From the NCBI RefSeq assembly GCF_004341365.1, contig NZ_SLXH01000016.1:1-64000 (forward strand): a stretch of 64,000 nt of DNA. Direction: 5' to 3'. The notes below the pieces were generated by a model. The model was not told where the DNA came from. It did not search any database and was given only the letters and a program-made list of their open reading frames with translations. Positions 1 through 64,000 of the stretch are shown in pieces; position 1 is the stretch's first letter, and every line of letters begins with the position of its first letter. The translations under genes and the position numbers were made by a program. Origin of the DNA: Simplicispira metamorpha. GTDB lineage: Bacteria > Pseudomonadota > Gammaproteobacteria > Burkholderiales > Burkholderiaceae_C.

Positions 1-89
1 ATTTGCAGAAATCGCCCAAAAAGGTGCAGCAGTTTTTTGGGAAGGATTCTGTCAAATATGCCGCTTGATTCAAGTTGTTTTATTTCTAG

Positions 90-947
90 TCAATATGCAG
101 CAGGAGTTGAAGTGAGATTATCTAGCCAGTATTCAAATTTAGCCGGACTAAGAACGAGTGCATGGATTTGAAAATCAAATGGGCCGTAGAAGCTGCCATC
201 CGCTTTCTCGCACGAAGGATCGCCAGGGCTGCCTTCGTATAGGACTCCGATTGGAATCAAACCGCCCCCTTTAATAAGGCAATAGACTAAAGAGCCACTG
301 TGGCCGCTTAGAGAAGAACCATCCTCTGCGCTAGGAATGTGGGAAGCGAGCAAGAACTCATCTCGCTCAAATGACATCGATTTGGACTGAAGCTCAAGAA
401 TGACCGTCAACAGCTTTGCTCTGACAGTCAGTCCGGAAGACGTTTTCTTTCGATTGGGAAATCCGAAATTTGCACATGTTCTAATCAATTCCCAATTTGG
501 CTCTTCCCATTTATCCAAGTCGATAGGCTCCTTCTTTTTCTCCTGCATGTGAAGGCGAATGAAGTCTGGATTTAGCGGTGCAATTGCAATATCCAATTCT
601 CGATTATGATGCAGAGGCCGATTTACACAGCGAAATTCACCCGCCAACAAATTTTCAGAACCAGCTCGAAAAGCAAACCCTTTTCCACGAGGGCCCCAAA
701 CGGTTGGTATCAGCAATGGTCCATTTATAACCCCGCCCTCGCGTGCATCAGCCACATGGGCACAAGTTAGAGCGTAGTATTGCGTTTTGAACTTGATGTA
801 GGTAACTGTAGCACTATCAGTATTTTCGCTGTGTACATCGCCCTTACGATTTCGCATCAAATAAATAGGCTCGCAATGGGTTGCACCGTTTTTCTCATAG
901 GTATTTAAGTCTCGAGAAATATCGTCGAATCGCTCATCTTTCGTCAT
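90..947 (-). CDS. Trypsin-like serine peptidase (chymotrypsin fold), island gene
   Basis: A 285-residue protein with a readable serine-protease triad. His64 lies in TCAHVAD, Asp119 in ELDIAIAPL and Ser217 in SGHSGS, the order and spacing of trypsin-like peptidases. No signal peptide or membrane segment is visible, so it is probably cytoplasmic. The start was chosen at MTKDERF because upstream codons in this frame run into unrelated GC-rich DNA. The gene is clearly more AT-rich than the rest of the window, which suggests recent acquisition. It sits next to a truncated ATPase gene in a mobile-element remnant. Substrate and role are unknown. Stand-alone trypsin-like proteases occur in stress and defence islands, but nothing here shows which applies. 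Confidence 0.75.
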   Translation of the reverse strand: MTKDERFDDISRDLNTYEKNGATHCEPIYLMRNRKGDVHSENTDSATVTYIKFKTQYYALTCAHVADAREGGVINGPLLIPTVWGPRGKGFAFRAGSENLLAGEFRCVNRPLHHNRELDIAIAPLNPDFIRLHMQEKKKEPIDLDKWEEPNWELIRTCANFGFPNRKKTSSGLTVRAKLLTVILELQSKSMSFERDEFLLASHIPSAEDGSSLSGHSGSLVYCLIKGGGLIPIGVLYEGSPGDPSCEKADGSFYGPFDFQIHALVLSPAKFEYWLDNLTSTPAAY

Positions 948-1077
948 GGATACCTTCGGTGGAAATATTTTCATCGTACAGCGTGAAATTGGCGATCTCG
1001 AACGACTGCAATGGGTCGATTCCAGTCGGCCACACCGCCGTGACCGGGCCCCACTGTGGTGGCCCAGCAATCTTGGC

Positions 1078-1095
1078 TGGATTTCAAATCTGACC
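1078..1095 (+). repeat. 18-bp direct repeat, left copy
   Basis: The 18-mer tggatttcaaatctgacc occurs here and again at 4187-4204. It lies exactly where recognisable ATPase coding sequence begins (ITDPAQRVV), so it marks a recombination junction, probably the terminus of an insertion element that has since been lost. Confidence 0.6.
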
Positions 1096-1755
1096 ATCAC
1101 CGACCCGGCCCAGCGCGTGGTGGGCAGCGTGGCGTTCACCGCTGTGGCGCGCATTGTGCTGGTGGCTGCCAAGGTCAAGGGCATGGACGGCGAGGACTCT
1201 CGCATCCTGGCGCGCGGCAAAAGCAACATCGGCCCGGACGATGGCGGGTTCGAGTACCACATGGAGCAGTGCGAACCGCTGCCCGGCCTGCAAGCCTCAC
1301 GCATCGCATGGGGCAAGGCCGTGCAGGGCAGTGCCCGCGACCTGCTGACCGACCCCAACGAGGATGCGGACGACGGCGGCGATGGTGACGTGTCTGGGTT
1401 TTTACGTGGCGTTTTGGCCGATGGCCCAGTGCCAGCCAAGACCGTTTTTTCTGAAGCCAGCGGTGCCGGTTATTCACGCGACCAGATACAAAGAGCTGCC
1501 AGAAAAATGGGCGTTGAGCGCAGAAAGACTGGCATGGCGGGGGGCTGGGTTTGGGAGCTTGAACCCCAAGAATGCGCCGAAGATGGCACGAAGGTAGCGA
1601 AGATTGCACGTTTTAAAAACGTGCCACCTTCACCACCTTCGGCGCCACCTTCGGGCGATTCGCTGCCAGAACCTGCGGAAAGCGCCAGCCCGGCGACGGC
1701 CTCAAATTCCAACCTTGCCCCAGATTGGGGGGATGGCGAATGGGAGGTGATATGA
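1078..1755 (+). pseudogene. C-terminal remnant of an AAA-family (RepA/primase-helicase type) ATPase
   Basis: Only the last third of a plasmid/phage/ICE-type ATPase survives. The stretch RVVGSVAFTAVARIVLVAA, then ARGKSNIGPDDGGFEY, then a C-terminal winged-helix-like region ending in GMAGGWVWEL, matches my memory of the C-terminal end of RecA-like AAA ATPases found in integrative elements. The Walker A and B motifs that should lie upstream are missing. The reading frame stays open back to about 946, but that part does not resemble the family and overlaps the protease start. It is truncated at the 18-bp repeat. The stop overlaps the next start as ATGA, so the pair was once an operon. Confidence 0.65.
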
Positions 1756-2573
1756 GCGCCCGCGCCATCATCACCAACCTGGTGGCGTGCGGCGCAGCGC
1801 CCCGGCTGACGCCTGACGGCAAGGGCATTGCGCTACAGCCCGGACGGCTGCCGCCTGACCTGCGCGCCCAGGTACTGGCCCACAAACCCGAGCTGGTGCG
1901 CCTGCTGGCCGAAGCCGCCAACGACCCGGCACAAAACCTGCAAAAACCTGAAGTTGAGCACCAGCCCGCCACGCTGGCGCCGGGCACCACGCCCGAGGCT
2001 GCGGCCCAGACCCGGCCACCACCGGCACCGCCCGCCTACGACCCCGGCCACGCTGCACTGCTGGCGCTGGCCATGGCGTACTGCGACCGCACGGGGGCCA
2101 GTGACCAGGCCCGCCAGGACTGGCAGCGCGACATTGCCGACATCCCGCCCGAGCTGCGCGCCGACCTGTACCAGCACCTGCGCGCCCAACTGCCACCGGC
2201 GCCGCCCGCACCGCTTCGCCCTGCACCAGCAGCAGTACCGCGCCGGCCTGTGCCCGTGAGCTGGTCAGCCCTGGCCCAGCCGTGGCGCGTGGCAGATAGC
2301 GCCTACCTGGCGCACTGGGGGCAGTGCCCCGCCTGCAAGGCCGCTGCCACCGGCCACACCGACCGCTGCGCCACCGGCCAGCACCTGCACGACACCTACT
2401 TGGCCGCGCTGGCTGGAGAGCGGAGAGACAAGCGTAGCTATTCGAGTGCCTTGACCTCTGCAGGTTTGCTCACTGCTGAGACAACATATCTAACCCGTAT
2501 CTCAGTAGCGCACTTTGGACATACCCACGAGGCATCCTCTTGCACCTCGGAGCGCCATACAGAAAACTCGTGA
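1752..2573 (+). CDS. TubC-docking-domain-like island protein with chimeric 3' end
   Basis: The start ATG overlaps the upstream stop (ATGA), so it belongs to the same former operon. Residues about 1-50 (LVACGAAPRLTPDG then LRAQVLAHKPELVRLLAE) resemble the TubC N-terminal docking-domain family often found in small proteins downstream of element ATPases. A proline/alanine-rich linker follows, then a WRV...CPACKA...C segment with three Cys (about 205-220) that may bind metal. The last roughly 50 residues (from about base 2425) are antisense to the minus-strand neighbour and unlike the rest, so the native C-terminus appears to have been replaced by recombination. Function is unknown; the product may not be functional. 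Confidence 0.5.
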   Translation: MSARAIITNLVACGAAPRLTPDGKGIALQPGRLPPDLRAQVLAHKPELVRLLAEAANDPAQNLQKPEVEHQPATLAPGTTPEAAAQTRPPPAPPAYDPGHAALLALAMAYCDRTGASDQARQDWQRDIADIPPELRADLYQHLRAQLPPAPPAPLRPAPAAVPRRPVPVSWSALAQPWRVADSAYLAHWGQCPACKAAATGHTDRCATGQHLHDTYLAALAGERRDKRSYSSALTSAGLLTAETTYLTRISVAHFGHTHEASSCTSERHTENS

Positions 2574-3280
2574 TCACAGCCTTGTGTGAGACAGCTAAAG
2601 AGCGAGCGATGTGGCGTTGCCTCGAAATCCCTGTCGCCCACTACTGCCAATGTGTATTTAGCACCGCAGCCAACTTCGCTTTGTTTTCCATAGCAGACGG
2701 CCTCTATGGGGGAACGGTCTGCACTGAGGCGTTTTCGCACATTCGCGCCACACTTCAGACATTCAAAAATCCCGAAGTTGCCAAGGTTTGCGCGGACGTT
2801 GGAAGCAAGGGCAGCCTCTAAGTCAGCGACTACTGCCTTGCATTTGGTTCTTGTCTGTGCAGCGTCCAAGGCTTTCATATCAAGCAACTGCTTCATCGTC
2901 GCCATATGCAACATCGAACCCAGGGCATTGTGATGCTTGTGAACGGTTTTCATAGGGATAACGGTGTCATGACCCAAGGTTTTCCAGTCTCCCTCTTGGG
3001 AGGTGGATGTCGCCTCTTTTTTGTATCGAATGACCGAGTTCTGGTTGACGAGCGGCTCAATCTCAATGAGTATTTTTAAAAGCTTTCCGGGCTGCCAAGT
3101 GTGGAATTCAGAAGGAGGGATTTCCTCTGCGTACAACTGTGCTCGGTCATAAGTCAGCGCCTCCAGGGCGATGCGAAGCTCTAGCGCCGCGTAACGGAGT
3201 CGATGATCCTCTCCACTGGCCATCTCAGCCTTGGCTCGCTGGAGAGCAACTTGAGCATCATTCCGAAATTGATAATTCAT
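2438..3280 (-). CDS. Hypothetical protein with helical N-terminus and two C-terminal zinc ribbons
   Basis: A 280-residue protein of unrecognised family. Residues about 10-160 look all-helical, and the run RYAALELRIALEALTYDRA is reminiscent of HEPN-like helical bundles, though that is a weak impression only. The C-terminal half has four Cys pairs: 174/177, 196/205, 230/235 and 254/257. This is enough for two zinc ribbons. There is no signal peptide or membrane span. Base composition is AT-rich like the protease at 90-947 and unlike the ATPase remnant between them, so both were probably inserted as cargo. Its 3' end overlaps the 3' end of the plus-strand gene. Function unknown. Confidence 0.65.
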   Translation of the reverse strand: MNYQFRNDAQVALQRAKAEMASGEDHRLRYAALELRIALEALTYDRAQLYAEEIPPSEFHTWQPGKLLKILIEIEPLVNQNSVIRYKKEATSTSQEGDWKTLGHDTVIPMKTVHKHHNALGSMLHMATMKQLLDMKALDAAQTRTKCKAVVADLEAALASNVRANLGNFGIFECLKCGANVRKRLSADRSPIEAVCYGKQSEVGCGAKYTLAVVGDRDFEATPHRSLFSCLTQGCDHEFSVWRSEVQEDASWVCPKCATEIRVRYVVSAVSKPAEVKALE

Positions 3281-4179
3281 GTGTTCCCCGCTGTTTGATG
3301 ACCGAGTAATGTTAGAACGGCCTTGCCGGTTGTGGCGGTAAGTGATCAGTTCGCTTGACTCAGCGCAGTTAACCTAGCCAGCCGAGTATTCGCGCATCTG
3401 TTTTGCTTTATGGCAGGGGTTCCAGAGCGGTACGAAAACGGCCCCTCGCCTGTTGGCAAAAGTTGACGTTTGCTGGCAAATGCTGGCGTTCAGGATGCCT
3501 TGACACTGCACCACGCATTGCTGGAACTTCAGTTTCCACAGCCACCTCATAAAACTTCAGTTTCCAGCCGCAGGTTTATAGGAAGGGGGTTTCCACGGGA
3601 ACCTGTCAAAACTTTACATCTTGGGCGGTACGCACTGGGGTGGTGCGGGTACGAACGGAACCCGGGATGTGCAGCCGACCGGCTGAAAACTGAGCCGGTT
3701 GATTTCGGCGGGGCCACGCCACGCTGGTGGCTGTGCCTGGCAGGTCGTGGCGGGGATCCCCGCTTTGCCCGCTTTGGGTGGCCCCGCTCTGGTGGGCATC
3801 CAGTTGGGGAGAGCACCAAGCAAGCCGCGCAGCACTTAGTAAAACTTAGCATTCAGCGCGCCGCGCAGCCCCGATTTTTCCGAACAGTACGCGCGCGCGA
3901 GAGGTCTGCACGAAGCTGCCAATGGTTTCCAAGCCTGTTATCAAAAGTCATGGTTCAAGCGGGCATTGCTGCTCACTGCGCATTCACCGTGCTGCTGGCA
4001 AATGCTGGCACCACGGCTGAATTCTCAGCCCTCGATGGCCCAGAGCAGCCCAGCCAGCATCGACACCTAAAAGATGGTGTAGTTCTGGACCATCTGGCGA
4101 GCCGCTCACCAAAAAAGTGGAGCGGGCCCACCGCACACAGCTTGCGATGAGCACAGCTGAATTCTGAGCCAACGATGGC

Positions 4180-4209
4180 AAGGGGGTGGATTTCAAATCT
4201 GACCCCCTT
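4180..4209. repeat. Palindromic 18-bp repeat, right copy
   Basis: The second copy of tggatttcaaatctgacc (4187-4204) sits inside an imperfect 30-bp palindrome: aagggggt at 4180-4187 pairs with acccccttat 4202-4209 minus its last two bases, that is AAGGGGGT with ACCCCCTT. The core gatttcaaatc is itself an odd palindrome. It could be an insertion-element terminus or a hairpin. Confidence 0.55.
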
Positions 4210-4280
4210 GGCCAGGTGGCCCGCCGCCGCCACGACCAGCGCCAGCACCGTGCAAGCCCCTTCAAAGCCCCTTGCAAGCA

Positions 4281-4396
4281 ACGTTAAAGCACCGTGCAAG
4301 CAACGTTAAAGCACTGTGCAAGCACCAGAAAAGTGCAGGCCGCCAAGCCCCAAAAAGTGCAGAAACCCTGTACCGGTGGCTACACAGTGGCTACAC
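4281..4396. repeat. Cluster of short direct repeats beside tRNA-Thr
   Basis: Three sets lie within 120 bp: a 22-bp unit in tandem (4281-4302 and 4303-4324, one mismatch), aaaagtgcag at 4329-4338 and 4353-4362, and gtggctacac at 4376-4385 and 4387-4396. They lie 60-175 bp from the tRNA 3' end. That is where arm-type integrase sites of tRNA-integrating elements are usually found; this role is inference. Confidence 0.5.
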
Positions 4397-4410
4397 CGAT
4401 GCGAAAAGCA

Positions 4411-4443
4411 AAAACCCCGCTACCAAAAAGATAGCGGGGTTTC
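4411..4443 (-). terminator. Rho-independent terminator of tRNA-Thr
   Basis: An 11-bp perfect stem (4412-4422 with 4432-4442, core CCCCGCTA/TAGCGGGG) with a 9-nt loop is followed on the minus strand by a broken T-tract. It lies directly downstream of the tRNA. Confidence 0.85.
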
Positions 4444-4454
4444 CTTTGCTGTAT

Positions 4455-4530
4455 TGGTGCCGGAGAGATGAATCGAACACCCGACCTTCTCATTACGAAT
4501 GAGCTGCTCTACCGACTGAGCTACACCGGC
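4455..4530 (-). tRNA. tRNA-Thr (anticodon CGT)
   Basis: The minus strand folds as a 76-nt tRNA. The acceptor strand GCCGGTG pairs with CTCCGGC apart from one T-T mismatch, the D arm is GCTC/GAGC, the anticodon arm is GCTCA-TTCGTAA-TGAGA with anticodon CGT, and the T loop is TTCGATT. The discriminator A and CCA are encoded. It lies 12 bp downstream of the fbp stop and is read in the same direction. Its 3' end faces the mobile-element remnant, the usual geometry for tRNA-targeting integration. Confidence 0.95.
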
Positions 4531-4541
4531 GTAAGCCTGCG

Positions 4542-4569
4542 ATTATACCGTCGAATGGTAGCCTGTCAC
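4542..4569 (-). promoter_or_regulatory. Sigma-70 promoter of tRNA-Thr, inside the 3' end of fbp
   Basis: On the minus strand GTGACA (4569-4564) is followed after 16 bp by TATAAT (4547-4542), a near-consensus promoter. The -10 overlaps the fbp TAA stop and would start RNA 5-7 nt before the mature tRNA. Confidence 0.7.
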
Positions 4570-5550
4570 GCGCTCGACCTCGTTCTTGGAGCCCAGGATG
4601 ACGCTCACGCGCTCATGCAACTGGGTGGGCTGGATATCCAGAATGCGCTGGCGGCCATTGGTGGCGGCGCCCCCGGCCTGTTCTACCAGCCAGCCCATGG
4701 GGTTGGCCTCGTACATCAGCCGCAGCTTGCCGGGTTTGTTCGGTTCGCGCTTGTCCCAGGGGTACATGAACACGCCGCCGCGCGTCATGATGCGGTGTAC
4801 GTCGGCCACCATGCTGGCAATCCAGCGCATGTTGAAGTCCTTGCCGCGCGGGCCTTCCTTGCCTTGCAGGCACTCGTCGATGTAGCGGCGCACCGGCTCG
4901 TCCCAGTGGCGCATGTTGCTCATGTTGATGGCGAACTCTTTCGTGTCCTCGGGGATGCGCACGTTCTCTTGTGTCAGCACGAAGGAGCCTTGCTCGCGAT
5001 CCAGGGTGAACATGGCCACGCCGTCGCCCACCGTCAGCACCAGCGTGGTCTGCGGGCCATAGACGCAGTAGCCTGCTGCCACCTGCTGGCCACCGGCTTG
5101 CAGGAAGTCTTTTTCTTCCACGCCCCGGTCGCCTTCGGGTTTCTTCAGCACGCTGAAGATGGTGCCGATGCTCACGTTCACGTCGATGTTGCTGGAGCCG
5201 TCCAGGGGATCGAACAGCAGCAGGTATTCGCCCTGCGGGTAGCGGTTGGGCACGACGTAGATGCCGTCCATTTCCTCGCTGGCCATGGCGGCCAGGTGGC
5301 CGCCCCATTCGTTGGCTTCGATCAGCACCTCGTTGGCGATGATGTCGAGCTTTTTCTGCACTTCGCCCTGCACGTTTTCACTGTCGGCGCTGCCCAGCAC
5401 GCCGCCCAGCGCACCTTTGTTGACGGCCTGGCTGATGCTTTTGCAGGCCCGGGCCACCACTTCCAGCAGCAGGCGCAGTTGCGAGGGGATGAGGCCATCC
5501 ACGCGCTGTTGTTCGACCAGGTAGCGGGTCAGGCTGATTCGTTTTGCCAT
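4543..5550 (-). CDS. fbp: Fructose-1,6-bisphosphatase class 1
   Basis: This 335-residue enzyme hydrolyses fructose 1,6-bisphosphate to fructose 6-phosphate in gluconeogenesis, in the cytoplasm. The class 1 signature is present as [20 protein letters not shown], whose Asp and Glu residues bind the metal ions. An upstream Glu-rich motif (MASEEMDG) and the C-terminal [11 protein letters not shown] region are also typical. Length matches the E. coli enzyme (332). It lies 10 bp after pepN and is probably cotranscribed with it; the tRNA-Thr promoter is buried in its last codons. No truncation. Confidence 0.96.
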
Positions 5551-5560
5551 GGTTTTCTCC

Positions 5561-8275
5561 TTATTCGTCGGCCAGTGCGCGGGTGACGACCTCGCGCACG
5601 TCGTTGCTCAAGTCGGGGCGGGCAGCCACGCGCGCGATGGCTTCGCGGGCACCGCTGCGCCAGGGTTCGGCCAGTTTTTTCCAGCGGTCCAGCGCGCGCG
5701 CCAGCCGGGCAGCCACTTGCGGGTTGATGGCGTCGAGCTCAATGACGCGCTCGCTCCAGAAAACGTAGCCTGCCGCATCGGCCCGGTGGAAGGCGCCGGG
5801 GTTGGCGTTGCAGTAGCTGAAGATCACGCTGCGGGCGCGGTTGGGGTTTTTCAGGCTGAAGTCGGGGTGGTTCATCAGCTGTTTGACCTGCGCTAGCACC
5901 TGGCCGCCACGGTCGCAGGCACCGGCTTGCAGGGCAAACCATTTGTCCAGCACCAGCGGCTCGTCCTTGAACTGCGCATGAAAGCGCGCCAGCGCCGGTG
6001 CTGCCAGCGCGTGGCCGCTGCCAACCAGTGCGTTGAGGGCGTTGAAGCGGTCGGTCATGTTGCCCGCATCCTTGAAGCGTTGCAGCGCCTTGCCGGGCCA
6101 GACGGCATCGCCCGTGTGCTGCGCGGCCAGGCACAGCATGTGCAGCGCCATACCGGCCAGCGCGCGGCGGCCCGCTGAGGCGGCATCGGGCCGGTAGGCG
6201 CCGCTGTGCTGGTGCTGCTCGTAGGCCCACTGCCAGTCGGCCTGCAGCGCGGTGGCCAGTTGCAGGCGCATGGCCTCGCGCACGGCGTGGATGCGCTGCG
6301 GATCAACCACTTCCAGCTGCTCGGCGATGTAGGTCTCCGAGGGCAGGGCCAGCGCCAGCTCTTTGAACGCGGCGTCGAGCTGCGGGTGGCGCAGCACGGC
6401 GCGCATGGCCTGCACAAAGCTGTCGGGCAGGATTTGTTGGTCAATTTGGCCTGTAGCGCCCGTCTGAATTGCGCTATCAGCTATCGTATTGATAGCGATG
6501 CGCAGGGCCAGGCGCTGGCCCGCTTCCCAGCGGTTGAAGGCGTCGCTGTCGTGGGCTAGCAGGGTGAGCAGCTCGGCGTCGGTGTAGTCCACGTCCAGTA
6601 CCACGGGGGCGCTGAAGCCGCGCAGCAGCGAGGGCACGGGGGCCTCGTCCACATTGACAAAAGTCAGCTGCACACTGGACTCGGACAGCACCACGGTGCG
6701 ACTGGCCGCGCCCGGTGTATCTTCACCCGGCCATTGCAGGGGCAGGGCGCTGCCGTCTTGCGCCAGCAAGCCCAGCTCCACTGGGATAACGAAGGGCTCT
6801 TTGGTTGCTTGGCCCGGTGTGGGTGCGCAGCTTTGCGCCAGCGTGAGCGTGTAGGTGCGCGCAGCCGCGTCGTACTGGCCGGTGGCGCGCACGCGCGGCG
6901 TACCCGCTTGGCTGTACCAGTGCTTGAACTGGGGCAGCAGGCGCGCCAGGTCGCTGTCCGGGTTGGCATCGGCTATTGCGCCTGCGAAATCGTCGCAGGT
7001 CACGGCCTGGCCGTCGTGGCGCTCGAAGTAGAGCTTCATGCCGCGCGCAAAGCCGTCGCGGCCCACCAGGTTGTGCATCATGCGCACGACCTCGGCCCCT
7101 TTTTCGTAGATGGTGACGGTGTAGAAGTTGTTGATCTCGACGTAGCTGTCGGGTCGCACCGGGTGCGCCATGGGGCCGGCGTCCTCGGGGAACTGCGCGG
7201 TGCGCAGCACGCGCACGTCCTCAATGCGCTTGACGGCGCGTGCCGAAGGGCTGCCCGCCAAGTCCATGGAAAATTCCTGGTCGCGAAACACCGTCAGCCC
7301 CTCTTTGAGAGAGAGCTGGAACCAGTCGCGGCAGGTCACGCGGTTGCCCGTCCAGTTATGGAAATACTCGTGGCCGACCACCGATTCGATGTTGGCAAAG
7401 TCCACATCGGTGGCGGTGGCTTCGCTGGCCAAAACGTACTTCGTGTTGAAGATGTTCAGGCCCTTGTTTTCCATGGCGCCCATGTTGAAGTCGCTGGTGG
7501 CGACGATCATGAAGCGTTCCAGGTCGAGCGGCAGGCCAAAGCGCGCCTCGTCCCAGGCCACGCTGGCCATGAGCGAGCGCATGGCGTGTTCGGTCTTGCC
7601 CAGGTCACCGGGGCGCACGTACACCTCCAGCAAGTGATCGGTGCCTGCGCGGCTGGTGATGCGCTGCTGGCGCGCCACCAGCTTGCCCGCCACCAGGGCG
7701 AACAAATAGCTGGGCTTTTTGTGCGGGTCGTGCCACTTGGCAAAGTGGCGCCCGCCGTCCAGGTCGCCTTGCTCGACCAGGTTGCCGTTGGACAGCAGCA
7801 CCGGAAACTGGGCCTTGTCCGCGCGCAGCACCACGGTGTAGGTGGCCATCACGTCGGGCCGGTCGAGAAAGTAGGTGATGCGCCGGAAGCCCTCGGCTTC
7901 GCACTGCGTAAAAAACGTGCCCTGGCTCACGTACAAGCCCATGAGCTGGGTGTTCTTGTCGGGGGCGCAGGTGGTGAAAATCTCCAGGTCGAAGGCCTCC
8001 TCGCCTTCAGGAAGGTTCTCCAGCACCAGCTGGCTGCCTTCCATCTTGAACGAGGTGCCCGCGCCGTTGACCAGTACGCGCGAGAGGTTCAGCTCCTCAC
8101 CGTCCAGGCGCAGCGGCTGTGCTGGCACAGCGCTGTTGCGGCGCAGGCGCATCTTGTTGAGTACCCGGGTTTTGGCCGGGTCCAGGTCGAACGCCAGCTC
8201 GACGGTGTCAATCCACCAGGCAGGTGCCTGGTAGTCGCTGCGGTGTACCGCAGTGGCTTTTCCTTCACGCAACAT
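5561..8275 (-). CDS. pepN: Aminopeptidase N (M1 family)
   Basis: A 904-residue zinc aminopeptidase that removes N-terminal residues from peptides in the cytoplasm. The substrate-binding GAMEN motif is at residues 266-270 and the zinc-binding HEYFH at 302-306, with the third ligand Glu in the following [13 protein letters not shown] segment; these positions match E. coli PepN (870 residues). The start MLREGK follows prfB by 8 bp, so prfB, pepN and fbp form one operon. A degenerate copy of the window's dispersed repeat (6442-6495) is read through in frame in the C-terminal helical domain, giving the segment [18 protein letters not shown], and may account for the extra length. Confidence 0.96.
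6442..6495 (-). repeat. Dispersed repeat copy A, inside pepN
   Basis: In pepN reading direction it begins near atcaatacgatagctg and ends ctacaggccaaattg. This orientation is opposite to that of the copies in other coding genes. Confidence 0.55.
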
Positions 8276-8283
8276 GGTTCTCC

Positions 8284-9388
8284 TTAAATGCCCTGTTTGA
8301 GCGAGGCTTCGATGAAAGCGTCGAGATCGCCGTCCAGCACTTTTTGCGTGGCCGAGATTTCAACGTTGGTGCGCAAGTCCTTGATGCGGCTGTTGTCCAG
8401 CACGTAAGAGCGGATCTGGTGACCCCAGCCCACATCGGTCTTGGTGTCTTCGAGTTTTTGCTGCTCTTCCTGGCGCTTGCGCATCTCGAAGTCGTAGAGC
8501 TTGGAGCGCAACCGTTGCCAGGCGATGTCACGGTTGCCGTGCTGGCTGCGCCCGTCCTGGCATTGCACCACGATGCCGGTGGGGATGTGCGTCAGGCGCA
8601 CAGCCGAGTCGGTCTTGTTGATGTGCTGGCCGCCGGCGCCGCTGGCGCGGTAGGTGTCGGTGCGCACGTCTGAGGGGTTGATGTTGATCTCGATCGAGTC
8701 ATCGATCTCAGGGTACACGAACACCGACGCAAACGAGGTGTGGCGCCCACCCGAGCTGTCGAACGGGCTCTTGCGCACCAGGCGGTGTACGCCGGTCTCG
8801 GTGCGCAGCAGGCCAAAGGCGTATTCGCCCTCGATATGGATGGTGGCGCCTTTGATGCCCGCCACGTCGCCGGGGGTTTCGTCGTCCACGCGGGTTTTGA
8901 AGCCCTTGCGCTCGGCGTACTTGAGGTACTGGCGCAGCAGCATGCTGGCCCAGTCACAGGCTTCGGTGCCACCGGCGCCCGCCTGGATATCGACAAAGCA
9001 GTTGAGCGGGTCGGCCTCGTTGCGGAACATGCGCCGAAATTCGAGTTCTTCGATCTCGGGCCGCAGCTTGGCCGCTTCCTGGGCGATGGTGGCCAGGCCC
9101 GCTTCATCGCCTTCTTCCTTGCTCATCTCGTAGAGCTCGGCGTTGTCGGCCAGCTCGCGGGTGAGGCGCTCCAGCGTGAGCACCACGCCATCGAGGGCCT
9201 TCTTTTCCTTTCCCAGCTCCTGGGCCTTTTTGGGGTCGTTCCAGACGGTGGGGTCTTCGAGCGAGGCGTTTACCGTGCGCAGGCGTTCAAATTTGGCATC
9301 GTAGTCAAAGATACCCCCGTAACTCTTGCGTGCGCTGGGCCAGGTCGGTGAGGGTGTTGCCGATGTGGTTGATTTGTTCTGCGTCCAT
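8284..9388 (-). CDS. prfB: Peptide chain release factor 2, programmed +1 frameshift
   Basis: RF2 recognises UGA and UAA stops and triggers peptide release. The gene is in two frames: ATG at 9388, 27 codons to an in-frame TGA at 9307-9305, then a +1 shift into the long frame ending at 8284. The product is about 367 residues (E. coli 365). The tripeptide SPF in VRKSPFDSS (stop recognition) and the GGQ at about residues 252-254 in [10 protein letters not shown] (catalysis) are present. The conserved coiled-coil N-terminus is encoded partly before the shift. It is the first gene of the prfB-pepN-fbp cluster. A one-frame annotation would start too late and lose the N-terminus. Confidence 0.96.
9305..9320 (-). 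promoter_or_regulatory. prfB autoregulatory frameshift site
   Basis: Minus strand CGGGGGTATCTTTGAC: an internal Shine-Dalgarno-like G run, then CUU slipping at an in-frame UGA. This is the classical RF2 feedback signal, which is stalled when RF2 is scarce. Confidence 0.93.
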
Positions 9389-9701
9389 GGTGGTGTCCTG
9401 GGTAATGGGTGAAATAACCGGGGATTTTCTCACGGGACGCAAAGCACGTTACAGGCGCTGGGGGTGCGCTAGGTAACGTCAAAAATAATGCCACTCAGTC
9501 GGCACGCGCTGCTGTGTAGACCGGCGCCAACGCAGCCAGGCCGAAGGGCGTGGCCATCGAAGTCCGCAGGAACGTTGGCATTGAAATTCGATGAAAAAAG
9601 GGGCGTGGGCAGGTGTTGGCGGTCAAGTGCAGGGGCAGTGCAAGCGCTGGCGGCTGGTTGCGTCCCTGGCAGGCCATAACACCTCGTCGCCGATGGGGCG
9701 C
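9389..9701. other. Intergenic region upstream of prfB
   Basis: About 310 bp with no gene I can support and no clear tRNA, repeat or riboswitch. It should hold the prfB promoter on the minus strand, but I see no strong -35/-10 pair. Confidence 0.4.
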
Positions 9702-10259
9702 CTATACCGATGAGCGCTGTGCTGCGGTGGCCCGCTTGTTGCGTGGGCGCGTGGTTGGCACGGCGGGTGGGCGGCCGTTGATGGCATCCAGACTCAGCAC
9801 CAGAGTGATGCTCCGGGCGGCCTCGCAGCGGTCATCGGGAGGGTAGTTCTGGTAGCAGCCATTCGATTGGCCCGGTGCGCGTTGTGCAGCGTGCAGCACC
9901 ACGCGCGCTGGATGGCGTGCGCTGGCAGTCAACGGAAGAACGCGCAGTCGTGCCGTGCCTTCCAGGGCCAGCCCCGTGTTGCCTGGTCGGTTGATGAGGT
10001 CGGTGCGGATGGTGTGCCAACTGGCCCCCTCGTCAATCGAAACCTGCCATGTGCCAATCTGGGGGGAAAGGTGCTCCACGATGATCCCCAAGGGTATGGC
10101 CAGGCTCGGGACGTGCCTGGCCACGATGCTGGCGACACTGCTGCCGCCAAAGCCTGCGGCACCCGGGCTGGAGGCCGCGACCGATTTGGCAGCGTGGCTA
10201 AGCCCTGAAGGATGGCGCAGCGCAATCGGCGTGTTTGGCAAATGGGGGAAAGTGAGCAT
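9702..10259 (-). CDS. Hypothetical protein with one adhesin-repeat-like segment
   Basis: A frame of 185 residues from MLTFPHLPN (an upstream ATG at 10301 would give 199). Residues in the middle, LGIIVEHLSPQIGTWQVSIDEGASW split as IIVEHLSPQ and GTWQVSIDEGASW, resemble the GTWQYSxDGGxxW unit repeated in large RTX/VCBS/cadherin-like surface proteins, here as a single copy. No signal peptide and no Shine-Dalgarno is obvious. The C-terminus is Arg/Pro-rich and of low complexity. It may be a decayed fragment of a large surface protein gene or not a gene at all. Confidence 0.4.
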   Translation of the reverse strand: MLTFPHLPNTPIALRHPSGLSHAAKSVAASSPGAAGFGGSSVASIVARHVPSLAIPLGIIVEHLSPQIGTWQVSIDEGASWHTIRTDLINRPGNTGLALEGTARLRVLPLTASARHPARVVLHAAQRAPGQSNGCYQNYPPDDRCEAARSITLVLSLDAINGRPPAVPTTRPRNKRATAAQRSSV

Positions 10260-10405
10260 GCGCGTTTTTTTCTTTTGGTAGTCAGGCAGCCTGTGGGGCA
10301 TGAACAGGGATGGACGTCGATTGCTTCATTTTTAATAGCAATGTGCGATTGCCCTTGCTTGCTCTGAAGGGGCTGGCGGTTGGTTTTGATGGCAGTCGAG
10401 TGCTT

Positions 10406-10426
10406 GTCCACTGATCGTAAGTGGAC
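10406..10426. repeat. Small inverted repeat gtccact...agtggac
   Basis: GTCCACT (10406-10412) and AGTGGAC (10420-10426) flank 7 bp. It could be a hairpin or a regulator site; no gene start lies close enough to decide. Confidence 0.45.
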
Positions 10427-10439
10427 GTGTTTGTTTGCA

Positions 10440-10500
10440 ACATCCCTGAAATTGGGTAATTTGCGCCCCTTCCATCGTGAATCACCAATTTCAGGGATGT
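10440..10500. repeat. 16-bp perfect inverted repeat with 29-bp spacer
   Basis: acatccctgaaattgg (10440-10455) is the exact reverse complement of the sequence at 10485-10500. There is no T-tract, so it is unlikely to be a terminator. It could be the ends of a tiny miniature element or a long RNA hairpin. Confidence 0.6.
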
Positions 10501-10676
10501 GCGGGCGCGTGTCCTGCCATTGCGCGCCCACCTCTGCAAGCTATTTCGCTTTTTTCCTGCCGACTCGGCGCTGCCAGCCTCCGTGCTGGGGGTGCAGGAC
10601 GGGCCTTTGCTGTAGCAGCGTCTGCGCGGCGTGCTGCCGGGGCAGGGATTCTGATGGTGTGAATGCGGTTGTGCTA

Positions 10677-10725
10677 TTAAATAAATAGCTGCTTGCGCTT
10701 GCTGTGCAAGGGTTTAATGCTTTTT
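10677..10725 (+). repeat. Dispersed repeat copy B, intergenic
   Basis: Core atagctgcttgcgcttgctg followed by gcaagggtttaatgc, next to the hydrolase stop. Confidence 0.6.
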
Positions 10726-11655
10726 ATCCCATAAAAAATGCTCTATCAGCGCGGCCACGGCCTGGGGTTGGTCGTGGTGCAGCATGTGGCCTGCGTCCTG
10801 CACGACGGCGGTGCGGCAGTCGGGCACTACTTTCAGTCGCTCGTGGAATTCGGCCAGCGTGTAGCGGCCTTTCCACCACTGGCCCATGCTGTCGTCGCTG
10901 GCTTGCACGGCCAGGGTGGGAGCGGCAATGGCGCTGTGGATGGCCAGGGTTTCGTCCACGCGGTAGAGCTGCGCGCTGACGATTTTGTGCGCCGCGTCGC
11001 CCAGAATGTGCCACTGCCCCTGGGCGTCGGGGCGCGCCCAGTGCTGCGCCAGCCACTGCGCCTTGTCGGGTGAGAGGCGCGGGTTGGTTTTCATCAGGCG
11101 CCGGGCCACGCCGTCGGCGCTGTCGTAGCCCTTGAGGGTGATCTCGCCACGCTCCAGGCGGCGCAGGTCGTCCATCCACTGCGCATAGCGCGCAGCCGCC
11201 TGGCTGGGCTGGCTGGCGGGCATGCCAAAGCCTTCCAGATTGACCAGGCGGCGGATGCGCTGTGGACGCACGCCCGCATACAGCATGGCAATGTTGCCGC
11301 CCATGCTGTGGCCGACCAGATCCACGGCCTGGCTGGGGGCGTAGTGGTCGAGCAGCTGGTCCAGATCGGCCAGGTAGTCGGCAAAGTGGTAGTGGTCGGC
11401 GGGCGTGGGCGCCGCCGTGAGGCCAAAGCCGCGCCAGTCGGGGGCAATGATCTGGCGGCCCTGGAAAAACGCCTCACTCAGCGCATCGACGACGAACTGG
11501 TACGAGGCGCCCACGTCCATCCAGCCATGGGCCAGTACCAGCGATGCGCCAGTGGGGCTGGCGCTGGCGTCGCCCCAGCGCCGGACGTGGTATTGCAGGG
11601 TGCGGATGGTGACAAATTCAGAGCGAGAGGGGCGTTGGGTTTGGTACATGCGCAC
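10714..11655 (-). CDS. Alpha/beta-fold hydrolase
   Basis: A 313-residue hydrolase of the alpha/beta fold. The oxyanion segment is LAHGWMDVG, the nucleophile elbow GHSMGG carries the catalytic Ser, and the acid and His are most likely in QASDDSMGQ and DAGHMLHHDQP. There is no signal peptide, so it is cytoplasmic. Substrate cannot be told; the family includes esterases, epoxide hydrolases and haloalkane dehalogenases. It is transcribed alone, with a dispersed repeat copy over its 3' end, and diverges from tas. Confidence 0.85.
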   Translation of the reverse strand: MRMYQTQRPSRSEFVTIRTLQYHVRRWGDASASPTGASLVLAHGWMDVGASYQFVVDALSEAFFQGRQIIAPDWRGFGLTAAPTPADHYHFADYLADLDQLLDHYAPSQAVDLVGHSMGGNIAMLYAGVRPQRIRRLVNLEGFGMPASQPSQAAARYAQWMDDLRRLERGEITLKGYDSADGVARRLMKTNPRLSPDKAQWLAQHWARPDAQGQWHILGDAAHKIVSAQLYRVDETLAIHSAIAAPTLAVQASDDSMGQWWKGRYTLAEFHERLKVVPDCRTAVVQDAGHMLHHDQPQAVAALIEHFLWDKKH

Positions 11656-11805
11656 ATTATTCCGGTGCTGCGCCGGGGGCGTCAGTCAACGCTGGGACAT
11701 CGGTGGTGCGCAGGGTGGATGCTTATGCCCGTAGCCATCCAAAGCCCCCCGTAAACTGGCCCGCCATTGCCTTTTACATTCTTGTTACCCCGGAGAGCGT
11801 CCGCC

Positions 11806-12867
11806 ATGAAAACCATCCCCCTCGGTCACAGCGACCTGCACGTCACCCCCATCTGCCTGGGCACCATGACCTTTGGCGAGCAGGTCGCTGAGGCCGATGC
11901 CCACGCCATCCTCAGCCGCTCGCTGGAGCGCGGCGTCAACTTCATCGACACCGCCGAGATGTACGCCGTGCCCGCCCGCGCCGACACCTGCGGCGCCACC
12001 GAAACCATCATTGGCCGCTGGTTTGCCAAGAACCCGGGCGCGCGCCAGAAGCTGGTGCTGGCGACCAAGGTGGCTGGCCCCTCGCGCGGCATGCCCTGGA
12101 TTCGGCAGGGCGCGGGCATGACCGCTGCCGACATCGTGGCCTCGTGCGAGGGCAGCCTGCGTCGCCTGCAAACCGACGTGATCGACCTCTACCAGATCCA
12201 CTGGCCCGAGCGCCATGTGCCGGCGTTCGGCATCAAGTACTACGACCCGGCCAAAGAAACCACGCAAACGCCCATCCACGAACAATTGCAGGCGCTGGCG
12301 GGGCTGGTCAAGGCGGGCAAGGTGCGCCACATCGGCTTGTCGAACGAGACGCCCTATGGCGTCCACGAGTTTGTGCGCCTGGCCGAGCAGCACGGCCTGC
12401 CGCGCGTGGCCACGGTGCAAAACCCGTATTGCCTCATCAACCGCAGCTATGAGAACGCGCTGGACGAGAGCTGCCACCGCCTGGGCGTGTCGCTGCTGGC
12501 CTATTCGCCGCTGGGCTTTGGCCTGCTCACCGGCAAATACGACGCCAGCGGCATCGACGGCCCCGACGCTCCGCAGGGCGCGCGCATTGCCAGCTATGCC
12601 TCGGTGCGCCAGCAGCGCTGGGGCCGCCCCGAGGCGCTGGCCGCCGCGCGCCGCTACAACGCACTGGCGCGCGCGCATGGCCTGACGCCCGCGCAACTGG
12701 CGCTGGCGTTTTGCTACACCAAATGGCAGGTGTCCAGCACCATCATCGGCGTGACCTCGCTGGCGCAGCTGGACGACGATCTGGACGCCTGGGGCACCAC
12801 CTTGTCGCCCGAGCTGCTGGCGCAGATCGACGCCATCCGCTGGGAGCTGGGCGACCCGGCGATTTGA
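11806..12867 (+). CDS. tas: Aldo/keto reductase, Tas family
   Basis: A 353-residue NADP(H)-dependent aldo/keto reductase closely similar in layout to E. coli Tas (346). LGTMTFGEQ opens the TIM barrel, and FIDTAEMYAVPARADT holds the catalytic Asp and Tyr. The NADP-binding C-terminal part is TIIGVTSLAQLDDDL. The start is ATG at 11806 behind a CGGAGAG Shine-Dalgarno; a longer frame upstream lacks homology. Physiological substrate is unknown (E. coli Tas was found by suppression of tyrosine auxotrophy). It is followed directly by a hexanucleotide array. Confidence 0.93.
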   Translation: MKTIPLGHSDLHVTPICLGTMTFGEQVAEADAHAILSRSLERGVNFIDTAEMYAVPARADTCGATETIIGRWFAKNPGARQKLVLATKVAGPSRGMPWIRQGAGMTAADIVASCEGSLRRLQTDVIDLYQIHWPERHVPAFGIKYYDPAKETTQTPIHEQLQALAGLVKAGKVRHIGLSNETPYGVHEFVRLAEQHGLPRVATVQNPYCLINRSYENALDESCHRLGVSLLAYSPLGFGLLTGKYDASGIDGPDAPQGARIASYASVRQQRWGRPEALAAARRYNALARAHGLTPAQLALAFCYTKWQVSSTIIGVTSLAQLDDDLDAWGTTLSPELLAQIDAIRWELGDPAI

Positions 12868-12876
12868 GGCACCGTC

Positions 12877-12972
12877 GGCTACGGCTACGGCTACGGCTAC
12901 GGCTATGGCTATGGCTATGGCTATGGCTATGGCTATGGCTATGGCTATGGCTATGGCTATGGCTATGGCTAT
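12877..12972 (+). repeat. Hexanucleotide tandem array (GGCTAY)16
   Basis: Sixteen perfect hexamers: four GGCTAC followed by twelve GGCTAT, beginning 10 bp after the tas stop. It is intergenic (tas to ybaK). Such arrays are prone to slippage and copy-number change. Confidence 0.97.
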
Positions 12973-13054
12973 GGCACGGCGCACCGTGCGCTGCATGGGG
13001 CGGCACTGCTGTCGCGCCCTGGACTTGGACGTGGCGTGGTCGGTAAATGATTGT

Positions 13055-13110
13055 GGTCAAATCAGCTTCCAGCGCCCGCACAGTAAGCGCGAGCAGCTAT
13101 CATTTTGATT
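13055..13110 (-). repeat. Dispersed repeat copy C, upstream of ybaK
   Basis: Reads ggtcaaatcagcttccagcg then gcgagcagctatcattttgat on the plus strand, 40 bp before the ybaK start. Confidence 0.65.
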
Positions 13111-13149
13111 GTTAAATGGTTGCAAAAACCCCCGCATTGTCTGGACATC

Positions 13150-13659
13150 ATGGCCAAAAAAGACCGCAAGACCGAGCATGTGAGCGAAACCCCCGCCACA
13201 CAGCTGCTCAAGGCGCACCAGGTGCCGTTTACCGGCCACCCCTATGACTACGTGGAGCATGGCGGCACGGCAGAGTCGGCGCGCCAGCTGGGTTTTGACG
13301 AGCACCAGGTGGTCAAAACGCTGGTGATGCAAGACCAGGACGCCCGCCCGCTCATCGTGCTCATGCACGGCGACTGCAAGGTATCGACCAAAAACCTCGC
13401 GCGCCAGATTGGCGCCAAGTCGGTGGAGCCTTGCACGCCCGAGGTGGCCCAGCGCCACAGCGGCTATCTGGTGGGCGGCACTTCGCCGTTTGGCACGCGC
13501 CGCGAGATGCCGGTGTATATCGAAGAAAGCATCCTGCAACTGCCGCGCATCGCCATCAACGGCGGGCGCCGGGGCTTTCTGGTGCAAATCGACCCGCAGG
13601 CGTGTGTGCAACTGCTGGGCGCGCGGCCCGTGCAGTGCGCGCTGACCGAGTCGGCCTGA
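13150..13659 (+). CDS. ybaK: Cys-tRNA(Pro)/Cys-tRNA(Cys) deacylase YbaK
   Basis: A 169-residue protein of the YbaK/ProX editing family, which hydrolyses mischarged Cys-tRNA(Pro) in trans to prolyl-tRNA synthetase. Family features are the N-terminal TPATQLLKAHQVPF, the LVMQDQDARPLIVLMHGD strand pair and the conserved Lys and glycine loop VGGTSPFGTRREMPVYIE. Length is close to the E. coli protein (159). The ATG at 13150 was chosen over a frame extending into the dispersed repeat. Confidence 0.93.
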   Translation: MAKKDRKTEHVSETPATQLLKAHQVPFTGHPYDYVEHGGTAESARQLGFDEHQVVKTLVMQDQDARPLIVLMHGDCKVSTKNLARQIGAKSVEPCTPEVAQRHSGYLVGGTSPFGTRREMPVYIEESILQLPRIAINGGRRGFLVQIDPQACVQLLGARPVQCALTESA

Positions 13660-13841
13660 ATCGGCCCCCGCTCGCCTGACACGGCGCTGACTTTTGGCGG
13701 CCGCAGCCCGGTGGCGCTGGCAGAATGCCGCTGCCCGCCGCCCTTGTATTTGTGGCCGGGCCGGGGCGGCTGTCTTGCACCGCCCTGCAAGCGTTCTGCG
13801 CTGCCTTCCTCCCCCCCATCATTCCCCCAGGAGATCTGCCT

Positions 13842-14540
13842 GTGCCCGTTGTTTATTCTGCCCTGGCCGTTGTGGCCGCTTATTTGCTGGGATCGCTGTC
13901 GTTTGCGGTGCTGGTCAGCCGCGCCATGGGCCTGAGCGACCCGCGCACCTTTGGCAGCAAGAACCCGGGCGCCACCAATGTGCTGCGCTCGGGCAGCAAG
14001 GCCGCCGCCATCGTGACGCTGCTGCTGGATGCGGCCAAGGGCTGGCTGCCGGTGGTGCTGGTGCGCTGGTGGGGCGCGCCCTATGGTCTGGAAGAAGGCA
14101 CGCAGGCGCTGGTGGGGTTGGCAGCGTTTGCCGGGCACCTCTGGCCGGTGTTTTTCGGCTTCAAGGGTGGCAAGGGCGTGGCCACGGCGCTGGGCGTGCT
14201 CGTGGGCGTGAGTGGCTGGCTGGGCCTGGCAACGCTGGGGGCCTGGCTGGTGGTGGTGTTTCTCTCGCGCTATGTATCGTTGGCGTCGATGGCAGCGGCC
14301 TTGTTTGCGCCTGCTTTCTATTTGCTGGCCAGCGGGCCGCTGTGGTACGCCGACCACCGCGTGGCCGCCGCCATGGGGGCGATGGCGGCGCTTCTGGTCT
14401 GGCGTCACCAGGAAAACATTGGTCGCCTGGTGCGCGGCACCGAGTCCAAATTGGGGCAGAGCAAAGCCAAGGCCGGGGTTGAACCCCGTGCACAAACCCC
14501 GCCCGCGTACCCGAAAAAGAAGCATCGCCACGGCAAATAA
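13842..14540 (+). CDS. plsY: Glycerol-3-phosphate acyltransferase PlsY
   Basis: This inner-membrane enzyme transfers an acyl group from acyl-phosphate to glycerol 3-phosphate, the first step of phospholipid synthesis. It has 232 residues with about five membrane segments. Family motifs are GSKNPGATNVLR (acyl-phosphate loop) and GFKGGKGVATALG (glycerol 3-phosphate loop). The GTG start at 13842 is supported by AGGAG 8 bp upstream and by the first membrane segment beginning at once; longer ATG starts lack this. The tail is Lys/Arg-rich. It is convergent with the small gene at 14556. Confidence 0.95.
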   Translation: MPVVYSALAVVAAYLLGSLSFAVLVSRAMGLSDPRTFGSKNPGATNVLRSGSKAAAIVTLLLDAAKGWLPVVLVRWWGAPYGLEEGTQALVGLAAFAGHLWPVFFGFKGGKGVATALGVLVGVSGWLGLATLGAWLVVVFLSRYVSLASMAAALFAPAFYLLASGPLWYADHRVAAAMGAMAALLVWRHQENIGRLVRGTESKLGQSKAKAGVEPRAQTPPAYPKKKHRHGK

Positions 14541-14555
14541 AGCGATCTGGCCGGA

Positions 14556-14822
14556 TCAGCCGCCCAGGACTATCCAGCCCGCGCGAACCGCCCACCCGCC
14601 CAGCGCCAGCAGGGCCAGGGCGCCCAGCACCAGTGTCAGGGCCCGCCGGGGCGGGGCAGAGGCGGCGGTGGCGCTGCCAGAGCCGCTGCCACATTGGCAG
14701 CTGGGGCAGGTGCCGGAGGTGGTGGCGCAAGCGCTGTCAGCACCTGCGTTTTGGCGCAAAGTGGCCTGGATTTGCGCCTTGCGTTGCATCAGCGGGGCCA
14801 GTTCTTCATCGGTCAGCAGCAT
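14556..14822 (-). CDS. Small single-span membrane protein with a Cys cluster
   Basis: An 88-residue protein starting MLLTDEELAPLMQRKAQIQ, with an AAGGAA Shine-Dalgarno. The middle has Cys residues in TSGTCPSCQCGSG, followed by an RR and one C-terminal hydrophobic helix (LTLVLGALALLALGGWAV). It was not recognised as a named family. The helix should anchor it in the inner membrane with the Cys-rich part inside. An in-frame upstream extension to 15206 would run through the 4.5S RNA gene and is not credible. Confidence 0.6.
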   Translation of the reverse strand: MLLTDEELAPLMQRKAQIQATLRQNAGADSACATTSGTCPSCQCGSGSGSATAASAPPRRALTLVLGALALLALGGWAVRAGWIVLGG

Positions 14823-15067
14823 GGGGTTTCCTTGGGAGCGCCGGTGGGCTGGTTGCCCGCGCATGGTGGGATGGCCATCCAGGGCAGGCGCAGCACCGAT
14901 CAACGGCGTACAGAACACTGTAGGCCAATCCAGAAACGCTGGTCGGGAAAGGGGCTTGGCCTGCGCCGTAGCCGGTGCGTGCGGGGTGCTGCAAACGTTG
15001 CTTGCCGATGTGGCCCCGTGGTGCAGGGGCTGTGGCTGGGGTGCAAACGCTTGGGAGAGAAGAAGTT

Positions 15068-15161
15068 GACGAGCCTTACCCCCGGCACTGGCTCTACAGT
15101 TAGGGCTGCTTGGTTCCCCACCTGACCCGGTTGGCTGCTTCACCATGCGGGGAGGCCCGTC
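15068..15161 (-). ncRNA. ffs: Signal recognition particle 4.5S RNA
   Basis: The minus-strand transcript carries the SRP domain IV core: GGGTCAGGTGGGGAACCAAG followed by CAGCC. In E. coli the hairpin is CC-GGAA-GG; here it is GG-GGAA-CC, a compensatory exchange that keeps the tetraloop. The ends pair (GACGGGCC at the 5' end with GGCTCGTC at the 3' end). A TACAAT -10 element lies at 15174-15169, about 7 bp before the 5' end. It diverges from dnaX. Exact ends are estimated from pairing. Confidence 0.9.
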
Positions 15162-15168
15162 AGCGCGC

Positions 15169-15174
15169 ATTGTA
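15169..15174 (-). promoter_or_regulatory. -10 element of the 4.5S RNA gene
   Basis: TACAAT on the minus strand, 7 bp before the predicted RNA start. The -35 is poor (GCGCAA at about 17 bp). Confidence 0.55.
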
Positions 15175-15221
15175 AGCCATCGTGCAGGCCATTGCGCCGC
15201 TCGCACATAGAATCACGCCCC

Positions 15222-17258
15222 ATGTCTTACATCGTGCTCGCCCGCAAGTACCGCCCCCGCAATTTCACGGAAATGGTGGGGCAGGAGCACGTCGTGCAAG
15301 CCCTGACCAATGCCCTGACACAGCAGCGCCTGCACCACGCCTACCTGTTTACCGGTACGCGCGGCGTGGGCAAGACCACCGTGTCGCGCATTCTGGCCAA
15401 GTCGCTCAACTGCCAGGGGCCGGACGGCCAGGGCGGCATCACCGCCACGCCCTGCGGCGTGTGCCAGGCCTGTACCGACATCGACAGTGGCCGTTTTGTC
15501 GATTACACCGAGCTGGACGCGGCATCGAACCGGGGCGTGGATGAAGTGCAAAGCCTGCTGGAGCAAGCGGTGTACAAGCCGGTGCAGGGGCGCTTCAAGG
15601 TCTTCATGATCGACGAAGTCCACATGCTGACGAACACGGCTTTTAACGCCATGCTCAAGACGCTGGAGGAGCCGCCCGAATACCTCAAGTTTGTGCTGGC
15701 CACCACCGACCCGCAGAAAGTGCCCGTCACGGTGCTCTCGCGTTGCCTGCAATTCAACCTGCGGCCCATGGCGCCCGAGACGGTGTTGGAGCACCTCACG
15801 CGGGTGCTGGCCGCCGAGGGCGTACCCGCCCAGCCCCAGGCACTGCGCCTGCTGGCGCGGGCTGCGCGCGGCTCCATGCGCGATGCGCTCAGCCTGACCG
15901 ACCAGGCCATCGCCTTTGGCAGCGGCCAGCTGCAAGAGCCCAGTGTGCGCCTGATGCTGGGCAGCGTAGACCGGTCTTACGTGCTGCGCCTGATTGACGC
16001 GCTGGCGCTGGGCGACGGCAAAACCGTGGTCGAAACCGCCGAGGTGCTGCGCCTGCACGGGCTCTCAGCCGCCTCTACGCTGGAGGACATGAGCGCCGTG
16101 TTGCAGCGCATGGCCGTGTTGCAGGCGGTGCCGCAGATGGTCGCCAGCGTCGATGCCAGCGACCCCGATGCCCTGGAGATCGCCCGCCTGGCCGCGCTGA
16201 TGCCTGCGGACGAGACGCAGCTGCTCTACAGCATTTGCCTGCACGGGCGCGGCGAGCTGGGCCTGGCCCCCGACGAATACGCCGCCCTGACCATGGTGCT
16301 GCTGCGCCTGCTGGCCTTCAAGCCTGCGGGCAGCGCAGAAAAAAAAACACTGACGCGGCCTGAAGCGGTGCCTGAAAATTTCACGCCCAATCAGCTTTCA
16401 GCCCAGGCCCAGTCAGCGCAAGCAGCTATCTATCCGATAGCAGATGCGGCAGCTTCTCACTCAGTGCCAGCTCCGGTGGACGCCGTGGGTGCTGTCAGTG
16501 CAAATTTTGAGCTAAATCAGCCTCCAGGCCATGCCCAGCCAGCGCCAGCAGCTATCTATCCAGTAGCAAGTAGCGCGTCTGCCGCTGCGGCGCTAGCCCC
16601 GGCGGGTGCCGTGGGTGCAAATTTTCAGGTCAATCAGCCTTCAGGCCACGCCCAGCAAGCGCCAGCAGCTATCTATCCAGTAGCAGATACGATAGCCCCG
16701 GCGCCAGGCCCAGCCGGTGCTGTGGGGCAAAATTTTGACCCCCATCAGCCACCTGCCTTTGCGCAGCCAGCGCGACAAGCTATTGAAAAAATAGCAAATC
16801 TGCCTGCTGTCAGCGCCTCTCAGGGCACCGCAGTTGCTGCGCCCCTCCAGCGCACCAGCGCCACGGTGGCCGCCACCCCCGAGGGCGATCTCTGGCACGC
16901 CACCGTCCAGGCGCTGGCAGCCAGCGAGGCCATCACGGCGCTGGTGCGCGAACTGGCTTTGCAATCGCAACTGGTGGCGCATGACGGCGGCCACTGGCGG
17001 TTGCGTGTGGAGCGCGAATCGCTCAACCAGCCCATGGCCCGCGAGCGCCTGCGCGCGGCGCTGGAGGCCGCCGGCCACACCAGCCAGATCAGCGTGGAAG
17101 TGGGCCCTGTCACCGATACCCCCGCGCGGCGCAACGCCGCCGCCGAGCAAGAACGCCAGCGCGTGGCGCAGGACACCGTGGCCAACGACCCGTTTGTCCA
17201 GACCCTGGTGCGCGACTACGGCGCCAAAATCGTGCCCGGTAGCATCAAGCCCCTCTGA
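15222..17258 (+). CDS. dnaX: DNA polymerase III subunits gamma/tau
   Basis: The clamp-loader ATPase of the replisome, 678 residues as tau. Walker A GTRGVGKT is at 45-52, the zinc-module Cys are at 64, 78, 81 and 84, Walker B-type DEVH is at 131-134, and sensor 1 lies in VLSRC. At codons 373-376 a run of nine A allows a frame change to stops within a few codons, giving a gamma-like product of about 376-380 residues. Beyond this, residues about 385-530 are an Ala/Pro-rich linker made largely of four in-frame copies of the dispersed repeat (each reading roughly [22 protein letters not shown]). The tau C-terminal domain follows (about 545-678). It is probably cotranscribed with ybaB and recR. Confidence 0.96.
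16338..16363 (+). promoter_or_regulatory. dnaX A9 slippage / frameshift site
   Basis: The reading frame is GAA AAA AAA ACA across nine A (16339-16347). A -1 shift or one inserted A reads AAC ACT GAC GCG GCC TGA, stopping at 16361-16363. Loss of one A reads CAC TGA. Both alternatives end translation right after the ATPase and oligomerisation domains. Confidence 0.7.
16376..16443 (-). repeat. Dispersed repeat copy D, in dnaX
   Basis: In-frame copy, ending gcgcaagcagctatctatcc. Translates as [20 protein letters not shown]. Confidence 0.8.
16501..16570 (-). repeat. Dispersed repeat copy E, in dnaX
   Basis: In-frame copy, ending gcgccagcagctatctatcc. Translates as [20 protein letters not shown]. 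Confidence 0.8.
16618..16688 (-). repeat. Dispersed repeat copy F, in dnaX
   Basis: In-frame copy nearly identical to copy E. Translates as [20 protein letters not shown]. Confidence 0.8.
16728..16798 (-). repeat. Dispersed repeat copy G, in dnaX
   Basis: A more diverged in-frame copy. Translates as [20 protein letters not shown]. Confidence 0.7.
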
Positions 17259-17292
17259 ATTTCCTTATTTACATCGCAACGAAAGGTATCCC

Positions 17293-17625
17293 ATGTTCAA
17301 CAAAGGACAACTCGCCGGTCTCATGAAGCAGGCCCAGGCCATGCAAGACAACCTGAAAAAAGCCCAGGACGAGCTGGCCAACGTCGAAGTCGAGGGCGAG
17401 TCGGGCGCGGGCCTGGTCAAGGTGCTGATGACCTGCAAGCACGACGTCAAGCGCGTCACCATCGACCCCAGCCTGCTGGCCGAAGACAAAGACATGCTTG
17501 AAGACCTGGTGGCCGCTGCCTTCAACGCCGCCGTGCGCAAGGCCGAGGAAACCTCGTCCGAAAAAATGGGCAAGATCACCGCTGGCATGCCCGGTTTGCC
17601 CGGTGGCATGAAGTTCCCGTTCTGA
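17293..17625 (+). CDS. ybaB: YbaB/EbfC nucleoid-associated protein
   Basis: A 110-residue DNA-binding protein of the YbaB/EbfC family (E. coli 109). The start [18 protein letters not shown] and the Met/Gly-rich end [13 protein letters not shown] are characteristic. It is placed 35 bp after dnaX and 28 bp before recR, the classical dnaX-ybaB-recR order, with a GAAAGG ribosome-binding site. Confidence 0.95.
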
Positions 17626-17653
17626 TGGCCGCTACTGCGCGGGGGCGATAGCC

Positions 17654-18244
17654 ATGGCCACCAGCAACTCCCTGGACGCCCTGGTGCAGGCGCTGCGGCG
17701 CTTGCCGGGGGTGGGCGTGAAGTCGGCGGCGCGCATGGCGTTTCACCTGTTGCAGCACGACCGCGAGGGCGCGCTGGCGCTGTCGCAGGCGCTGGCCCAG
17801 GCGGTGGGCAGCATGCGCCACTGCGAGCGCTGCCACACGTTTTGCGAAGCCCAGGTGTGCGAGGTCTGCCAAGACCCCGAGCGCGACGCCACGCGGCTGT
17901 GTGTGGTCGAGACCCCCGCCGACCAGTCGGCGCTGGAGCGCACGGGGGCGTTTCAGGGGCTGTACTTTGTGCTGATGGGGCGCATCAGCCCGCTCGACGG
18001 CATCGGCCCCAAAGACATCGGCCTGAAAAAACTGCTCGACCGCGCCAGCGATGGCGTGGTGCAGGAGGTGATTTTGGCCACCAACTTCACCGCCGAGGGC
18101 GAAACCACCGCCCACGTCATCAGCGAGGCCCTCAAGGCCCGTGGTTTGCGCACCACACGACTGGCGCGTGGCGTGCCCGTGGGCAGCGAGCTGGAATATG
18201 TCGATCTGGGCACCATTGCCCACGCCCTGGCCGACCGGCGCTGA
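17654..18244 (+). CDS. recR: Recombination protein RecR
   Basis: With RecO and RecF, RecR loads RecA at single-strand gaps. It has 196 residues (E. coli 201). The helix-hairpin-helix [20 protein letters not shown] is at about 14-33, a four-Cys zinc finger ([16 protein letters not shown]) follows, and then the Toprim domain with [12 protein letters not shown]. It is complete and third in the dnaX operon. A dispersed repeat copy follows it. Confidence 0.96.
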
Positions 18245-18257
18245 GGGCGTTCATTGC

Positions 18258-18310
18258 TTCTAATTTAATAGCTGCTAGCGCGCATCCAGCAAGGGCTGGA
18301 GGCTTAAAAT
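18258..18310 (+). repeat. Dispersed repeat copy H, after recR
   Basis: taatagctgctagcgcgcat then aagggctggaggcttaaaat, 14 bp after the recR stop. Confidence 0.7.
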
Positions 18311-18444
18311 GCCGTTATTGATGCGTGCGGTACGTAGAAACCCGCAGGGACTGACCCTGATGCGCTGCTGCCACGGGGAAGGCACAATTGCTGCACTGCA
18401 CCAATTGTGGCGCCCACCCAGGAGTTTTCTTTACCGTGCCGCCC

Positions 18445-19482
18445 ATGAATCCCAGTCGCCGCGCCTTTGGCGCTCTGTCCGCCATGGTTTTGGCGGGTGC
18501 TGCGCTGCGCACCCCGTCGGCCACGCTGGCGCCGCAGCTGACGGTGGCGGTGGGGGGGCGCTCCACGTCGGCATTTCGGCATTTGCCGCTGACGGTGGCG
18601 TTGCAGCTGGATTTTTTCCGCCAGGAGGGGTTGTCGGTGTCGGTGCGCGAGTTTGCCAGCGATGCGCTGGCCCTGGATGCGGTGCGCCAGGGCGCAGCAC
18701 AGGTCTGCGCCATCGGCTATGAGCATGTGATCAGCCCGCCGCTGGGGGCGCCAGAGGTGCGCTCGCTGGTGTTGCAGGGGCGCGCTGCGCAGCTGGCTTT
18801 GGGCGTTTCCACGCGGGCGCTGCCCCGGTCGAACACCCTGGCTGATCTGCGTGGGCGCAAGGTCGGGGTGGATGCGCTGGGCTCTTTGTCGCACGCCATG
18901 GCTTTGCTGGTGTTGGCGCGCGCCGGGCTGGGGCCGCAGGACGTGACTTATGTGGCGGTGGGGGCAGGTGCCTCTGCTGCGGCAGCGGTGCGCGCCCAGC
19001 GCGTGCAGGCGCTGTGCCACGGCGATCCGGTGATGGCGCAATTGGAGAGCAAGGGCGAGTTGCGCTTGCTCAGTGAGGCCCGTACCCTGGGGGGCTCGCA
19101 GGCGGTGTTTGGCGGCGCCTTGCCCGGCGGCTGCCTGGCCGCACCGGAGCGTTTTTTGCACCAACGCGCTGCAGATGCGCAAGCCTTGGTCTATGGGCTG
19201 GTGCATGCCCTCAAGTGGCTGCAAACGGCAGGCCCGGGGGATCTGGTCAAGGCCGTTCCGGCTGCCGATTGGCAGGGCGACCGGGGCGGCTATCTGGCCG
19301 CTTTTGCCCGGGTGCGCGAAACCATTTCCATCGACGGCATGATGCCCAGCGATGGCCCCGCTACGGCACTGCGCACCATGGCGTCATTGCACGAGAACGC
19401 ACAGGGGCTGGAGCACGTGAATTTGGCGCGCACTTTTACCCACGACTTTGCCCGCAAGGCCAAACAGCGGTTTTTTGTCTGA
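18445..19482 (+). CDS. ABC transporter substrate-binding protein, NMT1/THI5-like
   Basis: A 345-residue periplasmic binding protein of the NMT1/THI5/SsuA type. The N-terminus has a twin-arginine-like start (NPSRRAFGALSAMVLAGAAL), so export via Tat or Sec is likely. The body follows the family: LPLTVALQLDFFRQEGLSV, DALALDAVRQGAAQVCAIG and the second lobe LADLRGRKVGVDALGS. In this family the ligand can be a nitrate, sulfonate, taurine or thiamine-precursor compound; the sequence does not say which. No permease or ATPase gene is adjacent. A GTG at 18436 closer to an AGGAG is an alternative start. Confidence 0.8.
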   Translation: MNPSRRAFGALSAMVLAGAALRTPSATLAPQLTVAVGGRSTSAFRHLPLTVALQLDFFRQEGLSVSVREFASDALALDAVRQGAAQVCAIGYEHVISPPLGAPEVRSLVLQGRAAQLALGVSTRALPRSNTLADLRGRKVGVDALGSLSHAMALLVLARAGLGPQDVTYVAVGAGASAAAAVRAQRVQALCHGDPVMAQLESKGELRLLSEARTLGGSQAVFGGALPGGCLAAPERFLHQRAADAQALVYGLVHALKWLQTAGPGDLVKAVPAADWQGDRGGYLAAFARVRETISIDGMMPSDGPATALRTMASLHENAQGLEHVNLARTFTHDFARKAKQRFFV

Positions 19483-19533
19483 AGCGCCGCCGGGGCTGCG
19501 CTGCACCCCCGATGGTGACGCAGCGCAGGGCTT

Positions 19534-21060
19534 TCAGTGTCGGCGCGTTTTGGTGGGCGTGCCACCGCGCGCTACTTTGCTGATGGTGGGAGATTTTTTG
19601 CTGGCGCTTTGGTTGCGTGCCGCACCCGCCTTGGTCGGTTTGGCGCCAGCGGTTTTCATCTGCACAGGCAGATACAGCACCACTTGTTGCCCGGCCTTGA
19701 AGGCTGCGCCGGGCTTGACGCTGTTCCAGTCGGCCACGTTGGCGGCGCTGACACGGTAGCGCTTGGCCATGCTGGCCACGCTGTCGCGTTTGCCAGCGCG
19801 CACGGTGGTGCGCCGGGTGATGATTTCTGGCGTCAGGGCAATCTGGCCGTGGTCGGCAACATGCTCGGTCACATCCTGGCGCGTGGTGGTCGATCGCGGC
19901 ACCATCAGCGCCGAGCCGGCCTTGATCAGCATGCGCGGGGGTATGCCGTTGATGTGGCGCAGATCGGCTTCGCTCATGCTCATGCGCTGGGCGACCTCGG
20001 CCACGCTCATGGTGCTGGGCACGGTCCAGACCGTCCAGCTGGCGTACTGGCCCTGGCTGCGCGCTTCCAGGTTGCGCTGGAAGACCTTGGCGTTGTCCCA
20101 GGGCAGCAAAATTTGCGGTGTGCCCGCCGCCAGAATCACCGGCTTGTTGAACGATGGGTTGAGCGCCCGGAAGTCTTGCTCGCGGATGCCTGCCAGCTGT
20201 GCCACCAGCGCCACGTCAATGTCGTGGGTGATGTCCACGGTCTGAAAGTAGGGGTGGTTTTCGATCAGCGGCAGCTCGGTTTTGAAAGCCTCTGGGTCGG
20301 CCACGATGTTTTTTACGGCCTGCAGCTTGGGCACGTACATGCGGGTTTCGGCAGGCATGTTCAGCTCGGTGTAGCTGGTGCCCAGGCCCGCTTTTTGGTT
20401 GCGGGCAATGGCGCGGCTGACGCTGCCCTCGCCCCAGTTGTAGGCTGCCAGCGCCAGGTGCCAGTCACCAAACATGCGGTGCAGCTTTTGCAGGTAATCG
20501 AGGGCCGCGCGGGTCGAGGCCAGCACATCGCGCCGGTCATCGCGAAAGACGTTTTGCTTGAGATCGAAATAGTTGCCCGTGGCGGGCATGAACTGCCACA
20601 TGCCCGCGGCCTTGGCGGTAGAAACGGCCTGGGGGTTGAACGCGCTTTCGATGTAGGGCAGCAGTGCCAGTTCGGTGGGCATGCCCCGGCGCTCCAGCTC
20701 TTCTACGATGTGAAAGAGGTATTTGCTAGAGCGCTCGGTCATGCGCTGCATGTAGTCGGGGCGGCTGGCATACCACTGCTCACGGTCTTGCACCAGCTCG
20801 TGCTGCAAGTCGGGCATGGCAAAGCCACGGCGGATGCGATCCCAAAGGTCGGCAGGGGTGAACAGGGGAGCCACCTGGCTGCTGCCCATTTTGGTGGCGG
20901 TGATGGGCTGCAGTGGGCCGCCGGGGATGACGGGGGAGGAGTGCCTTTGGCTGGAGAGTGGGGCGTCGGGGTCGGACGAGAAGCCGCCGGACGGCGATTG
21001 CGTAGCACAGCCTGTAAGAAACAGCAGGCCAGCGAGGCAGGCGGTAGAAAGTAGTTTCAT
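19534..21060 (-). CDS. mltD: Membrane-bound lytic murein transglycosylase D
   Basis: A 508-residue lipoprotein that cleaves peptidoglycan glycan strands. The signal peptide ends in the lipobox LTGC (Cys18 or nearby). The SLT domain carries catalytic Glu in LLPYIESAFNPQAVS, then AAGMWQFMPATG and AYNWGEGSV. Two or more LysM-type repeats follow, around WTVPSTMSVAEVAQRMSM and RAGKRDSVASMAKRYRVS. A basic Lys/Ala-rich tail ends the protein. The ATG overlaps the gloB TGA by one base (TGATG), so translation is coupled. Confidence 0.95.
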   Translation of the reverse strand: MKLLSTACLAGLLFLTGCATQSPSGGFSSDPDAPLSSQRHSSPVIPGGPLQPITATKMGSSQVAPLFTPADLWDRIRRGFAMPDLQHELVQDREQWYASRPDYMQRMTERSSKYLFHIVEELERRGMPTELALLPYIESAFNPQAVSTAKAAGMWQFMPATGNYFDLKQNVFRDDRRDVLASTRAALDYLQKLHRMFGDWHLALAAYNWGEGSVSRAIARNQKAGLGTSYTELNMPAETRMYVPKLQAVKNIVADPEAFKTELPLIENHPYFQTVDITHDIDVALVAQLAGIREQDFRALNPSFNKPVILAAGTPQILLPWDNAKVFQRNLEARSQGQYASWTVWTVPSTMSVAEVAQRMSMSEADLRHINGIPPRMLIKAGSALMVPRSTTTRQDVTEHVADHGQIALTPEIITRRTTVRAGKRDSVASMAKRYRVSAANVADWNSVKPGAAFKAGQQVVLYLPVQMKTAGAKPTKAGAARNQSASKKSPTISKVARGGTPTKTRRH

Positions 21061-21836
21061 CAAAATTGGTTTTTCCATTCGCGCAGTGCTGCCAGCACCG
21101 CGACTGCATCCTGGGGATTCAGGGGCGTGTTGGCATGGGCCTGTGCCGCAGCGGCCACCTGCGCAACACGGGTGCGCAAGAAGGGGTTGATATTGCGCTC
21201 CAGCCCGATGTGGGAGGGCAGCGTGGGCTGTTGCTTTGCCCGCAGGGCCTCGCACACGCCTTGGTAGTGGAGCAGTGCGGTGTTGTCGGGTTCCACCGCG
21301 CGGGCAAATTTAAGGTTGGAAAGTGTGTATTCGTGGGCGCAGCACACCTGGGTGTCGTCGGGCAGTGCGGCCAGCGCGTCCAGCGATGCCAGCATTTGCG
21401 CAGGCGTGCCTTCGAACAAGCGGCCACAGCCTCCGGAGAACAAGGTGTCGCCGCAAAACAACCAGGGTGCGCCTTGTGCCGGCGCGCCGTAGTATGCAAC
21501 GTGGCCTACAGTGTGGCCGGGTACGTCCAGCACGGTAAACGGTGTACCCAGGGCTTGGATCTGGTCGCCCTGCTGTACAGGTGTGGTGCCATGGGGCATG
21601 GCCTCGCGCGCAGGGCCGTAGACGCTGGCGCCGGTGGCCAAGTGCAGCGCCTCTACGCCGCCGACATGGTCTGCATGGTGGTGCGTGACTAGAATTGCCT
21701 GCAATTGCAAGCCAAGGCGGTCGAGTGCTTGCAGCACCGGGTGTGCATCGCCCGGATCAATCACGATGGCCTGGTGTGCGTTGTGCAACATCCAGATGTA
21801 GTTGTCGGAGAAAGCGGGCAGTGGTAGCAGATTCAT
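21060..21836 (-). CDS. gloB: Hydroxyacylglutathione hydrolase (glyoxalase II)
   Basis: Hydrolyses S-D-lactoylglutathione to D-lactate and glutathione in methylglyoxal detoxification. It has 258 residues (E. coli 251). The metallo-beta-lactamase zinc motif THHHADHVGG is present, with further ligands in VPGHTVGHVAYYG and FCGDTLFSGGCGRLFEG. The C-terminal substrate domain has CAHEYTLSNLKFA. Its start codon overlaps the divergent yafS start by two bases. The mltD-gloB / yafS-rnhA order is the same as in E. coli. Confidence 0.96.
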   Translation of the reverse strand: MNLLPLPAFSDNYIWMLHNAHQAIVIDPGDAHPVLQALDRLGLQLQAILVTHHHADHVGGVEALHLATGASVYGPAREAMPHGTTPVQQGDQIQALGTPFTVLDVPGHTVGHVAYYGAPAQGAPWLFCGDTLFSGGCGRLFEGTPAQMLASLDALAALPDDTQVCCAHEYTLSNLKFARAVEPDNTALLHYQGVCEALRAKQQPTLPSHIGLERNINPFLRTRVAQVAAAAQAHANTPLNPQDAVAVLAALREWKNQF

Positions 21837-22605
21837 GAGCGCTCAAATTATAGGTTTGCACCATTGGTTTGACTCCCCGCCAGGCCGCTACCTGCTGGCG
21901 TGGGAGCAGGCGCGCTTTGACGAGGCGGTGGCCGACGTGTTCGGTTACCACAGTGTGCAGCTAGGCATGCCGCTGCTCGATGGCCTGCGCGCCAACCGCA
22001 TGCCCCACCGCTGGCGGGGCATGGGCGAGTTGTCTGGGCCGGTGCCGGGTGCCGTCGCCCCTGACTTTCTGACCCACGCAGTGGCTTTGCCGTTTGCCGA
22101 CAACAGCCTGGATTTATTGCTGCTGCCCCATGCATTGGAGCTCAGCCACGACCCCCACGCTGCACTGCGTGAAGTGGCGCGCGTACTGGTGCCGGAAGGG
22201 CGGGTGGTCATCAGTGGTTTGAATCCCGTCAGTTTGTGGGGGCTGCGCCAGCAGCGCGCACGCCTGTACCAGCGCCTGGGATGGGGCCGCCTGTACCTGC
22301 CGGATGTGGGGGAGTTCATCGGTTATTGGCGCCTGCGTGATTGGTTGCGGCTGCTCAGTTTCGAGGTGGAGACGGCCGATTTTGGCTGCTATGCCCCGGC
22401 AGTGCGCACCGAGCAGTGGTTGCAGCGTTTTTCATGGATGGACCGCATGGGCGCGCGCTGCTGGCCGATACTCGGCGCCGCATACTTTGTGGTGGCCGTC
22501 AAGCGGGTGCATGGCATGCGGCGGCTGGAGCCTGCCTGGCGCAGCAGATCGCAGCGTGTGGGCGTATCGGTGCCAGTCGCCAATCGAGCGGGTAATTCCC
22601 CGTGA
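21835..22605 (+). CDS. yafS: YafS-like SAM-dependent methyltransferase
   Basis: A 256-residue protein of the class I methyltransferase fold, identified with YafS by its place between gloB and rnhA. It has post-I and motif II-III features: LPFADNSLDLLLLPHALELSHDPHA and LREVARVLVPEGRVVISGLNP. The glycine-rich SAM-binding motif I expected near residue 45 is not recognisable (VFGYHSVQLGMPLLDG), as often seen in this subgroup, so activity is uncertain. The ATG was chosen at 21835, overlapping the divergent gloB start. Target unknown. Confidence 0.85.
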   Translation: MSAQIIGLHHWFDSPPGRYLLAWEQARFDEAVADVFGYHSVQLGMPLLDGLRANRMPHRWRGMGELSGPVPGAVAPDFLTHAVALPFADNSLDLLLLPHALELSHDPHAALREVARVLVPEGRVVISGLNPVSLWGLRQQRARLYQRLGWGRLYLPDVGEFIGYWRLRDWLRLLSFEVETADFGCYAPAVRTEQWLQRFSWMDRMGARCWPILGAAYFVVAVKRVHGMRRLEPAWRSRSQRVGVSVPVANRAGNSP

Positions 22606-22622
22606 ACAGACAGGAATAGTGC

Positions 22623-23072
22623 GTGAACGAGATTCAGATTTATACCGATGGTGCCTGCAAGGGCAATCCTGGCCCTGGTGGCTGGGGTGTGCTGCTGCGC
22701 GCCGGTGCCATAGAAAAAGAGTTGTTTGGCGGTGAACTGGGTACCACCAACAACCGCATGGAGTTGATTGCCGTGATTGAGGCCTTGTCAGCCCTCAAGC
22801 GCCCCTGTGCCGTGACGTTGTACCTCGATAGCGAGTACGTGCGCAAAGGCATTACCGAATGGATCCACGGCTGGAAAGCCCGGGGCTGGCGTACAGCGGC
22901 CAAGCAACCGGTAAAAAATGTAGAGCTTTGGCAGCGCCTGGATGCGCTGGTCAGCGCAGGCGGACATCGCATTGACTGGCGTTGGGTCAAGGGCCACTCC
23001 GGTGATCCGGGCAATGAGCGCGCCGATGCGCTGGCCAACCGGGGAGTGGAGCAGGCGCTCGGGCGCCACTAA
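22623..23072 (+). CDS. rnhA: Ribonuclease HI
   Basis: Degrades RNA in RNA-DNA hybrids. It has 149 residues (E. coli 155). The catalytic Asp in [17 protein letters not shown], Glu in [12 protein letters not shown], Asp in LYLDSEYV and Asp in [10 protein letters not shown] are all present, as is the basic handle [16 protein letters not shown]. The GTG start lies 17 bp after yafS. In E. coli dnaQ is divergent here; it is absent from this window. Confidence 0.97.
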
Positions 23073-23230
23073 AGGTGGGTGCGCAGTCACGCACGATGCC
23101 GACCTGGCTTGTGTAAAGCCTGCGTAAAACTGGGGCTGGGGCGGCCCACAGCAAGCGGCTGCGGCATCGGGGCGGCAGCTACGCTGCTACATTGACAGGC
23201 TGCTTACAGGTAACTCCCCCGTCTATTGTT

Positions 23231-24397
23231 ATGGCCTCCAGAGCAATCTATCTTGTCGTTGCGGTGATCGGCATGGTCGGCGCCGGTACCGCAGCCTGGT
23301 GGCTGCAAAAACCGGGCGCTGCCGCGCCGCAGAATGCCGCGCCTGCCGTGGCGCGCAATGCCCAGCGTGCCGGTGCAGCGAAACCCATCAGTGTTGAAGT
23401 AGCGCACGTGCGCGCCATGGCAATCAGTGACGAAGTACAGGCTGTGGGCAGTTTGCGGTCACGCCGCAGCGTGGTGCTGCGCCCCGAGGTCAGTGGGCGC
23501 GTCACGCAACTGCATTTTCGCGATGGGGCGCGGGTGCGCCAGGGCCAGTTGCTGGTGCAATTGGACGACCAGTTGCCGCGCGCACAGGTGCAGCAGGCGC
23601 AGGCAGAACTCTCGATTGCCCGCGCCAACCACCAGCGCAACCAGGAGCTGGTGGCGCAGGGCTTTATCAGCCAACGTTCGGTGGATGAAAGTGCGGCCAA
23701 TCTGCAAGTGGCGCAGGCCAAACTGGCCCTGGCCCAGGCCACGGCAGCGCGGCTGAAGATCGTGGCGCCCTTTGATGGTATCGCGGGCATCGGCAATGTC
23801 CATGTGGGCGACTACCTCAAAGACGGCACCGACATCGTCAACATTGAAGACATTGACAGCGTGTGGGTGGATTTCCGCCTGCCTGAGCGTTACCAGACCC
23901 AGGTGCGTGTGGGCCAGGGCGCCCGGGTGGAGCTGGATGCGTTGCCGGGTGCGACGTTCAGTGCCGTGGTGCGCGCCATCGATCCGCAGATTGATGCCAA
24001 CGGGCGCTCTGTGGCGGTGCGTGGCAGCATTGATAACCGCGATTTACAGTTGCGTCCGGGCATGTTTGCACGCGTCACGGCGGTGTTTGGTGCCCGTGCC
24101 GATGCCCGTGTGGTACCTGAGGAGGCCATCGTTCCCCAGGGCAGCAAGCCTTATGTACTCAAGGTGGTGCCGGGCGCAGCGCCGGATAGCCGCATCGCGC
24201 AGCGTGTACCAGTCCAACTGGGCCTGCGCCGCGCTGGTCAGGTGGAGGTGTTGCAAGGCCTGGAGCTGGGTGATACGGTCGTCACTGCCGGGCACCAGCG
24301 GGTGCAACAGGATGGTGCGCCGGTGCGGGTGGTGGTGCCAGCAGCGCCGGAGCCCGCCTCTCTGCCGACTTCTGCCCCTGCGCGCCAGCCGGCCTGA
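23231..24397 (+). CDS. RND efflux periplasmic adaptor (membrane fusion protein)
   Basis: A 388-residue adaptor of the MdtA/AcrA type, joining an inner-membrane RND pump to an outer-membrane channel. One N-terminal anchor helix (IYLVVAVIGMVGAGTAAWW) is followed by a first lipoyl half, a coiled-coil hairpin (about QVQQAQAELSIARANHQRNQ) and the second lipoyl half ending APFDGIAGIGNVHVGDYL. The beta-barrel and membrane-proximal domains come after. The anchor has no lipobox. It lies 29 bp before the RND permease gene and is surely cotranscribed. No outer-membrane factor gene is adjacent. Confidence 0.93.
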   Translation: MASRAIYLVVAVIGMVGAGTAAWWLQKPGAAAPQNAAPAVARNAQRAGAAKPISVEVAHVRAMAISDEVQAVGSLRSRRSVVLRPEVSGRVTQLHFRDGARVRQGQLLVQLDDQLPRAQVQQAQAELSIARANHQRNQELVAQGFISQRSVDESAANLQVAQAKLALAQATAARLKIVAPFDGIAGIGNVHVGDYLKDGTDIVNIEDIDSVWVDFRLPERYQTQVRVGQGARVELDALPGATFSAVVRAIDPQIDANGRSVAVRGSIDNRDLQLRPGMFARVTAVFGARADARVVPEEAIVPQGSKPYVLKVVPGAAPDSRIAQRVPVQLGLRRAGQVEVLQGLELGDTVVTAGHQRVQQDGAPVRVVVPAAPEPASLPTSAPARQPA

Positions 24398-24426
24398 GTG
24401 CGCAGGCGCAACGCACTGTCTTTGCC

Positions 24427-27400
24427 ATGCAAATTGCTGAAATATCCATCCGTCGCCCGGTGTTTGCCACCGTGCTATCGCTGCTGGTGCTGCTGATTGG
24501 TGCCGTCAGTTTCACGCGCCTGTCAGTGCGCGAGTACCCCAAGATCGACGAACCCGTGGTTACCGTGAGCGTGGCTTACGCGGGTGCCTCTGCCGAGGTG
24601 ATTGAGTCCCAGGTGACCAAGCCGCTGGAGGACTCGATTGCCGGCATTGATGGTGTGGACGTCATCACCTCCATCAGCCGGGCTGAGCGCAGCCAGATAT
24701 CGGTGCGCTTTCGCCTGGAGAAAGACGCCGACAACGCCGCCGCCGAGGTTCGCGACCGTACCGCGCGCGTGCGCAACCGCTTGCCCGATGCCGTCGATGA
24801 GCCTGTGATCGCCAAGGTCGAAGCCGACGCCTTCCCGGTGATGTGGCTGGCCTTCAGCAGCGACAGCAAAACGCCGCTGGAGATCAACGATTTGCTCAAC
24901 CGCATCGTCAAGCCCCGCCTGCAAACCGTCACTGGCGTGGCCGATGTGCCTATTTACGGCGAACGCCGCTACGCCATGCGCGTCTGGCTCGATCCCCAGC
25001 GCATGGCCGGCTACCGGCTCACTACGCAGGACGTGGAAGACGCCATTCGCCGCAACAACCTGGAACTGCCCGCCGGGCGCATTGAGTCGCAGCAGCGTGA
25101 GTTCAGCGTGACATCGCAGACCAGCCTGCTCACGCCGCTCCAGTTTGCTGACATCGTGGTGCGCACGGTCAATGGCTTTCCGGTGCGCCTGCGCGACGTG
25201 GCACGGGTGGAAGAAGGCCCCGCCAGCGACCGCAGCAAGGTGCGCCTGAATGGCCGCGAGGCCATTTCAGTGGGTGTGATCCGCCAGGCTACGGCCAACC
25301 CATTGGAGCTGTCTGCCGGTGTGCGTGCCATGCTGCCCACGCTTCAGGCCGATTTGCCCGCCGACGTGGTGGTGGAGGTGGCCAACGACAACTCCATCTT
25401 CATCGACCGCTCGGTGAAAAGCGTTTACACCACCATTGCCGAGGCCGTGGTGCTGGTGGCGCTGGTGATTTTTGTGTTCTTGCGCACGTTGCGCGCGTCC
25501 ATCATTCCCATCATCACCATCCCCGTCAGTCTGGTGGGTACGTTTGCGTTGATGCAGCTTGCCGGTTTTTCCATCAACACCCTGACTTTGCTGGCGCTGG
25601 TACTGGCCATTGGTTTGGTAGTGGACGATGCCATCGTCATGCTGGAGAACATTTACCGCCACATTGAAGAGGGGCTAGACCCGTTTTCAGCAGCCATCAA
25701 GGGTGCGCGTGAGATTGGTTTTGCCATCGTGGCCATGACCCTCACGTTGGTGGCGGTGTATGCGCCGCTGGCTTTCACGCCGGGGCGCACCGGGCGCCTG
25801 TTTGTCGAGTTTGCGCTGGCGCTGGCGGGAGCCGTGCTGGTGTCGGGATTTGTGGCGCTGACGTTATCACCCATGATGTGTTCGCTGCTGCTTAAGCACA
25901 ATCCCAACCCGCACTGGTTCGATCGCTCCATGGAGCGCTGGCTGACGGCTTTGTCGGATGCGTATGGCCGGCTGCTGCGCTGGCTGGTGACGGCCCATGC
26001 CGCCGGTGGCGGTGTGCGCGGTGCGCTGTTGCAGGCGCGCTGGCTGGTGGTGGGCACCATGGTGCTCAGTGGCGTGGGGCTGGTGATGGTGTACCCGACC
26101 ATGAAGCAGGAACTATCGCCCCTGGAAGACCGGGGCACTATTTTGGCCAATATCACGGCCCCCGATGGCGCCACCCTGGACTTCACCAACCGCTATGCCC
26201 TGGAGCTGGAAAAGATAGGCCGTGACTACCCCGAGTTCGACCGCATTTTTGCCAATATCGGCAACCCCATGGTGTCGCAAGGCAGCGTGGTGTATCGCAC
26301 CGTAGACTGGGAAAACCGCAGCCGCAGCACGCTGGACATTGCCCGTGAGCTGCAACCTCGGCTGGCCAGTCTGCCGGGGGTGAATGCGTTTCCGATCACG
26401 CCACCCTCGTTAGGCCAGGGCTTTCGTTCGCGGCCACTGAACTACGTCATTCAGACCTCCGACAGCTACGAAAATCTCAGTGCCGTGGCCGAGCAGATGC
26501 TGGCTGAAATGGCCAAAAACCCTGGCATCACGTCACCCGATGTGGATTTGCGCCTGAACAAGCCCGAGCTGCGTATCGATGTGAACCGCGAGCGCGCTGC
26601 CGATCTGGGGGTCAATGTGGATGTCGTCGCCAAAGCGATTGAAACCATGCTGGGCGGACGCACCGTGACCCGCTACAAGCGCGACGCCGAGCAGTACGAC
26701 GTGATCGTGCAGACCGAGGCCACCGGACGCACTACGCCCGAGGACATTGATGGCATTTACGTCCGGGGGCGCAATGACGCCATGATTCCGCTGTCCAGCC
26801 TGGTCACCGTGCGCGAGAGCGTGAGTCCGCGCGAGTTGAATCACTTCGGTCAGCGCCGCTCGGCCACCATCACGGCCAATTTGTCGCCGGATTATTCGCT
26901 GGGCGAGGCATTGGTCTTTATGGATGCCACGGCTGCCAAAGTGCTCAAACCGGGTTACACCACCGATCTGAACGGCACCTCGCGCGAGTTCAAAAACTCG
27001 CAAGGCGCGCTGGGTATTGTGTTTGTGCTGGCGCTGGTGTTTATTTTTCTGGTGCTGGCGGCGCAGTTCGAGAGCTTCATTGATCCGCTGGTGATCATGC
27101 TGTCCGTGCCGCTGTCCATGATTGGTGCGCTATTGGCATTGAAGTGGAGTGGCGGTTCGCTCAATGTGTATTCACAAATTGGTCTGATCACGCTGGTGGG
27201 CCTGATCACCAAGCACGGAATTTTGATTGTGGAGTTCACCAACCAGCTGCGTGAGCAGGGGCTGGAGATGGTGGATGCGCTGGTCAAAGCATCGGCCCAG
27301 CGGCTGCGGCCCATCTTGATGACCACCGGCGCCATGGTGCTGGGTGCGGTGCCGCTGGCGCTGGCCCAGGGCGCGGGTGCTGAAACCCGCATGCAAATTG

Positions 27401-27564
27401 GCTGGGTGATTGTGGGTGGCATGAGCCTGGGCACCTTGCTGACCATCTTTGTGGTGCCCACCATGTATGCGCTGCTGGCGCGCAAGTCGGTGCCTGGGGC
27501 GCGCATGGAAGCAGAGCAGCCAGACCCGCACCCGGTGCCTCAGGGTTCACCCTTGTCGAAATGA
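24427..27564 (+). CDS. RND multidrug efflux permease (HAE1 family)
   Basis: A 1045-residue proton-driven inner-membrane pump like MdtB/AcrB. Helix TM1 (FATVLSLLVLLIGAVSFTRL), the porter domain, and TM4 with the proton-relay aspartates (LALVLAIGLVVDDAIVMLEN) are clear. The second half repeats the pattern, with GLITLVGLITKHGILIVEF. Length is normal and the frame intact. Substrates cannot be predicted from sequence; the RxSVREYPKIDEPVV start groups it with the pumps that use MdtA-like adaptors. It pairs with the adaptor gene just upstream. Confidence 0.95.
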   Translation: MQIAEISIRRPVFATVLSLLVLLIGAVSFTRLSVREYPKIDEPVVTVSVAYAGASAEVIESQVTKPLEDSIAGIDGVDVITSISRAERSQISVRFRLEKDADNAAAEVRDRTARVRNRLPDAVDEPVIAKVEADAFPVMWLAFSSDSKTPLEINDLLNRIVKPRLQTVTGVADVPIYGERRYAMRVWLDPQRMAGYRLTTQDVEDAIRRNNLELPAGRIESQQREFSVTSQTSLLTPLQFADIVVRTVNGFPVRLRDVARVEEGPASDRSKVRLNGREAISVGVIRQATANPLELSAGVRAMLPTLQADLPADVVVEVANDNSIFIDRSVKSVYTTIAEAVVLVALVIFVFLRTLRASIIPIITIPVSLVGTFALMQLAGFSINTLTLLALVLAIGLVVDDAIVMLENIYRHIEEGLDPFSAAIKGAREIGFAIVAMTLTLVAVYAPLAFTPGRTGRLFVEFALALAGAVLVSGFVALTLSPMMCSLLLKHNPNPHWFDRSMERWLTALSDAYGRLLRWLVTAHAAGGGVRGALLQARWLVVGTMVLSGVGLVMVYPTMKQELSPLEDRGTILANITAPDGATLDFTNRYALELEKIGRDYPEFDRIFANIGNPMVSQGSVVYRTVDWENRSRSTLDIARELQPRLASLPGVNAFPITPPSLGQGFRSRPLNYVIQTSDSYENLSAVAEQMLAEMAKNPGITSPDVDLRLNKPELRIDVNRERAADLGVNVDVVAKAIETMLGGRTVTRYKRDAEQYDVIVQTEATGRTTPEDIDGIYVRGRNDAMIPLSSLVTVRESVSPRELNHFGQRRSATITANLSPDYSLGEALVFMDATAAKVLKPGYTTDLNGTSREFKNSQGALGIVFVLALVFIFLVLAAQFESFIDPLVIMLSVPLSMIGALLALKWSGGSLNVYSQIGLITLVGLITKHGILIVEFTNQLREQGLEMVDALVKASAQRLRPILMTTGAMVLGAVPLALAQGAGAETRMQIGWVIVGGMSLGTLLTIFVVPTMYALLARKSVPGARMEAEQPDPHPVPQGSPLSK

Positions 27565-27598
27565 GGCTGCAATTCAACGCTGAAAGGAACTGTGCCTG

Positions 27599-28060
27599 AT
27601 GAATCCGAGAACCCTTGTTTTGTTGTTGACCGTAGCACTCATCACCGTGCTGGCCGTATTCAACTGGAATGCGCTGGCAACGCCGTCTGAAGTCTCGCTG
27701 GGCTTGCTGTCTTTCGAGGCACCCCTGGGCGTGTTGATGCTGGGCCTGACGGTGTTGTTAGGGATTTTCTTCGTGGCGTATGTGCTGTCATTGCAGGGCT
27801 CGGTGCTGCTGGAGACGCGGCGCCACGCCAAAGAAATGCAGGCGCAGCGCGAATTGGCCGACAAGGCCGAGGCTTCGCGCTTTACGGAACTGCGCGCTTT
27901 TGTGCAAAGCCAGCAGGTTCAATCCCAAGAGGCCTTTATGGCACGCCTGGACGCCCTGGAGACCCATCTGATGGCGCGTGCCCAAGAGTCAGACAACAGT
28001 GCCGCTGCCTACATCGGGCAACTGGAGCAGCAAATCGGCCGCGCTCCCAGGCAGGGTTGA
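27599..28060 (+). CDS. LapA-domain membrane protein
   Basis: A 153-residue inner-membrane protein with two hydrophobic helices (VLLLTVALITVLAVFNWNAL and VLMLGLTVLLGIFFVAYVLS). The second is followed by a cytoplasmic coiled coil rich in Glu/Arg/Gln (ETRRHAKEMQAQRELADKAE). This is the LapA/DUF1049 layout. In E. coli LapA works with LapB in controlling LPS synthesis, but here there is no lapB neighbour, so that role is inference. It lies 34 bp after the RND permease. Confidence 0.75.
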   Translation: MNPRTLVLLLTVALITVLAVFNWNALATPSEVSLGLLSFEAPLGVLMLGLTVLLGIFFVAYVLSLQGSVLLETRRHAKEMQAQRELADKAEASRFTELRAFVQSQQVQSQEAFMARLDALETHLMARAQESDNSAAAYIGQLEQQIGRAPRQG

Positions 28061-28151
28061 ACACCAGAGCCTGCCAGAAACAACTTCGGCCACGGCACAG
28101 GAGGAATGTGCGGTGGCCGAACGTACAGGGCGCTTGGGCGCCACTGCCGAT

Positions 28152-28460
28152 TTACTTTTGCGTCAGAACCCAGGTAGCCAGTTTCTTGGCTTCTGCGTCG
28201 TTGACTTGGGCGTTGGCCGGCATGGGAACCGGGCCCCACACGCCAGCGCCGCCCTTGATGATTTTGGCAGCCAGCTTGTCCACCGCGTCTTTTTGGCCAG
28301 CGTACTTGGCTGCTACGTCTTTGTAAGAGGGGCCGACCAGTTTTTTGTCGATTGCGTGGCAGGCCATGCAGTTTTTGGCAGTGGCCAATGCCTGATCTGC
28401 CATGGCAGGGACAGCAGCCGACAGCGTCAGGGCAAGGATAGTCAGGGAGCGTTTCATCAT
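28152..28460 (-). CDS. Small c-type cytochrome (class I, c551/c552-like)
   Basis: A 102-residue periplasmic electron carrier. The signal peptide is [21 protein letters not shown], the heme site is CMACH at about residues 31-35, and the distal Met ligand is in [12 protein letters not shown]. The C-terminal helix [14 protein letters not shown] is typical of class I. It would be a plausible donor to the cbb3 oxidase encoded later in the window. The start with two ATG codons follows GGAAAGACC. Confidence 0.93.
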
Positions 28461-28557
28461 GGTCTTTCCTCTTGGTTGGGGTACATTGCTTTTGATGCCA
28501 TTGTAGTGATCCGGGTTGACTGCTGCTGGTGATTTGTTTTGTTCGTTGGGGGGCGCC

Positions 28558-28800
28558 ATGTATATGCTGGTTTTGGGAATTGCACTGTCGTTGCTGAAGT
28601 ATCTGGACATAGCGCCCGTGGCGCAGTGGTCGTGGTGGTGGGTGCTGACGCCTTTTGCCCTCACCATACTGTGGTGGGCCTGGGCTGATTCCACGGGCTA
28701 CACCAAACGCAAGGCCATGGAAAAAATGGACCAACGCAAAAAAGACCGCCTCGACAAGCAAAAGCAAGCCTTGGGCATGCAACCACGCAAGCCGCGCTGA
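28558..28800 (+). CDS. Small Trp-rich membrane protein (TIGR04438-like)
   Basis: An 80-residue protein with two membrane helices, the second rich in Trp ([21 protein letters not shown]). It has a highly charged Lys/Arg/Gln tail ([20 protein letters not shown]). This matches a small Trp-rich family known mainly from betaproteobacteria. Function is unknown. Divergent from the cytochrome c gene. Confidence 0.75.
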
Positions 28801-28896
28801 GCAGGCACGCGGCCATCTTCTGGCTGGCGCTGGGGTGGCAGATCGCTGGGGGATAATTCCTGCGCCCCCCAGTTAACCCCTTTACGAAAAATCACC

Positions 28897-30756
28897 ATGC
28901 CTGTTTACCGCTCCAAAACCTCTACCGCCGGTCGCAATATGGCAGGTGCGCGCTCGCTCTGGCGCGCCACTGGCATGAAGGACGATGATTTTCAAAAGCC
29001 CATCATTGCCGTCGTCAACTCCTTCACCCAGTTCGTGCCTGGCCACGTTCACCTGAAGGATCTGGGCCAGCTGGTGGCCCGCGAGATTGAGGCCGCTGGC
29101 GGCGTGGCCAAAGAATTCAACACCATTGCCGTCGATGACGGCATCGCCATGGGCCATGACGGCATGCTGTATTCGCTGCCCAGCCGCGACATCATTGCCG
29201 ACTCGGTCGAGTACATGGTGAACGCGCACTGCGCCGATGCCATGGTGTGTATCTCGAACTGCGACAAGATCACCCCCGGCATGCTGATGGCTGCCATGCG
29301 CTTGAACATCCCGGTCATTTTTGTCTCGGGCGGGCCGATGGAGGCAGGCAAGGTGCGCTTGGCCAACCCGACCACGCAGACCATCGAATTCAAAAAGCTC
29401 GACCTGGTGGATGCCATGGTGATGGCCGTGGACAGCAGCGTCAGCGACGCCGATCTGGCCGAGGTCGAGCGCTCGGCCTGCCCCACCTGCGGCAGCTGCT
29501 CGGGCATGTTCACCGCCAACTCCATGAACTGCCTGACCGAGGCGCTGGGCCTGTCGCTGCCCGGCAACGGCACCGTGGTGGCTACGCACGCCGACCGCGA
29601 AGCCCTGTTCAAGCAGGCCGGGCGCACCATCGTGGAGCTGTGCCGCCGCCATTACGAGCAGGACGACATGGCCGTGCTGCCGCGCGCCATCGGCCTGAAG
29701 GCCTTTGAAAACGCCATCACCCTCGACATCGCCATGGGCGGCTCCACCAACACCATCCTGCACCTGCTGGCCATTGCCCAGGAGGCCGAGATCGACTTCA
29801 CGATGAAGGACATCGACCGCCTCTCGCGCGTGGTGCCGCAGCTGTGCAAGGTGGCGCCCAACACCAACAAGTACCACATCGAAGACGTCCACCGCGCTGG
29901 CGGCATCATGGCCATCCTGGGAGAGCTTGACCGCGCTGGCAAGCTGCATACCGACGTGCCCACGGTGCACGCCAAGACCATGAAGGATGCGCTCGACCAA
30001 TGGGATATCGCGCGCAACCCGTCTGAAGCGGTCAAAACCTTCTACATGGCAGGCCCGGCTGGCATCCCCACGCAAGTGGCCTTCAGCCAGGCCACGCGCT
30101 GGCCCAGCCTGGATTTGGATCGCGCCGAGGGCTGCATCCGCTCGGCCACGCACGCTTTCTCGCAAGAAGGTGGCCTGGCGGTGTTGCACGGCAACATCGC
30201 GGTCGATGGCTGCGTGGTCAAGACAGCGGGTGTGGACGAGTCCATCCTGGTGTTCGAAGGCTCGGCCTTTGTGACCGAGTCGCAGGACGAAGCCGTGGCA
30301 GAAATCCTGGCCGACAACGTCAAGGCCGGTGACGTTGTCATCGTGCGCTACGAAGGCCCCAAGGGCGGCCCGGGCATGCAGGAAATGCTCTACCCCACGA
30401 GCTACATCAAGTCCAAGGGCCTGGGCAAAGCCTGCGCGCTGCTGACCGATGGGCGTTTTTCGGGCGGCACGTCGGGGCTGTCGATAGGCCACTGCTCGCC
30501 GGAGGCTGCTGCCGGTGGCGCCATCGGCCTGGTGCAGCAGGGCGACCGCATCCGCATCGACATCCCCAACCGAACGATCGATGTGCTGGTCTCGGACGAG
30601 GAGCTGGCCCGCCGCCGTGCCGAGCAGGATGCCAAAGGCTGGAAGCCGGTGAAGCCGCGTCCGCGCAAGGTGTCGGCTGCGCTCAAGGCCTACGCGCTGC
30701 TGGCCACCAGCGCCGACAAGGGCGCGGTGCGCGACCTGTCGCTGCTGGGCGACTGA
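28897..30756 (+). CDS. ilvD: Dihydroxy-acid dehydratase
   Basis: Dehydrates 2,3-dihydroxy acids to 2-keto acids in valine, leucine and isoleucine synthesis. It has 619 residues (E. coli 616). The iron-sulfur cluster Cys in [11 protein letters not shown] and in [18 protein letters not shown] are intact, and the [12 protein letters not shown]-terminal signature is present. The weak ribosome-binding site (acgaaaaatcacc) does not decide the start, but [10 protein letters not shown] is the family N-terminus. It stands alone, closed by a terminator. Confidence 0.97.
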
Positions 30757-30790
30757 TGCCCCCACCGGGCGCGCAGGCGCCTGGTGCATG

Positions 30791-30825
30791 AACCCGCTGG
30801 ACACCCTCCCCAGCGGGTTTTCTTT
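30791..30825 (+). terminator. Rho-independent terminator of ilvD
   Basis: A 10-bp perfect stem, AACCCGCTGG (30791-30800) with CCAGCGGGTT (30810-30819), then TTCTTTT. Confidence 0.9.
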
Positions 30826-30836
30826 TGGTTGCTTTG

Positions 30837-30897
30837 TTTTTGATAGCTGCTAGCGCTTGCTGCGTAAGCGCTAGAGGCACTTTTTGCCTAAAATTCA
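30837..30897 (+). repeat. Dispersed repeat copy I, ilvD-lgt
   Basis: The clearest copy: tgatagctgctagcgcttgc then gtaagcgctagaggcacttt. The inner AGCGCTTGC/GTAAGCGCT forms a hairpin. Confidence 0.85.
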
Positions 30898-30955
30898 GCC
30901 CATCCAGCCAACCCGGTTTTTTGCGCGGGATTGGGTGCCGGGCACAATCGCCGCC

Positions 30956-31771
30956 ATGCTGATTTATCCCCACATTGATCCCGTTGCGTTGCAGATCGGC
31001 CCCTTGGCCATCCACTGGTATGGCCTGACGTATCTGGCGGCGTTTGGCCTGTTCATGTTTCTGGGCACGCGGCGCCTGCGCCATCCGCCCTTTGCGGCCA
31101 TCACCGGGCCGGGTGCTTGGTCGCGCCGCGATGTGGAGGACATCTTGTTCCTGGGCGTGATGGGCGTCATCGTGGGAGGGCGGCTGGGTTACTGCCTGTT
31201 TTACAAGCCCGGTTATTACGCGACCCATCCGCTGGAGATTTTTGCCATCTGGCAGGGCGGCATGAGCTTTCATGGCGGCTTGCTCGGCGTCATCGCTGCG
31301 ATGGTCTGGTTTGCCCGCTCGCGCCAGCGGCCTTGGTTGCAGGTGGCTGACTTTGTCGCGCCCTGCGTGCCCACCGGGCTGGCGGCAGGGCGTGTGGGCA
31401 ACTTCATCAATGGCGAGCTGTGGGGCCGCTTTGCCAGCCCCGATTTGCCTTGGGGCATGGTGTTTGCGCACAGCGGCTCCATGCAGCCGCGCCACCCGTC
31501 GCAGGTGTACCAGTTTTTGCTCGAAGGGCTGTTGCTGTTCGTGCTGCTGTGGCTGTATGCGCGCCGTGAGCGCCGCCAGGGCCAGGTGGCGGCGGCCTTT
31601 TTGCTGGGCTATGGCGTGTTCCGCTTCATTGCCGAGTTCTTCCGCGAGCCCGACGGCTTCCTGGGCCTGTTGCCGCTGGGCATGAGCATGGGCCAGTGGC
31701 TGTGCCTGCCGATGGTGGCCGGTGGTGTGGGCCTGTGGCTGTGGGCCCAGCGCCAGCCGGTGCAAAAATAA
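30956..31771 (+). CDS. lgt: Prolipoprotein diacylglyceryl transferase
   Basis: An inner-membrane enzyme that attaches diacylglycerol to the lipobox Cys of prolipoproteins. It has 271 residues (E. coli 291) with about seven membrane segments. The Lgt signature [14 protein letters not shown] is present, as are HGGLLGV and the essential-His region [12 protein letters not shown]. The ATG at 30956 gives the usual N-terminus ([20 protein letters not shown]); an earlier in-frame start would include the dispersed repeat. Confidence 0.95.
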
Positions 31772-31781
31772 CAAGTCAAAT

Positions 31782-31842
31782 TGGCATCAAAGCCTTACAG
31801 GCAGGGCGCTAAAAGCCATTGAATTAATAGCGTTTGGTGTTG
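31782..31842 (-). repeat. Possible diverged dispersed repeat copy J
   Basis: caaattggcatcaaagcctt then gggcgctaaaagcc and ttaatagcg. It retains the spacing of the family but little of the core. Confidence 0.35.
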
Positions 31843-31909
31843 TCGTACTGCACGCCATGCAAGGATTTTGGGGCTGTTTTCTGACGCCAGGCCGTGGTTT
31901 TCCTCTGGT

Positions 31910-33376
31910 ATGGTTAAGTCCATGAAAAACGCCCCCGACTGGATTGCCCGCAGCGTCTCTCGCCTGCGTTCTGCGCCGCCTGACGCGGCCGATAAAACCG
32001 TGCCCCCAGCGGCCAGCGCCAAGGCCGCTGCCGCACCGCGCACCACCCATGACCGCTTGCAGGCCACGCTGCGCCGGGGCCAGGAAGCACTGTCGCCGCG
32101 CGCACTGCGCCGCGTACTGACCGATCTGCAAGCCGTGATCCAGCCGCGCACCAGCGAGTTGGAGGGCGGACGCCGTGCGCAGGTGGTGGCTGACTGGTAC
32201 GCCCAGGCCCAACCTGCCGAGCGCCACGACCTGTGGCTGCTGATGTGCGAGCAGTTCGCGCCCGATGCCACGCGTTTCCAATCTGCGCGCCAACGCTACG
32301 AGGCCGCCGCAGGCACCGAGGAAGAGGGCCAGGCCGAAATCACGCTGCGCCGCGCTCTGGTGTCGCCGCGCACGCGCCTGTTGCAGCGCTTTGCCGTGTT
32401 CCCCGAGGGCATGCGCTTTCTGGTGGACTTGCGCGCCGAGTTGCTGCCCCACCTCAAGAGCGACAAGCGCCTGCTGGCGCTGGACGCCGAGCTGGAGCAC
32501 CTGTTTTCCACCTGGTTTGACGTGGCTTTTCTGGAGCTGCGGCGCCTGTCCTGGGACTCGCCCGCCTCGCTGATCGAAAAGCTCATCAAATACGAGGCCG
32601 TGCACGACATCCGCAGCTGGGCCGACCTGAAAAACCGCCTCGACAGCGACCGCCGCTGCTACGGGTTCTTTCACCCGCGCCTGCCCAACGAGCCACTCAT
32701 TTTTGTGGAAGTGGCGCTGGTCGACAGCATCTCCAGCAGCATCACGCCGCTGCTGGACGAGGCGGCTGCGCCCACCGACATCAGCCGTGCCTCCACGGCC
32801 ATTTTCTATTCGATCAGCAACACGCAAACTGGCCTGCGCGGCGTCAGCTTTGGCGATTCGCTCATCAAGCACGTGGTCGAGACGCTGTGCGCCGAGTTTC
32901 CGCGCCTGCGCACGTTTGCCACGCTCTCGCCCATTCCGGGCTTTCGCGCCTGGCTGGGCAAAAACGCACCGGCCATGCTGAATCGGTTCAGTGACAAGCA
33001 ACGCGCCGAGCTGGCCCGCGAAGTGGGCGCCGAGCCGCTCCAGGCCCCCGCACTGCTGGCCGCTGCCGACAAGGCGCTGGCGCTGGAGCCCAAATCGGCG
33101 CTGCGCCAGTGGCTGCTGCAATGCGCCGCGCACTACCTGGCGCGCGAGCTGCCAGACGGCAAGCCCATCGACCCGGTGGCGCGCTTCCATTTGGGCAACG
33201 GCGCGCGCGTGGAGCGCCTGAACTGGGCGGGCGACCCGTCCTCCAAGGGGCAAAAACAGTCTTACGGGCTGATGGTCAATTACCTCTACGACCTCAAGCG
33301 CATCGACAAGCACCGCAGTTTGCTGGCACAAGGCAAGGTGCCCGCCTCCAAAGACATTGAAAGCCTGTGCCCGTGA
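31910..33376 (+). CDS. mcd: Malonyl-CoA decarboxylase
   Basis: Converts malonyl-CoA to acetyl-CoA and CO2. It has 488 residues from MVKSMKN, or 484 from the second Met. The family core is visible: GMRFLVDLRAELLP, IKYEAVHDIRSWADLKNRL, CYGFFHPRLPNEPLIFVEVAL and the catalytic-region FATLSPIPGFRAWL. Its neighbours, an enoyl-CoA hydratase-like gene and malonyl-CoA synthetase, make a malonate-use operon. Together they would turn malonate into malonyl-CoA and then acetyl-CoA. The gene symbol mcd follows common usage. Confidence 0.93.
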   Translation: MVKSMKNAPDWIARSVSRLRSAPPDAADKTVPPAASAKAAAAPRTTHDRLQATLRRGQEALSPRALRRVLTDLQAVIQPRTSELEGGRRAQVVADWYAQAQPAERHDLWLLMCEQFAPDATRFQSARQRYEAAAGTEEEGQAEITLRRALVSPRTRLLQRFAVFPEGMRFLVDLRAELLPHLKSDKRLLALDAELEHLFSTWFDVAFLELRRLSWDSPASLIEKLIKYEAVHDIRSWADLKNRLDSDRRCYGFFHPRLPNEPLIFVEVALVDSISSSITPLLDEAAAPTDISRASTAIFYSISNTQTGLRGVSFGDSLIKHVVETLCAEFPRLRTFATLSPIPGFRAWLGKNAPAMLNRFSDKQRAELAREVGAEPLQAPALLAAADKALALEPKSALRQWLLQCAAHYLARELPDGKPIDPVARFHLGNGARVERLNWAGDPSSKGQKQSYGLMVNYLYDLKRIDKHRSLLAQGKVPASKDIESLCP

Positions 33377-33420
33377 CCCCTCCCGGGGCGCGTTGAAATT
33401 CATCCAGAAAAGGGTATTGC

Positions 33421-34242
33421 ATGTCAGGAGAAGTGATTGCTGCGCCGGTGGTCGGCGCAGCCCCGGCGGCGGCCGGTGTGGTGCGCGTCACGTTGCGCCA
33501 CAGCGGCAGGCTCAACGCCATGTCGCGCGCCATGTGGCGCCAGCTGCGCTCTGTTTTTGAGAGCATTCAGCGCAGCCAGGACGTGCGCTGCGTGCTGATT
33601 GAGGGCGATGGCGGCGCGTTTTGCGCGGGCGGCGATATTTCGGAATACCCGGCGTTTCGCTTTGATGCGGCGCAGCTGCGCGATTTTCACGAGGGCGATG
33701 TGTGGGGCGGCCTGCAGGCCATGCTCGATTGCGATGTGCCCATCGTGGCGCACATTGCGGGTGCCTGCATGGGCGCGGGCGTGGAGATTGCCAGCTGCTG
33801 CGATCTGCGCATTGCGGGCACGTCCGCGCGTTTTGGTGCGCCGATTGCCAAACTGGGCTTTCCGATGGCGCCGCGCGAGGCACAACTGGTGGCTGGTGCG
33901 GTCGGTGAACTCACAGCGCGCCAGATGCTGCTGGAGGCGGCCACCTTCAGCGCCAGTGACATGCTGGCGCGTGGCTTTTTGAGCCGGGTGGTGGCAGACG
34001 AGCAGCTGGCCGTCGATGCCCTGGGCAGCGCCTGCCGCATCGCCGCGCTGGCGCCCCAAGCCGCACGCATGACCAAACAAACATTTCGGGCATTAAAAGT
34101 GCCTCCAGCCCTTGATGGGTGCGCGCTACCAGCTATCGAAACCATAGTAAACGGCAGCGCCGACCCCTACGCCTACGCCGACAGCGCCGAGCACCGCGAA
34201 GGCATTACGGCCTTTCTGGCCAAACGTCCCCCTGTTTTTTGA
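33421..34242 (+). CDS. Enoyl-CoA hydratase/isomerase family protein
   Basis: A 273-residue crotonase-fold protein. The oxyanion-hole segments are FCAGGDISEY and HIAGACMGAGVEIASCCDLR. The second catalytic Glu expected near position 135-145 could be in PMAPREAQL. Length is normal. Its place between the malonyl-CoA decarboxylase and synthetase genes is consistent with CoA-ester metabolism, but the true substrate is unknown. A diverged copy of the dispersed repeat is read in frame near the C-terminus (LKVPPALDGCALPAIETIV). It ends 5 bp before matB. Confidence 0.88.
   Translation: MSGEVIAAPVVGAAPAAAGVVRVTLRHSGRLNAMSRAMWRQLRSVFESIQRSQDVRCVLIEGDGGAFCAGGDISEYPAFRFDAAQLRDFHEGDVWGGLQAMLDCDVPIVAHIAGACMGAGVEIASCCDLRIAGTSARFGAPIAKLGFPMAPREAQLVAGAVGELTARQMLLEAATFSASDMLARGFLSRVVADEQLAVDALGSACRIAALAPQAARMTKQTFRALKVPPALDGCALPAIETIVNGSADPYAYADSAEHREGITAFLAKRPPVF
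34082..34150 (-). repeat. Dispersed repeat copy K, inside the enoyl-CoA hydratase gene
   Basis: cattaaaagtgcctccagcc then gcgcgctaccagctatcgaa, in the same orientation and reading frame as the dnaX copies. Confidence 0.65.
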
Positions 34243-34247
34243 AACCT

Positions 34248-35801
34248 ATGCGCTCACACAATCTGTTTGCCGCCTTGCGCGCGGCCTTTCCCTCTGACTT
34301 GGATCTGGTGGCCGTGGAAACCACCGCCCCCGACGGCACGGCGCTGAATTACACCTGGCGCGACCTGGACCACGCCAGCGCCCGCATGGCCAATTTGCTG
34401 GCCTCGCTGGCGCTGCCCGAGGGCAGCCGCGTGGCGGTGCAGGTCGAAAAATCCGTCGAGGCCATGGTGCTGTACCTAGCCACACTGCGCGCGGGCTGCG
34501 TGTTCTTGCCGCTCAACACCGCCTACCAGAGCAGCGAGATCGAATACTTCATCGGCAACGCCGAGCCTGCTGTGGTGGTGTGTACGCCGGGCAACTTTGG
34601 CTGGGTGTCCAAAATCGCCTTCACGGCGGGTACGCAGCAGGTGTTCACGCTGGGCGACGACCGCACCGGCTCCTTGCTGGAGCGCGCTGCTCACCACGCC
34701 GACCAGCACCAGCCGGTGGCCCGCACGGCGGACGATTTGGCCGCCATCCTTTACACCAGCGGCACCACCGGGCGCAGCAAAGGGGCCATGCTGACGCACG
34801 GCAATCTGCTCTCTAACGCGGTCATGCTCAAGGACTACTGGGGCTGGGTGCCGGGCGATGTGCTCATCCACGCGCTGCCGATTTTTCATGTGCACGGGCT
34901 GTTTGTGGCCATCCATGCGGCGCTGCTCAATGGCAGCAAGATGATCTGGCTGGCCAAGTTCGAGCCCAAAGCCGCCATTTCCGCCATGGCCCGCGCCACG
35001 GTGTTCATGGGCGTGCCCACGCTGTACGTGCGCATGCTGGCCGAGCCCGGCCTGACCCGCGAGGCGGTGCAGAACATGCGCCTGTTCATCTCCGGGTCGG
35101 CGCCACTGCTGATCGAAACCTTTACCGCGTGGCAGCAGCGCACCGGCCACACCATCCTGGAGCGCTACGGCATGAGTGAAACCATCATGCTCACCTCCAA
35201 CCCCTATGCCGCTGACGCTCGCTACGGTGGCCAAGACGAGCGCCGTGGCGCCACCGTCGGCTTTGCGCTGCCCGGCGTGGGCCTGCGCGTGGTCAACGAT
35301 GCCAACCAGCCGCTGCCCGTGGGCGAGATCGGCAACATCCAGGTGCAAGGCCCCAATGTGTTCAAAGGCTACTGGCGCATGCCGGAAAAAACCGCTGAAG
35401 AATTCACGCCCGATGGCTGGTTCAAGACCGGCGACGTGGGCCTGGTGGACGCGCGCGGTTACGTCAGCATCGTCGGGCGCAGCAAAGACCTGATCATCTC
35501 GGGCGGCTACAACGTCTATCCCGCCGAGGTGGAGGCTGCCATCAACGAGCTGCCCGGCGTGGCCGAGAGTGCCGTGGTGGGTGTGCCACACCCCGATTTT
35601 GGTGAGGTGGGCGTGGCCGTGCTGGTGGCCCGGCCCGGTGCCCAGCCCGATGCCGAGGCCATCGTGGCCCAGCTCAAAATCCAGCTGGCCAATTTCAAGA
35701 TTCCCAAGCGCTGCTTTGTGGTGGCAGAACTGCCGCGCAACACCATGGGCAAGGTGCAAAAGAACCTGCTGCGGGCGCAGTACCAGAGCTTGTTTGCCTG
35801 A
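34248..35801 (+). CDS. matB: Malonyl-CoA synthetase (acyl-CoA ligase family)
   Basis: A 517-residue ANL-superfamily ligase that would activate malonate to malonyl-CoA with ATP. The P-loop YTSGTTGRSKGAM is at about residue 169, the A5 motif is ERYGMSETIM, the A7 motif is GWFKTGDVG, and the catalytic Lys is in LPRNTMGKVQKNLLR. Assignment to malonate rests on the adjacent malonyl-CoA decarboxylase gene and overall similarity to MatB; another short dicarboxylate remains possible. Last gene of the mcd operon. Confidence 0.87.
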   Translation: MRSHNLFAALRAAFPSDLDLVAVETTAPDGTALNYTWRDLDHASARMANLLASLALPEGSRVAVQVEKSVEAMVLYLATLRAGCVFLPLNTAYQSSEIEYFIGNAEPAVVVCTPGNFGWVSKIAFTAGTQQVFTLGDDRTGSLLERAAHHADQHQPVARTADDLAAILYTSGTTGRSKGAMLTHGNLLSNAVMLKDYWGWVPGDVLIHALPIFHVHGLFVAIHAALLNGSKMIWLAKFEPKAAISAMARATVFMGVPTLYVRMLAEPGLTREAVQNMRLFISGSAPLLIETFTAWQQRTGHTILERYGMSETIMLTSNPYAADARYGGQDERRGATVGFALPGVGLRVVNDANQPLPVGEIGNIQVQGPNVFKGYWRMPEKTAEEFTPDGWFKTGDVGLVDARGYVSIVGRSKDLIISGGYNVYPAEVEAAINELPGVAESAVVGVPHPDFGEVGVAVLVARPGAQPDAEAIVAQLKIQLANFKIPKRCFVVAELPRNTMGKVQKNLLRAQYQSLFA

Positions 35802-35808
35802 GCCAGGA

Positions 35809-35826
35809 GGGGAGGGGAGGGGAGGG
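35809..35826 (+). repeat. G4-type run (GGGGA)3GGG after matB
   Basis: Three GGGGA units plus GGG, 8 bp after the stop. It fits the G-quadruplex pattern on the transcribed RNA and is also a 5-bp slippage repeat. Confidence 0.8.
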
Positions 35827-35830
35827 CGCA

Positions 35831-35868
35831 AAAATCGCCTCCAGCATGGCATGGCTGGAGGCGATTTT
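35831..35868. terminator. Bidirectional terminator between matB and uspA
   Basis: A perfect 15-bp stem, AAAATCGCCTCCAGC (35831-35845) with GCTGGAGGCGATTTT (35854-35868), with A and T runs at its ends. It serves both convergent genes. Confidence 0.9.
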
Positions 35869-35872
35869 GCTT

Positions 35873-35930
35873 CTGAATTGATAGCTGCTTGCGCTTGGTG
35901 CGCAAGGCGTAGAGCCTGATTTGGCTTGAA
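35873..35930 (+). repeat. Dispersed repeat copy L, matB-uspA
   Basis: tgatagctgcttgcgcttgg then gcaaggcgtagagcctgatt, directly behind the terminator. Confidence 0.85.
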
Positions 35931-35952
35931 GTGAATGCGCTGTCCGCAGCGT

Positions 35953-36396
35953 TCAGCGCAGCACCAGCACGGGGATGTGCGAGTGCGTCAAGACATGCTG
36001 TGTTTCGCTGCCCAGCAGCAGGCGCTTGATGCCCTTGCGCCCGTGCGACGCCATGACGATGAGGTCGCACTTGTGCTTTTTGGCGGCAGCAATCACGGCT
36101 TCGGCCACCAGGTCGGATTTCGCCACCACGGCCTTGACGCTCACGCCCTGGGCGTCGCCTGCGGTCTTGACGCCATCGACCAGCGCCTGGGCAGCTTCGT
36201 CCCATTGTTTTTCAATGCGCTGGATGTCGCTGGCCTCAACGGGCATGCCGCCTTCAAAATAGCTGCGCGGGTAGCGCGGCACCACTTTCAGTGCCACCAC
36301 CGAAGCGCCTGACAAAGCAGCCAGCGACAGGCCACTTTGAACGGCTTTATCGGACAGCTCGGAGCCGTCGGTGGCAATCAGGATGCGCTTGTACAT
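35953..36396 (-). CDS. Universal stress protein UspA family
   Basis: A 147-residue cytoplasmic single-domain Usp. It starts MYKRILIATDGSELSDKAV and ends in the ATP-binding motif of this family, GSETQHVLTHSHIPVLVLR with upstream DLIVMASHGRKGIKR (G-2x-G-9x-G-S/T type). It probably binds ATP. It diverges from ccoI, with 99 bp between the starts; proteins of this type often accompany oxygen-limitation genes. A longer start at 36477 lacks family similarity. Confidence 0.92.
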   Translation of the reverse strand: MYKRILIATDGSELSDKAVQSGLSLAALSGASVVALKVVPRYPRSYFEGGMPVEASDIQRIEKQWDEAAQALVDGVKTAGDAQGVSVKAVVAKSDLVAEAVIAAAKKHKCDLIVMASHGRKGIKRLLLGSETQHVLTHSHIPVLVLR

Positions 36397-36495
36397 GGGG
36401 GTCCTCTCTGGGGAAAAGATCAATGGGGTGGGCGGCATTGTCTGAAAAAAATGCACGCGGGTCAGTATGGCATGCAAAAGCGGTAAGCTTGCCGC

Positions 36496-38904
36496 ATGTC
36501 AATGAATTCCACGGTCGATCAGGCCACGGGCCGTCCGGCGGATACGGTGCCTGCCCCCGGGGCGCCAGAGCTGCTGGATGACCGCCAGGAGTGGGCGGCT
36601 TTTGGTCGGCCCTGTACGCCAAATGGTGCGTCTGCCGGGGGCGAGAGCGCCTGGGAGTCGCATGTGGTCATCGAGGGCATGCACTGCGCAGCCTGCGCAC
36701 TGACCATTGAAGAGGCGCTGTGTGCAGTTCCCGGCGTGGCGCAGGCTGAGGTCAGTGCTGCTACCCAGCGTGCGCGCGTGGTCTGGCAGCCTGGGCTGGT
36801 GCTGCCGTCGCAATGGCTGGCGGCGGTGCGCAAAGCCGGTTATGGCGCTTTGCCCGCCATGGATGCCATGGCCCGCGAACAGCGCAAGCGCGAGCACCGG
36901 CGCGCGCTGTGGCGCTGGCTGGTAGCAGGCTTTTGCATGATGCAGGTCATGATGTATGCGTGGCCCGCTTACGTGGCCTTGCCCGGCGACCTCACCCCCG
37001 AAATGGAGCGCTTGCTGCGCTGGGCCTCCTGGGTTATCAGCTTGCCGGTAGTGTTGTTTGCCTGCGGGCCGTTTTTCTCCAGCGCCTTGCGCGATATCCG
37101 CCAGCGGCGGGTGAGCATGGATTTGCCTGTGGCGCTGGGCATGGTGATCACGTTCGTGGTCAGCACGGCGGGCACATTTGACCCCACCGGAATCTTTGGA
37201 CGGGAGGTGTTTTTTGACTCCCTCACCATGTTTGTTTTCTTTTTGCTGACGGGCCGATGGCTGGAGTTGCGCCTGCGCGACCGCACGGCGGGTGCGCTGG
37301 AATCTGTCATGAACCGACTGCCCGATAGCGTGGAGCGGCGTGCCCCCGACGGCACCTTCGAGCGCGTGGCCGTGCGCCGACTGGTCGCCGGTGACACCGT
37401 GCGGGTGCTGCCCGGTGAAGCTTTTCCGGCCGACGGCTGCATCGTCACTGGCCAGACGCTGGCCGATGAAGCACTGTTGACGGGCGAGTCCAAGCCGGTG
37501 CTGCGCACACCGGGAAGTCTGGTCACGGCAGGGAGCTACAACCTGCAGTCGTCTGTGGAGGTGCTGGTGCAAGGCACGGGGCCAGCCACCCGTTTTGGTC
37601 AGATCGTGGCGCTGATGGAGAGCGCATCGTTGCAAAAACCCCGATTGGCGCAAGTGGCTGATCGCGTAGCACGGCCTTTTTTGATCGCTGTTTTGCTGGC
37701 AGCCTTTCTGGCGGCGCTGTGGTGGTGGCCTACCGATCCGGCCCATGCGCTCATGGTGGCAGTGTCGGTATTGATCGTTACCTGCCCCTGCGCTTTGTCG
37801 CTGGCGACGCCCGTGGCCATGTTGTCCGCTGCGGGGACGCTGGCACGCCACGGCGTGCTGGTGCGCAACCTCCAGGGCCTGGAGGCGTTGGCCGAAGTGG
37901 ATACAGTGGTTTTCGACAAAACCGGTACTTTGACCCGTGATGGCATGGTGGTCAGTGCCATCCATGCTGTGGGTGGCGTGCCCGCGCAAGATGCATTGGG
38001 TTTGGCGGCAGAGCTGGCGCGCCACTCTCTGCATCCGGTGTCACGCGCTGTGGTCATGGCCGCAGCACGCAACGCCAGCGGCCATGCGCCACGCTGGCAA
38101 GTGACGCAAGTGCAGGAGGAAGTGGGCCGTGGGTTGAGCGCCTGGGTGCAGGATTTGCAGGGCGCTTTGCCTGCTGGTCGTGTGCTGCTGGGCTCATCGC
38201 GGCATACCGGTGCCGTGCTTGACGAGAGCACCGAAGCGCAACAGGTGTTTCTGGTGCGAGAGGATGGGCATGCCGGACGGGTAGAGCTGGCACGGTTTGA
38301 TCTGGCGGAAGACCTGCGGGCACAAGCAGCCGGCGCCGTGCGTGCCGTGACCCATGCCGGATTGCAGGTGCAGTTGCTGTCGGGCGACAGATCCAAGTCT
38401 GTGGCACGGGTGGCCGGGCAGGCTGGCATTGCCGATTGGCGTGCAGACTGCACACCGCAGGACAAATTGGAAGCGCTGCGGGCCATGCAGGCGCGCGGGC
38501 AGCGTGTTGCCATGGTGGGTGACGGGCTGAATGACGGGCCAGTGCTGGCGGGTGCCCACGTGTCGTTCGCTTTTGGCAAGTCGGTAGCGCTGGCACAATC
38601 GAAGGCTGATTTTGTAGTGTTGGGCGAAAGCCTGTGGTTGGTGCCGCAAGCGGTGCTGTTGGCGCGTCGCACGTTGCGCGTGGTGCGCCAGAACCTGTGG
38701 TGGGCCGCCGGGTACAACGCATTGAGCGTGCCGCTGGCCATTGCAGGCTATATGCCAGCTTGGCTGGCAGGGCTTGGCATGGCCCTGAGTTCGTTGCTGG
38801 TGGTGCTCAATGCGGCACGCCTTTCTTTGCCTTTGCCTGCGCTAGAAGGCGAACTGGGCGAGGCAGTCGCTGGTGCGTCTTCCGCTGAACCCGTGGCTGC
38901 ATAA
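36496..38904 (+). CDS. ccoI: Copper-translocating P1B-type ATPase for cbb3 oxidase assembly
   Basis: An 802-residue membrane ATPase that exports copper for cbb3 oxidase maturation. The N-terminal heavy-metal domain has CxxC at 64-67 (GMHCAAC). Eight membrane helices are expected; the transmembrane metal site is CPCALSLATP, the phosphorylation site DKTGTLT, and the hinge VGDGLNDGPVLAGA. CcoI rather than CopA is inferred from the ccoS and ccoN genes right behind it and the single metal-binding domain. Diverges from uspA. Confidence 0.94.
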   Translation: MSMNSTVDQATGRPADTVPAPGAPELLDDRQEWAAFGRPCTPNGASAGGESAWESHVVIEGMHCAACALTIEEALCAVPGVAQAEVSAATQRARVVWQPGLVLPSQWLAAVRKAGYGALPAMDAMAREQRKREHRRALWRWLVAGFCMMQVMMYAWPAYVALPGDLTPEMERLLRWASWVISLPVVLFACGPFFSSALRDIRQRRVSMDLPVALGMVITFVVSTAGTFDPTGIFGREVFFDSLTMFVFFLLTGRWLELRLRDRTAGALESVMNRLPDSVERRAPDGTFERVAVRRLVAGDTVRVLPGEAFPADGCIVTGQTLADEALLTGESKPVLRTPGSLVTAGSYNLQSSVEVLVQGTGPATRFGQIVALMESASLQKPRLAQVADRVARPFLIAVLLAAFLAALWWWPTDPAHALMVAVSVLIVTCPCALSLATPVAMLSAAGTLARHGVLVRNLQGLEALAEVDTVVFDKTGTLTRDGMVVSAIHAVGGVPAQDALGLAAELARHSLHPVSRAVVMAAARNASGHAPRWQVTQVQEEVGRGLSAWVQDLQGALPAGRVLLGSSRHTGAVLDESTEAQQVFLVREDGHAGRVELARFDLAEDLRAQAAGAVRAVTHAGLQVQLLSGDRSKSVARVAGQAGIADWRADCTPQDKLEALRAMQARGQRVAMVGDGLNDGPVLAGAHVSFAFGKSVALAQSKADFVVLGESLWLVPQAVLLARRTLRVVRQNLWWAAGYNALSVPLAIAGYMPAWLAGLGMALSSLLVVLNAARLSLPLPALEGELGEAVAGASSAEPVAA

Positions 38905-38922
38905 AAATACAGGAGTCCGCAC

Positions 38923-39060
38923 ATGGACATTCTTTATCTGTTGATTCCCTTGTCGGTTGTGCTCGTGCTGATGATTCTGCTGGGCTTGTGGTGGGCCGTG
39001 TACCGAGGTCAATTCGAGAACGTAGAGCAAGAAGGTGAGCGCATTCTTCGCGATAATTGA
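38923..39060 (+). CDS. ccoS: cbb3 oxidase assembly protein CcoS
   Basis: A 45-residue protein with one membrane helix ([28 protein letters not shown] read in parts), followed by the typical tail [14 protein letters not shown]. CcoS is needed to load cofactors into the cbb3 oxidase. It starts 18 bp after ccoI with an AGGAG site. Its last codon overlaps the FNR site of the ccoN promoter. Confidence 0.93.
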
Positions 39061-39070
39061 CCACTGTCAA
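39057..39070. promoter_or_regulatory. FNR/Anr binding site of ccoN
   Basis: TTGACCACTGTCAA, a perfect TTGAC-N4-GTCAA dyad matching the TTGAY-N4-RTCAA consensus. Its centre lies about 41 bp before the start point predicted from the -10 at 39092. Confidence 0.85.
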
Positions 39071-39091
39071 AAACACTACCCTTTCTACAGT

Positions 39092-39097
39092 TAATAC
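39092..39097 (+). promoter_or_regulatory. -10 element of the ccoN promoter
   Basis: TAATAC, giving a start near 39104. The FNR dyad then centres at about -41, the class II activator position. Confidence 0.65.
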
Positions 39098-39122
39098 TTT
39101 CGCTCAAATCAAGAGGTGCCCG

Positions 39123-40565
39123 ATGGATATACCAAAACAAGCAGATGCTGCGCACTACAACGATACCGTTGTACGGCAGTTTTCTATCATGGCCGTGGTG
39201 TGGGGGGTGGTTGGCATGCTGGTTGGCGTTTTCATCGCCGCCCAGCTGGCTTGGCCCGAACTCAACTTCGGTATTCCCTGGCTGAGTTACGGCCGTTTGC
39301 GACCACTGCATACCAATGCGGTGATTTTTGCGTTTGGTGGTAGCGCACTGTTTGCTACCAGCTACTACGTGGTGCAGCGTACTTGCCAGGTGCGGCTGTT
39401 CGCTGGCAAGCTGGCCTCGTTCACGTTCTGGGGCTGGCAACTGGTGATTCTGGCTGCCGCCATCAGCTTGCCTCTGGGTTACACCCAAGGCAAAGAATAC
39501 GCTGAGCTGGAATGGCCTATTGACATCCTCATCGCTTTGGTATGGGTGGCATATGCGGTTGTGTTTTTCGGCACGGTTGGCATTCGCAAGGTGCGTCACA
39601 TTTATGTGGCCAACTGGTTCTACGGTGCGTTCATTTTGGCCGTGGCTGTGCTGCACATTGTCAACAGCGCTGCGGTTCCTGCGGGCTTCATGAAGAGCTA
39701 CTCTGCCTATGCCGGTGTGCAAGATGCCATGGTGCAGTGGTGGTATGGTCACAATGCTGTGGGCTTTTTCCTCACGGCAGGCTTTCTGGGCATGATGTAC
39801 TACTTCATTCCCAAGCAGGCAGGCCGCCCGGTGTACAGCTACCGTCTGTCGATTGTTCACTTCTGGGCACTGATCTTCACCTACATGTGGGCCGGCCCAC
39901 ACCACCTGCACTACACCGCGCTGCCTGACTGGACGCAATCGGTGGGCATGGTGTTCTCGCTTATTTTGCTGGCTCCCAGCTGGGGCGGCATGATCAACGG
40001 CATCATGACCCTGTCGGGTGCTTGGCACAAACTGCGCGATGACCCCATCCTGCGCTTCCTGATCGTTTCGCTGTCTTTCTACGGCATGTCCACTTTTGAA
40101 GGCCCGATGATGGCCATCAAGACTGTCAATGCCTTGAGCCATTACACCGATTGGACCGTGGGCCACGTGCATGCTGGTGCTTTGGGTTGGGTAGGTCTGA
40201 TTACCATGGGCTCCCTTTACTACCTGGTTCCTCGTCTGTTCGGCAAGGAAAAGATGCACTCTGTCAAAGCCATTGAAATTCACTTCTGGCTGGCAACGAT
40301 CGGCATCGTGCTGTACATCGCCGCTATGTGGATTGCCGGTGTGATGCAGGGCCTGATGTGGCGTGCCATCAATGCAGACGGGACACTGACCTACACCTTT
40401 GTGGAAGGTGTAAAGGCCACTTATCCGTTCTACGTGATTCGCTTCACGGGCGGTGTTCTGTACCTGACTGGCATGGTCATGATGGCCTGGAACGTGTGGA
40501 TGACCAGTATTTCCGGTCGCTCGGTCACTGTGGCCATTCCTGTCGCTAAACCAGCGCACGCCTGA
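39123..40565 (+). CDS. ccoN: cbb3-type cytochrome c oxidase subunit I
   Basis: The catalytic subunit of the high-affinity oxidase, with heme b, heme b3 and CuB in about twelve membrane helices. It has 480 residues. Heme/CuB His ligands are visible in [40 protein letters not shown] and [16 protein letters not shown]. The active-site Tyr of this family is expected in [15 protein letters not shown]. The ATG at 39123 follows AAGAGGTG. First gene of ccoNOQP, behind the FNR promoter. Confidence 0.97.
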
Positions 40566-40585
40566 GACCCGAGGAGTCCCATTTC

Positions 40586-41218
40586 ATGTCCCAACATAAC
40601 AACAATGCTTCGACGGGGTTCTCCCACGAAACGGTGGAAACCAACAACTTCCTGATGATCGTTTTGATCGTTTTGGTAATTGCTGTGGGTGGCCTGGTTG
40701 AAATCGTTCCTTTGTTCTTTCAGAAGTCCACCACCGAGCCTGTGAAGGGGGTGGAGCCTTACGCTCCTTTGCAGTTGGCGGGGCGCGATGTCTATTTGCG
40801 CGAAGGTTGCTACAACTGCCACTCGCAAATGATTCGCCCCTTCCGGGCAGAAACCCTGCGCTATGGCCACTACTCTGTGGCGGGTGAGTTTGTCTATGAC
40901 CACCCGTTCCAGTGGGGTAGCAAGCGCACCGGTCCTGACCTGCACCGCGTGGGCGGCAGGTACAGCGATGAATGGCACCGTATTCACTTGAACAATCCCC
41001 GTGATGTGGTTCCTGAATCGAACATGCCTGCTTATTCTTGGCTGGAAAAAAATACGCTGGATCCCGCAGTACTTGCACCGCGTATGAAGGCGTTGCGCGC
41101 AGTGGGCGTTCCCTATACCGATGAGCAGATCGCTGCTGCGGCAGATGAGGTCAAGGGAAAAACTGAAATGGATGCGCTCGTGGCCTATCTGCAGGTCTTG
41201 GGCCGTGCGCTTAAGTAA
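40586..41218 (+). CDS. ccoO: cbb3-type cytochrome c oxidase subunit II
   Basis: A 210-residue membrane-anchored monoheme cytochrome c of the oxidase. One N-terminal helix ([20 protein letters not shown]) is followed by the heme site [13 protein letters not shown] and the Met ligand region [11 protein letters not shown]. It starts 20 bp after ccoN with CGAGGAG. Confidence 0.96.
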
Positions 41219-41232
41219 GAAAGGTGGTTGTC

Positions 41233-41370
41233 ATGGATGTCACCGTCATGCGCGTTGTGGTCACGCTGGTTTCTTTCGCATGTTTTGTCGGTATCTGGGT
41301 GTGGGCCTACGCTCGCAACAACAGATCTCGGTTTGACGAGGCGGCCCAGCTCCCATTTCAACAAGATTAA
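41233..41370 (+). CDS. ccoQ: cbb3 oxidase subunit CcoQ
   Basis: A 45-residue single-span protein: MDVTVMRVVVTLVSFACFVG then IWVWAYARNNRSRFDEAA. CcoQ stabilises the complex. The GxWxxAxxxxxxxxFDEAAxLPF pattern is typical. Starts 14 bp after ccoO and ends 24 bp before ccoP. Confidence 0.94.
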   Translation: MDVTVMRVVVTLVSFACFVGIWVWAYARNNRSRFDEAAQLPFQQD

Positions 41371-41394
41371 ATACCACCAGAACGAGAACACCCT

Positions 41395-42309
41395 ATGAGT
41401 GACTTCACTAGCAATTTCTGGTCGGTTTATGTAGCCGGTATCACGATCGCTGGCATCGTGGCATGTTTGCTGCTGCTCTGGATTACGGCACGGAAAAAAG
41501 TTGCATCTGATAGCAACAACACTACTGGCCATGTCTGGGACGAAGACCTGACTGAGATGAACAATCCCATGCCACGGTGGTGGATGTGGTTGTTTGTGCT
41601 GACCATCATCTTTTCTTTTGCTTATCTGGCCATTTATCCGGGTCTGGGTAAGTTTGCTGGAAAAATGGGATGGAGCCAGTACGGTGCCTACGATGCTGAA
41701 ATGGCTCAAGCCAAGGCTGAGTTGGAGCCTTTGTACGCGCGGTTTACCTCGATGACTACAGAGCAGGTGGCCCAAGATCCGCAGGCAATGGCCATTGGTG
41801 AGCGTTTGTTCATGAACAACTGCGCACAATGCCATGGTTCTGACGCCCGTGGTAGCAAGAGCTTTCCCAATCTGACCGACGGCGATTGGTTGCATGGCGG
41901 TACCCCCGAGAAAATTCGTGAAACCCTGGAAAAGGGCCGTATCGGCAACATGCCTCCCATGGCTGCTGCGGTGGGATCGCCTGAGGATGTGCGCAACCTG
42001 TCGCATTACGTCCTGAGCCTCTCTGGCAGTCCACACGATTCCCTGCGTGCTTCTTTGGGCAAATCCAAGTTTGTCGCTTGTGCTGCTTGCCATGGTGCCG
42101 ACGGCAAAGGTATGCAGGCTTTGGGCGCCCCTAACCTGACGGATGACATCTGGCTTCATGGTTGGGGTGAGGCAGCCATCACAGCCATGATCAACAATGG
42201 CAAGGTTAATCAGATGCCTGCACAATCTCAGAAACTGACTGAGGCCCAATTGGGTGTGCTGACGGCCTATGTGTGGGGCATGTCAAACAAACCGGGCTCT
42301 GCTCGCTAA
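41395..42309 (+). CDS. ccoP: cbb3-type cytochrome c oxidase subunit III
   Basis: A 304-residue diheme cytochrome c of the oxidase, feeding electrons to CcoO. Two N-terminal helices (about 10-32 and 60-82) are followed by heme sites NNCAQCHGSDARG and VACAACHGADGKG, with Met ligands in IGNMPPMAAA and VNQMPAQSQ. Complete. Closed by the UUCG terminator. Confidence 0.96.
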   Translation: MSDFTSNFWSVYVAGITIAGIVACLLLLWITARKKVASDSNNTTGHVWDEDLTEMNNPMPRWWMWLFVLTIIFSFAYLAIYPGLGKFAGKMGWSQYGAYDAEMAQAKAELEPLYARFTSMTTEQVAQDPQAMAIGERLFMNNCAQCHGSDARGSKSFPNLTDGDWLHGGTPEKIRETLEKGRIGNMPPMAAAVGSPEDVRNLSHYVLSLSGSPHDSLRASLGKSKFVACAACHGADGKGMQALGAPNLTDDIWLHGWGEAAITAMINNGKVNQMPAQSQKLTEAQLGVLTAYVWGMSNKPGSAR

Positions 42310-42321
42310 ACTGGAGAAATA

Positions 42322-42350
42322 AAGATGGCGCTTCGGCGCCATCTTCTTTT
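42322..42350 (+). terminator. UUCG-loop terminator between ccoP and ccoG
   Basis: A perfect 10-bp stem AAGATGGCGC / GCGCCATCTT around a TTCG tetraloop, then CTTTT. It lies only 39 bp before the ccoG start, so it may act as an attenuator between oxidase and assembly genes. Confidence 0.85.
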
Positions 42351-42389
42351 GGCTGCCATGTCGGCCACTTTTTGAAAAGCGCTTTCACC

Positions 42390-43835
42390 ATGAACTCCCC
42401 CGATGGGAAACCCCGCAAGATTATCCCGATTGCGCCTGTAGCTTCAGAGCCTGCGACAGACAAAGACATTGTTTCTCTGTACGAGGCGCAAAAGAAAGTT
42501 TACCCGCGCTCCATCAGTGGAATTTTTGCACGCTGGCGCTGGGGAATGGTATTTCTCACGCAGCTGATTTTTTACGGCTTGCCATGGTTGGAGTGGGGAC
42601 AGCGCCAGATGGTGCTGTTTGACCTTGGGGCAAGGCGTTTTTATATTTTTGGTTTGGTACTTTACCCGCAGGATTTCATTTACCTGACTGGGTTATTGAT
42701 TATTTCAGCCTTATCGCTGTTCTTGTTCACCGCCGTAGCAGGACGCCTTTGGTGCGGATTTGCCTGTCCGCAAACGGTCTACACCGAGATTTTCATGTGG
42801 ATCGAGCACAAGGTCGAGGGTGACCGCAGTGCACGGTTGCGTCTGGACAGTAGCAGCTGGACGGCTGAAAAAATATGGAAAAAATCACTTAAGCAATTTC
42901 TTTGGATTTTGTTGTCTATCTGGACAGGGTTCACGTTCGTAGGCTATTTTGTTCCTATCCGCGAACTCGGTACTGAGTTGATGGCATTGCAAGGCGGTTG
43001 GCAAATTTTCTGGGTGATTTTTTATGGGTTTGCCACGTATGGGAATGCAGGCTTTATGCGCGAGCAGGTTTGCAAATACATGTGTCCTTATGCGCGCTTT
43101 CAAAGCGCCATGTTTGACAAAGACACATTGATCGTTACCTACGACCAAGAGCGTGGCGAGCCCCGTGGTCCGCGTACCAAGGCTGCGGATTACAAAGCCA
43201 AGGGATTAGGCGATTGCATTGACTGCACTTTGTGTGTCCAGGTGTGCCCAGTAGGTATTGATATACGCAACGGTTTGCAGTATGAGTGCATTGGTTGCGG
43301 TTTGTGCGTGGATGCCTGCGATACTGTCATGGACAAAATGCATTACCCCCGTGGCTTGGTTCGGTTTTCTACCCAGAGTGCCGTATCCAAAGGCTGGGGC
43401 AGGGCAGAGATATTGCGTCGTGTGCTGCGTCCTCGGGTATTGGTCTATACCGGAATTCTGGTGGCTTTGTGTGTCGCCATGCTCGCCAGTCTGGTAACGC
43501 GTACGCCTCTGAAGGTGGATGTGGAGCGAGACCGGGCGGCCTTGTCGCGCATTGTGGCTGGAGGCAAGTTGGAAAATATTTATCGGTTACAGATCATGAA
43601 TGCAACCGAAGCACCGCAACGTTATCGTATCAGTGCGCGTGGTCTGGATGGTCTGGAGTTGGCTTCTGAACCGGAGGTTGCCATTGATGCTGCCCAATCA
43701 CGCTGGGTCGCTGTCAGGTTGCAGATTCCTTACGGGTCTGCGGATGCTGGTTCTCATGCCGTGCAGTTTGATGTGCAAGCGCTCGGCACCAGTGCCCATG
43801 TGACTGAAAAATCTATTTTTCTGGTTCCACGTTAA
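42390..43835 (+). CDS. ccoG: cbb3 oxidase accessory protein CcoG (RdxA/FixG)
   Basis: A 481-residue membrane ferredoxin-type protein that reduces copper(II) for the oxidase. About five helices are expected, with two 4Fe-4S clusters: CIDCTLCVQVCPVGI and CIGCGLCVDACDTVM. Further Cys are in WCGFACPQTVYTE and YMCPYARFQSAM. The C-terminal periplasmic Ig-like domain ends VTEKSIFLVPR. The ATG at 42390 follows the terminator. Base composition is somewhat more AT-rich than nearby genes. Confidence 0.95.
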   Translation: MNSPDGKPRKIIPIAPVASEPATDKDIVSLYEAQKKVYPRSISGIFARWRWGMVFLTQLIFYGLPWLEWGQRQMVLFDLGARRFYIFGLVLYPQDFIYLTGLLIISALSLFLFTAVAGRLWCGFACPQTVYTEIFMWIEHKVEGDRSARLRLDSSSWTAEKIWKKSLKQFLWILLSIWTGFTFVGYFVPIRELGTELMALQGGWQIFWVIFYGFATYGNAGFMREQVCKYMCPYARFQSAMFDKDTLIVTYDQERGEPRGPRTKAADYKAKGLGDCIDCTLCVQVCPVGIDIRNGLQYECIGCGLCVDACDTVMDKMHYPRGLVRFSTQSAVSKGWGRAEILRRVLRPRVLVYTGILVALCVAMLASLVTRTPLKVDVERDRAALSRIVAGGKLENIYRLQIMNATEAPQRYRISARGLDGLELASEPEVAIDAAQSRWVAVRLQIPYGSADAGSHAVQFDVQALGTSAHVTEKSIFLVPR

Positions 43836-43886
43836 ACCTTTCCGCGCGGACGAGTAGTACATATTATTTTTGGTCAGGATACGCTG

Positions 43887-44159
43887 ATGATGTCGCCCCC
43901 TATTCCTAATTCTGCGACTCCACCCTGGTGGAAGTTTGGTTATGTATGGTTGATTATTGCGGGGCCTGCGGTGGTGGTGGTGGCAGGTTTTTATACGCTT
44001 TGGTTGGCCATTAGTGCCCCAGATCCTGTGATTGACAATGATTACTACCGCAAGGGAGTCGAAATCAATCAAACGCTGGGTAGCTCTGAGCAGGCCCTTA
44101 CGCCTGCATTGAAGGGGCGAAACCATGCGGCCACGCCACCTAAAGACCAGCCGCAGTAA
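43887..44159 (+). CDS. ccoH: FixH-like protein (CcoH)
   Basis: A 90-residue membrane protein with one helix (FGYVWLIIAGPAVVVVAGFY) and the conserved motif PVIDNDYYRKGVEINQ, which is the FixH/CcoH signature. It is short for the family because most of the periplasmic domain is missing, a form I have seen in other betaproteobacteria. CcoH is needed for stable cbb3 assembly. Starts 51 bp after ccoG. Confidence 0.85.
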   Translation: MMSPPIPNSATPPWWKFGYVWLIIAGPAVVVVAGFYTLWLAISAPDPVIDNDYYRKGVEINQTLGSSEQALTPALKGRNHAATPPKDQPQ

Positions 44160-44259
44160 GGCGGTGGCAGGCCTTGTTGGTCTGGTTGGCGTGGTTGGGG
44201 TTATGAATACCCATTACTTGCAAGGCATGAATGTGATCCCAGCCTGAGACAATAGGCGC

Positions 44260-45690
44260 ATGAGTGATCTGAACGACAAACAAAGCCTGTATCCACCCGA
44301 TTGGCTTGAGGTGGAATCTCTTGATCTGGACGCCCAAGGTGTAGCGCACCGGCCCGATGGCAAGGTGGTCTTCATTGACGGTGCCTTGCCTTTTGAATGG
44401 GTGACTGCCAACACCCATCGCAAGAAGAACAATTGGGAGCAGGCCAGCTTGACCGCTGTCCACCGTGAATCGCCCCAGCGCGTTCGTCCGGGATGCCCGC
44501 ACTTTGGTCTGCATTCTGGTGCTTGTGGCGGCTGCAAAATGCAGCATCTGCACGTGGGTGCCCAAGTGGCTGTGAAGCAGCGCGTTCTGGAAGACAACCT
44601 GTGGCATTTGGGCAAGGTCAAGGCAGAAACCTTGCTGCGTCCCATTGAAGGCCCTGCCTGGGGTTATCGTTACCGCGCCCGTTTGTCGGTACGCCATGTC
44701 ATTAAAAAAGGCACGGTGCTGGTGGGTTTTCATGAGCGCAAAAGCCGCTATGTGGCCGATATGGAGGTCTGTCCTGTGCTGCCACCGCACGTCAGTGCCA
44801 TGCTGATGCCGTTGCGCGCCCTGATTGCCGCCATGGATGCCCGCGATACTTGCCCGCAAATCGAGCTGGCCTGCGGCGACAGCGTCACGGCGCTGGTGCT
44901 GCGTCACCTGGAGCCCTTGTCGAGCGATGATCTGGCCCGTCTGCGTGCGTTTGCCGCTGAGCATGGCGTACAGTGGTGGTTGCAGTCCAAAGGGCCGGAT
45001 ACGGTGAAATTGCTGGATGAGGGTGGGGCGCAGTTGTCATATGCGTTGCCTGAGTTTGGTATCACCATGCCGTTCAAGCCTACCGATTTCACCCAGGTCA
45101 ATCCCCATATCAATCGGGTGCTGGTGTCGCGCGCATTGCGTCTGCTGGAAGTGCAGAACAACGAGCGCGTTATTGACTGGTTCTGTGGTCTTGGCAACTT
45201 TACGCTGCCTTTGGCCACTCAGGCCCGTGAAGTGCTGGGTATCGAAGGTAGCGAGACGCTGGTGGCGCGTTCCCGTGAAAACTATGAATCAAATCAGGCT
45301 CAAATGCCCGCAGGACGAGCGCTTGCAGCTACAGATTTTGTAGCGCGCAACTTGTTTGAGATGACCCCTGAGATGTTGGTAGCCGATGGCGTGGCCGACA
45401 AATGGCTGGTCGATCCACCGCGCGAAGGTGCTTTTGCCTTGGCCAAGGCACTGGCTGACCTGGAGCAGGCCCGTATTGGTGCCGAAGGCGCAGGCCCGCT
45501 GCCTGCTGGTGCGGAAGGCTGGACGCCGCCGCAGCGCATTGTCTATGTCAGCTGTAACCCTGCCACGCTGGCGCGTGATGCTGGCTTGTTGGTGCATCTG
45601 GCGGGCTACCGTTGTACGGCTGCAGGCATGGTCAACATGTTTCCGCACACGGCGCACGTTGAGAGCATGGCGGTGTTCGAGCGCGCCTGA
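44260..45690 (+). CDS. rlmD: 23S rRNA (uracil1939-C5)-methyltransferase
   Basis: A 476-residue RNA m5U methyltransferase of the RlmD/TrmA class. The TRAM domain is at about 12-70. Iron-sulfur Cys are in [19 protein letters not shown] plus Cys in MEVCPVL. The SAM motif is [14 protein letters not shown], and the catalytic Cys is in [13 protein letters not shown]. All key residues are present. A diverged dispersed-repeat copy is read in frame near 45287-45342 ([19 protein letters not shown]). It is convergent with the lipoprotein gene. Confidence 0.93.
45287..45342 (-). repeat. Dispersed repeat copy M, inside rlmD
   Basis: aatcaaatcaggctcaaatg then gagcgcttgcagctacagat, in the same orientation and reading frame as the dnaX copies. 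Confidence 0.6.
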
Positions 45691-45743
45691 AGACTTTCCC
45701 CAAGGCGCAGACGCCCTAACAGGCCACTCTGTGGGGCGTGCGC

Positions 45744-46088
45744 TTAGCTGCGGTTGGTGCTGGCTGTGCCCTGTGTTTCGGTTTCGGCGGCCTCATCGCG
45801 GGCTGCTTTGGGTGGTGGCGCTTTGCCCAGCACTGAAGGCGCGCCCTCGATTTTGTTTTCACGCATGTACGAATCCATGTCTTTCCAGCCCGCAAAAACA
45901 GCGGCTTTGGGGGACTTGGGGTTGAGCGTGTAGCAGTCTTCCAGGCCGCGCAGCGCATGGCGGCAAGCGCCGCCTATGGCTTGGGCCTCGGCCTCACGCT
46001 GGACGGCGCGCGGGTCGGGGCCCAGCCCTGGAATGTCGCAGCCTGCAAGCAAAAGCAGCGCAAAAGTGGCAGCGAGGCGTTGCGGCAT
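45744..46088 (-). CDS. Small hypothetical lipoprotein
   Basis: A 114-residue protein from MPQRLAATFALLLLAGC, with a clear lipobox (LLAGC, Cys17). An ATG further upstream at 46118 would give a longer leader and is less likely. The mature part has two Cys in ACRHALRGLEDCYTLNP, spaced 11 residues, which may form a disulfide, and a Lys/Pro-rich tail. No named family was recognised. Confidence 0.65.
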   Translation of the reverse strand: MPQRLAATFALLLLAGCDIPGLGPDPRAVQREAEAQAIGGACRHALRGLEDCYTLNPKSPKAAVFAGWKDMDSYMRENKIEGAPSVLGKAPPPKAARDEAAETETQGTASTNRS

Positions 46089-46166
46089 GGTGGGGTCTTT
46101 CTGGAACATGTTCTTCATTATCGGCAACCCGCCACGCGGGTTGAGCTATTCCCTTGGCAATAGGCA

Positions 46167-46191
46167 CAAAAAAGGCTCCTTGCGGAGCCTT
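46167..46191 (-). terminator. Terminator of the Bax inhibitor-1 gene
   Basis: Minus strand AAGGCTCC-GCAA-GGAGCCTT followed by TTTT. It lies 20 bp beyond the stop at 46211. Confidence 0.88.
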
Positions 46192-46210
46192 CTTGCTGCG
46201 GTTGCGCTGC

Positions 46211-46912
46211 TTATTCGCGCTCGCCACCCATGATTCCCAACAAAGCCAGCAGGCTCTGGAAAACGTTGAAAATGTCCATGTACAGCGACAGTGTGGCGCT
46301 GATGTAGTTGGTTTCACCACCATCCAGGATTTGCTTGAGGTCGTACAGCATGTAGGCGCTGAAGATACCAATGGCGGCCACTGAAATTGCCATCATGCCG
46401 GCAGTGGAGCCCACAAACACGTTGATGACCGCACCGACCATGAGCACCAGGGCGCCCACCATCAGCCACTTGCCCATGCCCGAGAGGTCACGCTTGATGA
46501 CGCTGGCCAGGCTGGCCATGACAAAGAACACACCCGCTGTGCCAGCAAAGGCCGTCATGATCAGTTCCGAGCCGTTCTTGAAGCCCAGCACCATGCCGAT
46601 CAAGCGCGACAGCATCAGACCCATGAAGAACGTGAAGGCCAGCAGAACGGGAACGCCCGCTGCGGAGTTCTTGGTTTTTTCGATGGCATACATGAAGCCA
46701 AAGGCGCCGACCATGAACACAATCAGTCCGACGCCGCCGCGCAGCGATTGGGTGATGCCGGTAGCTACGCCCAGCCAGGCGCCCAGTACCGTGGGCAGCA
46801 GGCTCAGTGCGAGGAGCCAGTAAGTATTGCGCAGCACCTTGTGGCGCTGCTCCTGCGAGATACCGTAGCCGTAGTCCGCAGAGGAGTGGATGGCCGTTAA
46901 ACGGTCGTTCAT
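46211..46912 (-). CDS. Bax inhibitor-1/YccA family membrane protein
   Basis: A 233-residue inner-membrane protein with about seven helices. Family features are the early YWLLALSLLPTVLGAWLG helix, MYAIEKTKNSAAGVPVL and the conserved Asp in the last helices (SAYMLYDLKQILDGGETNYI). In E. coli YccA modulates the FtsH protease and YbhL is a homologue; this protein could be either. The start has an AGGAG ribosome-binding site. Confidence 0.9.
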   Translation of the reverse strand: MNDRLTAIHSSADYGYGISQEQRHKVLRNTYWLLALSLLPTVLGAWLGVATGITQSLRGGVGLIVFMVGAFGFMYAIEKTKNSAAGVPVLLAFTFFMGLMLSRLIGMVLGFKNGSELIMTAFAGTAGVFFVMASLASVIKRDLSGMGKWLMVGALVLMVGAVINVFVGSTAGMMAISVAAIGIFSAYMLYDLKQILDGGETNYISATLSLYMDIFNVFQSLLALLGIMGGERE

Positions 46913-47108
46913 GATGTTGCTCCTGAGTGACCTGCACAGCGCAGGCTGGAAGATTTTAGGTGGTGCCCCTGTGGGGCTTTACAAGACCAGGTGACCGTTA
47001 CCTAATTTTGGTAGGGGTTTTGGTGCGTGGCTGCTGTGGGTCGCCATTGGGGCATGGCGCACAAAAAAAGCCTGGCTACGCGGGTGTGACCCGTTGGCTG
47101 GCCAAAAC

Positions 47109-47143
47109 GACCCTGACGGACTGGTGGCCAGTCCGGGAGTCGC
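47109..47143 (-). terminator. Probable terminator of the hemP operon
   Basis: The 7-bp stem GGACTGG/CCAGTCC (47118-47124 with 47128-47134), extended by imperfect pairs, is followed on the minus strand by GTTTTGG. It is a weak T-tract but the place is right. Confidence 0.5.
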
Positions 47144-47156
47144 CCCACGATGAAAA

Positions 47157-47396
47157 CTATTTGGTCAGTATCAGTTTGCCCATGCGCGTGGCTTGCAGGC
47201 GGTAAAGGGTGCCGTTGTGGCTGATGGTGACGCTCTTGTGGCCTTGCAGCAAATCCTGGCTGTGTACCGTGGCTGCCGGGAGCGCGCTGGGGTTGGCAGG
47301 CGGCATACCAGGCGCATTGTGTGTTGCGGCGTGTGCAGCAGCGCTGCATGAAAGGGGGGCAGGAGTGCAGGCGGACATGGTCATGGCAGGGCTCAC
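47157..47396 (-). CDS. hemP: Hemin uptake protein HemP
   Basis: A 79-residue product if started at the GTG overlapping the exbD stop (GTGA); ATG codons 12 and 18 bases further in give 75 or 73. The conserved HemP part is the last 37 residues: SQDLLQGHKSVTISHNGTLY followed by RLQATRMGKLILTK. HemP is a small protein of heme-uptake operons in betaproteobacteria, where it acts as an activator of the heme receptor gene in some species. Here it follows tonB-exbB-exbD, so it is part of an iron/heme operon. Confidence 0.85.
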   Translation of the reverse strand: MSPAMTMSACTPAPLSCSAAAHAATHNAPGMPPANPSALPAATVHSQDLLQGHKSVTISHNGTLYRLQATRMGKLILTK

Positions 47397-47803
47397 GGCT
47401 GCGGTTCTGTCACAAACCCGATCTTGCGTACGCCCGCACGCTGCGCTGCCGCCATGGCCTGGGCTACACGCTCGTAGCGCACGGCTTTGTCCCCGCGGAT
47501 GTGCAGATCGGGTTGCGGGTCTTTGGCCGCCTCTGTCTGGAGGTTGGCCTCAAGCGCACTGTCGTCGATGGGCATGCCGTTCCAGAAATACTGGCCATCG
47601 GCCGCTACGCTCAGGCGCACCGTTTCGGGCTGGATGCGTTCGGGCTGGTTCACGGCGCTGGGCAAATCCACGTTCACCGAGTGCTTCATCACCGGTACGG
47701 TGATGATGAAAATAATGAGCAGCACCAACATGACGTCCACCAGCGGTGTCATGTTGATCTCGTTCATCACCTCGTCGGCATCGTCCTGGGTACCGAAGGC
47801 CAT
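47393..47803 (-). CDS. exbD: Biopolymer transport protein ExbD
   Basis: A 136-residue partner of ExbB in the proton-driven motor that powers TonB. One membrane helix is near the N-terminus with the essential Asp (TPLVDVMLVLLIIFIITVPV). The periplasmic domain follows, with the DLHIRGDKAVRYERVAQAM element. It starts 2 bp after exbB and overlaps hemP. Confidence 0.95.
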   Translation of the reverse strand: MAFGTQDDADEVMNEINMTPLVDVMLVLLIIFIITVPVMKHSVNVDLPSAVNQPERIQPETVRLSVAADGQYFWNGMPIDDSALEANLQTEAAKDPQPDLHIRGDKAVRYERVAQAMAAAQRAGVRKIGFVTEPQP

Positions 47804-47805
47804 GC

Positions 47806-48525
47806 TCAGGCACCTTTCTTCAGGGGGTGTACGTTGGCAGCGGCGGTGCTGCTGGAGACGCGTGCGCCGGTCACAAAGTAAGCGTGCAAGTCGTGCGCAA
47901 AGCTGTTGAGGCGAATCAGAATCGATTTGTTGCCCCGCACCAGCGCGTTGTAGCCCAGTACGGCGGGAATAGCCACGGCAAGGCCCAGTGCCGTCATGAT
48001 GAGTGCCTCTCCGATGGGGCCGGCCACCTTGTCAATGGTCGATTGGCCGGAAGTGCCGATGGCAATCAAGGCGTGGTAAATGCCCCACACGGTGCCAAAC
48101 AGGCCGATGAACGGTGCCGTTGAGCCCACCGAAGCCAGCACCGCCAGACCCGATTGCAGGCGTGCGGTGAATTCGTCGATGCAGTTGCGCAGGCAGCCCG
48201 TGACCCAGTCGCTCACGTCCAGGCTGTCGTGCAGCTGGCCTTTGGTGTTGCGGTGGTGGGCGGTGGCTTCGCGCCCTTCGATGGCCAGTTGGCGAAAGGG
48301 GTTGAGCGGATCAGCACCGAGTTTTTCCAGGCCCGCAGCAAAGTCCTCGCTGTGCCAGAAGCCCTGTGCGGCGCGGGCGTGTTTTTTGAATTTCACGATG
48401 TCCAGCGCCTTGGCGATGATGACGATCCACGAGATCAGCGACATTCCCAGCAGCAAGATGGCCACAAAACGGGTAACAAAGTCGCCCTGCGTCCAGACGT
48501 TGGCGATGCCAAATTGCGATTCCAT
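47806..48525 (-). CDS. exbB: Biopolymer transport protein ExbB (MotA/TolQ/ExbB)
   Basis: A 239-residue inner-membrane channel protein of the TonB motor. Three helices are seen: RFVAILLLGMSLISWIVIIA, SVGSTAPFIGLFGTVWGIYH and IGEALIMTALGLAVAIPAVL. The proton-path Thr and Glu lie in the last two. It starts 15 bp after tonB. Confidence 0.95.
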   Translation of the reverse strand: MESQFGIANVWTQGDFVTRFVAILLLGMSLISWIVIIAKALDIVKFKKHARAAQGFWHSEDFAAGLEKLGADPLNPFRQLAIEGREATAHHRNTKGQLHDSLDVSDWVTGCLRNCIDEFTARLQSGLAVLASVGSTAPFIGLFGTVWGIYHALIAIGTSGQSTIDKVAGPIGEALIMTALGLAVAIPAVLGYNALVRGNKSILIRLNSFAHDLHAYFVTGARVSSSTAAANVHPLKKGA

Positions 48526-48540
48526 GAGAACTCCTGAAAA

Positions 48541-49254
48541 TTATTCGAGAACAAAATTGATGGGCTGCGCGTACCACATGGCTTCGGGTACACCACCGCG
48601 CTTGCCGGGAACGAACCGCCAGCGCATGACGGCCTCCTGGGCCTGGCGGTCCAGGCGCTCGTAGCCGCTGGATTGGCTGACTTCGACTTTTTGCGGCAGT
48701 CCGTCGGCGCCGATCAGTACGCGCAGCATGACCCGGCCTTGCTCACCCAGGCGCTTGCTGATGGCGGGATAGCCGGGAGAGGGGTTGTTGAGGTGCGTAG
48801 CGTTGCTGGATGGCAGTTCAATGCGCGGTGGTGCGGGCGGCGCGGGTGTGGCCGGTGCAGCGGTCGGTGCCGCAGCGGGAGCTGATACCGGGGCAGGATC
48901 GGGTGCAGGTGCTGCGGCTGCTACTTGCGGTGCATCGGGGGCGGCATTGGCTACTGCCAGCGGTGCAGGCGTCGGGCGTGGCGCGGGTGCCTTGGTTGCG
49001 GCGGGGCGCGGTGTAGGGGGCGACTTGGGGGTGGGTGGGGCAGGCGGTGCCGGTGGCGGCGGAGCTACTTCGGGGGTGGGCGGCGCAATGAATTCTGCAA
49101 TCACTTCGGCGGGAACGATGGTGGGCGCCGCTGTAGGTACCAGGCCCGTTTGCAATGCCCACAATGCAGCCCCGTGCAGCAGCGCCACGCCGCCAGAGAT
49201 CAGCGCGTAGCGGCCCCAGGCGCTGGGTGCAGTGAAACGGTCAGTAGAAGGCAT
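48541..49254 (-). CDS. tonB: Energy transducer TonB
   Basis: A 237-residue protein that carries energy from ExbBD to outer-membrane receptors. One N-terminal anchor (ALISGGVALLHGAALWALQT, with the conserved His) is followed by a long Pro/Ala-rich spacer (residues about 55-145) and the C-terminal domain with YPAISKRLGEQGRVMLRVLI and the SSGYERLDRQAQEAVMRWRFVPG motif. It is preceded by dispersed repeat copy N. Confidence 0.93.
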   Translation of the reverse strand: MPSTDRFTAPSAWGRYALISGGVALLHGAALWALQTGLVPTAAPTIVPAEVIAEFIAPPTPEVAPPPPAPPAPPTPKSPPTPRPAATKAPAPRPTPAPLAVANAAPDAPQVAAAAPAPDPAPVSAPAAAPTAAPATPAPPAPPRIELPSSNATHLNNPSPGYPAISKRLGEQGRVMLRVLIGADGLPQKVEVSQSSGYERLDRQAQEAVMRWRFVPGKRGGVPEAMWYAQPINFVLE

Positions 49255-49310
49255 AAAAAATGATAGCTGCCAGCGCTTGCCAGCATTGGGTTACAAGCCG
49301 ATTTGATTGA
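49255..49310 (+). repeat. Dispersed repeat copy N, bfd-tonB
   Basis: aatgatagctgccagcgctt then ttgggttacaagccgatttg, lying just upstream of the tonB start. Confidence 0.75.
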
Positions 49311-49391
49311 AATCAGAAGCGAAAAATCCACCACGCGGCCAACGCCACCAGAAACATGCTGCCCACCAGCGCAGAGAGCAGCATAGGCAAT

Positions 49392-49616
49392 TCACACAGC
49401 GCAGGCGCCTGAGGCAGACTCTGCTGTCTCTTGGCGCAAGGCAGCGACGGGGCGGGTTGCGTGGCATTGGGCAACCACGTCGCGGGCGCAGCCTTCGCAG
49501 CGGCCACACTGCATGGCCACGCCCAGCTCAAACTGGATTTCATCGAAACCCATACCGGCATGGGCATGGCGGGCGATTTCACGGTCGGAAATCCGGCGGC
49601 AGACGCAGACGATCAT
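49392..49616 (-). CDS. bfd: Bacterioferritin-associated ferredoxin
   Basis: A 74-residue [2Fe-2S] protein that helps release iron from bacterioferritin. The cluster Cys are in MIVCVCRRISDREI and MQCGRCEGCARDVV. The tail after residue 55 is longer than in E. coli Bfd (64). First of five minus-strand iron genes, behind a Fur-like site. Confidence 0.9.
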   Translation of the reverse strand: MIVCVCRRISDREIARHAHAGMGFDEIQFELGVAMQCGRCEGCARDVVAQCHATRPVAALRQETAESASGACAV

Positions 49617-49659
49617 GGGAATTGGGCCGCACAGGGCGGGTAATGGAAGAAGTGTATGG

Positions 49660-49684
49660 ATTATAAATGAGAATCCGTCGCATT
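49660..49684 (-). promoter_or_regulatory. Fur-like site and -10 of the bfd-tonB operon
   Basis: Minus strand: AATGCGACGGATTCTCATT (49684-49666), 6 of 9 matches between half-sites, directly abutting TATAAT (49665-49660). Iron-bound Fur would block this promoter. Confidence 0.6.
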
Positions 49685-49701
49685 AGCAGTCGCGTGGAAT
49701 T

Positions 49702-50853
49702 TTAGATGCCCATACGGCCTGTGGCGTGGTTTTGCAGCAAAGCCGGTGTGGCTTGCGCCAGCGTGGCGCAGCCCGTCAGGGCCATGGCGATTTCCAGTTC
49801 ATCACGCAGCAGGCGCAGCACATGTGCCACCCCCATTGCGCCGGCGTGGGCCAGCCCCCACAGGGCCGGGCGGCCAATGAGTACCGCACTGGCGCCCAGG
49901 GCCAGGGCTTTGAGCACGTCGGTGCCCCGGCGGATGCCCCCATCGACCAGGAGCGGCAAGGCGCCTTGCACCGCGTCGGCAATGTGGGCCAGCGCGTGCG
50001 CCGTGGCAGGGGCGGTGTCCAGCGTGCGGCCACCGTGGTTCGACACCACCAGCGCTGCTACGCCCAGCGCGGCGGCTTGGCGTGCGTCATCGGGGTGCAG
50101 TACGCCTTTGAGCAGCACCGGCAAGCGGGTGGTGGATTGCAGCCATTGCACATCGTCCCAGGTGGGGGTGTGGTGCAGCAGGCGGTCGAACAGGGCGCTT
50201 TCTCCGGGTTGCAACGGGGCTGATGGCGGTGGCGCCAGCCCGGCCAGATTGACGGCGCTGATGCCAGCAGGCAGGTGGAACAGGGCACGCCGCTCGCGGT
50301 CGCGGGCGCCGTGGGTGGGTGCGTCCACCGTCAGCACCAGCGCTTCGTAGCCAGCGGCTTCAGCGCGCTGCACCAGTTCGCGGGTAAAGCCCCGGTCGTG
50401 TTGCAGGTAGAGCTGGAACCACAGCGGGCCGTGCGCCGGGTCGGCCAGAAAGCGCTGTGCCACGTCTTCCAGTGGCGTGCTGGCCTGGGTGCTGAGCACC
50501 AGTCCGGCGCCCAACGCGGCCGCAGCAAAGGCGCTGGCGTGTTCGCCATCAGGGTGTGCCAGGTGCTGGAAAGCCATGGGGGCCAGCAAAATGGGGTGTT
50601 CCAGGGTGCGTCCCAGCAGCGTGGTACGGGTGTGCCCGCCGGCCAGGGGGCGCAAGATGCGCGGCTGCAGCACCAGCGTGTCCCAGGCCGTACGGTTGGC
50701 GCGCAGTGTGATTTCATCGGCAGCACCGCCACTGAAATACGCCCAGGCGTTGTCGTTCAGGTGCTGGCGCGCCAGTGCTTCGTGGTCGGCCAGCGCAGCC
50801 GTGCCAGGGGGGATGGCGTGCCGCTGTAGTGGGGGCACGTTTTTTATGGTCAA
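49702..50853 (-). CDS. FMN-dependent alpha-hydroxy-acid oxidase family protein
   Basis: A 383-residue enzyme of the lactate/glycolate/mandelate oxidase family, which oxidises L-2-hydroxy acids. The FMN and substrate motifs are AYFSGGAADEITLRANRTAW, LAPMAFQHLAHPDGE, LVLTVDAPTHGARDRERR and the active-site signature VVSNHGGRTLD. Phosphate binding is seen in LVDGGIRRGTDVLKALALGA. The start is most likely TTG at 50853, because GGAGG lies 8 bp before it and no ATG is near. The substrate is not predictable. The Shine-Dalgarno lies in a dispersed repeat copy. Confidence 0.88.
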   Translation of the reverse strand: MTIKNVPPLQRHAIPPGTAALADHEALARQHLNDNAWAYFSGGAADEITLRANRTAWDTLVLQPRILRPLAGGHTRTTLLGRTLEHPILLAPMAFQHLAHPDGEHASAFAAAALGAGLVLSTQASTPLEDVAQRFLADPAHGPLWFQLYLQHDRGFTRELVQRAEAAGYEALVLTVDAPTHGARDRERRALFHLPAGISAVNLAGLAPPPSAPLQPGESALFDRLLHHTPTWDDVQWLQSTTRLPVLLKGVLHPDDARQAAALGVAALVVSNHGGRTLDTAPATAHALAHIADAVQGALPLLVDGGIRRGTDVLKALALGASAVLIGRPALWGLAHAGAMGVAHVLRLLRDELEIAMALTGCATLAQATPALLQNHATGRMGI

Positions 50854-50902
50854 AATGGCCTCCGTGCCAATACTGGCGTGCGCTAGCAGCTATCTTTTTT
50901 GA
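50848..50902 (-). repeat. Dispersed repeat copy O, over the hydroxy-acid oxidase start
   Basis: ggtcaaaatggcctccgtgc then gcgctagcagctatcttttt. Its ggcctcc, read on the minus strand, gives the GGAGG of the downstream gene. Confidence 0.75.
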
Positions 50903-50924
50903 TGGATTTGCAGGGATGCGAAAT

Positions 50925-51614
50925 TCAGGCGTCGGCCCACATGCGCAGCAGGTTGTGGTAGGTGCCGGTCAACCCGACCACGGGGTCGGCGTGGTCGCCG
51001 ATGGTGCTGCGCAGGCGCAGCAAATCCATGTCCATGTCAAACAGCAATTGGCGCTGCTCGGTGGAGCGCACCATGCTTTGCACCCAGAAAAAGCTGGCGA
51101 TGCGCGCGCCGCGCGTGACCGGGGCCACCTGGTGGACGGTCGAACTGGGGTAGAGCACCATGTCGCCCGCAGGCAGTTTGACTGCGCGCTCGCCCTGTGG
51201 CTCTTTGATTAGCAGCTCGCCGCCGTCGTAGTCTGCCGGGTCGGCCAGGAACAGGGTGCAGGAGATGTCGCTGCGCACCCATTGGTCAGGATGGCGTGAG
51301 CGCAGCACGGCGCCATCGACATGGTTGCCGTAGAAGTTGCTCTCGCCGCTGTAGCGGTTGAACAGCGGATTGAAGATTTTGTGCGGCAGGGCCGCAGAGA
51401 AAAACAGCGCATCGCGGTGCAGCGCGGCCAGCACCAGGGCGCGCAGTTGCTGCGCCTGGGTGCTGTCTTGCGCCAGCTGTTCGTTGCGCTTGGCGGCCAC
51501 TGCCTGATCGCCTGCGCTGGTGCGCCCGTCCACCCAGGGTGCATCGTGGCCCAGCAGGCTGCGGGCGCTCCGGACTTCTTCGGGCGTGAGAATGTTTTTG
51601 AGGTGCAAGAACAT
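50925..51614 (-). CDS. piuC: PKHD-type Fe(II)/2-oxoglutarate hydroxylase PiuC
   Basis: A 229-residue dioxygenase of the PiuC/YbiX family. The iron ligands are in NHVDGAVL (His, Asp) and STVHQVAPVTRGAR (His, with the Arg binding 2-oxoglutarate). It lies directly downstream of a catecholate-type receptor gene, the same pairing as E. coli fiu-ybiX, and is thus linked to siderophore uptake. The true substrate is unknown. Starts 49 bp after the receptor stop. Confidence 0.93.
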   Translation of the reverse strand: MFLHLKNILTPEEVRSARSLLGHDAPWVDGRTSAGDQAVAAKRNEQLAQDSTQAQQLRALVLAALHRDALFFSAALPHKIFNPLFNRYSGESNFYGNHVDGAVLRSRHPDQWVRSDISCTLFLADPADYDGGELLIKEPQGERAVKLPAGDMVLYPSSTVHQVAPVTRGARIASFFWVQSMVRSTEQRQLLFDMDMDLLRLRSTIGDHADPVVGLTGTYHNLLRMWADA

Positions 51615-51663
51615 ACGGAGTCACCAGCAGGTAGCAGGGTGGGTTTGGTCGTGGACGCTTCGA

Positions 51664-53910
51664 TCAGAAACGGGTTTTCAGGGTCAGTTGCACGGTACGG
51701 GCAGCACCCGGCGCGTAAAAACCACGGTAGAGCGTGTCGGCGTACAGCTTGTTGGTCAGGTTGGTAACGTTGAGTTTGAGCGAGGTGCGCTCGTCCACGC
51801 TGTACTCGACCATGGCATCGGCGGTGATGAAGCTGTCTGCCACCACGGCGCGCGAACCCTCGGGGTTTTGCTTGCCACGGTAGTTCAGGCCAGCGCCGAT
51901 GCGCACTTGCGGGGTCACGGCGTAGGTGCTCCAGAGGCTGCCGCTGTGCTTGGGCGTCAGGCCAGGGCGATCGCCCTTGACCTGCGCGCCACCGCCATTG
52001 GCCGCCAGCACGACGTTGCTTTCGTCGATCTTGGCACTGGGAATCCAGGTGTGGTTGTAGAAGATTTCCCAGGCCGGCGTGATGCGGCCCGCCAGGTTGA
52101 ACTCCATCCCGGCGGCGTGGCGCTTGCCCGACAGCAATTGCTGCTGGGCCGCGGTGTCGGGGTCGGTGTTGCGCTCGTTGTATTTTTCGCTGTAGAACGC
52201 GGCCACGCCCAGGCTGGCGCGTTTTTCAAACAGCTCGAATTTGCCGCCGATTTCAAAGTTGCGGCTTTTTTCCGCATCGGTATTGGCGGTTTTCTCGGTG
52301 CCTGCGTTCGGGTTGGAGAACTGGTAGGTATCGCCCGAGGTGTTGTACGAAGTGCCGTAAGAGATGTAGTACGAGGCGCTGTCATCGGGCTGGTAAAGCG
52401 CACCGATGCGCGGGCTCCACAGGCCATCTGAGCGCGCATGGTTCAGGTCAGCACTGCTGTAGTAGGAGGCCTTGAAATGGTCATAGCGCAGTCCACCCAC
52501 CAGTTTCAGTGTCGGCGTCAAGGCCACGGTGTCTTGCGCATACAAACCGACGTTGCGTGCCTTGAAAGTGTTGAACGTGGGATTGCCACGGTTGTCGGGG
52601 CGCCAGTCACCGTTGTTGGGCGTGCCCACGGTGGTGTCCATGCCGCTGGCCGTGCCAGCAAAGTTCTGGTTGCGCTTGGCATCGTCTTCGTAGATGTCGA
52701 TGCCAGCGATCAGGTCGTGCTTTTTGCCGCCCCACTGGAAGCTGTTCGTGTAATCGCTTTGTAGCTGTGTCAGGTTGCTCACCCCCACACGGCCCTTGGG
52801 AGAGCGGGTGACAACGGTGCTGCTGTTGATGTTGTCGATGGTGGTGCCTGCGCCGAAGCGGATCACGCTGGCCCACAGATCGCGCTCGTAGCGTCCATGG
52901 CGAAGGCGTGTCTTGAGTTCGCCGTTGTCGTCAAAGCGGTGAATGTGTGACAGCGTGGCGTACTGGGCCGAAGAATTCAGGTAATCGCTGTTGAGACCGT
53001 AGTAGTTTTTGGCTGGCAGCGAGGGCACGATCACGCCGTTGCTCTGAAACCAGGGGTGGTTGTAGAGCGGACGGCCCTGGATGTCGAGGTAGTACAGCCC
53101 GACCGAGAATTCGTCACGGGTGCCTACGCCCCAGCTGAAGGTGGGTGCGATACCGCGTTTTTTCTGCATGGCGCCGTGGTTGTCAGCGTTGTGCACCATG
53201 GCGTTGAGCCGGAAAGCGGCATCTTCACCCGTTTTGAAGTTGAAGTCGCCTGTCAGCCGGTGCTCTTTGCCGCTGCCCAGGGTGTAAGCGGCTTCGTGCT
53301 GGTCGATCAGCAAGGGGGCTTTGTTCACCTGGTTGACCACCCCACCCGTAGAGCCCTTGCCAAACAGCATGGAGGCCGAGCCTTTGAGCACTTCCACCCG
53401 GTCGTTGTTGAAAGTGTCGCGTTCATACAACGGTGCATCCTTCATGCCGTCGATGTAGATGTCGCCCGCCTGGCCCAGCGAGAAGCCGCGCAGACGCACA
53501 TCTTCCTCGCCGGTTTCGCCCGCCTGGAAGGTCACGCCCGAGGTGGTGCGCAGGACTTCACGGAAATCGTCCTGGTTGCGGTCGGCCATCAGCCGCTCGG
53601 TGAACACGGTCACGCTTTGCGGAATGTCACGCAGCGCCTGGTTACCTTTGCCGATGGTCGTTTGCTGAACCTGCAAGGTGTCTTTGCTTTGGATTTGCGC
53701 TTTTTCGCGCACCGTCACCGTCGAAAGCGTTGCACTGGGCGCATCGCTGGTCTGTGCCCAACTTCCAACCGAGGCGGCCAGCATGAGTGCTCCCAGGGGC
53801 AGTAGCGCTTTGTCGGACGATGCGTTGACTGCCGGGGTGGTGTGCTGCGTGGCGCAGGACAGCGGTTTTTTCGGGGAGTGGGTGCGTTTCTGTGCCAATC
53901 TGGCCTCCAT
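51664..53910 (-). CDS. TonB-dependent siderophore receptor (Fiu-like)
   Basis: A 748-residue outer-membrane receptor. The start was taken at MEARLAQKRTHSPKK; a start 30 bases earlier is possible. The signal region is unusually long (about 50 residues, ending AASVGSWAQ). The TonB box STVTVREK follows, then the plug (IPQSVTVFTERLMADRNQDD to NDRVEVLKGSASMLFGKGST) and a 22-strand barrel, ending in the aromatic LTLKTRF. The pair with piuC and the Fur-like site upstream indicate uptake of an iron-catecholate; the ligand is inference. Confidence 0.92.
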   Translation of the reverse strand: MEARLAQKRTHSPKKPLSCATQHTTPAVNASSDKALLPLGALMLAASVGSWAQTSDAPSATLSTVTVREKAQIQSKDTLQVQQTTIGKGNQALRDIPQSVTVFTERLMADRNQDDFREVLRTTSGVTFQAGETGEEDVRLRGFSLGQAGDIYIDGMKDAPLYERDTFNNDRVEVLKGSASMLFGKGSTGGVVNQVNKAPLLIDQHEAAYTLGSGKEHRLTGDFNFKTGEDAAFRLNAMVHNADNHGAMQKKRGIAPTFSWGVGTRDEFSVGLYYLDIQGRPLYNHPWFQSNGVIVPSLPAKNYYGLNSDYLNSSAQYATLSHIHRFDDNGELKTRLRHGRYERDLWASVIRFGAGTTIDNINSSTVVTRSPKGRVGVSNLTQLQSDYTNSFQWGGKKHDLIAGIDIYEDDAKRNQNFAGTASGMDTTVGTPNNGDWRPDNRGNPTFNTFKARNVGLYAQDTVALTPTLKLVGGLRYDHFKASYYSSADLNHARSDGLWSPRIGALYQPDDSASYYISYGTSYNTSGDTYQFSNPNAGTEKTANTDAEKSRNFEIGGKFELFEKRASLGVAAFYSEKYNERNTDPDTAAQQQLLSGKRHAAGMEFNLAGRITPAWEIFYNHTWIPSAKIDESNVVLAANGGGAQVKGDRPGLTPKHSGSLWSTYAVTPQVRIGAGLNYRGKQNPEGSRAVVADSFITADAMVEYSVDERTSLKLNVTNLTNKLYADTLYRGFYAPGAARTVQLTLKTRF

Positions 53911-54013
53911 CGGTTGGGAATATTGCAACCGACACGGCAAAGCGTGTCGGCAGGGGCGCGAGGCAGTGGCTGTGAAACTGGCTGTGCATCGTCAAGCACG
54001 CAATGTTAAATCA

Positions 54014-54032
54014 AATAATAGGCGTTCTCATT
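54014..54032 (-). promoter_or_regulatory. Fur-like site upstream of the siderophore receptor
   Basis: Minus strand AATGAGAACGCCTATTATT, an AT-rich imperfect dyad of the Fur type, 104 bp before the receptor ATG. Confidence 0.55.
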
Positions 54033-54074
54033 TGCGTTGATGCGTCTCCACAACAAGTTGTTATGGGGCCGGGC

Positions 54075-54101
54075 AAAAAAAAGACCGGCAAAGCCGGCCT
54101 T
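54075..54101 (-). terminator. Terminator of the SWIB gene
   Basis: Minus strand AAGGCCGGC-TTT-GCCGGTCTT, with one G-U pair, followed by a run of T. It lies 24 bp beyond the SWIB stop. Confidence 0.88.
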
Positions 54102-54124
54102 GAAGCGAAAACACGCGAAAGTGC

Positions 54125-54460
54125 TTATTTGACGTGCTTGCCGATCAGGCCAGCCATTTCAAACATGGACACCTGGGGCTTGCCAAAAACTTCTTTCAGT
54201 TTGGCATCGGCGTTGATCATGCGTTTGTCAGATGCGTCTTGCAGGTTGTTGGCTTTGATATAAACCCACAGCTTGCTGATGATCTCGGTGCGTGGCAATG
54301 GCGCTGCACCCACCACGGCGGCCAGTGCTGCACTGGGTGTCAGGGCCTTCATGAAGGCTGCGTTGGGCGCACGCTTTTTGGCGGGAGCTGCGGCTTTTTC
54401 AACGGCGACAGTCTTGGCGGCGGGGGCGGCCTTGGCCGGGGCTTTTTTTGCAGTTGCCAT
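54125..54460 (-). CDS. SWIB/MDM2-domain small basic protein
   Basis: A 111-residue protein. Residues 1-35 are Lys/Ala/Pro-rich like histone H1 tails (ATAKKAPAKAAPAAKT). The rest is a single SWIB domain: FMKALTPSAALAAVVGAAPL, RTEIISKLWVYIKANNLQDA and MFEMAGLIGKHV. SWIB domains are eukaryotic chromatin modules that also occur in Chlamydia and some betaproteobacteria. The role here is probably binding DNA or proteins in the nucleoid, but that is inference. A good terminator follows. Confidence 0.9.
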   Translation of the reverse strand: MATAKKAPAKAAPAAKTVAVEKAAAPAKKRAPNAAFMKALTPSAALAAVVGAAPLPRTEIISKLWVYIKANNLQDASDKRMINADAKLKEVFGKPQVSMFEMAGLIGKHVK

Positions 54461-54627
54461 CTTGGATTTTCCTTTTTTGGGAGTAGTCGGTGGAACCAGC
54501 GAAAACCTGATTCTCCACTGGCATGGTCGATGCTACTGGGAAAAAAACAGCTTTCCAAGCTGTGGATGGCTTTTTTTGTGCGTCACCTTGTCACGTCGGC
54601 TGCTGTAGCTGGCCGTGCCGTGCATGG

Positions 54628-55350
54628 TCAGTGGCAGGCTTGCTGGTTATTGACGATGCCTTTGAGTGCGTCAGTGCTGAGAATGCGCACGTGGCGCTGC
54701 TTGACCTCGACGATACCTTCTTCGACAAACTTGGAGAAAGTGCGGCTCACCGTTTCGAGCTTGAGGCCCAGGTAACTGCCGATTTCTTCGCGCGTCATGC
54801 GCAACACCAACTCTGATTGCGAGAAGCCCCGCGCATGCAGGCGCTGCACCAGATTCAGCAAAAAAGCCGCCAGACGCTCTTCGGCACGCATGCTGCCCAG
54901 CAGCAGCATGACGCCGTGTTCGCGCACAATCTCGCGGCTCATGATCTTGTGCACATGGCTTTGCAAGGCTGTGACTTCGCGCGAGAGTTCTTCGATGCGG
55001 TCAAACGGCATCACGCAGACTTCGGCATCTTCCAGTGCCACGGCGTCACAAGTGTGGTGGTCATTGACGATGCCATCCAGGCCTATCACCTCGCCGGCCA
55101 TCTGAAAGCCCGTAACCTGGTCGCGCCCGTCTTCTGTGGCCACGCAGGTTTTGAAAAAACCGGTGCGAATGGCATAAAGCGACGTGAACGACTCACCATT
55201 GCGAAACAGCGTGCCCCCACGCTTGACCTTGCGCCGTGTGGCCACGATGTCATCAATGCGTTTGAGTTGATCGTCATTGAGGCCCAGTGGCATGCAAAGC
55301 TCTCGCAGATTACAGTTGGAGCAGGCGACTTTGATGGTTTGTGGGGTCAT
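54628..55350 (-). CDS. fnr: Oxygen-sensing transcription regulator, Crp/Fnr family
   Basis: A 240-residue regulator that binds a 4Fe-4S cluster when oxygen is low and then activates promoters. Cluster Cys are at 10, 13 and 19 (CSNCNLRELC) with the fourth at 101 (DHHTC). The cNMP-type barrel and a long dimer helix (EVTALQSHVHKIMSREIVRE) follow. The helix-turn-helix TREEIGSYLGLKLETVSRTF has the ETxSR recognition helix that reads TTGAT half-sites. Upstream starts (55419 or 55443) are possible, but the longest would overlap an FNR-like site. Divergent from hemN. Confidence 0.94.
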   Translation of the reverse strand: MTPQTIKVACSNCNLRELCMPLGLNDDQLKRIDDIVATRRKVKRGGTLFRNGESFTSLYAIRTGFFKTCVATEDGRDQVTGFQMAGEVIGLDGIVNDHHTCDAVALEDAEVCVMPFDRIEELSREVTALQSHVHKIMSREIVREHGVMLLLGSMRAEERLAAFLLNLVQRLHARGFSQSELVLRMTREEIGSYLGLKLETVSRTFSKFVEEGIVEVKQRHVRILSTDALKGIVNNQQACH

Positions 55351-55436
55351 GTGGGCAGACACGTGTCCAGTATCAGGCTGAGGGTCAAGCGCATCAACGG
55401 CGCCAAGATGAAGGGCCATGGAAGTGCGGTGGGCGG

Positions 55437-55450
55437 CTGACATGTATCAA
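55437..55450. promoter_or_regulatory. FNR-like site upstream of fnr
   Basis: Minus strand TTGATACATGTCAG, 9 of 10 consensus positions. It lies 87 bp before the fnr ATG and could serve autoregulation. Confidence 0.55.
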
Positions 55451-55502
55451 ATTATCACCCATCCCTTCGGCGGTGAGTGCCAATCCGCTTTTGGGAGGCT
55501 GC

Positions 55503-55516
55503 TTGATCAAGGTCAA
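55503..55516. promoter_or_regulatory. FNR-like site upstream of hemN
   Basis: TTGATCAAGGTCAA, a full match to TTGAY-N4-RTCAA, 53 bp before the hemN ATG. Confidence 0.8.
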
Positions 55517-55568
55517 GGAGGCTGGTGGTGGTTTCCGGCACAGTGTTTCAGCACACAAGGACGTTCCA

Positions 55569-56951
55569 ATGACCGCTGTTTCCCCTGAATTGTTGACCCG
55601 GTTTGATGTGCCCGGGCCGCGCTATACCTCCTACCCTACGGCTGATCGGTTCGTCGAGGCTTTTGGTGATGGCGATTACGTGCTCGCCCTGCAACAGCGC
55701 AGACTGGGAACCGCTGCAAAAGCGCTGCCTTTGTCTATCTATGTGCATATTCCGTTTTGTGAGTCCCTGTGCTACTACTGCGCATGCAACAAGATCATCA
55801 CCAAGCACCAAGATCGTGCGGATCTGTATTTGCGCTATCTCGCACGCGAAATCGACTTGCACACGGCGCACTGCGGCAAAGGTCAGGTCGTCAGTCAGTT
55901 GCACCTGGGCGGTGGCACCCCCACTTTTTTGTCGGACGATGGCCTGCGCGACCTGATGGCGCTGCTCAAAAGCAGCTTCACGCTGGCGCCCGGTGGGGAG
56001 TATTCGATTGAAGTCGATCCTCGCACGGTAGACGCACAGCGGCTGGCGTTGCTGGCGCAGTTGGGTTTTAACCGGTTGAGCTTTGGCGTCCAAGATTTTG
56101 ATCCCGAAGTGCAGAAAGCGGTGCACCGTATCCAGCCTGCTGAGCAGGTGTTTGCGTTGGTAGAGTCCGCGCGTAACTTGGGATTTGAGTCGGTCAATAT
56201 TGATTTGATTTACGGATTGCCACGCCAGACCAGCGCCTCGTTTGACCGCACGCTGGCGCAGGTAGCGCAGTTGCGTCCAGACCGCATTGCGTTGTATGCC
56301 TATGCGCATTTGCCTGATCGCTTCAAGCCACAGCGGCGCATCATCAGCGCTGATTTACCCGTTGCGTCTGCCAAAGTCGGCATGTTGGCCAGTTCGCTCG
56401 ATGCTTTCAGCCAAGCTGGGTACGTGTATGTGGGCATGGATCACTTTGCGTTGCCCACGGATGCACTTGCTATTGCCAAACGCCAGGGCCGTTTGCACCG
56501 CAACTTCCAAGGCTACAGCACCCAGCCCGATTGTGATTTGATTGGCCTGGGGGTGTCCGCTATTGGCCGTGTGGGCGCTACTTACAGCCAGAACGCCAAG
56601 ACACTGGATGAGTACTACGACCACTTGAACCAAGGACGCTTGCCCATCGTGCGCGGGCTGGCCTTGACGCGCGACGATCTGGTGCGCCGCGCAGCCATCA
56701 TGGCCTTGATGTGCCAGGGTGAGCTGTTGTTCGAGTCCATGGAGCAGGCTTGGTTGATTGATTTTCGGCAGTATTTCTCAGCGGAACTGGCGCAGTTGCA
56801 GGACATGGCCGACCAAGGGCTGGTAGTGCTGGATGCCGAGGGTGCACGCGTTACCGATATGGGCTGGTATTTTGTGCGCGGCATTGCCATGGTCTTTGAC
56901 CGGTATTTGCAGGCTGACCGCAACCGTACACGGTTTTCGCGCATCATCTAG
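55569..56951 (+). CDS. hemN: Oxygen-independent coproporphyrinogen III oxidase
   Basis: A 460-residue radical SAM enzyme that makes protoporphyrinogen IX without oxygen, for heme synthesis under low oxygen. The radical SAM Cys motif CESLCYYCACNK has Cys at 64, 68 and 71. The substrate-side features SYPTADRF, LHLGGGTPTFL and ARVTDMGWYFVRGIAMVFD are typical of HemN. Start at ATG 55569, 13 nt beyond TTTCAGCACACAAGG; a long upstream frame crosses both FNR sites and is not real. Confidence 0.96.
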   Translation: MTAVSPELLTRFDVPGPRYTSYPTADRFVEAFGDGDYVLALQQRRLGTAAKALPLSIYVHIPFCESLCYYCACNKIITKHQDRADLYLRYLAREIDLHTAHCGKGQVVSQLHLGGGTPTFLSDDGLRDLMALLKSSFTLAPGGEYSIEVDPRTVDAQRLALLAQLGFNRLSFGVQDFDPEVQKAVHRIQPAEQVFALVESARNLGFESVNIDLIYGLPRQTSASFDRTLAQVAQLRPDRIALYAYAHLPDRFKPQRRIISADLPVASAKVGMLASSLDAFSQAGYVYVGMDHFALPTDALAIAKRQGRLHRNFQGYSTQPDCDLIGLGVSAIGRVGATYSQNAKTLDEYYDHLNQGRLPIVRGLALTRDDLVRRAAIMALMCQGELLFESMEQAWLIDFRQYFSAELAQLQDMADQGLVVLDAEGARVTDMGWYFVRGIAMVFDRYLQADRNRTRFSRII

Positions 56952-56956
56952 GCCTC

Positions 56957-57673
56957 ATGCTTTTTTCTGTTGCCTGGACTGCTTTGATCATGGGGCTCGT
57001 GGGTGGGCCCCATTGTCTTGCCATGTGCGCTGCGCCGTGCAGTGTAGTAACTGGCCAAGGTGGTAGCACAGCGCCAGTAGAGCAGCCTCTGCGCCCACTA
57101 TCCCGGGGGGGACAGCAACGGCGGCTGTGGGCTTACCACCTGGGCCGCTTGCTGGGATATGCCAGTGTCGGGGCTTTGGCCGCCATGGCCATGCAGAGCC
57201 TGGCCTGGTTGACGGTGCAAGCAGCTGCCTTGCGTCCAGCCTGGACGATGTTGCATGTGCTGGTGCTGGCGTGGGGCTTGATGATGGTGGCGCAGGCTCG
57301 CCAACCCGCCTGGGTAGAGTCTGCCGGGCGTGCTGTCTGGGGCCGTGTACGCCCAGTGGTGGCAGCGCCAGGGGGGGCTTTTGCTGCTGGTTTTTTGTGG
57401 TCGCTGATGCCATGCGGCCTGTTGTATTCGGCTTTGCTGGTTGCCTCGCTCAGCGGCGGAGCGCTCCAGGGTGCAGTCACCATGGCCTTGTTTGCTGTGG
57501 GCAGCGGGTTGTGGCTGTTGGCGGGGCCTTGGGTCTGGTTACGGATGCGTGACCGTCTGAATGCCAAATACGATGGTGGAGGCACGCGCCTGGCAGGGGC
57601 TTTGCTGTGCGGTGTGGCAGTGTGGGCCCTGTGGTTGGGCGCCGTCCACGGCCCCGAGCTGTGGTGCCAATGA
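56957..57673 (+). CDS. DsbD_2/urease-accessory-like membrane protein near hemN
   Basis: A 238-residue inner-membrane protein with six or so helices. Two conserved motifs are seen: GGPHCLAMCAAPC in the first helix, where His and Cys suggest metal binding, and SLMPCGLLYSALL in the middle. This is the layout of the DsbD_2 (sulfite-exporter-like) family. In Pseudomonas a similar gene lies in the ccoS-hemN-anr region, so a role in copper or heme handling for the cbb3 oxidase is plausible inference. It starts 5 bp after hemN. Confidence 0.8.
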   Translation: MLFSVAWTALIMGLVGGPHCLAMCAAPCSVVTGQGGSTAPVEQPLRPLSRGGQQRRLWAYHLGRLLGYASVGALAAMAMQSLAWLTVQAAALRPAWTMLHVLVLAWGLMMVAQARQPAWVESAGRAVWGRVRPVVAAPGGAFAAGFLWSLMPCGLLYSALLVASLSGGALQGAVTMALFAVGSGLWLLAGPWVWLRMRDRLNAKYDGGGTRLAGALLCGVAVWALWLGAVHGPELWCQ

Positions 57674-57700
57674 GCGTGGGTTGGCCCACGTGCATGGTAT

Positions 57701-58516
57701 TCAGGCTGCTGCGTAGCCTTTCCACAACATGTAAGCCGCCAGGCACAGCAGCAGGCTGGCAAAAACCCGTTTGAGTTGGCGAACTGGCAGGCGGTGCGCT
57801 GCCCGTGCGCCCAGTGGAGCCGTCAAGATGCTGCCTGTGGCAATCGCAGCCAATGCGGGGAGCCAGACATACCCCAAAGCATGATCAGCCAGCCCGGGTA
57901 CCGATTGCCCCGCTACCACGTAGCCCAGCACGTTGAAAAGCGCAATCGGAAAACCCAGCGCAGCGCTGGTCGCTACGGCGTTGTGGATGGGCACGTTGCA
58001 CCAGGTCATGAAGGGCACGCTGACAAAGCCCCCGCCCGCGCCCACCAGGCCCGACAGAAAACCGATGCCACTGCCTGCGGCCAATTGACCAGCGGTGCCG
58101 GGCATTTGGCGTGAGGGCGCAGGCTTGCGGTCCTTGAACATCTGCAACGCAGAAAACCCCACAAAAAGGCCAAAGAAAATCGCCAGAAAAGAGCCTTTGA
58201 GCCAGGCAAAAACCCCCAGGCTGGCAGCCAGACTGCCCAGCATGATGCCTGGCGCCAGGCGCAGCGCCAGATCCCAGCGCACGGCGCCGCGCCGGTGGTG
58301 GGCATGCACGCTCGACAAGGAGGTAAACATGATGGTAGCCATGGAGGTGGCGATCGCCATCTTGACCGCCAAATCGGGTGCCACTTGGTGCTGGCCCAAA
58401 AAGTAGGTCAGAAACGGCACCATCAACATGCCGCCGCCAATACCCAGCAGGCCTGCCAGAAAACCGGTAGCCAGACCCAGCGCCACGAGTTGGGCTATCA
58501 AAAAAGAGCTGAGCAT
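57701..58516 (-). CDS. TauE/SafE (TSUP) family membrane transporter
   Basis: A 271-residue permease with about eight helices in two repeats. Each repeat carries a glycine-rich motif: LAGLLGIGGGMLMVPFLTYF and LSGLVGAGGGFVSVPFMTW. The family moves small anions such as sulfite or organosulfonates, but the ligand cannot be told. It is convergent with the gene before it and stands alone. Confidence 0.9.
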   Translation of the reverse strand: MLSSFLIAQLVALGLATGFLAGLLGIGGGMLMVPFLTYFLGQHQVAPDLAVKMAIATSMATIMFTSLSSVHAHHRRGAVRWDLALRLAPGIMLGSLAASLGVFAWLKGSFLAIFFGLFVGFSALQMFKDRKPAPSRQMPGTAGQLAAGSGIGFLSGLVGAGGGFVSVPFMTWCNVPIHNAVATSAALGFPIALFNVLGYVVAGQSVPGLADHALGYVWLPALAAIATGSILTAPLGARAAHRLPVRQLKRVFASLLLCLAAYMLWKGYAAA

Positions 58517-58620
58517 GGAGCAGGGGCCACACAGGGGCCTGAAGAAGATGCTGGGGAGGAAATGTTGGCCCGTGGGACGTTGCGGCCCAATAGCGGCGCC
58601 AGCCCAGCGGTAAATCAGGT

Positions 58621-58791
58621 GTCTGCAAGTGCCGCCGGACCGGCATCCTGAACCGGGGGTTCAGGTGGGCGAGGGCAGGCTGGCGTTGGGTTCATCTGAC
58701 GCGAGATGATCACGCTCACCAGCCGATGTACCAAGCCCGGGCTCAATGAGCATTGGTTCAAGGAAATATAAAGCCCGGCAGCACCGCAGAC
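58621..58791 (-). ncRNA. ssrS: 6S RNA
   Basis: A 171-nt RNA whose ends pair (GTCTGC at the 5' end with GCAGAC at the 3' end; GTGCTGCC with GGCGGCAC). Like E. coli 6S, it has a 3'-side hairpin CCTGAACC/GGTTCAGG and the stretch GGCTGGTGAGC before a variable loop. It lies downstream of zapA on the same strand, the usual place of ssrS in beta- and gammaproteobacteria. A TACAAT -10 precedes it by 6 nt. It would bind RNA polymerase holoenzyme. Confidence 0.87.
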
Positions 58792-58797
58792 GCAGCC

Positions 58798-58803
58798 ATT
58801 GTA
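58798..58803 (-). promoter_or_regulatory. -10 element of the 6S RNA gene
   Basis: TACAAT on the minus strand, 6 nt before the predicted 6S RNA 5' end. Confidence 0.65.
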
Positions 58804-58844
58804 GGGGTTTGGCGCGGTGTTGCAGGCGTGCAGCCGTGCCGTCG

Positions 58845-59192
58845 TCAGGGGTTCTGGGGTGCACCGCCCAGCGCATCGTCCAGGCGTTGTAGCAATGCGG
58901 CTATCTGCTGTTGGTGCTCTGGTGGATCGGCGGGGGGCTGTTGTGCATGTTCGGCGCCAGCGGCCTGCGCGGCGGCGCTCAGGTCGTTGGCTTCGCGGTC
59001 GGCCAGATCGAAGGCGATGTTCAGTGCCGTTAGTACCGCAATGCGCTCGCGCGAGCGCACCTTGCCTGCGTCCCGGATGCGCGTCATGGCGGTGTCCACC
59101 CGTTCCACGGCCTCAAGCAGGCGCGCTTCGCGCCCTTCGGGGCAGCCCAGCAAGTAGCTTTGCTGCATGATCTGCACCTCAATTTGCTTCAT
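58845..59192 (-). CDS. zapA: Cell division protein ZapA
   Basis: A 115-residue protein that bundles FtsZ at the division site. The N-terminal head (MKQIEVQIMQQSYLLGCPEG) and the conserved ERIAVLTALNIAFDLADRE helix are typical. The coiled-coil C-terminus ends in a Pro/Gln-rich tail. It overlaps the upstream zapB-like gene by 4 bp (ATGA) and precedes the 6S RNA. Confidence 0.93.
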   Translation of the reverse strand: MKQIEVQIMQQSYLLGCPEGREARLLEAVERVDTAMTRIRDAGKVRSRERIAVLTALNIAFDLADREANDLSAAAQAAGAEHAQQPPADPPEHQQQIAALLQRLDDALGGAPQNP

Positions 59193-59434
59193 TCGGCGTC
59201 GTCTTTCGGGACAGGGGTTGCGGGCGGTGTCAGGGCCTGTACGCGCGCACGCGCCGTTTGCAGTCGCGACTTGAGGGAATCACGCTCTTGCGTGAGTGCG
59301 GCCACCTGTTGTGCCAGTTGTGCGTTGGTGCGTTGCAGCTCTGCCAGGCGCAGTAGCAGCCGCTCTACACGCTCGGCGATTTGTTCAATGGGGGGCAAAG
59401 AGGCCATGGCCGCAATTGTAGGGTTGCAGGCCAA
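59189..59434 (-). CDS. ZapB-like coiled-coil protein
   Basis: An 81-residue protein that is almost all coiled coil (QIAERVERLLLRLAELQRTN, then AALTQERDSLKSRLQTARAR). The length, composition and position before zapA fit ZapB-type division proteins. It lacks sharper motifs, so the name rests on context. Divergent from the cobalamin riboswitch. Confidence 0.75.
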   Translation of the reverse strand: MACNPTIAAMASLPPIEQIAERVERLLLRLAELQRTNAQLAQQVAALTQERDSLKSRLQTARARVQALTPPATPVPKDDAE

Positions 59435-59452
59435 AGCGCCGTAGAATCCGCG

Positions 59453-59667
59453 CCGTTGGTGCTCGCGGCGTGGTTCACAGGCCGCAGTTCAACGGGAAGC
59501 AGGGACGCGGTGCCAGTGCCAGCCACAGTCACCGTCCAGCCTGCGCTGCCCCCGCAACGGTCAGCGGCCGAATCCTTTGATTCACTCTCCATCACACAGT
59601 CACTGGGTGCCTTGAACAAGCGCCTGGGAAGGCTTTGGAGAGCGCGCCGCCAGCCCGGATACCGGCC
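59453..59667 (+). promoter_or_regulatory. Cobalamin riboswitch
   Basis: It has the conserved cobalamin elements in order: aacgggaa at 59491-59498, gctgcccccgcaacgg at 59545-59560, and the B12 box cagcccggataccggcc at 59651-59667. It lies 95 bp before a BtuB-type receptor gene, so B12 would turn the operon off. A GC-rich stretch after the B12 box could form the expression platform. Confidence 0.93.
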
Positions 59668-59762
59668 AACACGGTGGTGGTGCGTGCCCCTGGGGGCCGT
59701 GCTGTCGTATTGCCCAATGTCGGCGGGGAAGCCGGCACGGGTCATTCTCTGCTTTGACTCCC

Positions 59763-61631
59763 ATGAAGAATTTTCCACTCCCCGCACGCCTGGCCGTGCC
59801 CTTGAACTTGCGCCTTGGCGTGCTGGCACTGGCGGCCCTGACCGCCAGCACTGTCCAGGCGCAAGAGGGCAGCGCAACCTTGCTGGCGCAGAACCTGCGC
59901 GCACCGTCTCTGGCCGATGTGGTGGTGGCTGCCACGCGCACGCCCCAGCCCCTGGCCGATTTGGTAGCCGATGTGTCCATCGTGGACCGCGAAACCATCG
60001 AGGCCAGCGGCGCCACCGGCCTGGCCGATGTGCTGGCGCGCCTGCCCGGCGTGGAAATCTCGCGCAATGGCGGCCCTGGAACCACTACCAGCGTGTTTTT
60101 GCGCGGTGCCGAGTCGCGCTTCACGGCGGTGTATATCGACGGCGTGCGGATCGATTCGCAGTCCACGGGTGGTGCTGGCTGGGAGGCCATTCCGCTGTCG
60201 CTGATCGAACGCATTGAAGTGCTGCGCGGCCCGGCAGGCGCGGTGTATGGCTCGGACGCGCTGGGCGGTGTGGTGCAGATTTTCACGCGCCGGGGCGAAG
60301 CGGGTGTAGCGCCCTACGTGGGCGTGGGCGTGGGCAGCCGGGGCACGTACAAGATGGATGCTGGCATCAGCGGCGCCAACGGCACGCTGGACTACGCCCT
60401 GGGCATTGCACGGGATGAAAGTGATGGCTTCAACGCCCGCCCCATCGCCGGGCAAAACCCCGATGCCGATGGTTACCGCTCCACCTCCGGCAACGCGCGC
60501 CTGGGGCTGCAAATCAATGCTGCCCACCGCATCGAGGGCACGCTGCTGGCCAACGACATCAACAGCGGTTACGACAACGGCCTGGGCAAGGACGACCGCA
60601 ACCAGCACCGGCTGCATGCCCTGGGCCTGCACTGGCAGGCGCAGTGGAGTGCCAACTACAAAACCCGCCTGTCCGTCACCGATGGGCGTGACCAGTATGA
60701 AACCTCGCCCTCGCCCTACCTGACCGAAACCAAGCTGCGCGGCTACCTGCTCCAGAACGAATGGCGCTATGGCGCGCACCAGTTCACCGCTGCGCTGGAG
60801 CGGCGCGAAGACCACCTCACCAACGCCCCCATTGACCGCAGCCGATCGCAAGACGCACTGGCCCTGGGATATGGCTACCAGGCCGGTGCGCACACGGTGC
60901 AGCTCAACGCGCGCCACGACTCCGACAGCGAATTCGGTGGCAAAGGCACGGGCAGCGTCTCGTATGGCTATGCCATCACGCCACAGTGGCGCGCTACGGC
61001 CTCGGTGGGCACGGCGTTCCGGGCGCCCACGCTCTACCACCGTTTCAGTGACTACGGCCTGGCATCGCTGCAGCCCGAAACCAGCCGCAATGCGGAAATC
61101 GGCCTGCGCTGGGCCCAGGGCAGCAACACCTTCTCGGTGGTGGCCTACCGCAACCGCGTGCGCAATCTGATTGCCTACGGCGCTGCGGGCAGTTGCGTTT
61201 CTCCTTGGGGCTGCTACGGCAACACCGCCCGCGCCGTTTATGAAGGCGTCACGCTGGCGGGCGCCTACCGCATCGCTGGGGTGAACCTGCGCGGCTCCAT
61301 CGACCTGCAAAACCCGCGCGATACCGCCACCGGCAAGCAACTGGCCCGCCGCGCCAAGCGCCACGCCACGCTGGGCGCCGACACGCAATGGGCTGGCTGG
61401 ACGCTGGGTGCCGAGGTGCAGGCATCGGGCCAGCGCTTTGACGAAGCGGCCAATACCCGGGTGCTGGGCGGCTATGGGCTGGTCAACCTGTACGCCAGTA
61501 CCCGCCTGGCGCGCGACTACACCGTGCTGGTGCGCCTGGACAACCTGGCCGACAAGGACTACCAGCTGGCGCGCACCTACGCCACCGCAGGCCGCACGTT
61601 CTATGTGGGCCTGAAGTGGGCGCCCCAGTGA
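59763..61631 (+). CDS. btuB: TonB-dependent vitamin B12 receptor (BtuB-like)
   Basis: A 622-residue outer-membrane receptor (E. coli BtuB 614). The signal peptide ends TASTVQAQ. The TonB box lies near LADVVVAATR. The plug has VSIVDRETIEASGATGLADV and IERIEVLRGPAGAVYGSDA, and the barrel ends TYATAGRTFYVGLKWAPQ. The riboswitch directly upstream and the cobalamin genes after it support B12 or a corrinoid as the ligand. ATG 59763 was preferred over an in-frame TTG at 59754. Confidence 0.93.
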   Translation: MKNFPLPARLAVPLNLRLGVLALAALTASTVQAQEGSATLLAQNLRAPSLADVVVAATRTPQPLADLVADVSIVDRETIEASGATGLADVLARLPGVEISRNGGPGTTTSVFLRGAESRFTAVYIDGVRIDSQSTGGAGWEAIPLSLIERIEVLRGPAGAVYGSDALGGVVQIFTRRGEAGVAPYVGVGVGSRGTYKMDAGISGANGTLDYALGIARDESDGFNARPIAGQNPDADGYRSTSGNARLGLQINAAHRIEGTLLANDINSGYDNGLGKDDRNQHRLHALGLHWQAQWSANYKTRLSVTDGRDQYETSPSPYLTETKLRGYLLQNEWRYGAHQFTAALERREDHLTNAPIDRSRSQDALALGYGYQAGAHTVQLNARHDSDSEFGGKGTGSVSYGYAITPQWRATASVGTAFRAPTLYHRFSDYGLASLQPETSRNAEIGLRWAQGSNTFSVVAYRNRVRNLIAYGAAGSCVSPWGCYGNTARAVYEGVTLAGAYRIAGVNLRGSIDLQNPRDTATGKQLARRAKRHATLGADTQWAGWTLGAEVQASGQRFDEAANTRVLGGYGLVNLYASTRLARDYTVLVRLDNLADKDYQLARTYATAGRTFYVGLKWAPQ

Positions 61632-61658
61632 CCTGAACCCGCAAAGCACCGCCGCACC

Positions 61659-63014
61659 ATGACCGCCACCCCCCGCTGTCCCGCCCTGCTGATTGCCGCC
61701 CCGGCATCGGGCCAGGGTAAAACCACCGTCACGGCTGCCTTGGCACGCCTGCATACCCGCCAGGGGCGGCGCGTGCGCGTGTTCAAGTGCGGGCCGGATT
61801 TTCTGGATCCGCACTGGCACCAGCTGGCCAGCGGTGCGCCGGTTCACCAGCTCGACGGCTGGATGACCGGCCCCGCCGACATGGCCGCGCGCCTCCACGC
61901 CGCCGCGCAAGAGTCCGACCTGATCCTCATCGAAGGCGTGATGGGCCTGTTCGATGGCACGCCCAGCGCCGCCGATCTGGCCGCGCGCCTGGGTGTGCCG
62001 GTGCTGGCGGTGGTCGATGCGGCGGCCATGGCGGGAACGTTTGGCGCGCTGGTCTATGGGCTGGTGCACTACCAGCCGGGCCTGCGCTGGGCCGGTGTGC
62101 TGGCCAACCGCGTGGCCAGCCAGCACCACGCTGATTTGCTGCGCGCCGGCCTGCGCGAGCCCGCGCTGTGGCAAGGCGCGCTGGCGCGGGTGGAGCAGGG
62201 TGCGGACAAATCCCTGCTGCCCGAGCGCCACCTGGGCCTGGTGGCCGCACACGAGCTGCACGACGCCCTGGAGCGCCTGGACGCTGCCGCCGATGCGCTG
62301 GACGCCACCGCGCTGGGCCAGCGCTCCTGGGCCGACTGGCAGGATTGGGCCGTGGAGTTCCCCGCGCCCGGCCCCGACCTGGCCGCCGACGAGCCTCCCG
62401 GCCCCTGGCTGCAAGGGCGCACCGTGGCCGTGGCGCGCGATGCCGCCTTCAGCTTCATCTACCCGGCCAACCTCGATTGCCTGGAGGCCATGGGCGCGCG
62501 GCTGGCATTTTTCTCGCCGCTGGCGGGCGATGCCTTGCCAGTGTGCGATGCCATCTGGTTGCCCGGCGGCTACCCTGAACTGCACGCGCCAGCCCTGCGC
62601 GCCAACCAGACGCTGCAAGACGGCCTGCGTGCGCACATCGCCGCTGGCCTGCCCGTTTGGGCCGAATGCGGTGGCATGGTGGCGCTGTGCGAAGGCATTA
62701 CCGACCGCGACGGCCAGTTCCAGCCGCTGTGGGGCCTGTTGCCCGGGCGCGCCACCTTGCAGCCGCGCCTGGCCGGGCTGGGCATGCAGCAGCTGGCCAC
62801 CGACCAGGGCTTGCTGCGCGGCCACACCTTCCATTACTCGCGGCTGGACAGCGCCATGCCCGAGCTGGCGCGCAGCAGCCGCCCGGGCCAGCCCGCGCAG
62901 GCCGACAAGGGCGAAGCGCTGTACCGCCACGCCAGCGTGCAGGCCAGCTACTTCCACGCCTGGTTTGCCTCCCACCCGCGCGCCGTGGCCGCGCTGTTGG
63001 GCGCATTCGCATGA
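61659..63014 (+). CDS. cobB: Cobyrinate a,c-diamide synthase
   Basis: A 451-residue ATP- and glutamine-using amidotransferase (called CbiA or CobB). The P-loop-like APASGQGKTTVTAAL opens the synthetase half, with FKCGPDFLDPHWH and LILIEGVMGLFDG. The glutaminase half has the catalytic Cys in WAECGGMVALCEG and the His near YRHASVQASYFHAW. It amidates cobyrinic acid in adenosylcobalamin synthesis or salvage. Starts 27 bp after btuB and overlaps cobU (ATGA). Confidence 0.92.
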   Translation: MTATPRCPALLIAAPASGQGKTTVTAALARLHTRQGRRVRVFKCGPDFLDPHWHQLASGAPVHQLDGWMTGPADMAARLHAAAQESDLILIEGVMGLFDGTPSAADLAARLGVPVLAVVDAAAMAGTFGALVYGLVHYQPGLRWAGVLANRVASQHHADLLRAGLREPALWQGALARVEQGADKSLLPERHLGLVAAHELHDALERLDAAADALDATALGQRSWADWQDWAVEFPAPGPDLAADEPPGPWLQGRTVAVARDAAFSFIYPANLDCLEAMGARLAFFSPLAGDALPVCDAIWLPGGYPELHAPALRANQTLQDGLRAHIAAGLPVWAECGGMVALCEGITDRDGQFQPLWGLLPGRATLQPRLAGLGMQQLATDQGLLRGHTFHYSRLDSAMPELARSSRPGQPAQADKGEALYRHASVQASYFHAWFASHPRAVAALLGAFA

Positions 63015-63628
63015 CGGCCACCCCCAGCCCCATTGCCCGCAGCGAGCTGATTCTGGGCGGGCAAAAAAGCGGCAAATCGCGCCGTGCCGAATTGCTGGCG
63101 CGCGATTGGTTGGCCCAGTCGCCGCAGCACAGTGCGCTGTTGATTGCCACCGCCCAGCCCTGGGACGACGAGATGCGCGCGCGCATCCAGCGCCACCAGC
63201 GCGACCGCGCCGCGCGCGTGCCCGGTCTGGCCACCTTGGAGGAGCCGCTCGACCTGGCCGCCGTGCTCCAGCGCGAGAGCACACCGCATACCCTGATCGT
63301 GGTGGACTGCCTGACGCTGTGGCTGACCAACTGGCTGATGCCCGCCGATAGCGCAGCGCTGCCGCTGGCAGAGAATTCAGAGCCAAATCCGCCTCCAGCC
63401 CTCGCGTGGCAAGCGCAAGCAGCTCTCTTTTCAGGAGCGATTGCGCAGGCCCCTGGCCCCGTGGTGCTGGTGGGCAACGAGATTGGCCTGGGCGTCATCC
63501 CCCTGGGCCGGGAGGTGCGCGCTTTTGTCGATGCGCTGGGCCAGCTCAACCAGCAGATGGCCCAGGTGTGCGCGCGCGTCACCCTGATGGCGGCGGGCCT
63601 GCCGCTGACCCTGAAAGACACCGCATGA
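63011..63628 (+). CDS. cobU: Adenosylcobinamide kinase / guanylyltransferase
   Basis: A 205-residue enzyme that phosphorylates adenosylcobinamide and adds GMP. The Walker A motif is ILGGQKSGKSRRAE, Walker B is LIVVDCLTLWLTNWL, and the conserved VGNEIGLGVIPLGREVRAF is the family signature. A copy of the dispersed repeat is read in frame after residue about 120 (ENSEPNPPPALAWQAQAALF), lengthening a loop; E. coli CobU has 181 residues. Overlaps cobB and btuF by 4 bp each. Confidence 0.92.
   Translation: MTATPSPIARSELILGGQKSGKSRRAELLARDWLAQSPQHSALLIATAQPWDDEMRARIQRHQRDRAARVPGLATLEEPLDLAAVLQRESTPHTLIVVDCLTLWLTNWLMPADSAALPLAENSEPNPPPALAWQAQAALFSGAIAQAPGPVVLVGNEIGLGVIPLGREVRAFVDALGQLNQQMAQVCARVTLMAAGLPLTLKDTA
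63372..63440 (-). repeat. Dispersed repeat copy P, inside cobU
   Basis: agagccaaatccgcctccag then aagcgcaagcagctctcttt, in the same orientation and reading frame as the dnaX copies. Confidence 0.7.
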
Positions 63629-64000
63629 AGCCCACCCCGCCCAAGCGCATCCTGATCGTGGTGGCCGTGCTGCTGGGTCTGTTGCTGCTGATGTTCAGCC
63701 TGGCCAATGCGCAGCCGCTGCCGTCGGCCCAGCCGCCCGCCCCGCAGCCTGTGCGCGTCACCGACGACCGGGGGCGCACCGTGGTGCTGCCGCGCGCGCC
63801 CCAGCGCATCGTCAGTCTGCTGCCCTCGTTGAGCGAAACCGTGTGCGCGCTGGAGCAATGCCAGCGCCTGGTGGGCGTGGACCGCTACTCCAACTGGCCT
63901 GCCCACCTGACCCAACTGCCCCAGGTGGGCGGTGGCCTCGACCCCAACATCGAGGCCATCGTGGCCCTGCGCCCCGAGGTGGTGCTGATGGCCACCTCCT
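63625..64000 (+). CDS. btuF: Vitamin B12 ABC transporter substrate-binding protein, partial
   Basis: Only the first 125 residues are in the window; the gene runs off the right end. A signal peptide (ILIVVAVLLGLLLLMFSLAN) is followed by the BtuF/FecB-type start VRVTDDRGRTVVLPRAPQRI, VSLLPSLSETVCALEQCQRL and the VGVDRYSNWPAHLTQLPQVG segment with NIEAIVALRPEVVL. It would deliver B12 to a BtuCD permease, expected just beyond the window. The start overlaps the cobU stop (ATGA). Confidence 0.88.
   Translation, partial: MKPTPPKRILIVVAVLLGLLLLMFSLANAQPLPSAQPPAPQPVRVTDDRGRTVVLPRAPQRIVSLLPSLSETVCALEQCQRLVGVDRYSNWPAHLTQLPQVGGGLDPNIEAIVALRPEVVLMATS

Follow-up and report, generated by a model that had tools for sequence, protein, structure and literature searches.

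A degenerate, dyad-symmetric motif of about 70 nt dispersed through the genome of Simplicispira metamorpha: probably a kept DNA recognition sequence, possibly an uptake signal

The genome of Simplicispira metamorpha carries a dispersed family of motifs of about 70 nt, located inside genes as well as between them, which is best explained (with a probability of about 0.8) as a DNA recognition motif that is kept in place, and not as a mobile insert. The reason for its maintenance may be biased DNA uptake, a suggestion drawn from analogy with known systems and held at somewhat less than even odds. Evidence against insertion comes from the copies in genes, which overlie protein sequence that is also present in a motif-free relative.

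The dispersed family itself is confirmed. In the window, that is, the whole stretch of 64,000 nucleotides that was analysed, 16 places (Table 1) reach leave-one-out scores of 37.3-69.3 bits in an ungapped alignment with a 63-nt core, while the top score in 90 Markov-random windows (three orders, 30 windows each) is 8.2 bits. Five of these copies are on the minus strand, and the dispersed family in both orientations, genic and intergenic, that the first-pass annotation had described is sound, including its doubtful member at 31782, which is real by its leave-one-out score. A profile search of another 400 kb of the same genome (20 stretches of 20 kb, chosen at round coordinates) gave 86 matches at 85 distinct places, a strong enrichment over random sequence. 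Window and sample together hold 102 matches in 464 kb, about one per 4-5 kb. Extrapolation from the 400-kb sample yields about 800 copies for the genome, of which the about 15 first counted are a small part, and the whole-genome scan contains at least 150 matches.

Table 1. Copies of the motif, and one weak candidate, in the window. G numbers denote the genomes compared; G001 is Giesbergeria anulus
Feature	Position	Strand	Remark
Inside pepN (M1 aminopeptidase, minus-strand gene 5561-8275), antisense	6431..6501	+	G001 without 6 residues there
Overlapping 3' end of alpha/beta hydrolase gene	10668..10739	-	
At 5' end of aminoacyl-tRNA editing-domain gene	13047..13117	+	Same-place motif in G002, G011, G013, G017; none in G001, G007
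dnaX linker copy 1	16376..16446	+	
dnaX linker copy 2	16502..16572	+	88.7% identity with dnaX copy 3
dnaX linker copy 3	16619..16689	+	
dnaX linker copy 4	16730..16800	+	
Intergenic, immediately downstream of gene 17654-18244	18251..18322	-	
At 5' edge of predicted gene 30884-31771	30826..30897	-	
At 3' end of predicted gene 30884-31771	31766..31836	+	39.7 bits leave-one-out
Inside enoyl-CoA hydratase gene (33421-34242)	34083..34153	+	Same-place motif in 10/10 aligned relatives
Intergenic	35864..35935	-	Same-place motif in 6 relatives; none in G008
Inside rlmD-like rRNA methyltransferase gene (44260-45690)	45279..45349	+	G001 without 2 residues
Intergenic	49246..49317	-	
At 5' end of FMN-dependent dehydrogenase gene (49702-50853, minus strand)	50840..50910	+	
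Inside cobU (63011-63628)	63373..63443	+	G001 without 4 residues within segment
Weak candidate	33543..33614	-	15.4 bits; probably a chance match and no copy, because the coding sequence of its orthologues has the same length and no motif

A profile built from 104 copies over the 464 kb has sharp edges at about -12 and +58 of the core, which gives a length of about 70 nt; the first size estimate of 55-70 bp needs correction. The best-conserved stretch is GCGC-n-AGCAGCTAT, the G+C content is 47.6%, and the whole is dyad-symmetric around core position 22, with A/T-rich patches near -9, +1 and +45. Adjacent bases are strongly linked, and linkage over longer distances is close to chance: of the column pairs more than two apart, 11 reach p<=0.0025 where 5.9 are expected, and seven, against the same 5.9, when the set is restricted to the stronger copies. 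At columns 17-18, TT occurs 45 times, CC 31 times, TC once and CT never, a linkage which indicates that evolution one base at a time does not explain everything. Pairwise identities between copies are also broader than in column shuffles (sd 0.069 vs 0.053), and one pair outside dnaX, at 0.775, exceeds the shuffled maximum of 0.746. The adjacent-base linkage lowers the confidence with which a recognition motif is preferred over a mobile insert.

According to our own gene calls, 37 of the 104 copies are inside genes, 22 in sense and 15 in antisense. One frame is used by 18 of the sense copies and one by 12 of the antisense copies, in agreement with the earlier observation that they are read through in frame. 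The same annotation had likened the family to the palindromic elements of Rickettsia, which are insertions, and had proposed comparing orthologues with and without the insert. Giesbergeria anulus (G001), which is motif-free, has a spanning orthologue for 11 of the 37 copies: eight miss no residue (one has one extra), and those of pepN, rlmD and cobU lack 6, 2 and 4 residues, never the roughly 23 expected for the motif. An insert-sized gap (>=20 residues) is found in 0/11 of these alignments, so that, as judged from these alignments, the insertion reading is not supported for the copies in genes. Homologues in the PDB offer a similar picture. The alignment through the motif is gap-free for LpxB and has one-residue gaps for the DppD-type protein and RarA, each around the motif, while in the same region the homologue is 8 residues shorter for RlmD, shorter by 7 and 3 for enoyl-CoA hydratase, by 2 and 5 for PepN, and by 9, 3 and 6 for CobU; a clean 23-residue insert appears in none of these seven. 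The shorter homologues suggest that the motif often lies in loops of variable length. Constraint at the level of the DNA is visible in the codons, since GC3 is 0.421 under the motif (834 codons) and 0.800 elsewhere in the same genes (14977 codons). Among motif-rich congeners the motif is kept in 68/68 equal-length orthologous pairs, which are not independent of one another, with an identity of 0.86 at high-information columns and 0.66 at low-information columns. As for the surroundings, at least one flank is matched in G001 for 19/37 in-gene copies and 246/839 random in-gene places (p = 0.005). This core-gene excess stands at 13/37 against 197/839 when both flanks must match, and intergenic copies do not have it; both points were counted against the uptake reading.

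At four sites between genes, the gap with the motif exceeds that of G001 by 59, 67, 189 and 241 bp; for gaps that have no motif the median difference is 4 (35 sites). Intergenic copies may still be whole blocks gained or lost, and an insertion would give the same picture at these four sites. No target duplications were seen and the intergenic absences lack clean ends, in a comparison of genomes that included no close strain pair.

The copy number is nearly all-or-none between close relatives. Fifteen of 28 named genomes have 139-150 matches among the 150 candidates scored and the other 13 have 0-4; within the genus, 14/17 relatives have 103-150 among the matches listed, and the remaining three have 0, 5 and 2. 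Intermediate numbers (5-22 of 40 scored) occur in 7/120 family genomes. On a DnaX tree the label motif-rich or motif-poor changes eight times, at least four of these changes being forced, and ancient sites are common to several genera. With a fixed profile, 24 copies were found in 200 kb of Comamonas testosteroni and 30 in Acidovorax benzenivorans (a profile iterated on C. testosteroni was set aside after it had drifted towards AT-rich sequence); Delftia tsuruhatensis has one match.

Within the chromosome, the motif favours backbone rather than foreign DNA. Around 20 island integrases there are 46 matches in 375.5 kb, compared with 165 in the 844 kb examined away from them (p = 0.0023), and the depletion is concentrated on the downstream side of the integrase (9 in 169.0 kb vs 37 in 206.6 kb upstream, p = 2.9e-4), a side that was assigned after the counts had been seen. 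Replication polarity is absent in genome G003, in which 77-81 of the 150 matches listed are on the leading strand (p = 0.37-0.81); adjacent copies share a strand in 91/149 cases, above chance (p = 0.0034), and local strand clustering thus remains. The genome of S. metamorpha encodes the competence families ComEC and DprA. These were rejected as a discriminator of motif-rich genomes because they are near-universal (ComEC in 51/54 genomes, DprA in 54/54), in motif-rich and motif-poor genomes alike.

Taken together, these findings would make the motif a recognition sequence of double-stranded DNA, degenerate and dyad-symmetric, about 70 bp long and repeated some 800 times per genome. In genes, base changes would write it into pre-existing sequence and a force acting on the DNA would keep it there. 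If uptake is that force, a putative surface receptor would favour motif-carrying DNA and recombination would spread the motif; where a lineage lost the preference, genic copies would decay through base changes and intergenic ones through deletion. The fuller proposal, put forward with a shade more reserve than uptake in general, is of a signal of the Comamonadaceae's own: a 70-bp dyad with two-state dinucleotide positions, which resembles known uptake sequences neither in size nor in form. Lineages would have lost the preference repeatedly, the motif eroding with it, and genera such as Simplicispira, Acidovorax, Comamonas and Rhodoferax would share the motif as a tag. Confidence in uptake as the reason is lowered by the non-palindromic nature of known uptake sequences and by the post hoc assignment of the island side. 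To our knowledge, uptake signals are established in two families only, and a signal of this kind would be a new type beyond them.

The family is known to include competent bacteria. As far as the available part of PMC4212676 goes, Verminephrobacter is competent, with a pilus-dependent and sequence-selective transformation, some Acidovorax are competent too, and A. temperans took up DNA of its own species only, not that of A. facilis. A. facilis is motif-rich, which was counted against the uptake reading; A. temperans is outside the genomes scanned. An uptake role would make the motif the missing sequence behind the selectivity reported for Verminephrobacter, and the family offers a direct comparison of motif-rich with motif-free sister species. 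Whatever its role, carrying the motif means that in some genomes about 1.5% of the DNA is rewritten (800 x 70 bp in 3.78 Mb), which costs them unusual codons and replacements of residues; in annotation, motif stretches in genes should not be taken for inserts.

The motif might instead be bound throughout the genome by an intracellular protein with a role in chromosome architecture, segregation or topology. A dimer of this protein would wrap a stretch of about 70 bp centred on the dyad, in which A/T tracts recur at intervals of about one helical turn; the sites would be kept as the chromosome needs them and would erode where the protein is lost. The dyad centre, the three A/T-rich patches, the DNA-level constraint (GC3 and conservation in congeners), the absence of replication polarity and the host-backbone preference all agree with such a protein. 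Its loss in many close relatives would nevertheless be odd for a chromosome-wide organiser, each of hundreds of redundant sites would presumably have to outweigh replaced residues and rare codons, and a candidate protein was not found. This explanation is regarded as rather unlikely; if it were right, a protein that binds about 800 sites along the chromosome would have been overlooked.

Much less probable is mobility of the kind known from RPE, MITE or REP elements: a 70-bp unit would long ago have spread by copying to gaps and genes alike and have decayed since, the best-tolerated frames surviving. Such a history would account for the discrete edges, the intergenic blocks absent from the sister species, the ancient sites shared between genera, the frame bias, and the local duplication in dnaX together with the linked neighbouring bases. 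It is harder to reconcile with the want of any insert-sized gap in genes, with key columns conserved while others diverge, with the depletion around island integrases and with the lack of target duplications among genomes that were not close strains. A Y1/RAYT transposase was rejected as the mover, as it does not track the motif: G002 has 150 scored matches without Y1_Tnp, and the motif-free G001 has four Y1_Tnp.

An RNA element, whose transcript hairpins would terminate, stabilise or process mRNA, appears very improbable. Folding does beat shuffles for several copies (z down to -3.2, with DNA parameters), many intergenic copies have a stop codon only a few bases away, and one orthologue pair (G011 and G017) has a compensated change. 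On the other hand, 2/5 folded copies are no better than shuffles, and the copies take both orientations relative to genes. The pairable middle that had been noted from the window is borne out insofar as the arms pair in the consensus, and hardly any covariation between copies accompanies it: arm covariation exceeds shuffles with the 16 window copies (4/500) and is barely beyond them with the 102-copy set (51/500 and 36/500). The three-hairpin model, which had looked supported with 16 copies, failed with 102-104, apart from a weak trend at columns 17-18 with 26-27 (29/104 complementary vs 23.5 expected). RNAalifold gave two trivial pairs, and none of the four matches in an Rfam gathering-score search of the window falls on a copy.

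No paper matched in a literature search with motif sequence strings, and none of the listings from topic searches described the motif. The likeness to known systems is partial. It is very improbable that the family is a divergent branch of the betaproteobacterial repeat element BRE, a short chromosomal repeat of Bordetella and Comamonadaceae that is likewise mostly intergenic and sometimes genic, since BRE as characterised in the accessible part of PMC3110155 is about 90 bp long in Bordetella, averages 69% G+C, is often tandem, reaches at most 29 copies per genome and has 13 in a Delftia strain, whereas the present motif, compared by description only, differs in length, G+C content, dispersed arrangement, copy number and taxonomic spread. 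In REP elements with RAYT transposases, too, short palindromes occur by the hundred and often next to a stop codon; the motif is set apart from them by its 37/104 copies in genes and by its independence of Y1 transposases. The palindromic elements of Rickettsia share the shortness, the palindromic consensus and the preferred frames in genes; they are, from what is accessible of PMC10969869, inserts of about 150 bp, whereas the coding copies of the motif overlie homologous protein sequence. Finally, the uptake sequences of Neisseriaceae and Pasteurellaceae (DUS and USS) are, in the available portions of their descriptions, 9-12 bp long and non-palindromic, with near-identical copies, whereas the motif is a dyad of about 70 bp with many variants per genome, about one per 4-5 kb. 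They resemble it, as far as those portions extend (PMC3630211, PMC1939737, PMC4212676), in copy numbers that run from hundreds into thousands, on both strands and without orientation bias or replication polarity, in occurring within genes with an excess outside them, in core rather than foreign DNA, and in a presence or absence that varies by lineage within naturally competent families.

The dispersed repeat described in the first-pass annotation is a real family, in which a gapless 63-nt core (the basis of the positions and columns used here) is common to all 16 places named, one of them then doubtful. These score 37.3–69.3 bits leave-one-out, against a best score of 8.2 bits in 90 Markov-random windows. 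With a model built from the window copies, 102 matches were found in 464 kb. Sixteen of these are the window copies themselves, which necessarily match; the other 86 come from 400 kb outside the window, sampled as twenty 20-kb stretches at round coordinates (85 distinct places, because one was counted on both strands). Extrapolation from the sampled stretches gives about 800 copies per genome, and whole-genome scans give at least 150; the host assembly is a 3.78-Mb Comamonadaceae genome. Among 104 copies, information exceeds background from about -12 to about +58 of the core, with GCGC-n-AGCAGCTAT as the best-conserved stretch and patches rich in A/T around -9, +1 and +45. The G+C of the copies averages 0.476 vs 0.640 in the scanned sequence. 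By codon-usage gene calls made in this analysis, 36 copies are intergenic, 37 are in-gene copies and the remaining 31 overlap the end of a gene, which agrees with the dual location first proposed. The in-gene copies (22 sense, 15 antisense) prefer one frame in 18/22 and 12/15 cases, respectively, weak matches included.

Other features of the window and the dnaX copies
Feature	Position	Remark
Tandem 11-bp repeats	4233-4331	types AGCACCGTGCA and AGCAACGTTAA; immediately upstream of tRNA-Thr
tRNA-Thr	4455-4530	
Tandem hexamer array	12865-12984	GGCTAC/GGCTAT, near a gene's end
Bacterial small SRP RNA	15065-15161	
dnaX linker	16376-16800	four motif copies spaced 111-126 bp
6S RNA	58616-58795	
Cobalamin riboswitch	59440-59684	

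Inside genes, by the alignments, the motif overlies existing protein-coding sequence in segments tolerant of change. The sister Giesbergeria anulus is motif-free, with a single weak match (18.6 bits) in 800 kb, and a tblastn alignment reaching 8 residues beyond the motif at either end was obtained there for 11 of the 37 in-gene copies, the other 26 lacking one mostly since only a quarter of the genome was covered. None of the 11 has a gap of at least 20 residues; no residue is missing in eight (one has an extra residue), and 2, 4 and 6 are missing in the other three. The suggested comparison of orthologues with and without the insert therefore reveals no insert-sized gap, and the supposed likeness to the Rickettsia palindromic element (RPE), whose tested feature was insertion into reading frames, fails in genes. 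Protein identity to G. anulus is 0.48 under the motif vs 0.80 in control windows of the same alignments, and GC3 is 0.421 vs 0.800 elsewhere in the same genes; a conserved example is an ABC ATPase, with VLELKKALTPAESAQAAIELLAK vs VLELKQALTSAQSFNAAVEMLAR in G. anulus. PDB homologues align gap-free through the motif in LpxB, with gaps of one residue each in the DppD-type protein and RarA, and are shorter by 7-18 residues, in pieces, in RlmD, enoyl-CoA hydratase, PepN and CobU.

Between genes, motif-bearing gaps exceed those of G. anulus by 59, 67, 189 and 241 bp (4 sites), while 35 motif-free gaps have a median difference of 4 bp; this excess is consistent both with deletion once the motif was no longer useful and with the insertion of blocks. 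Orthologous sites were followed via their flanks in 1.92 Mb of loci, where 239 matches gave 1062 flank pairs, 672 with the motif, 24 intermediate and 366 without. At one intergenic site the motif is present in 26 loci from several genera, and at the site in the enoyl-CoA hydratase gene it is present in 10 relatives as well as in the window. From sources of at least 45 bits, a score of at least 20 is kept in 68/68 equal-length pairs and in 134/134 pairs of net length 50-95 among motif-rich congeners, and in 85/102 pairs with other genera (the pairs, with genomes in common, are not independent). Among the motif-rich congeners, orthologue identity reaches 0.86 across 18 high-information columns vs 0.66 across 14 low-information ones.

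Long-range linkage between columns is near chance: when all column pairs were tested, 11 pairs more than two columns apart reached p<=0.0025 vs 5.9 expected, and 7 vs 5.9 among copies scoring at least 45 outside dnaX. The columns are not fully independent, as neighbours are strongly linked (47 pairs overall vs 6.2 expected at p<=0.0025). Two doublets among the 104 copies are two-state, at columns 17-18 (TT 45, CC 31, TC 1, CT 0) and 26-27 (AA 32, GG 26), and change as units between orthologous sites. Pairwise identity averages 0.514, with an sd of 0.069 vs 0.053 in column shuffles, and the highest values belong to dnaX copies (0.887, 0.803, 0.775), joined by a single pair from elsewhere at 0.775, the shuffled maximum being 0.746; as this tail is mostly dnaX, recent copying shows little sign elsewhere. 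The four dnaX-linker copies are the product of local duplication. The DnaX protein has 688 aa vs 617 aa in the G. anulus frame, and the linker holds motif matches in many other genera.

The middle that could pair, as first noted, is only partly upheld: the profile has dyad symmetry centred on core position 22, but arm covariation between copies is near chance. Three hairpins seemed likely from the 16 window copies, whose covariation few shuffles reached (4/500), but the signal does not hold up with 102-104 copies, and a hairpin family is rejected for that reason. With 104 copies, 0/20 arm pairs tested exceed chance, a weak trend being seen only for columns 17-18 with 26-27 (29/104 complementary vs 23.5 expected); with 102 copies and G-U allowed, 51/500 shuffles reach the observed covariation score and 36/500 the value for cells with both sides changed, and doubly changed pairs are rarer than in shuffles. 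Three of five copies folded better than shuffles and two did not. One clear case against this general lack is a compensated arm change between two relatives (GCGCTT..AAGCGC in G017 vs GCGTTT..AAACGC in G011), located in loci L110 and L112, orthologous to window 13047-13117.

The distribution is nearly all-or-none. Among the best 150 candidates scored, 14 of 17 genus relatives have 103-150 matches and the poor ones have 0 (G. anulus), 5 (G004) and 2 (G007). No match was found in twelve genomes from outside the family. A family-wide model applied to 28 named genomes gives 139-150 of the best 150 in 15 (Acidovorax, Alicycliphilus, Comamonas, Extensimonas, Paenacidovorax, Rhodoferax, Simplicispira, one Ramlibacter) and 0-4 in 13 (Giesbergeria, Delftia, Variovorax, Hydrogenophaga, Curvibacter, Xylophilus, Diaphorobacter, Paracidovorax, another Ramlibacter). 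With one genome per genus, 39/120 of the family have matches (22 with 33-40 of the best 40 scored, 7 with 5-22, 10 with one). A DnaX tree of 43 rows shows 8 changes of the rich/poor label, 4 or more of them on well-supported branches. The three poor rows of the Giesbergeria group make up a supported clade within rich congeners, a group openly drawn and moderately supported. Nine rich genomes have 48 P4-type integrase matches, and the surroundings of 20 of these contain 46 motif matches in 375.5 kb vs 165 in 844 kb elsewhere in the same genomes (p 0.0023). Split by integrase direction, there are 9 in 169.0 kb downstream, which we take to be the island side (from the layout of such elements, assigned after the counts were seen), vs 37 in 206.6 kb upstream (p 2.9e-4). 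In-gene copies lie in genes matched in G. anulus in 19/37 cases vs 246/839 for random in-gene places (p 0.005), or 13/37 vs 197/839 with both flanks required; no such excess was found for intergenic copies. In the relative G003, with an origin at about 3.2-3.3 Mb and a terminus at about 1.0 Mb as judged from GC skew, replication polarity is absent (77-81 of 150 copies scored on the leading strand), and neighbouring copies share a strand above chance (91/149, p 0.0034).

Biased DNA uptake plus recombination would yield a dyad motif that is redundant and dispersed, maintained at the level of single bases in hundreds of places, absent from sister lineages and rarer near islands; uptake, a receptor and molecular drive are putative here. 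The repeated losses between lineages make a genome-wide protein binding site a poorer fit to these features. ComEC (51/54 genomes) and DprA (54/54) families fail to separate rich from poor. According to the sections of PMC4212676 drawn on here, Verminephrobacter eiseniae is transformed via type IV pili, with only about a tenfold cut by excess salmon DNA, and some Acidovorax are competent, A. temperans taking its own DNA only; those sections name no uptake sequence. Among known repeats, identity with REP (short palindromic repeats linked to Y1/RAYT transposases) was rejected on the tested features, and the betaproteobacterial repeat element BRE, as described in PMC3110155, differs from the motif in length, G+C, arrangement, number and spread. 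Because its size and symmetry differ and its function is putative, the motif is left unclassified as an uptake sequence, the kind of element that it acts most like.
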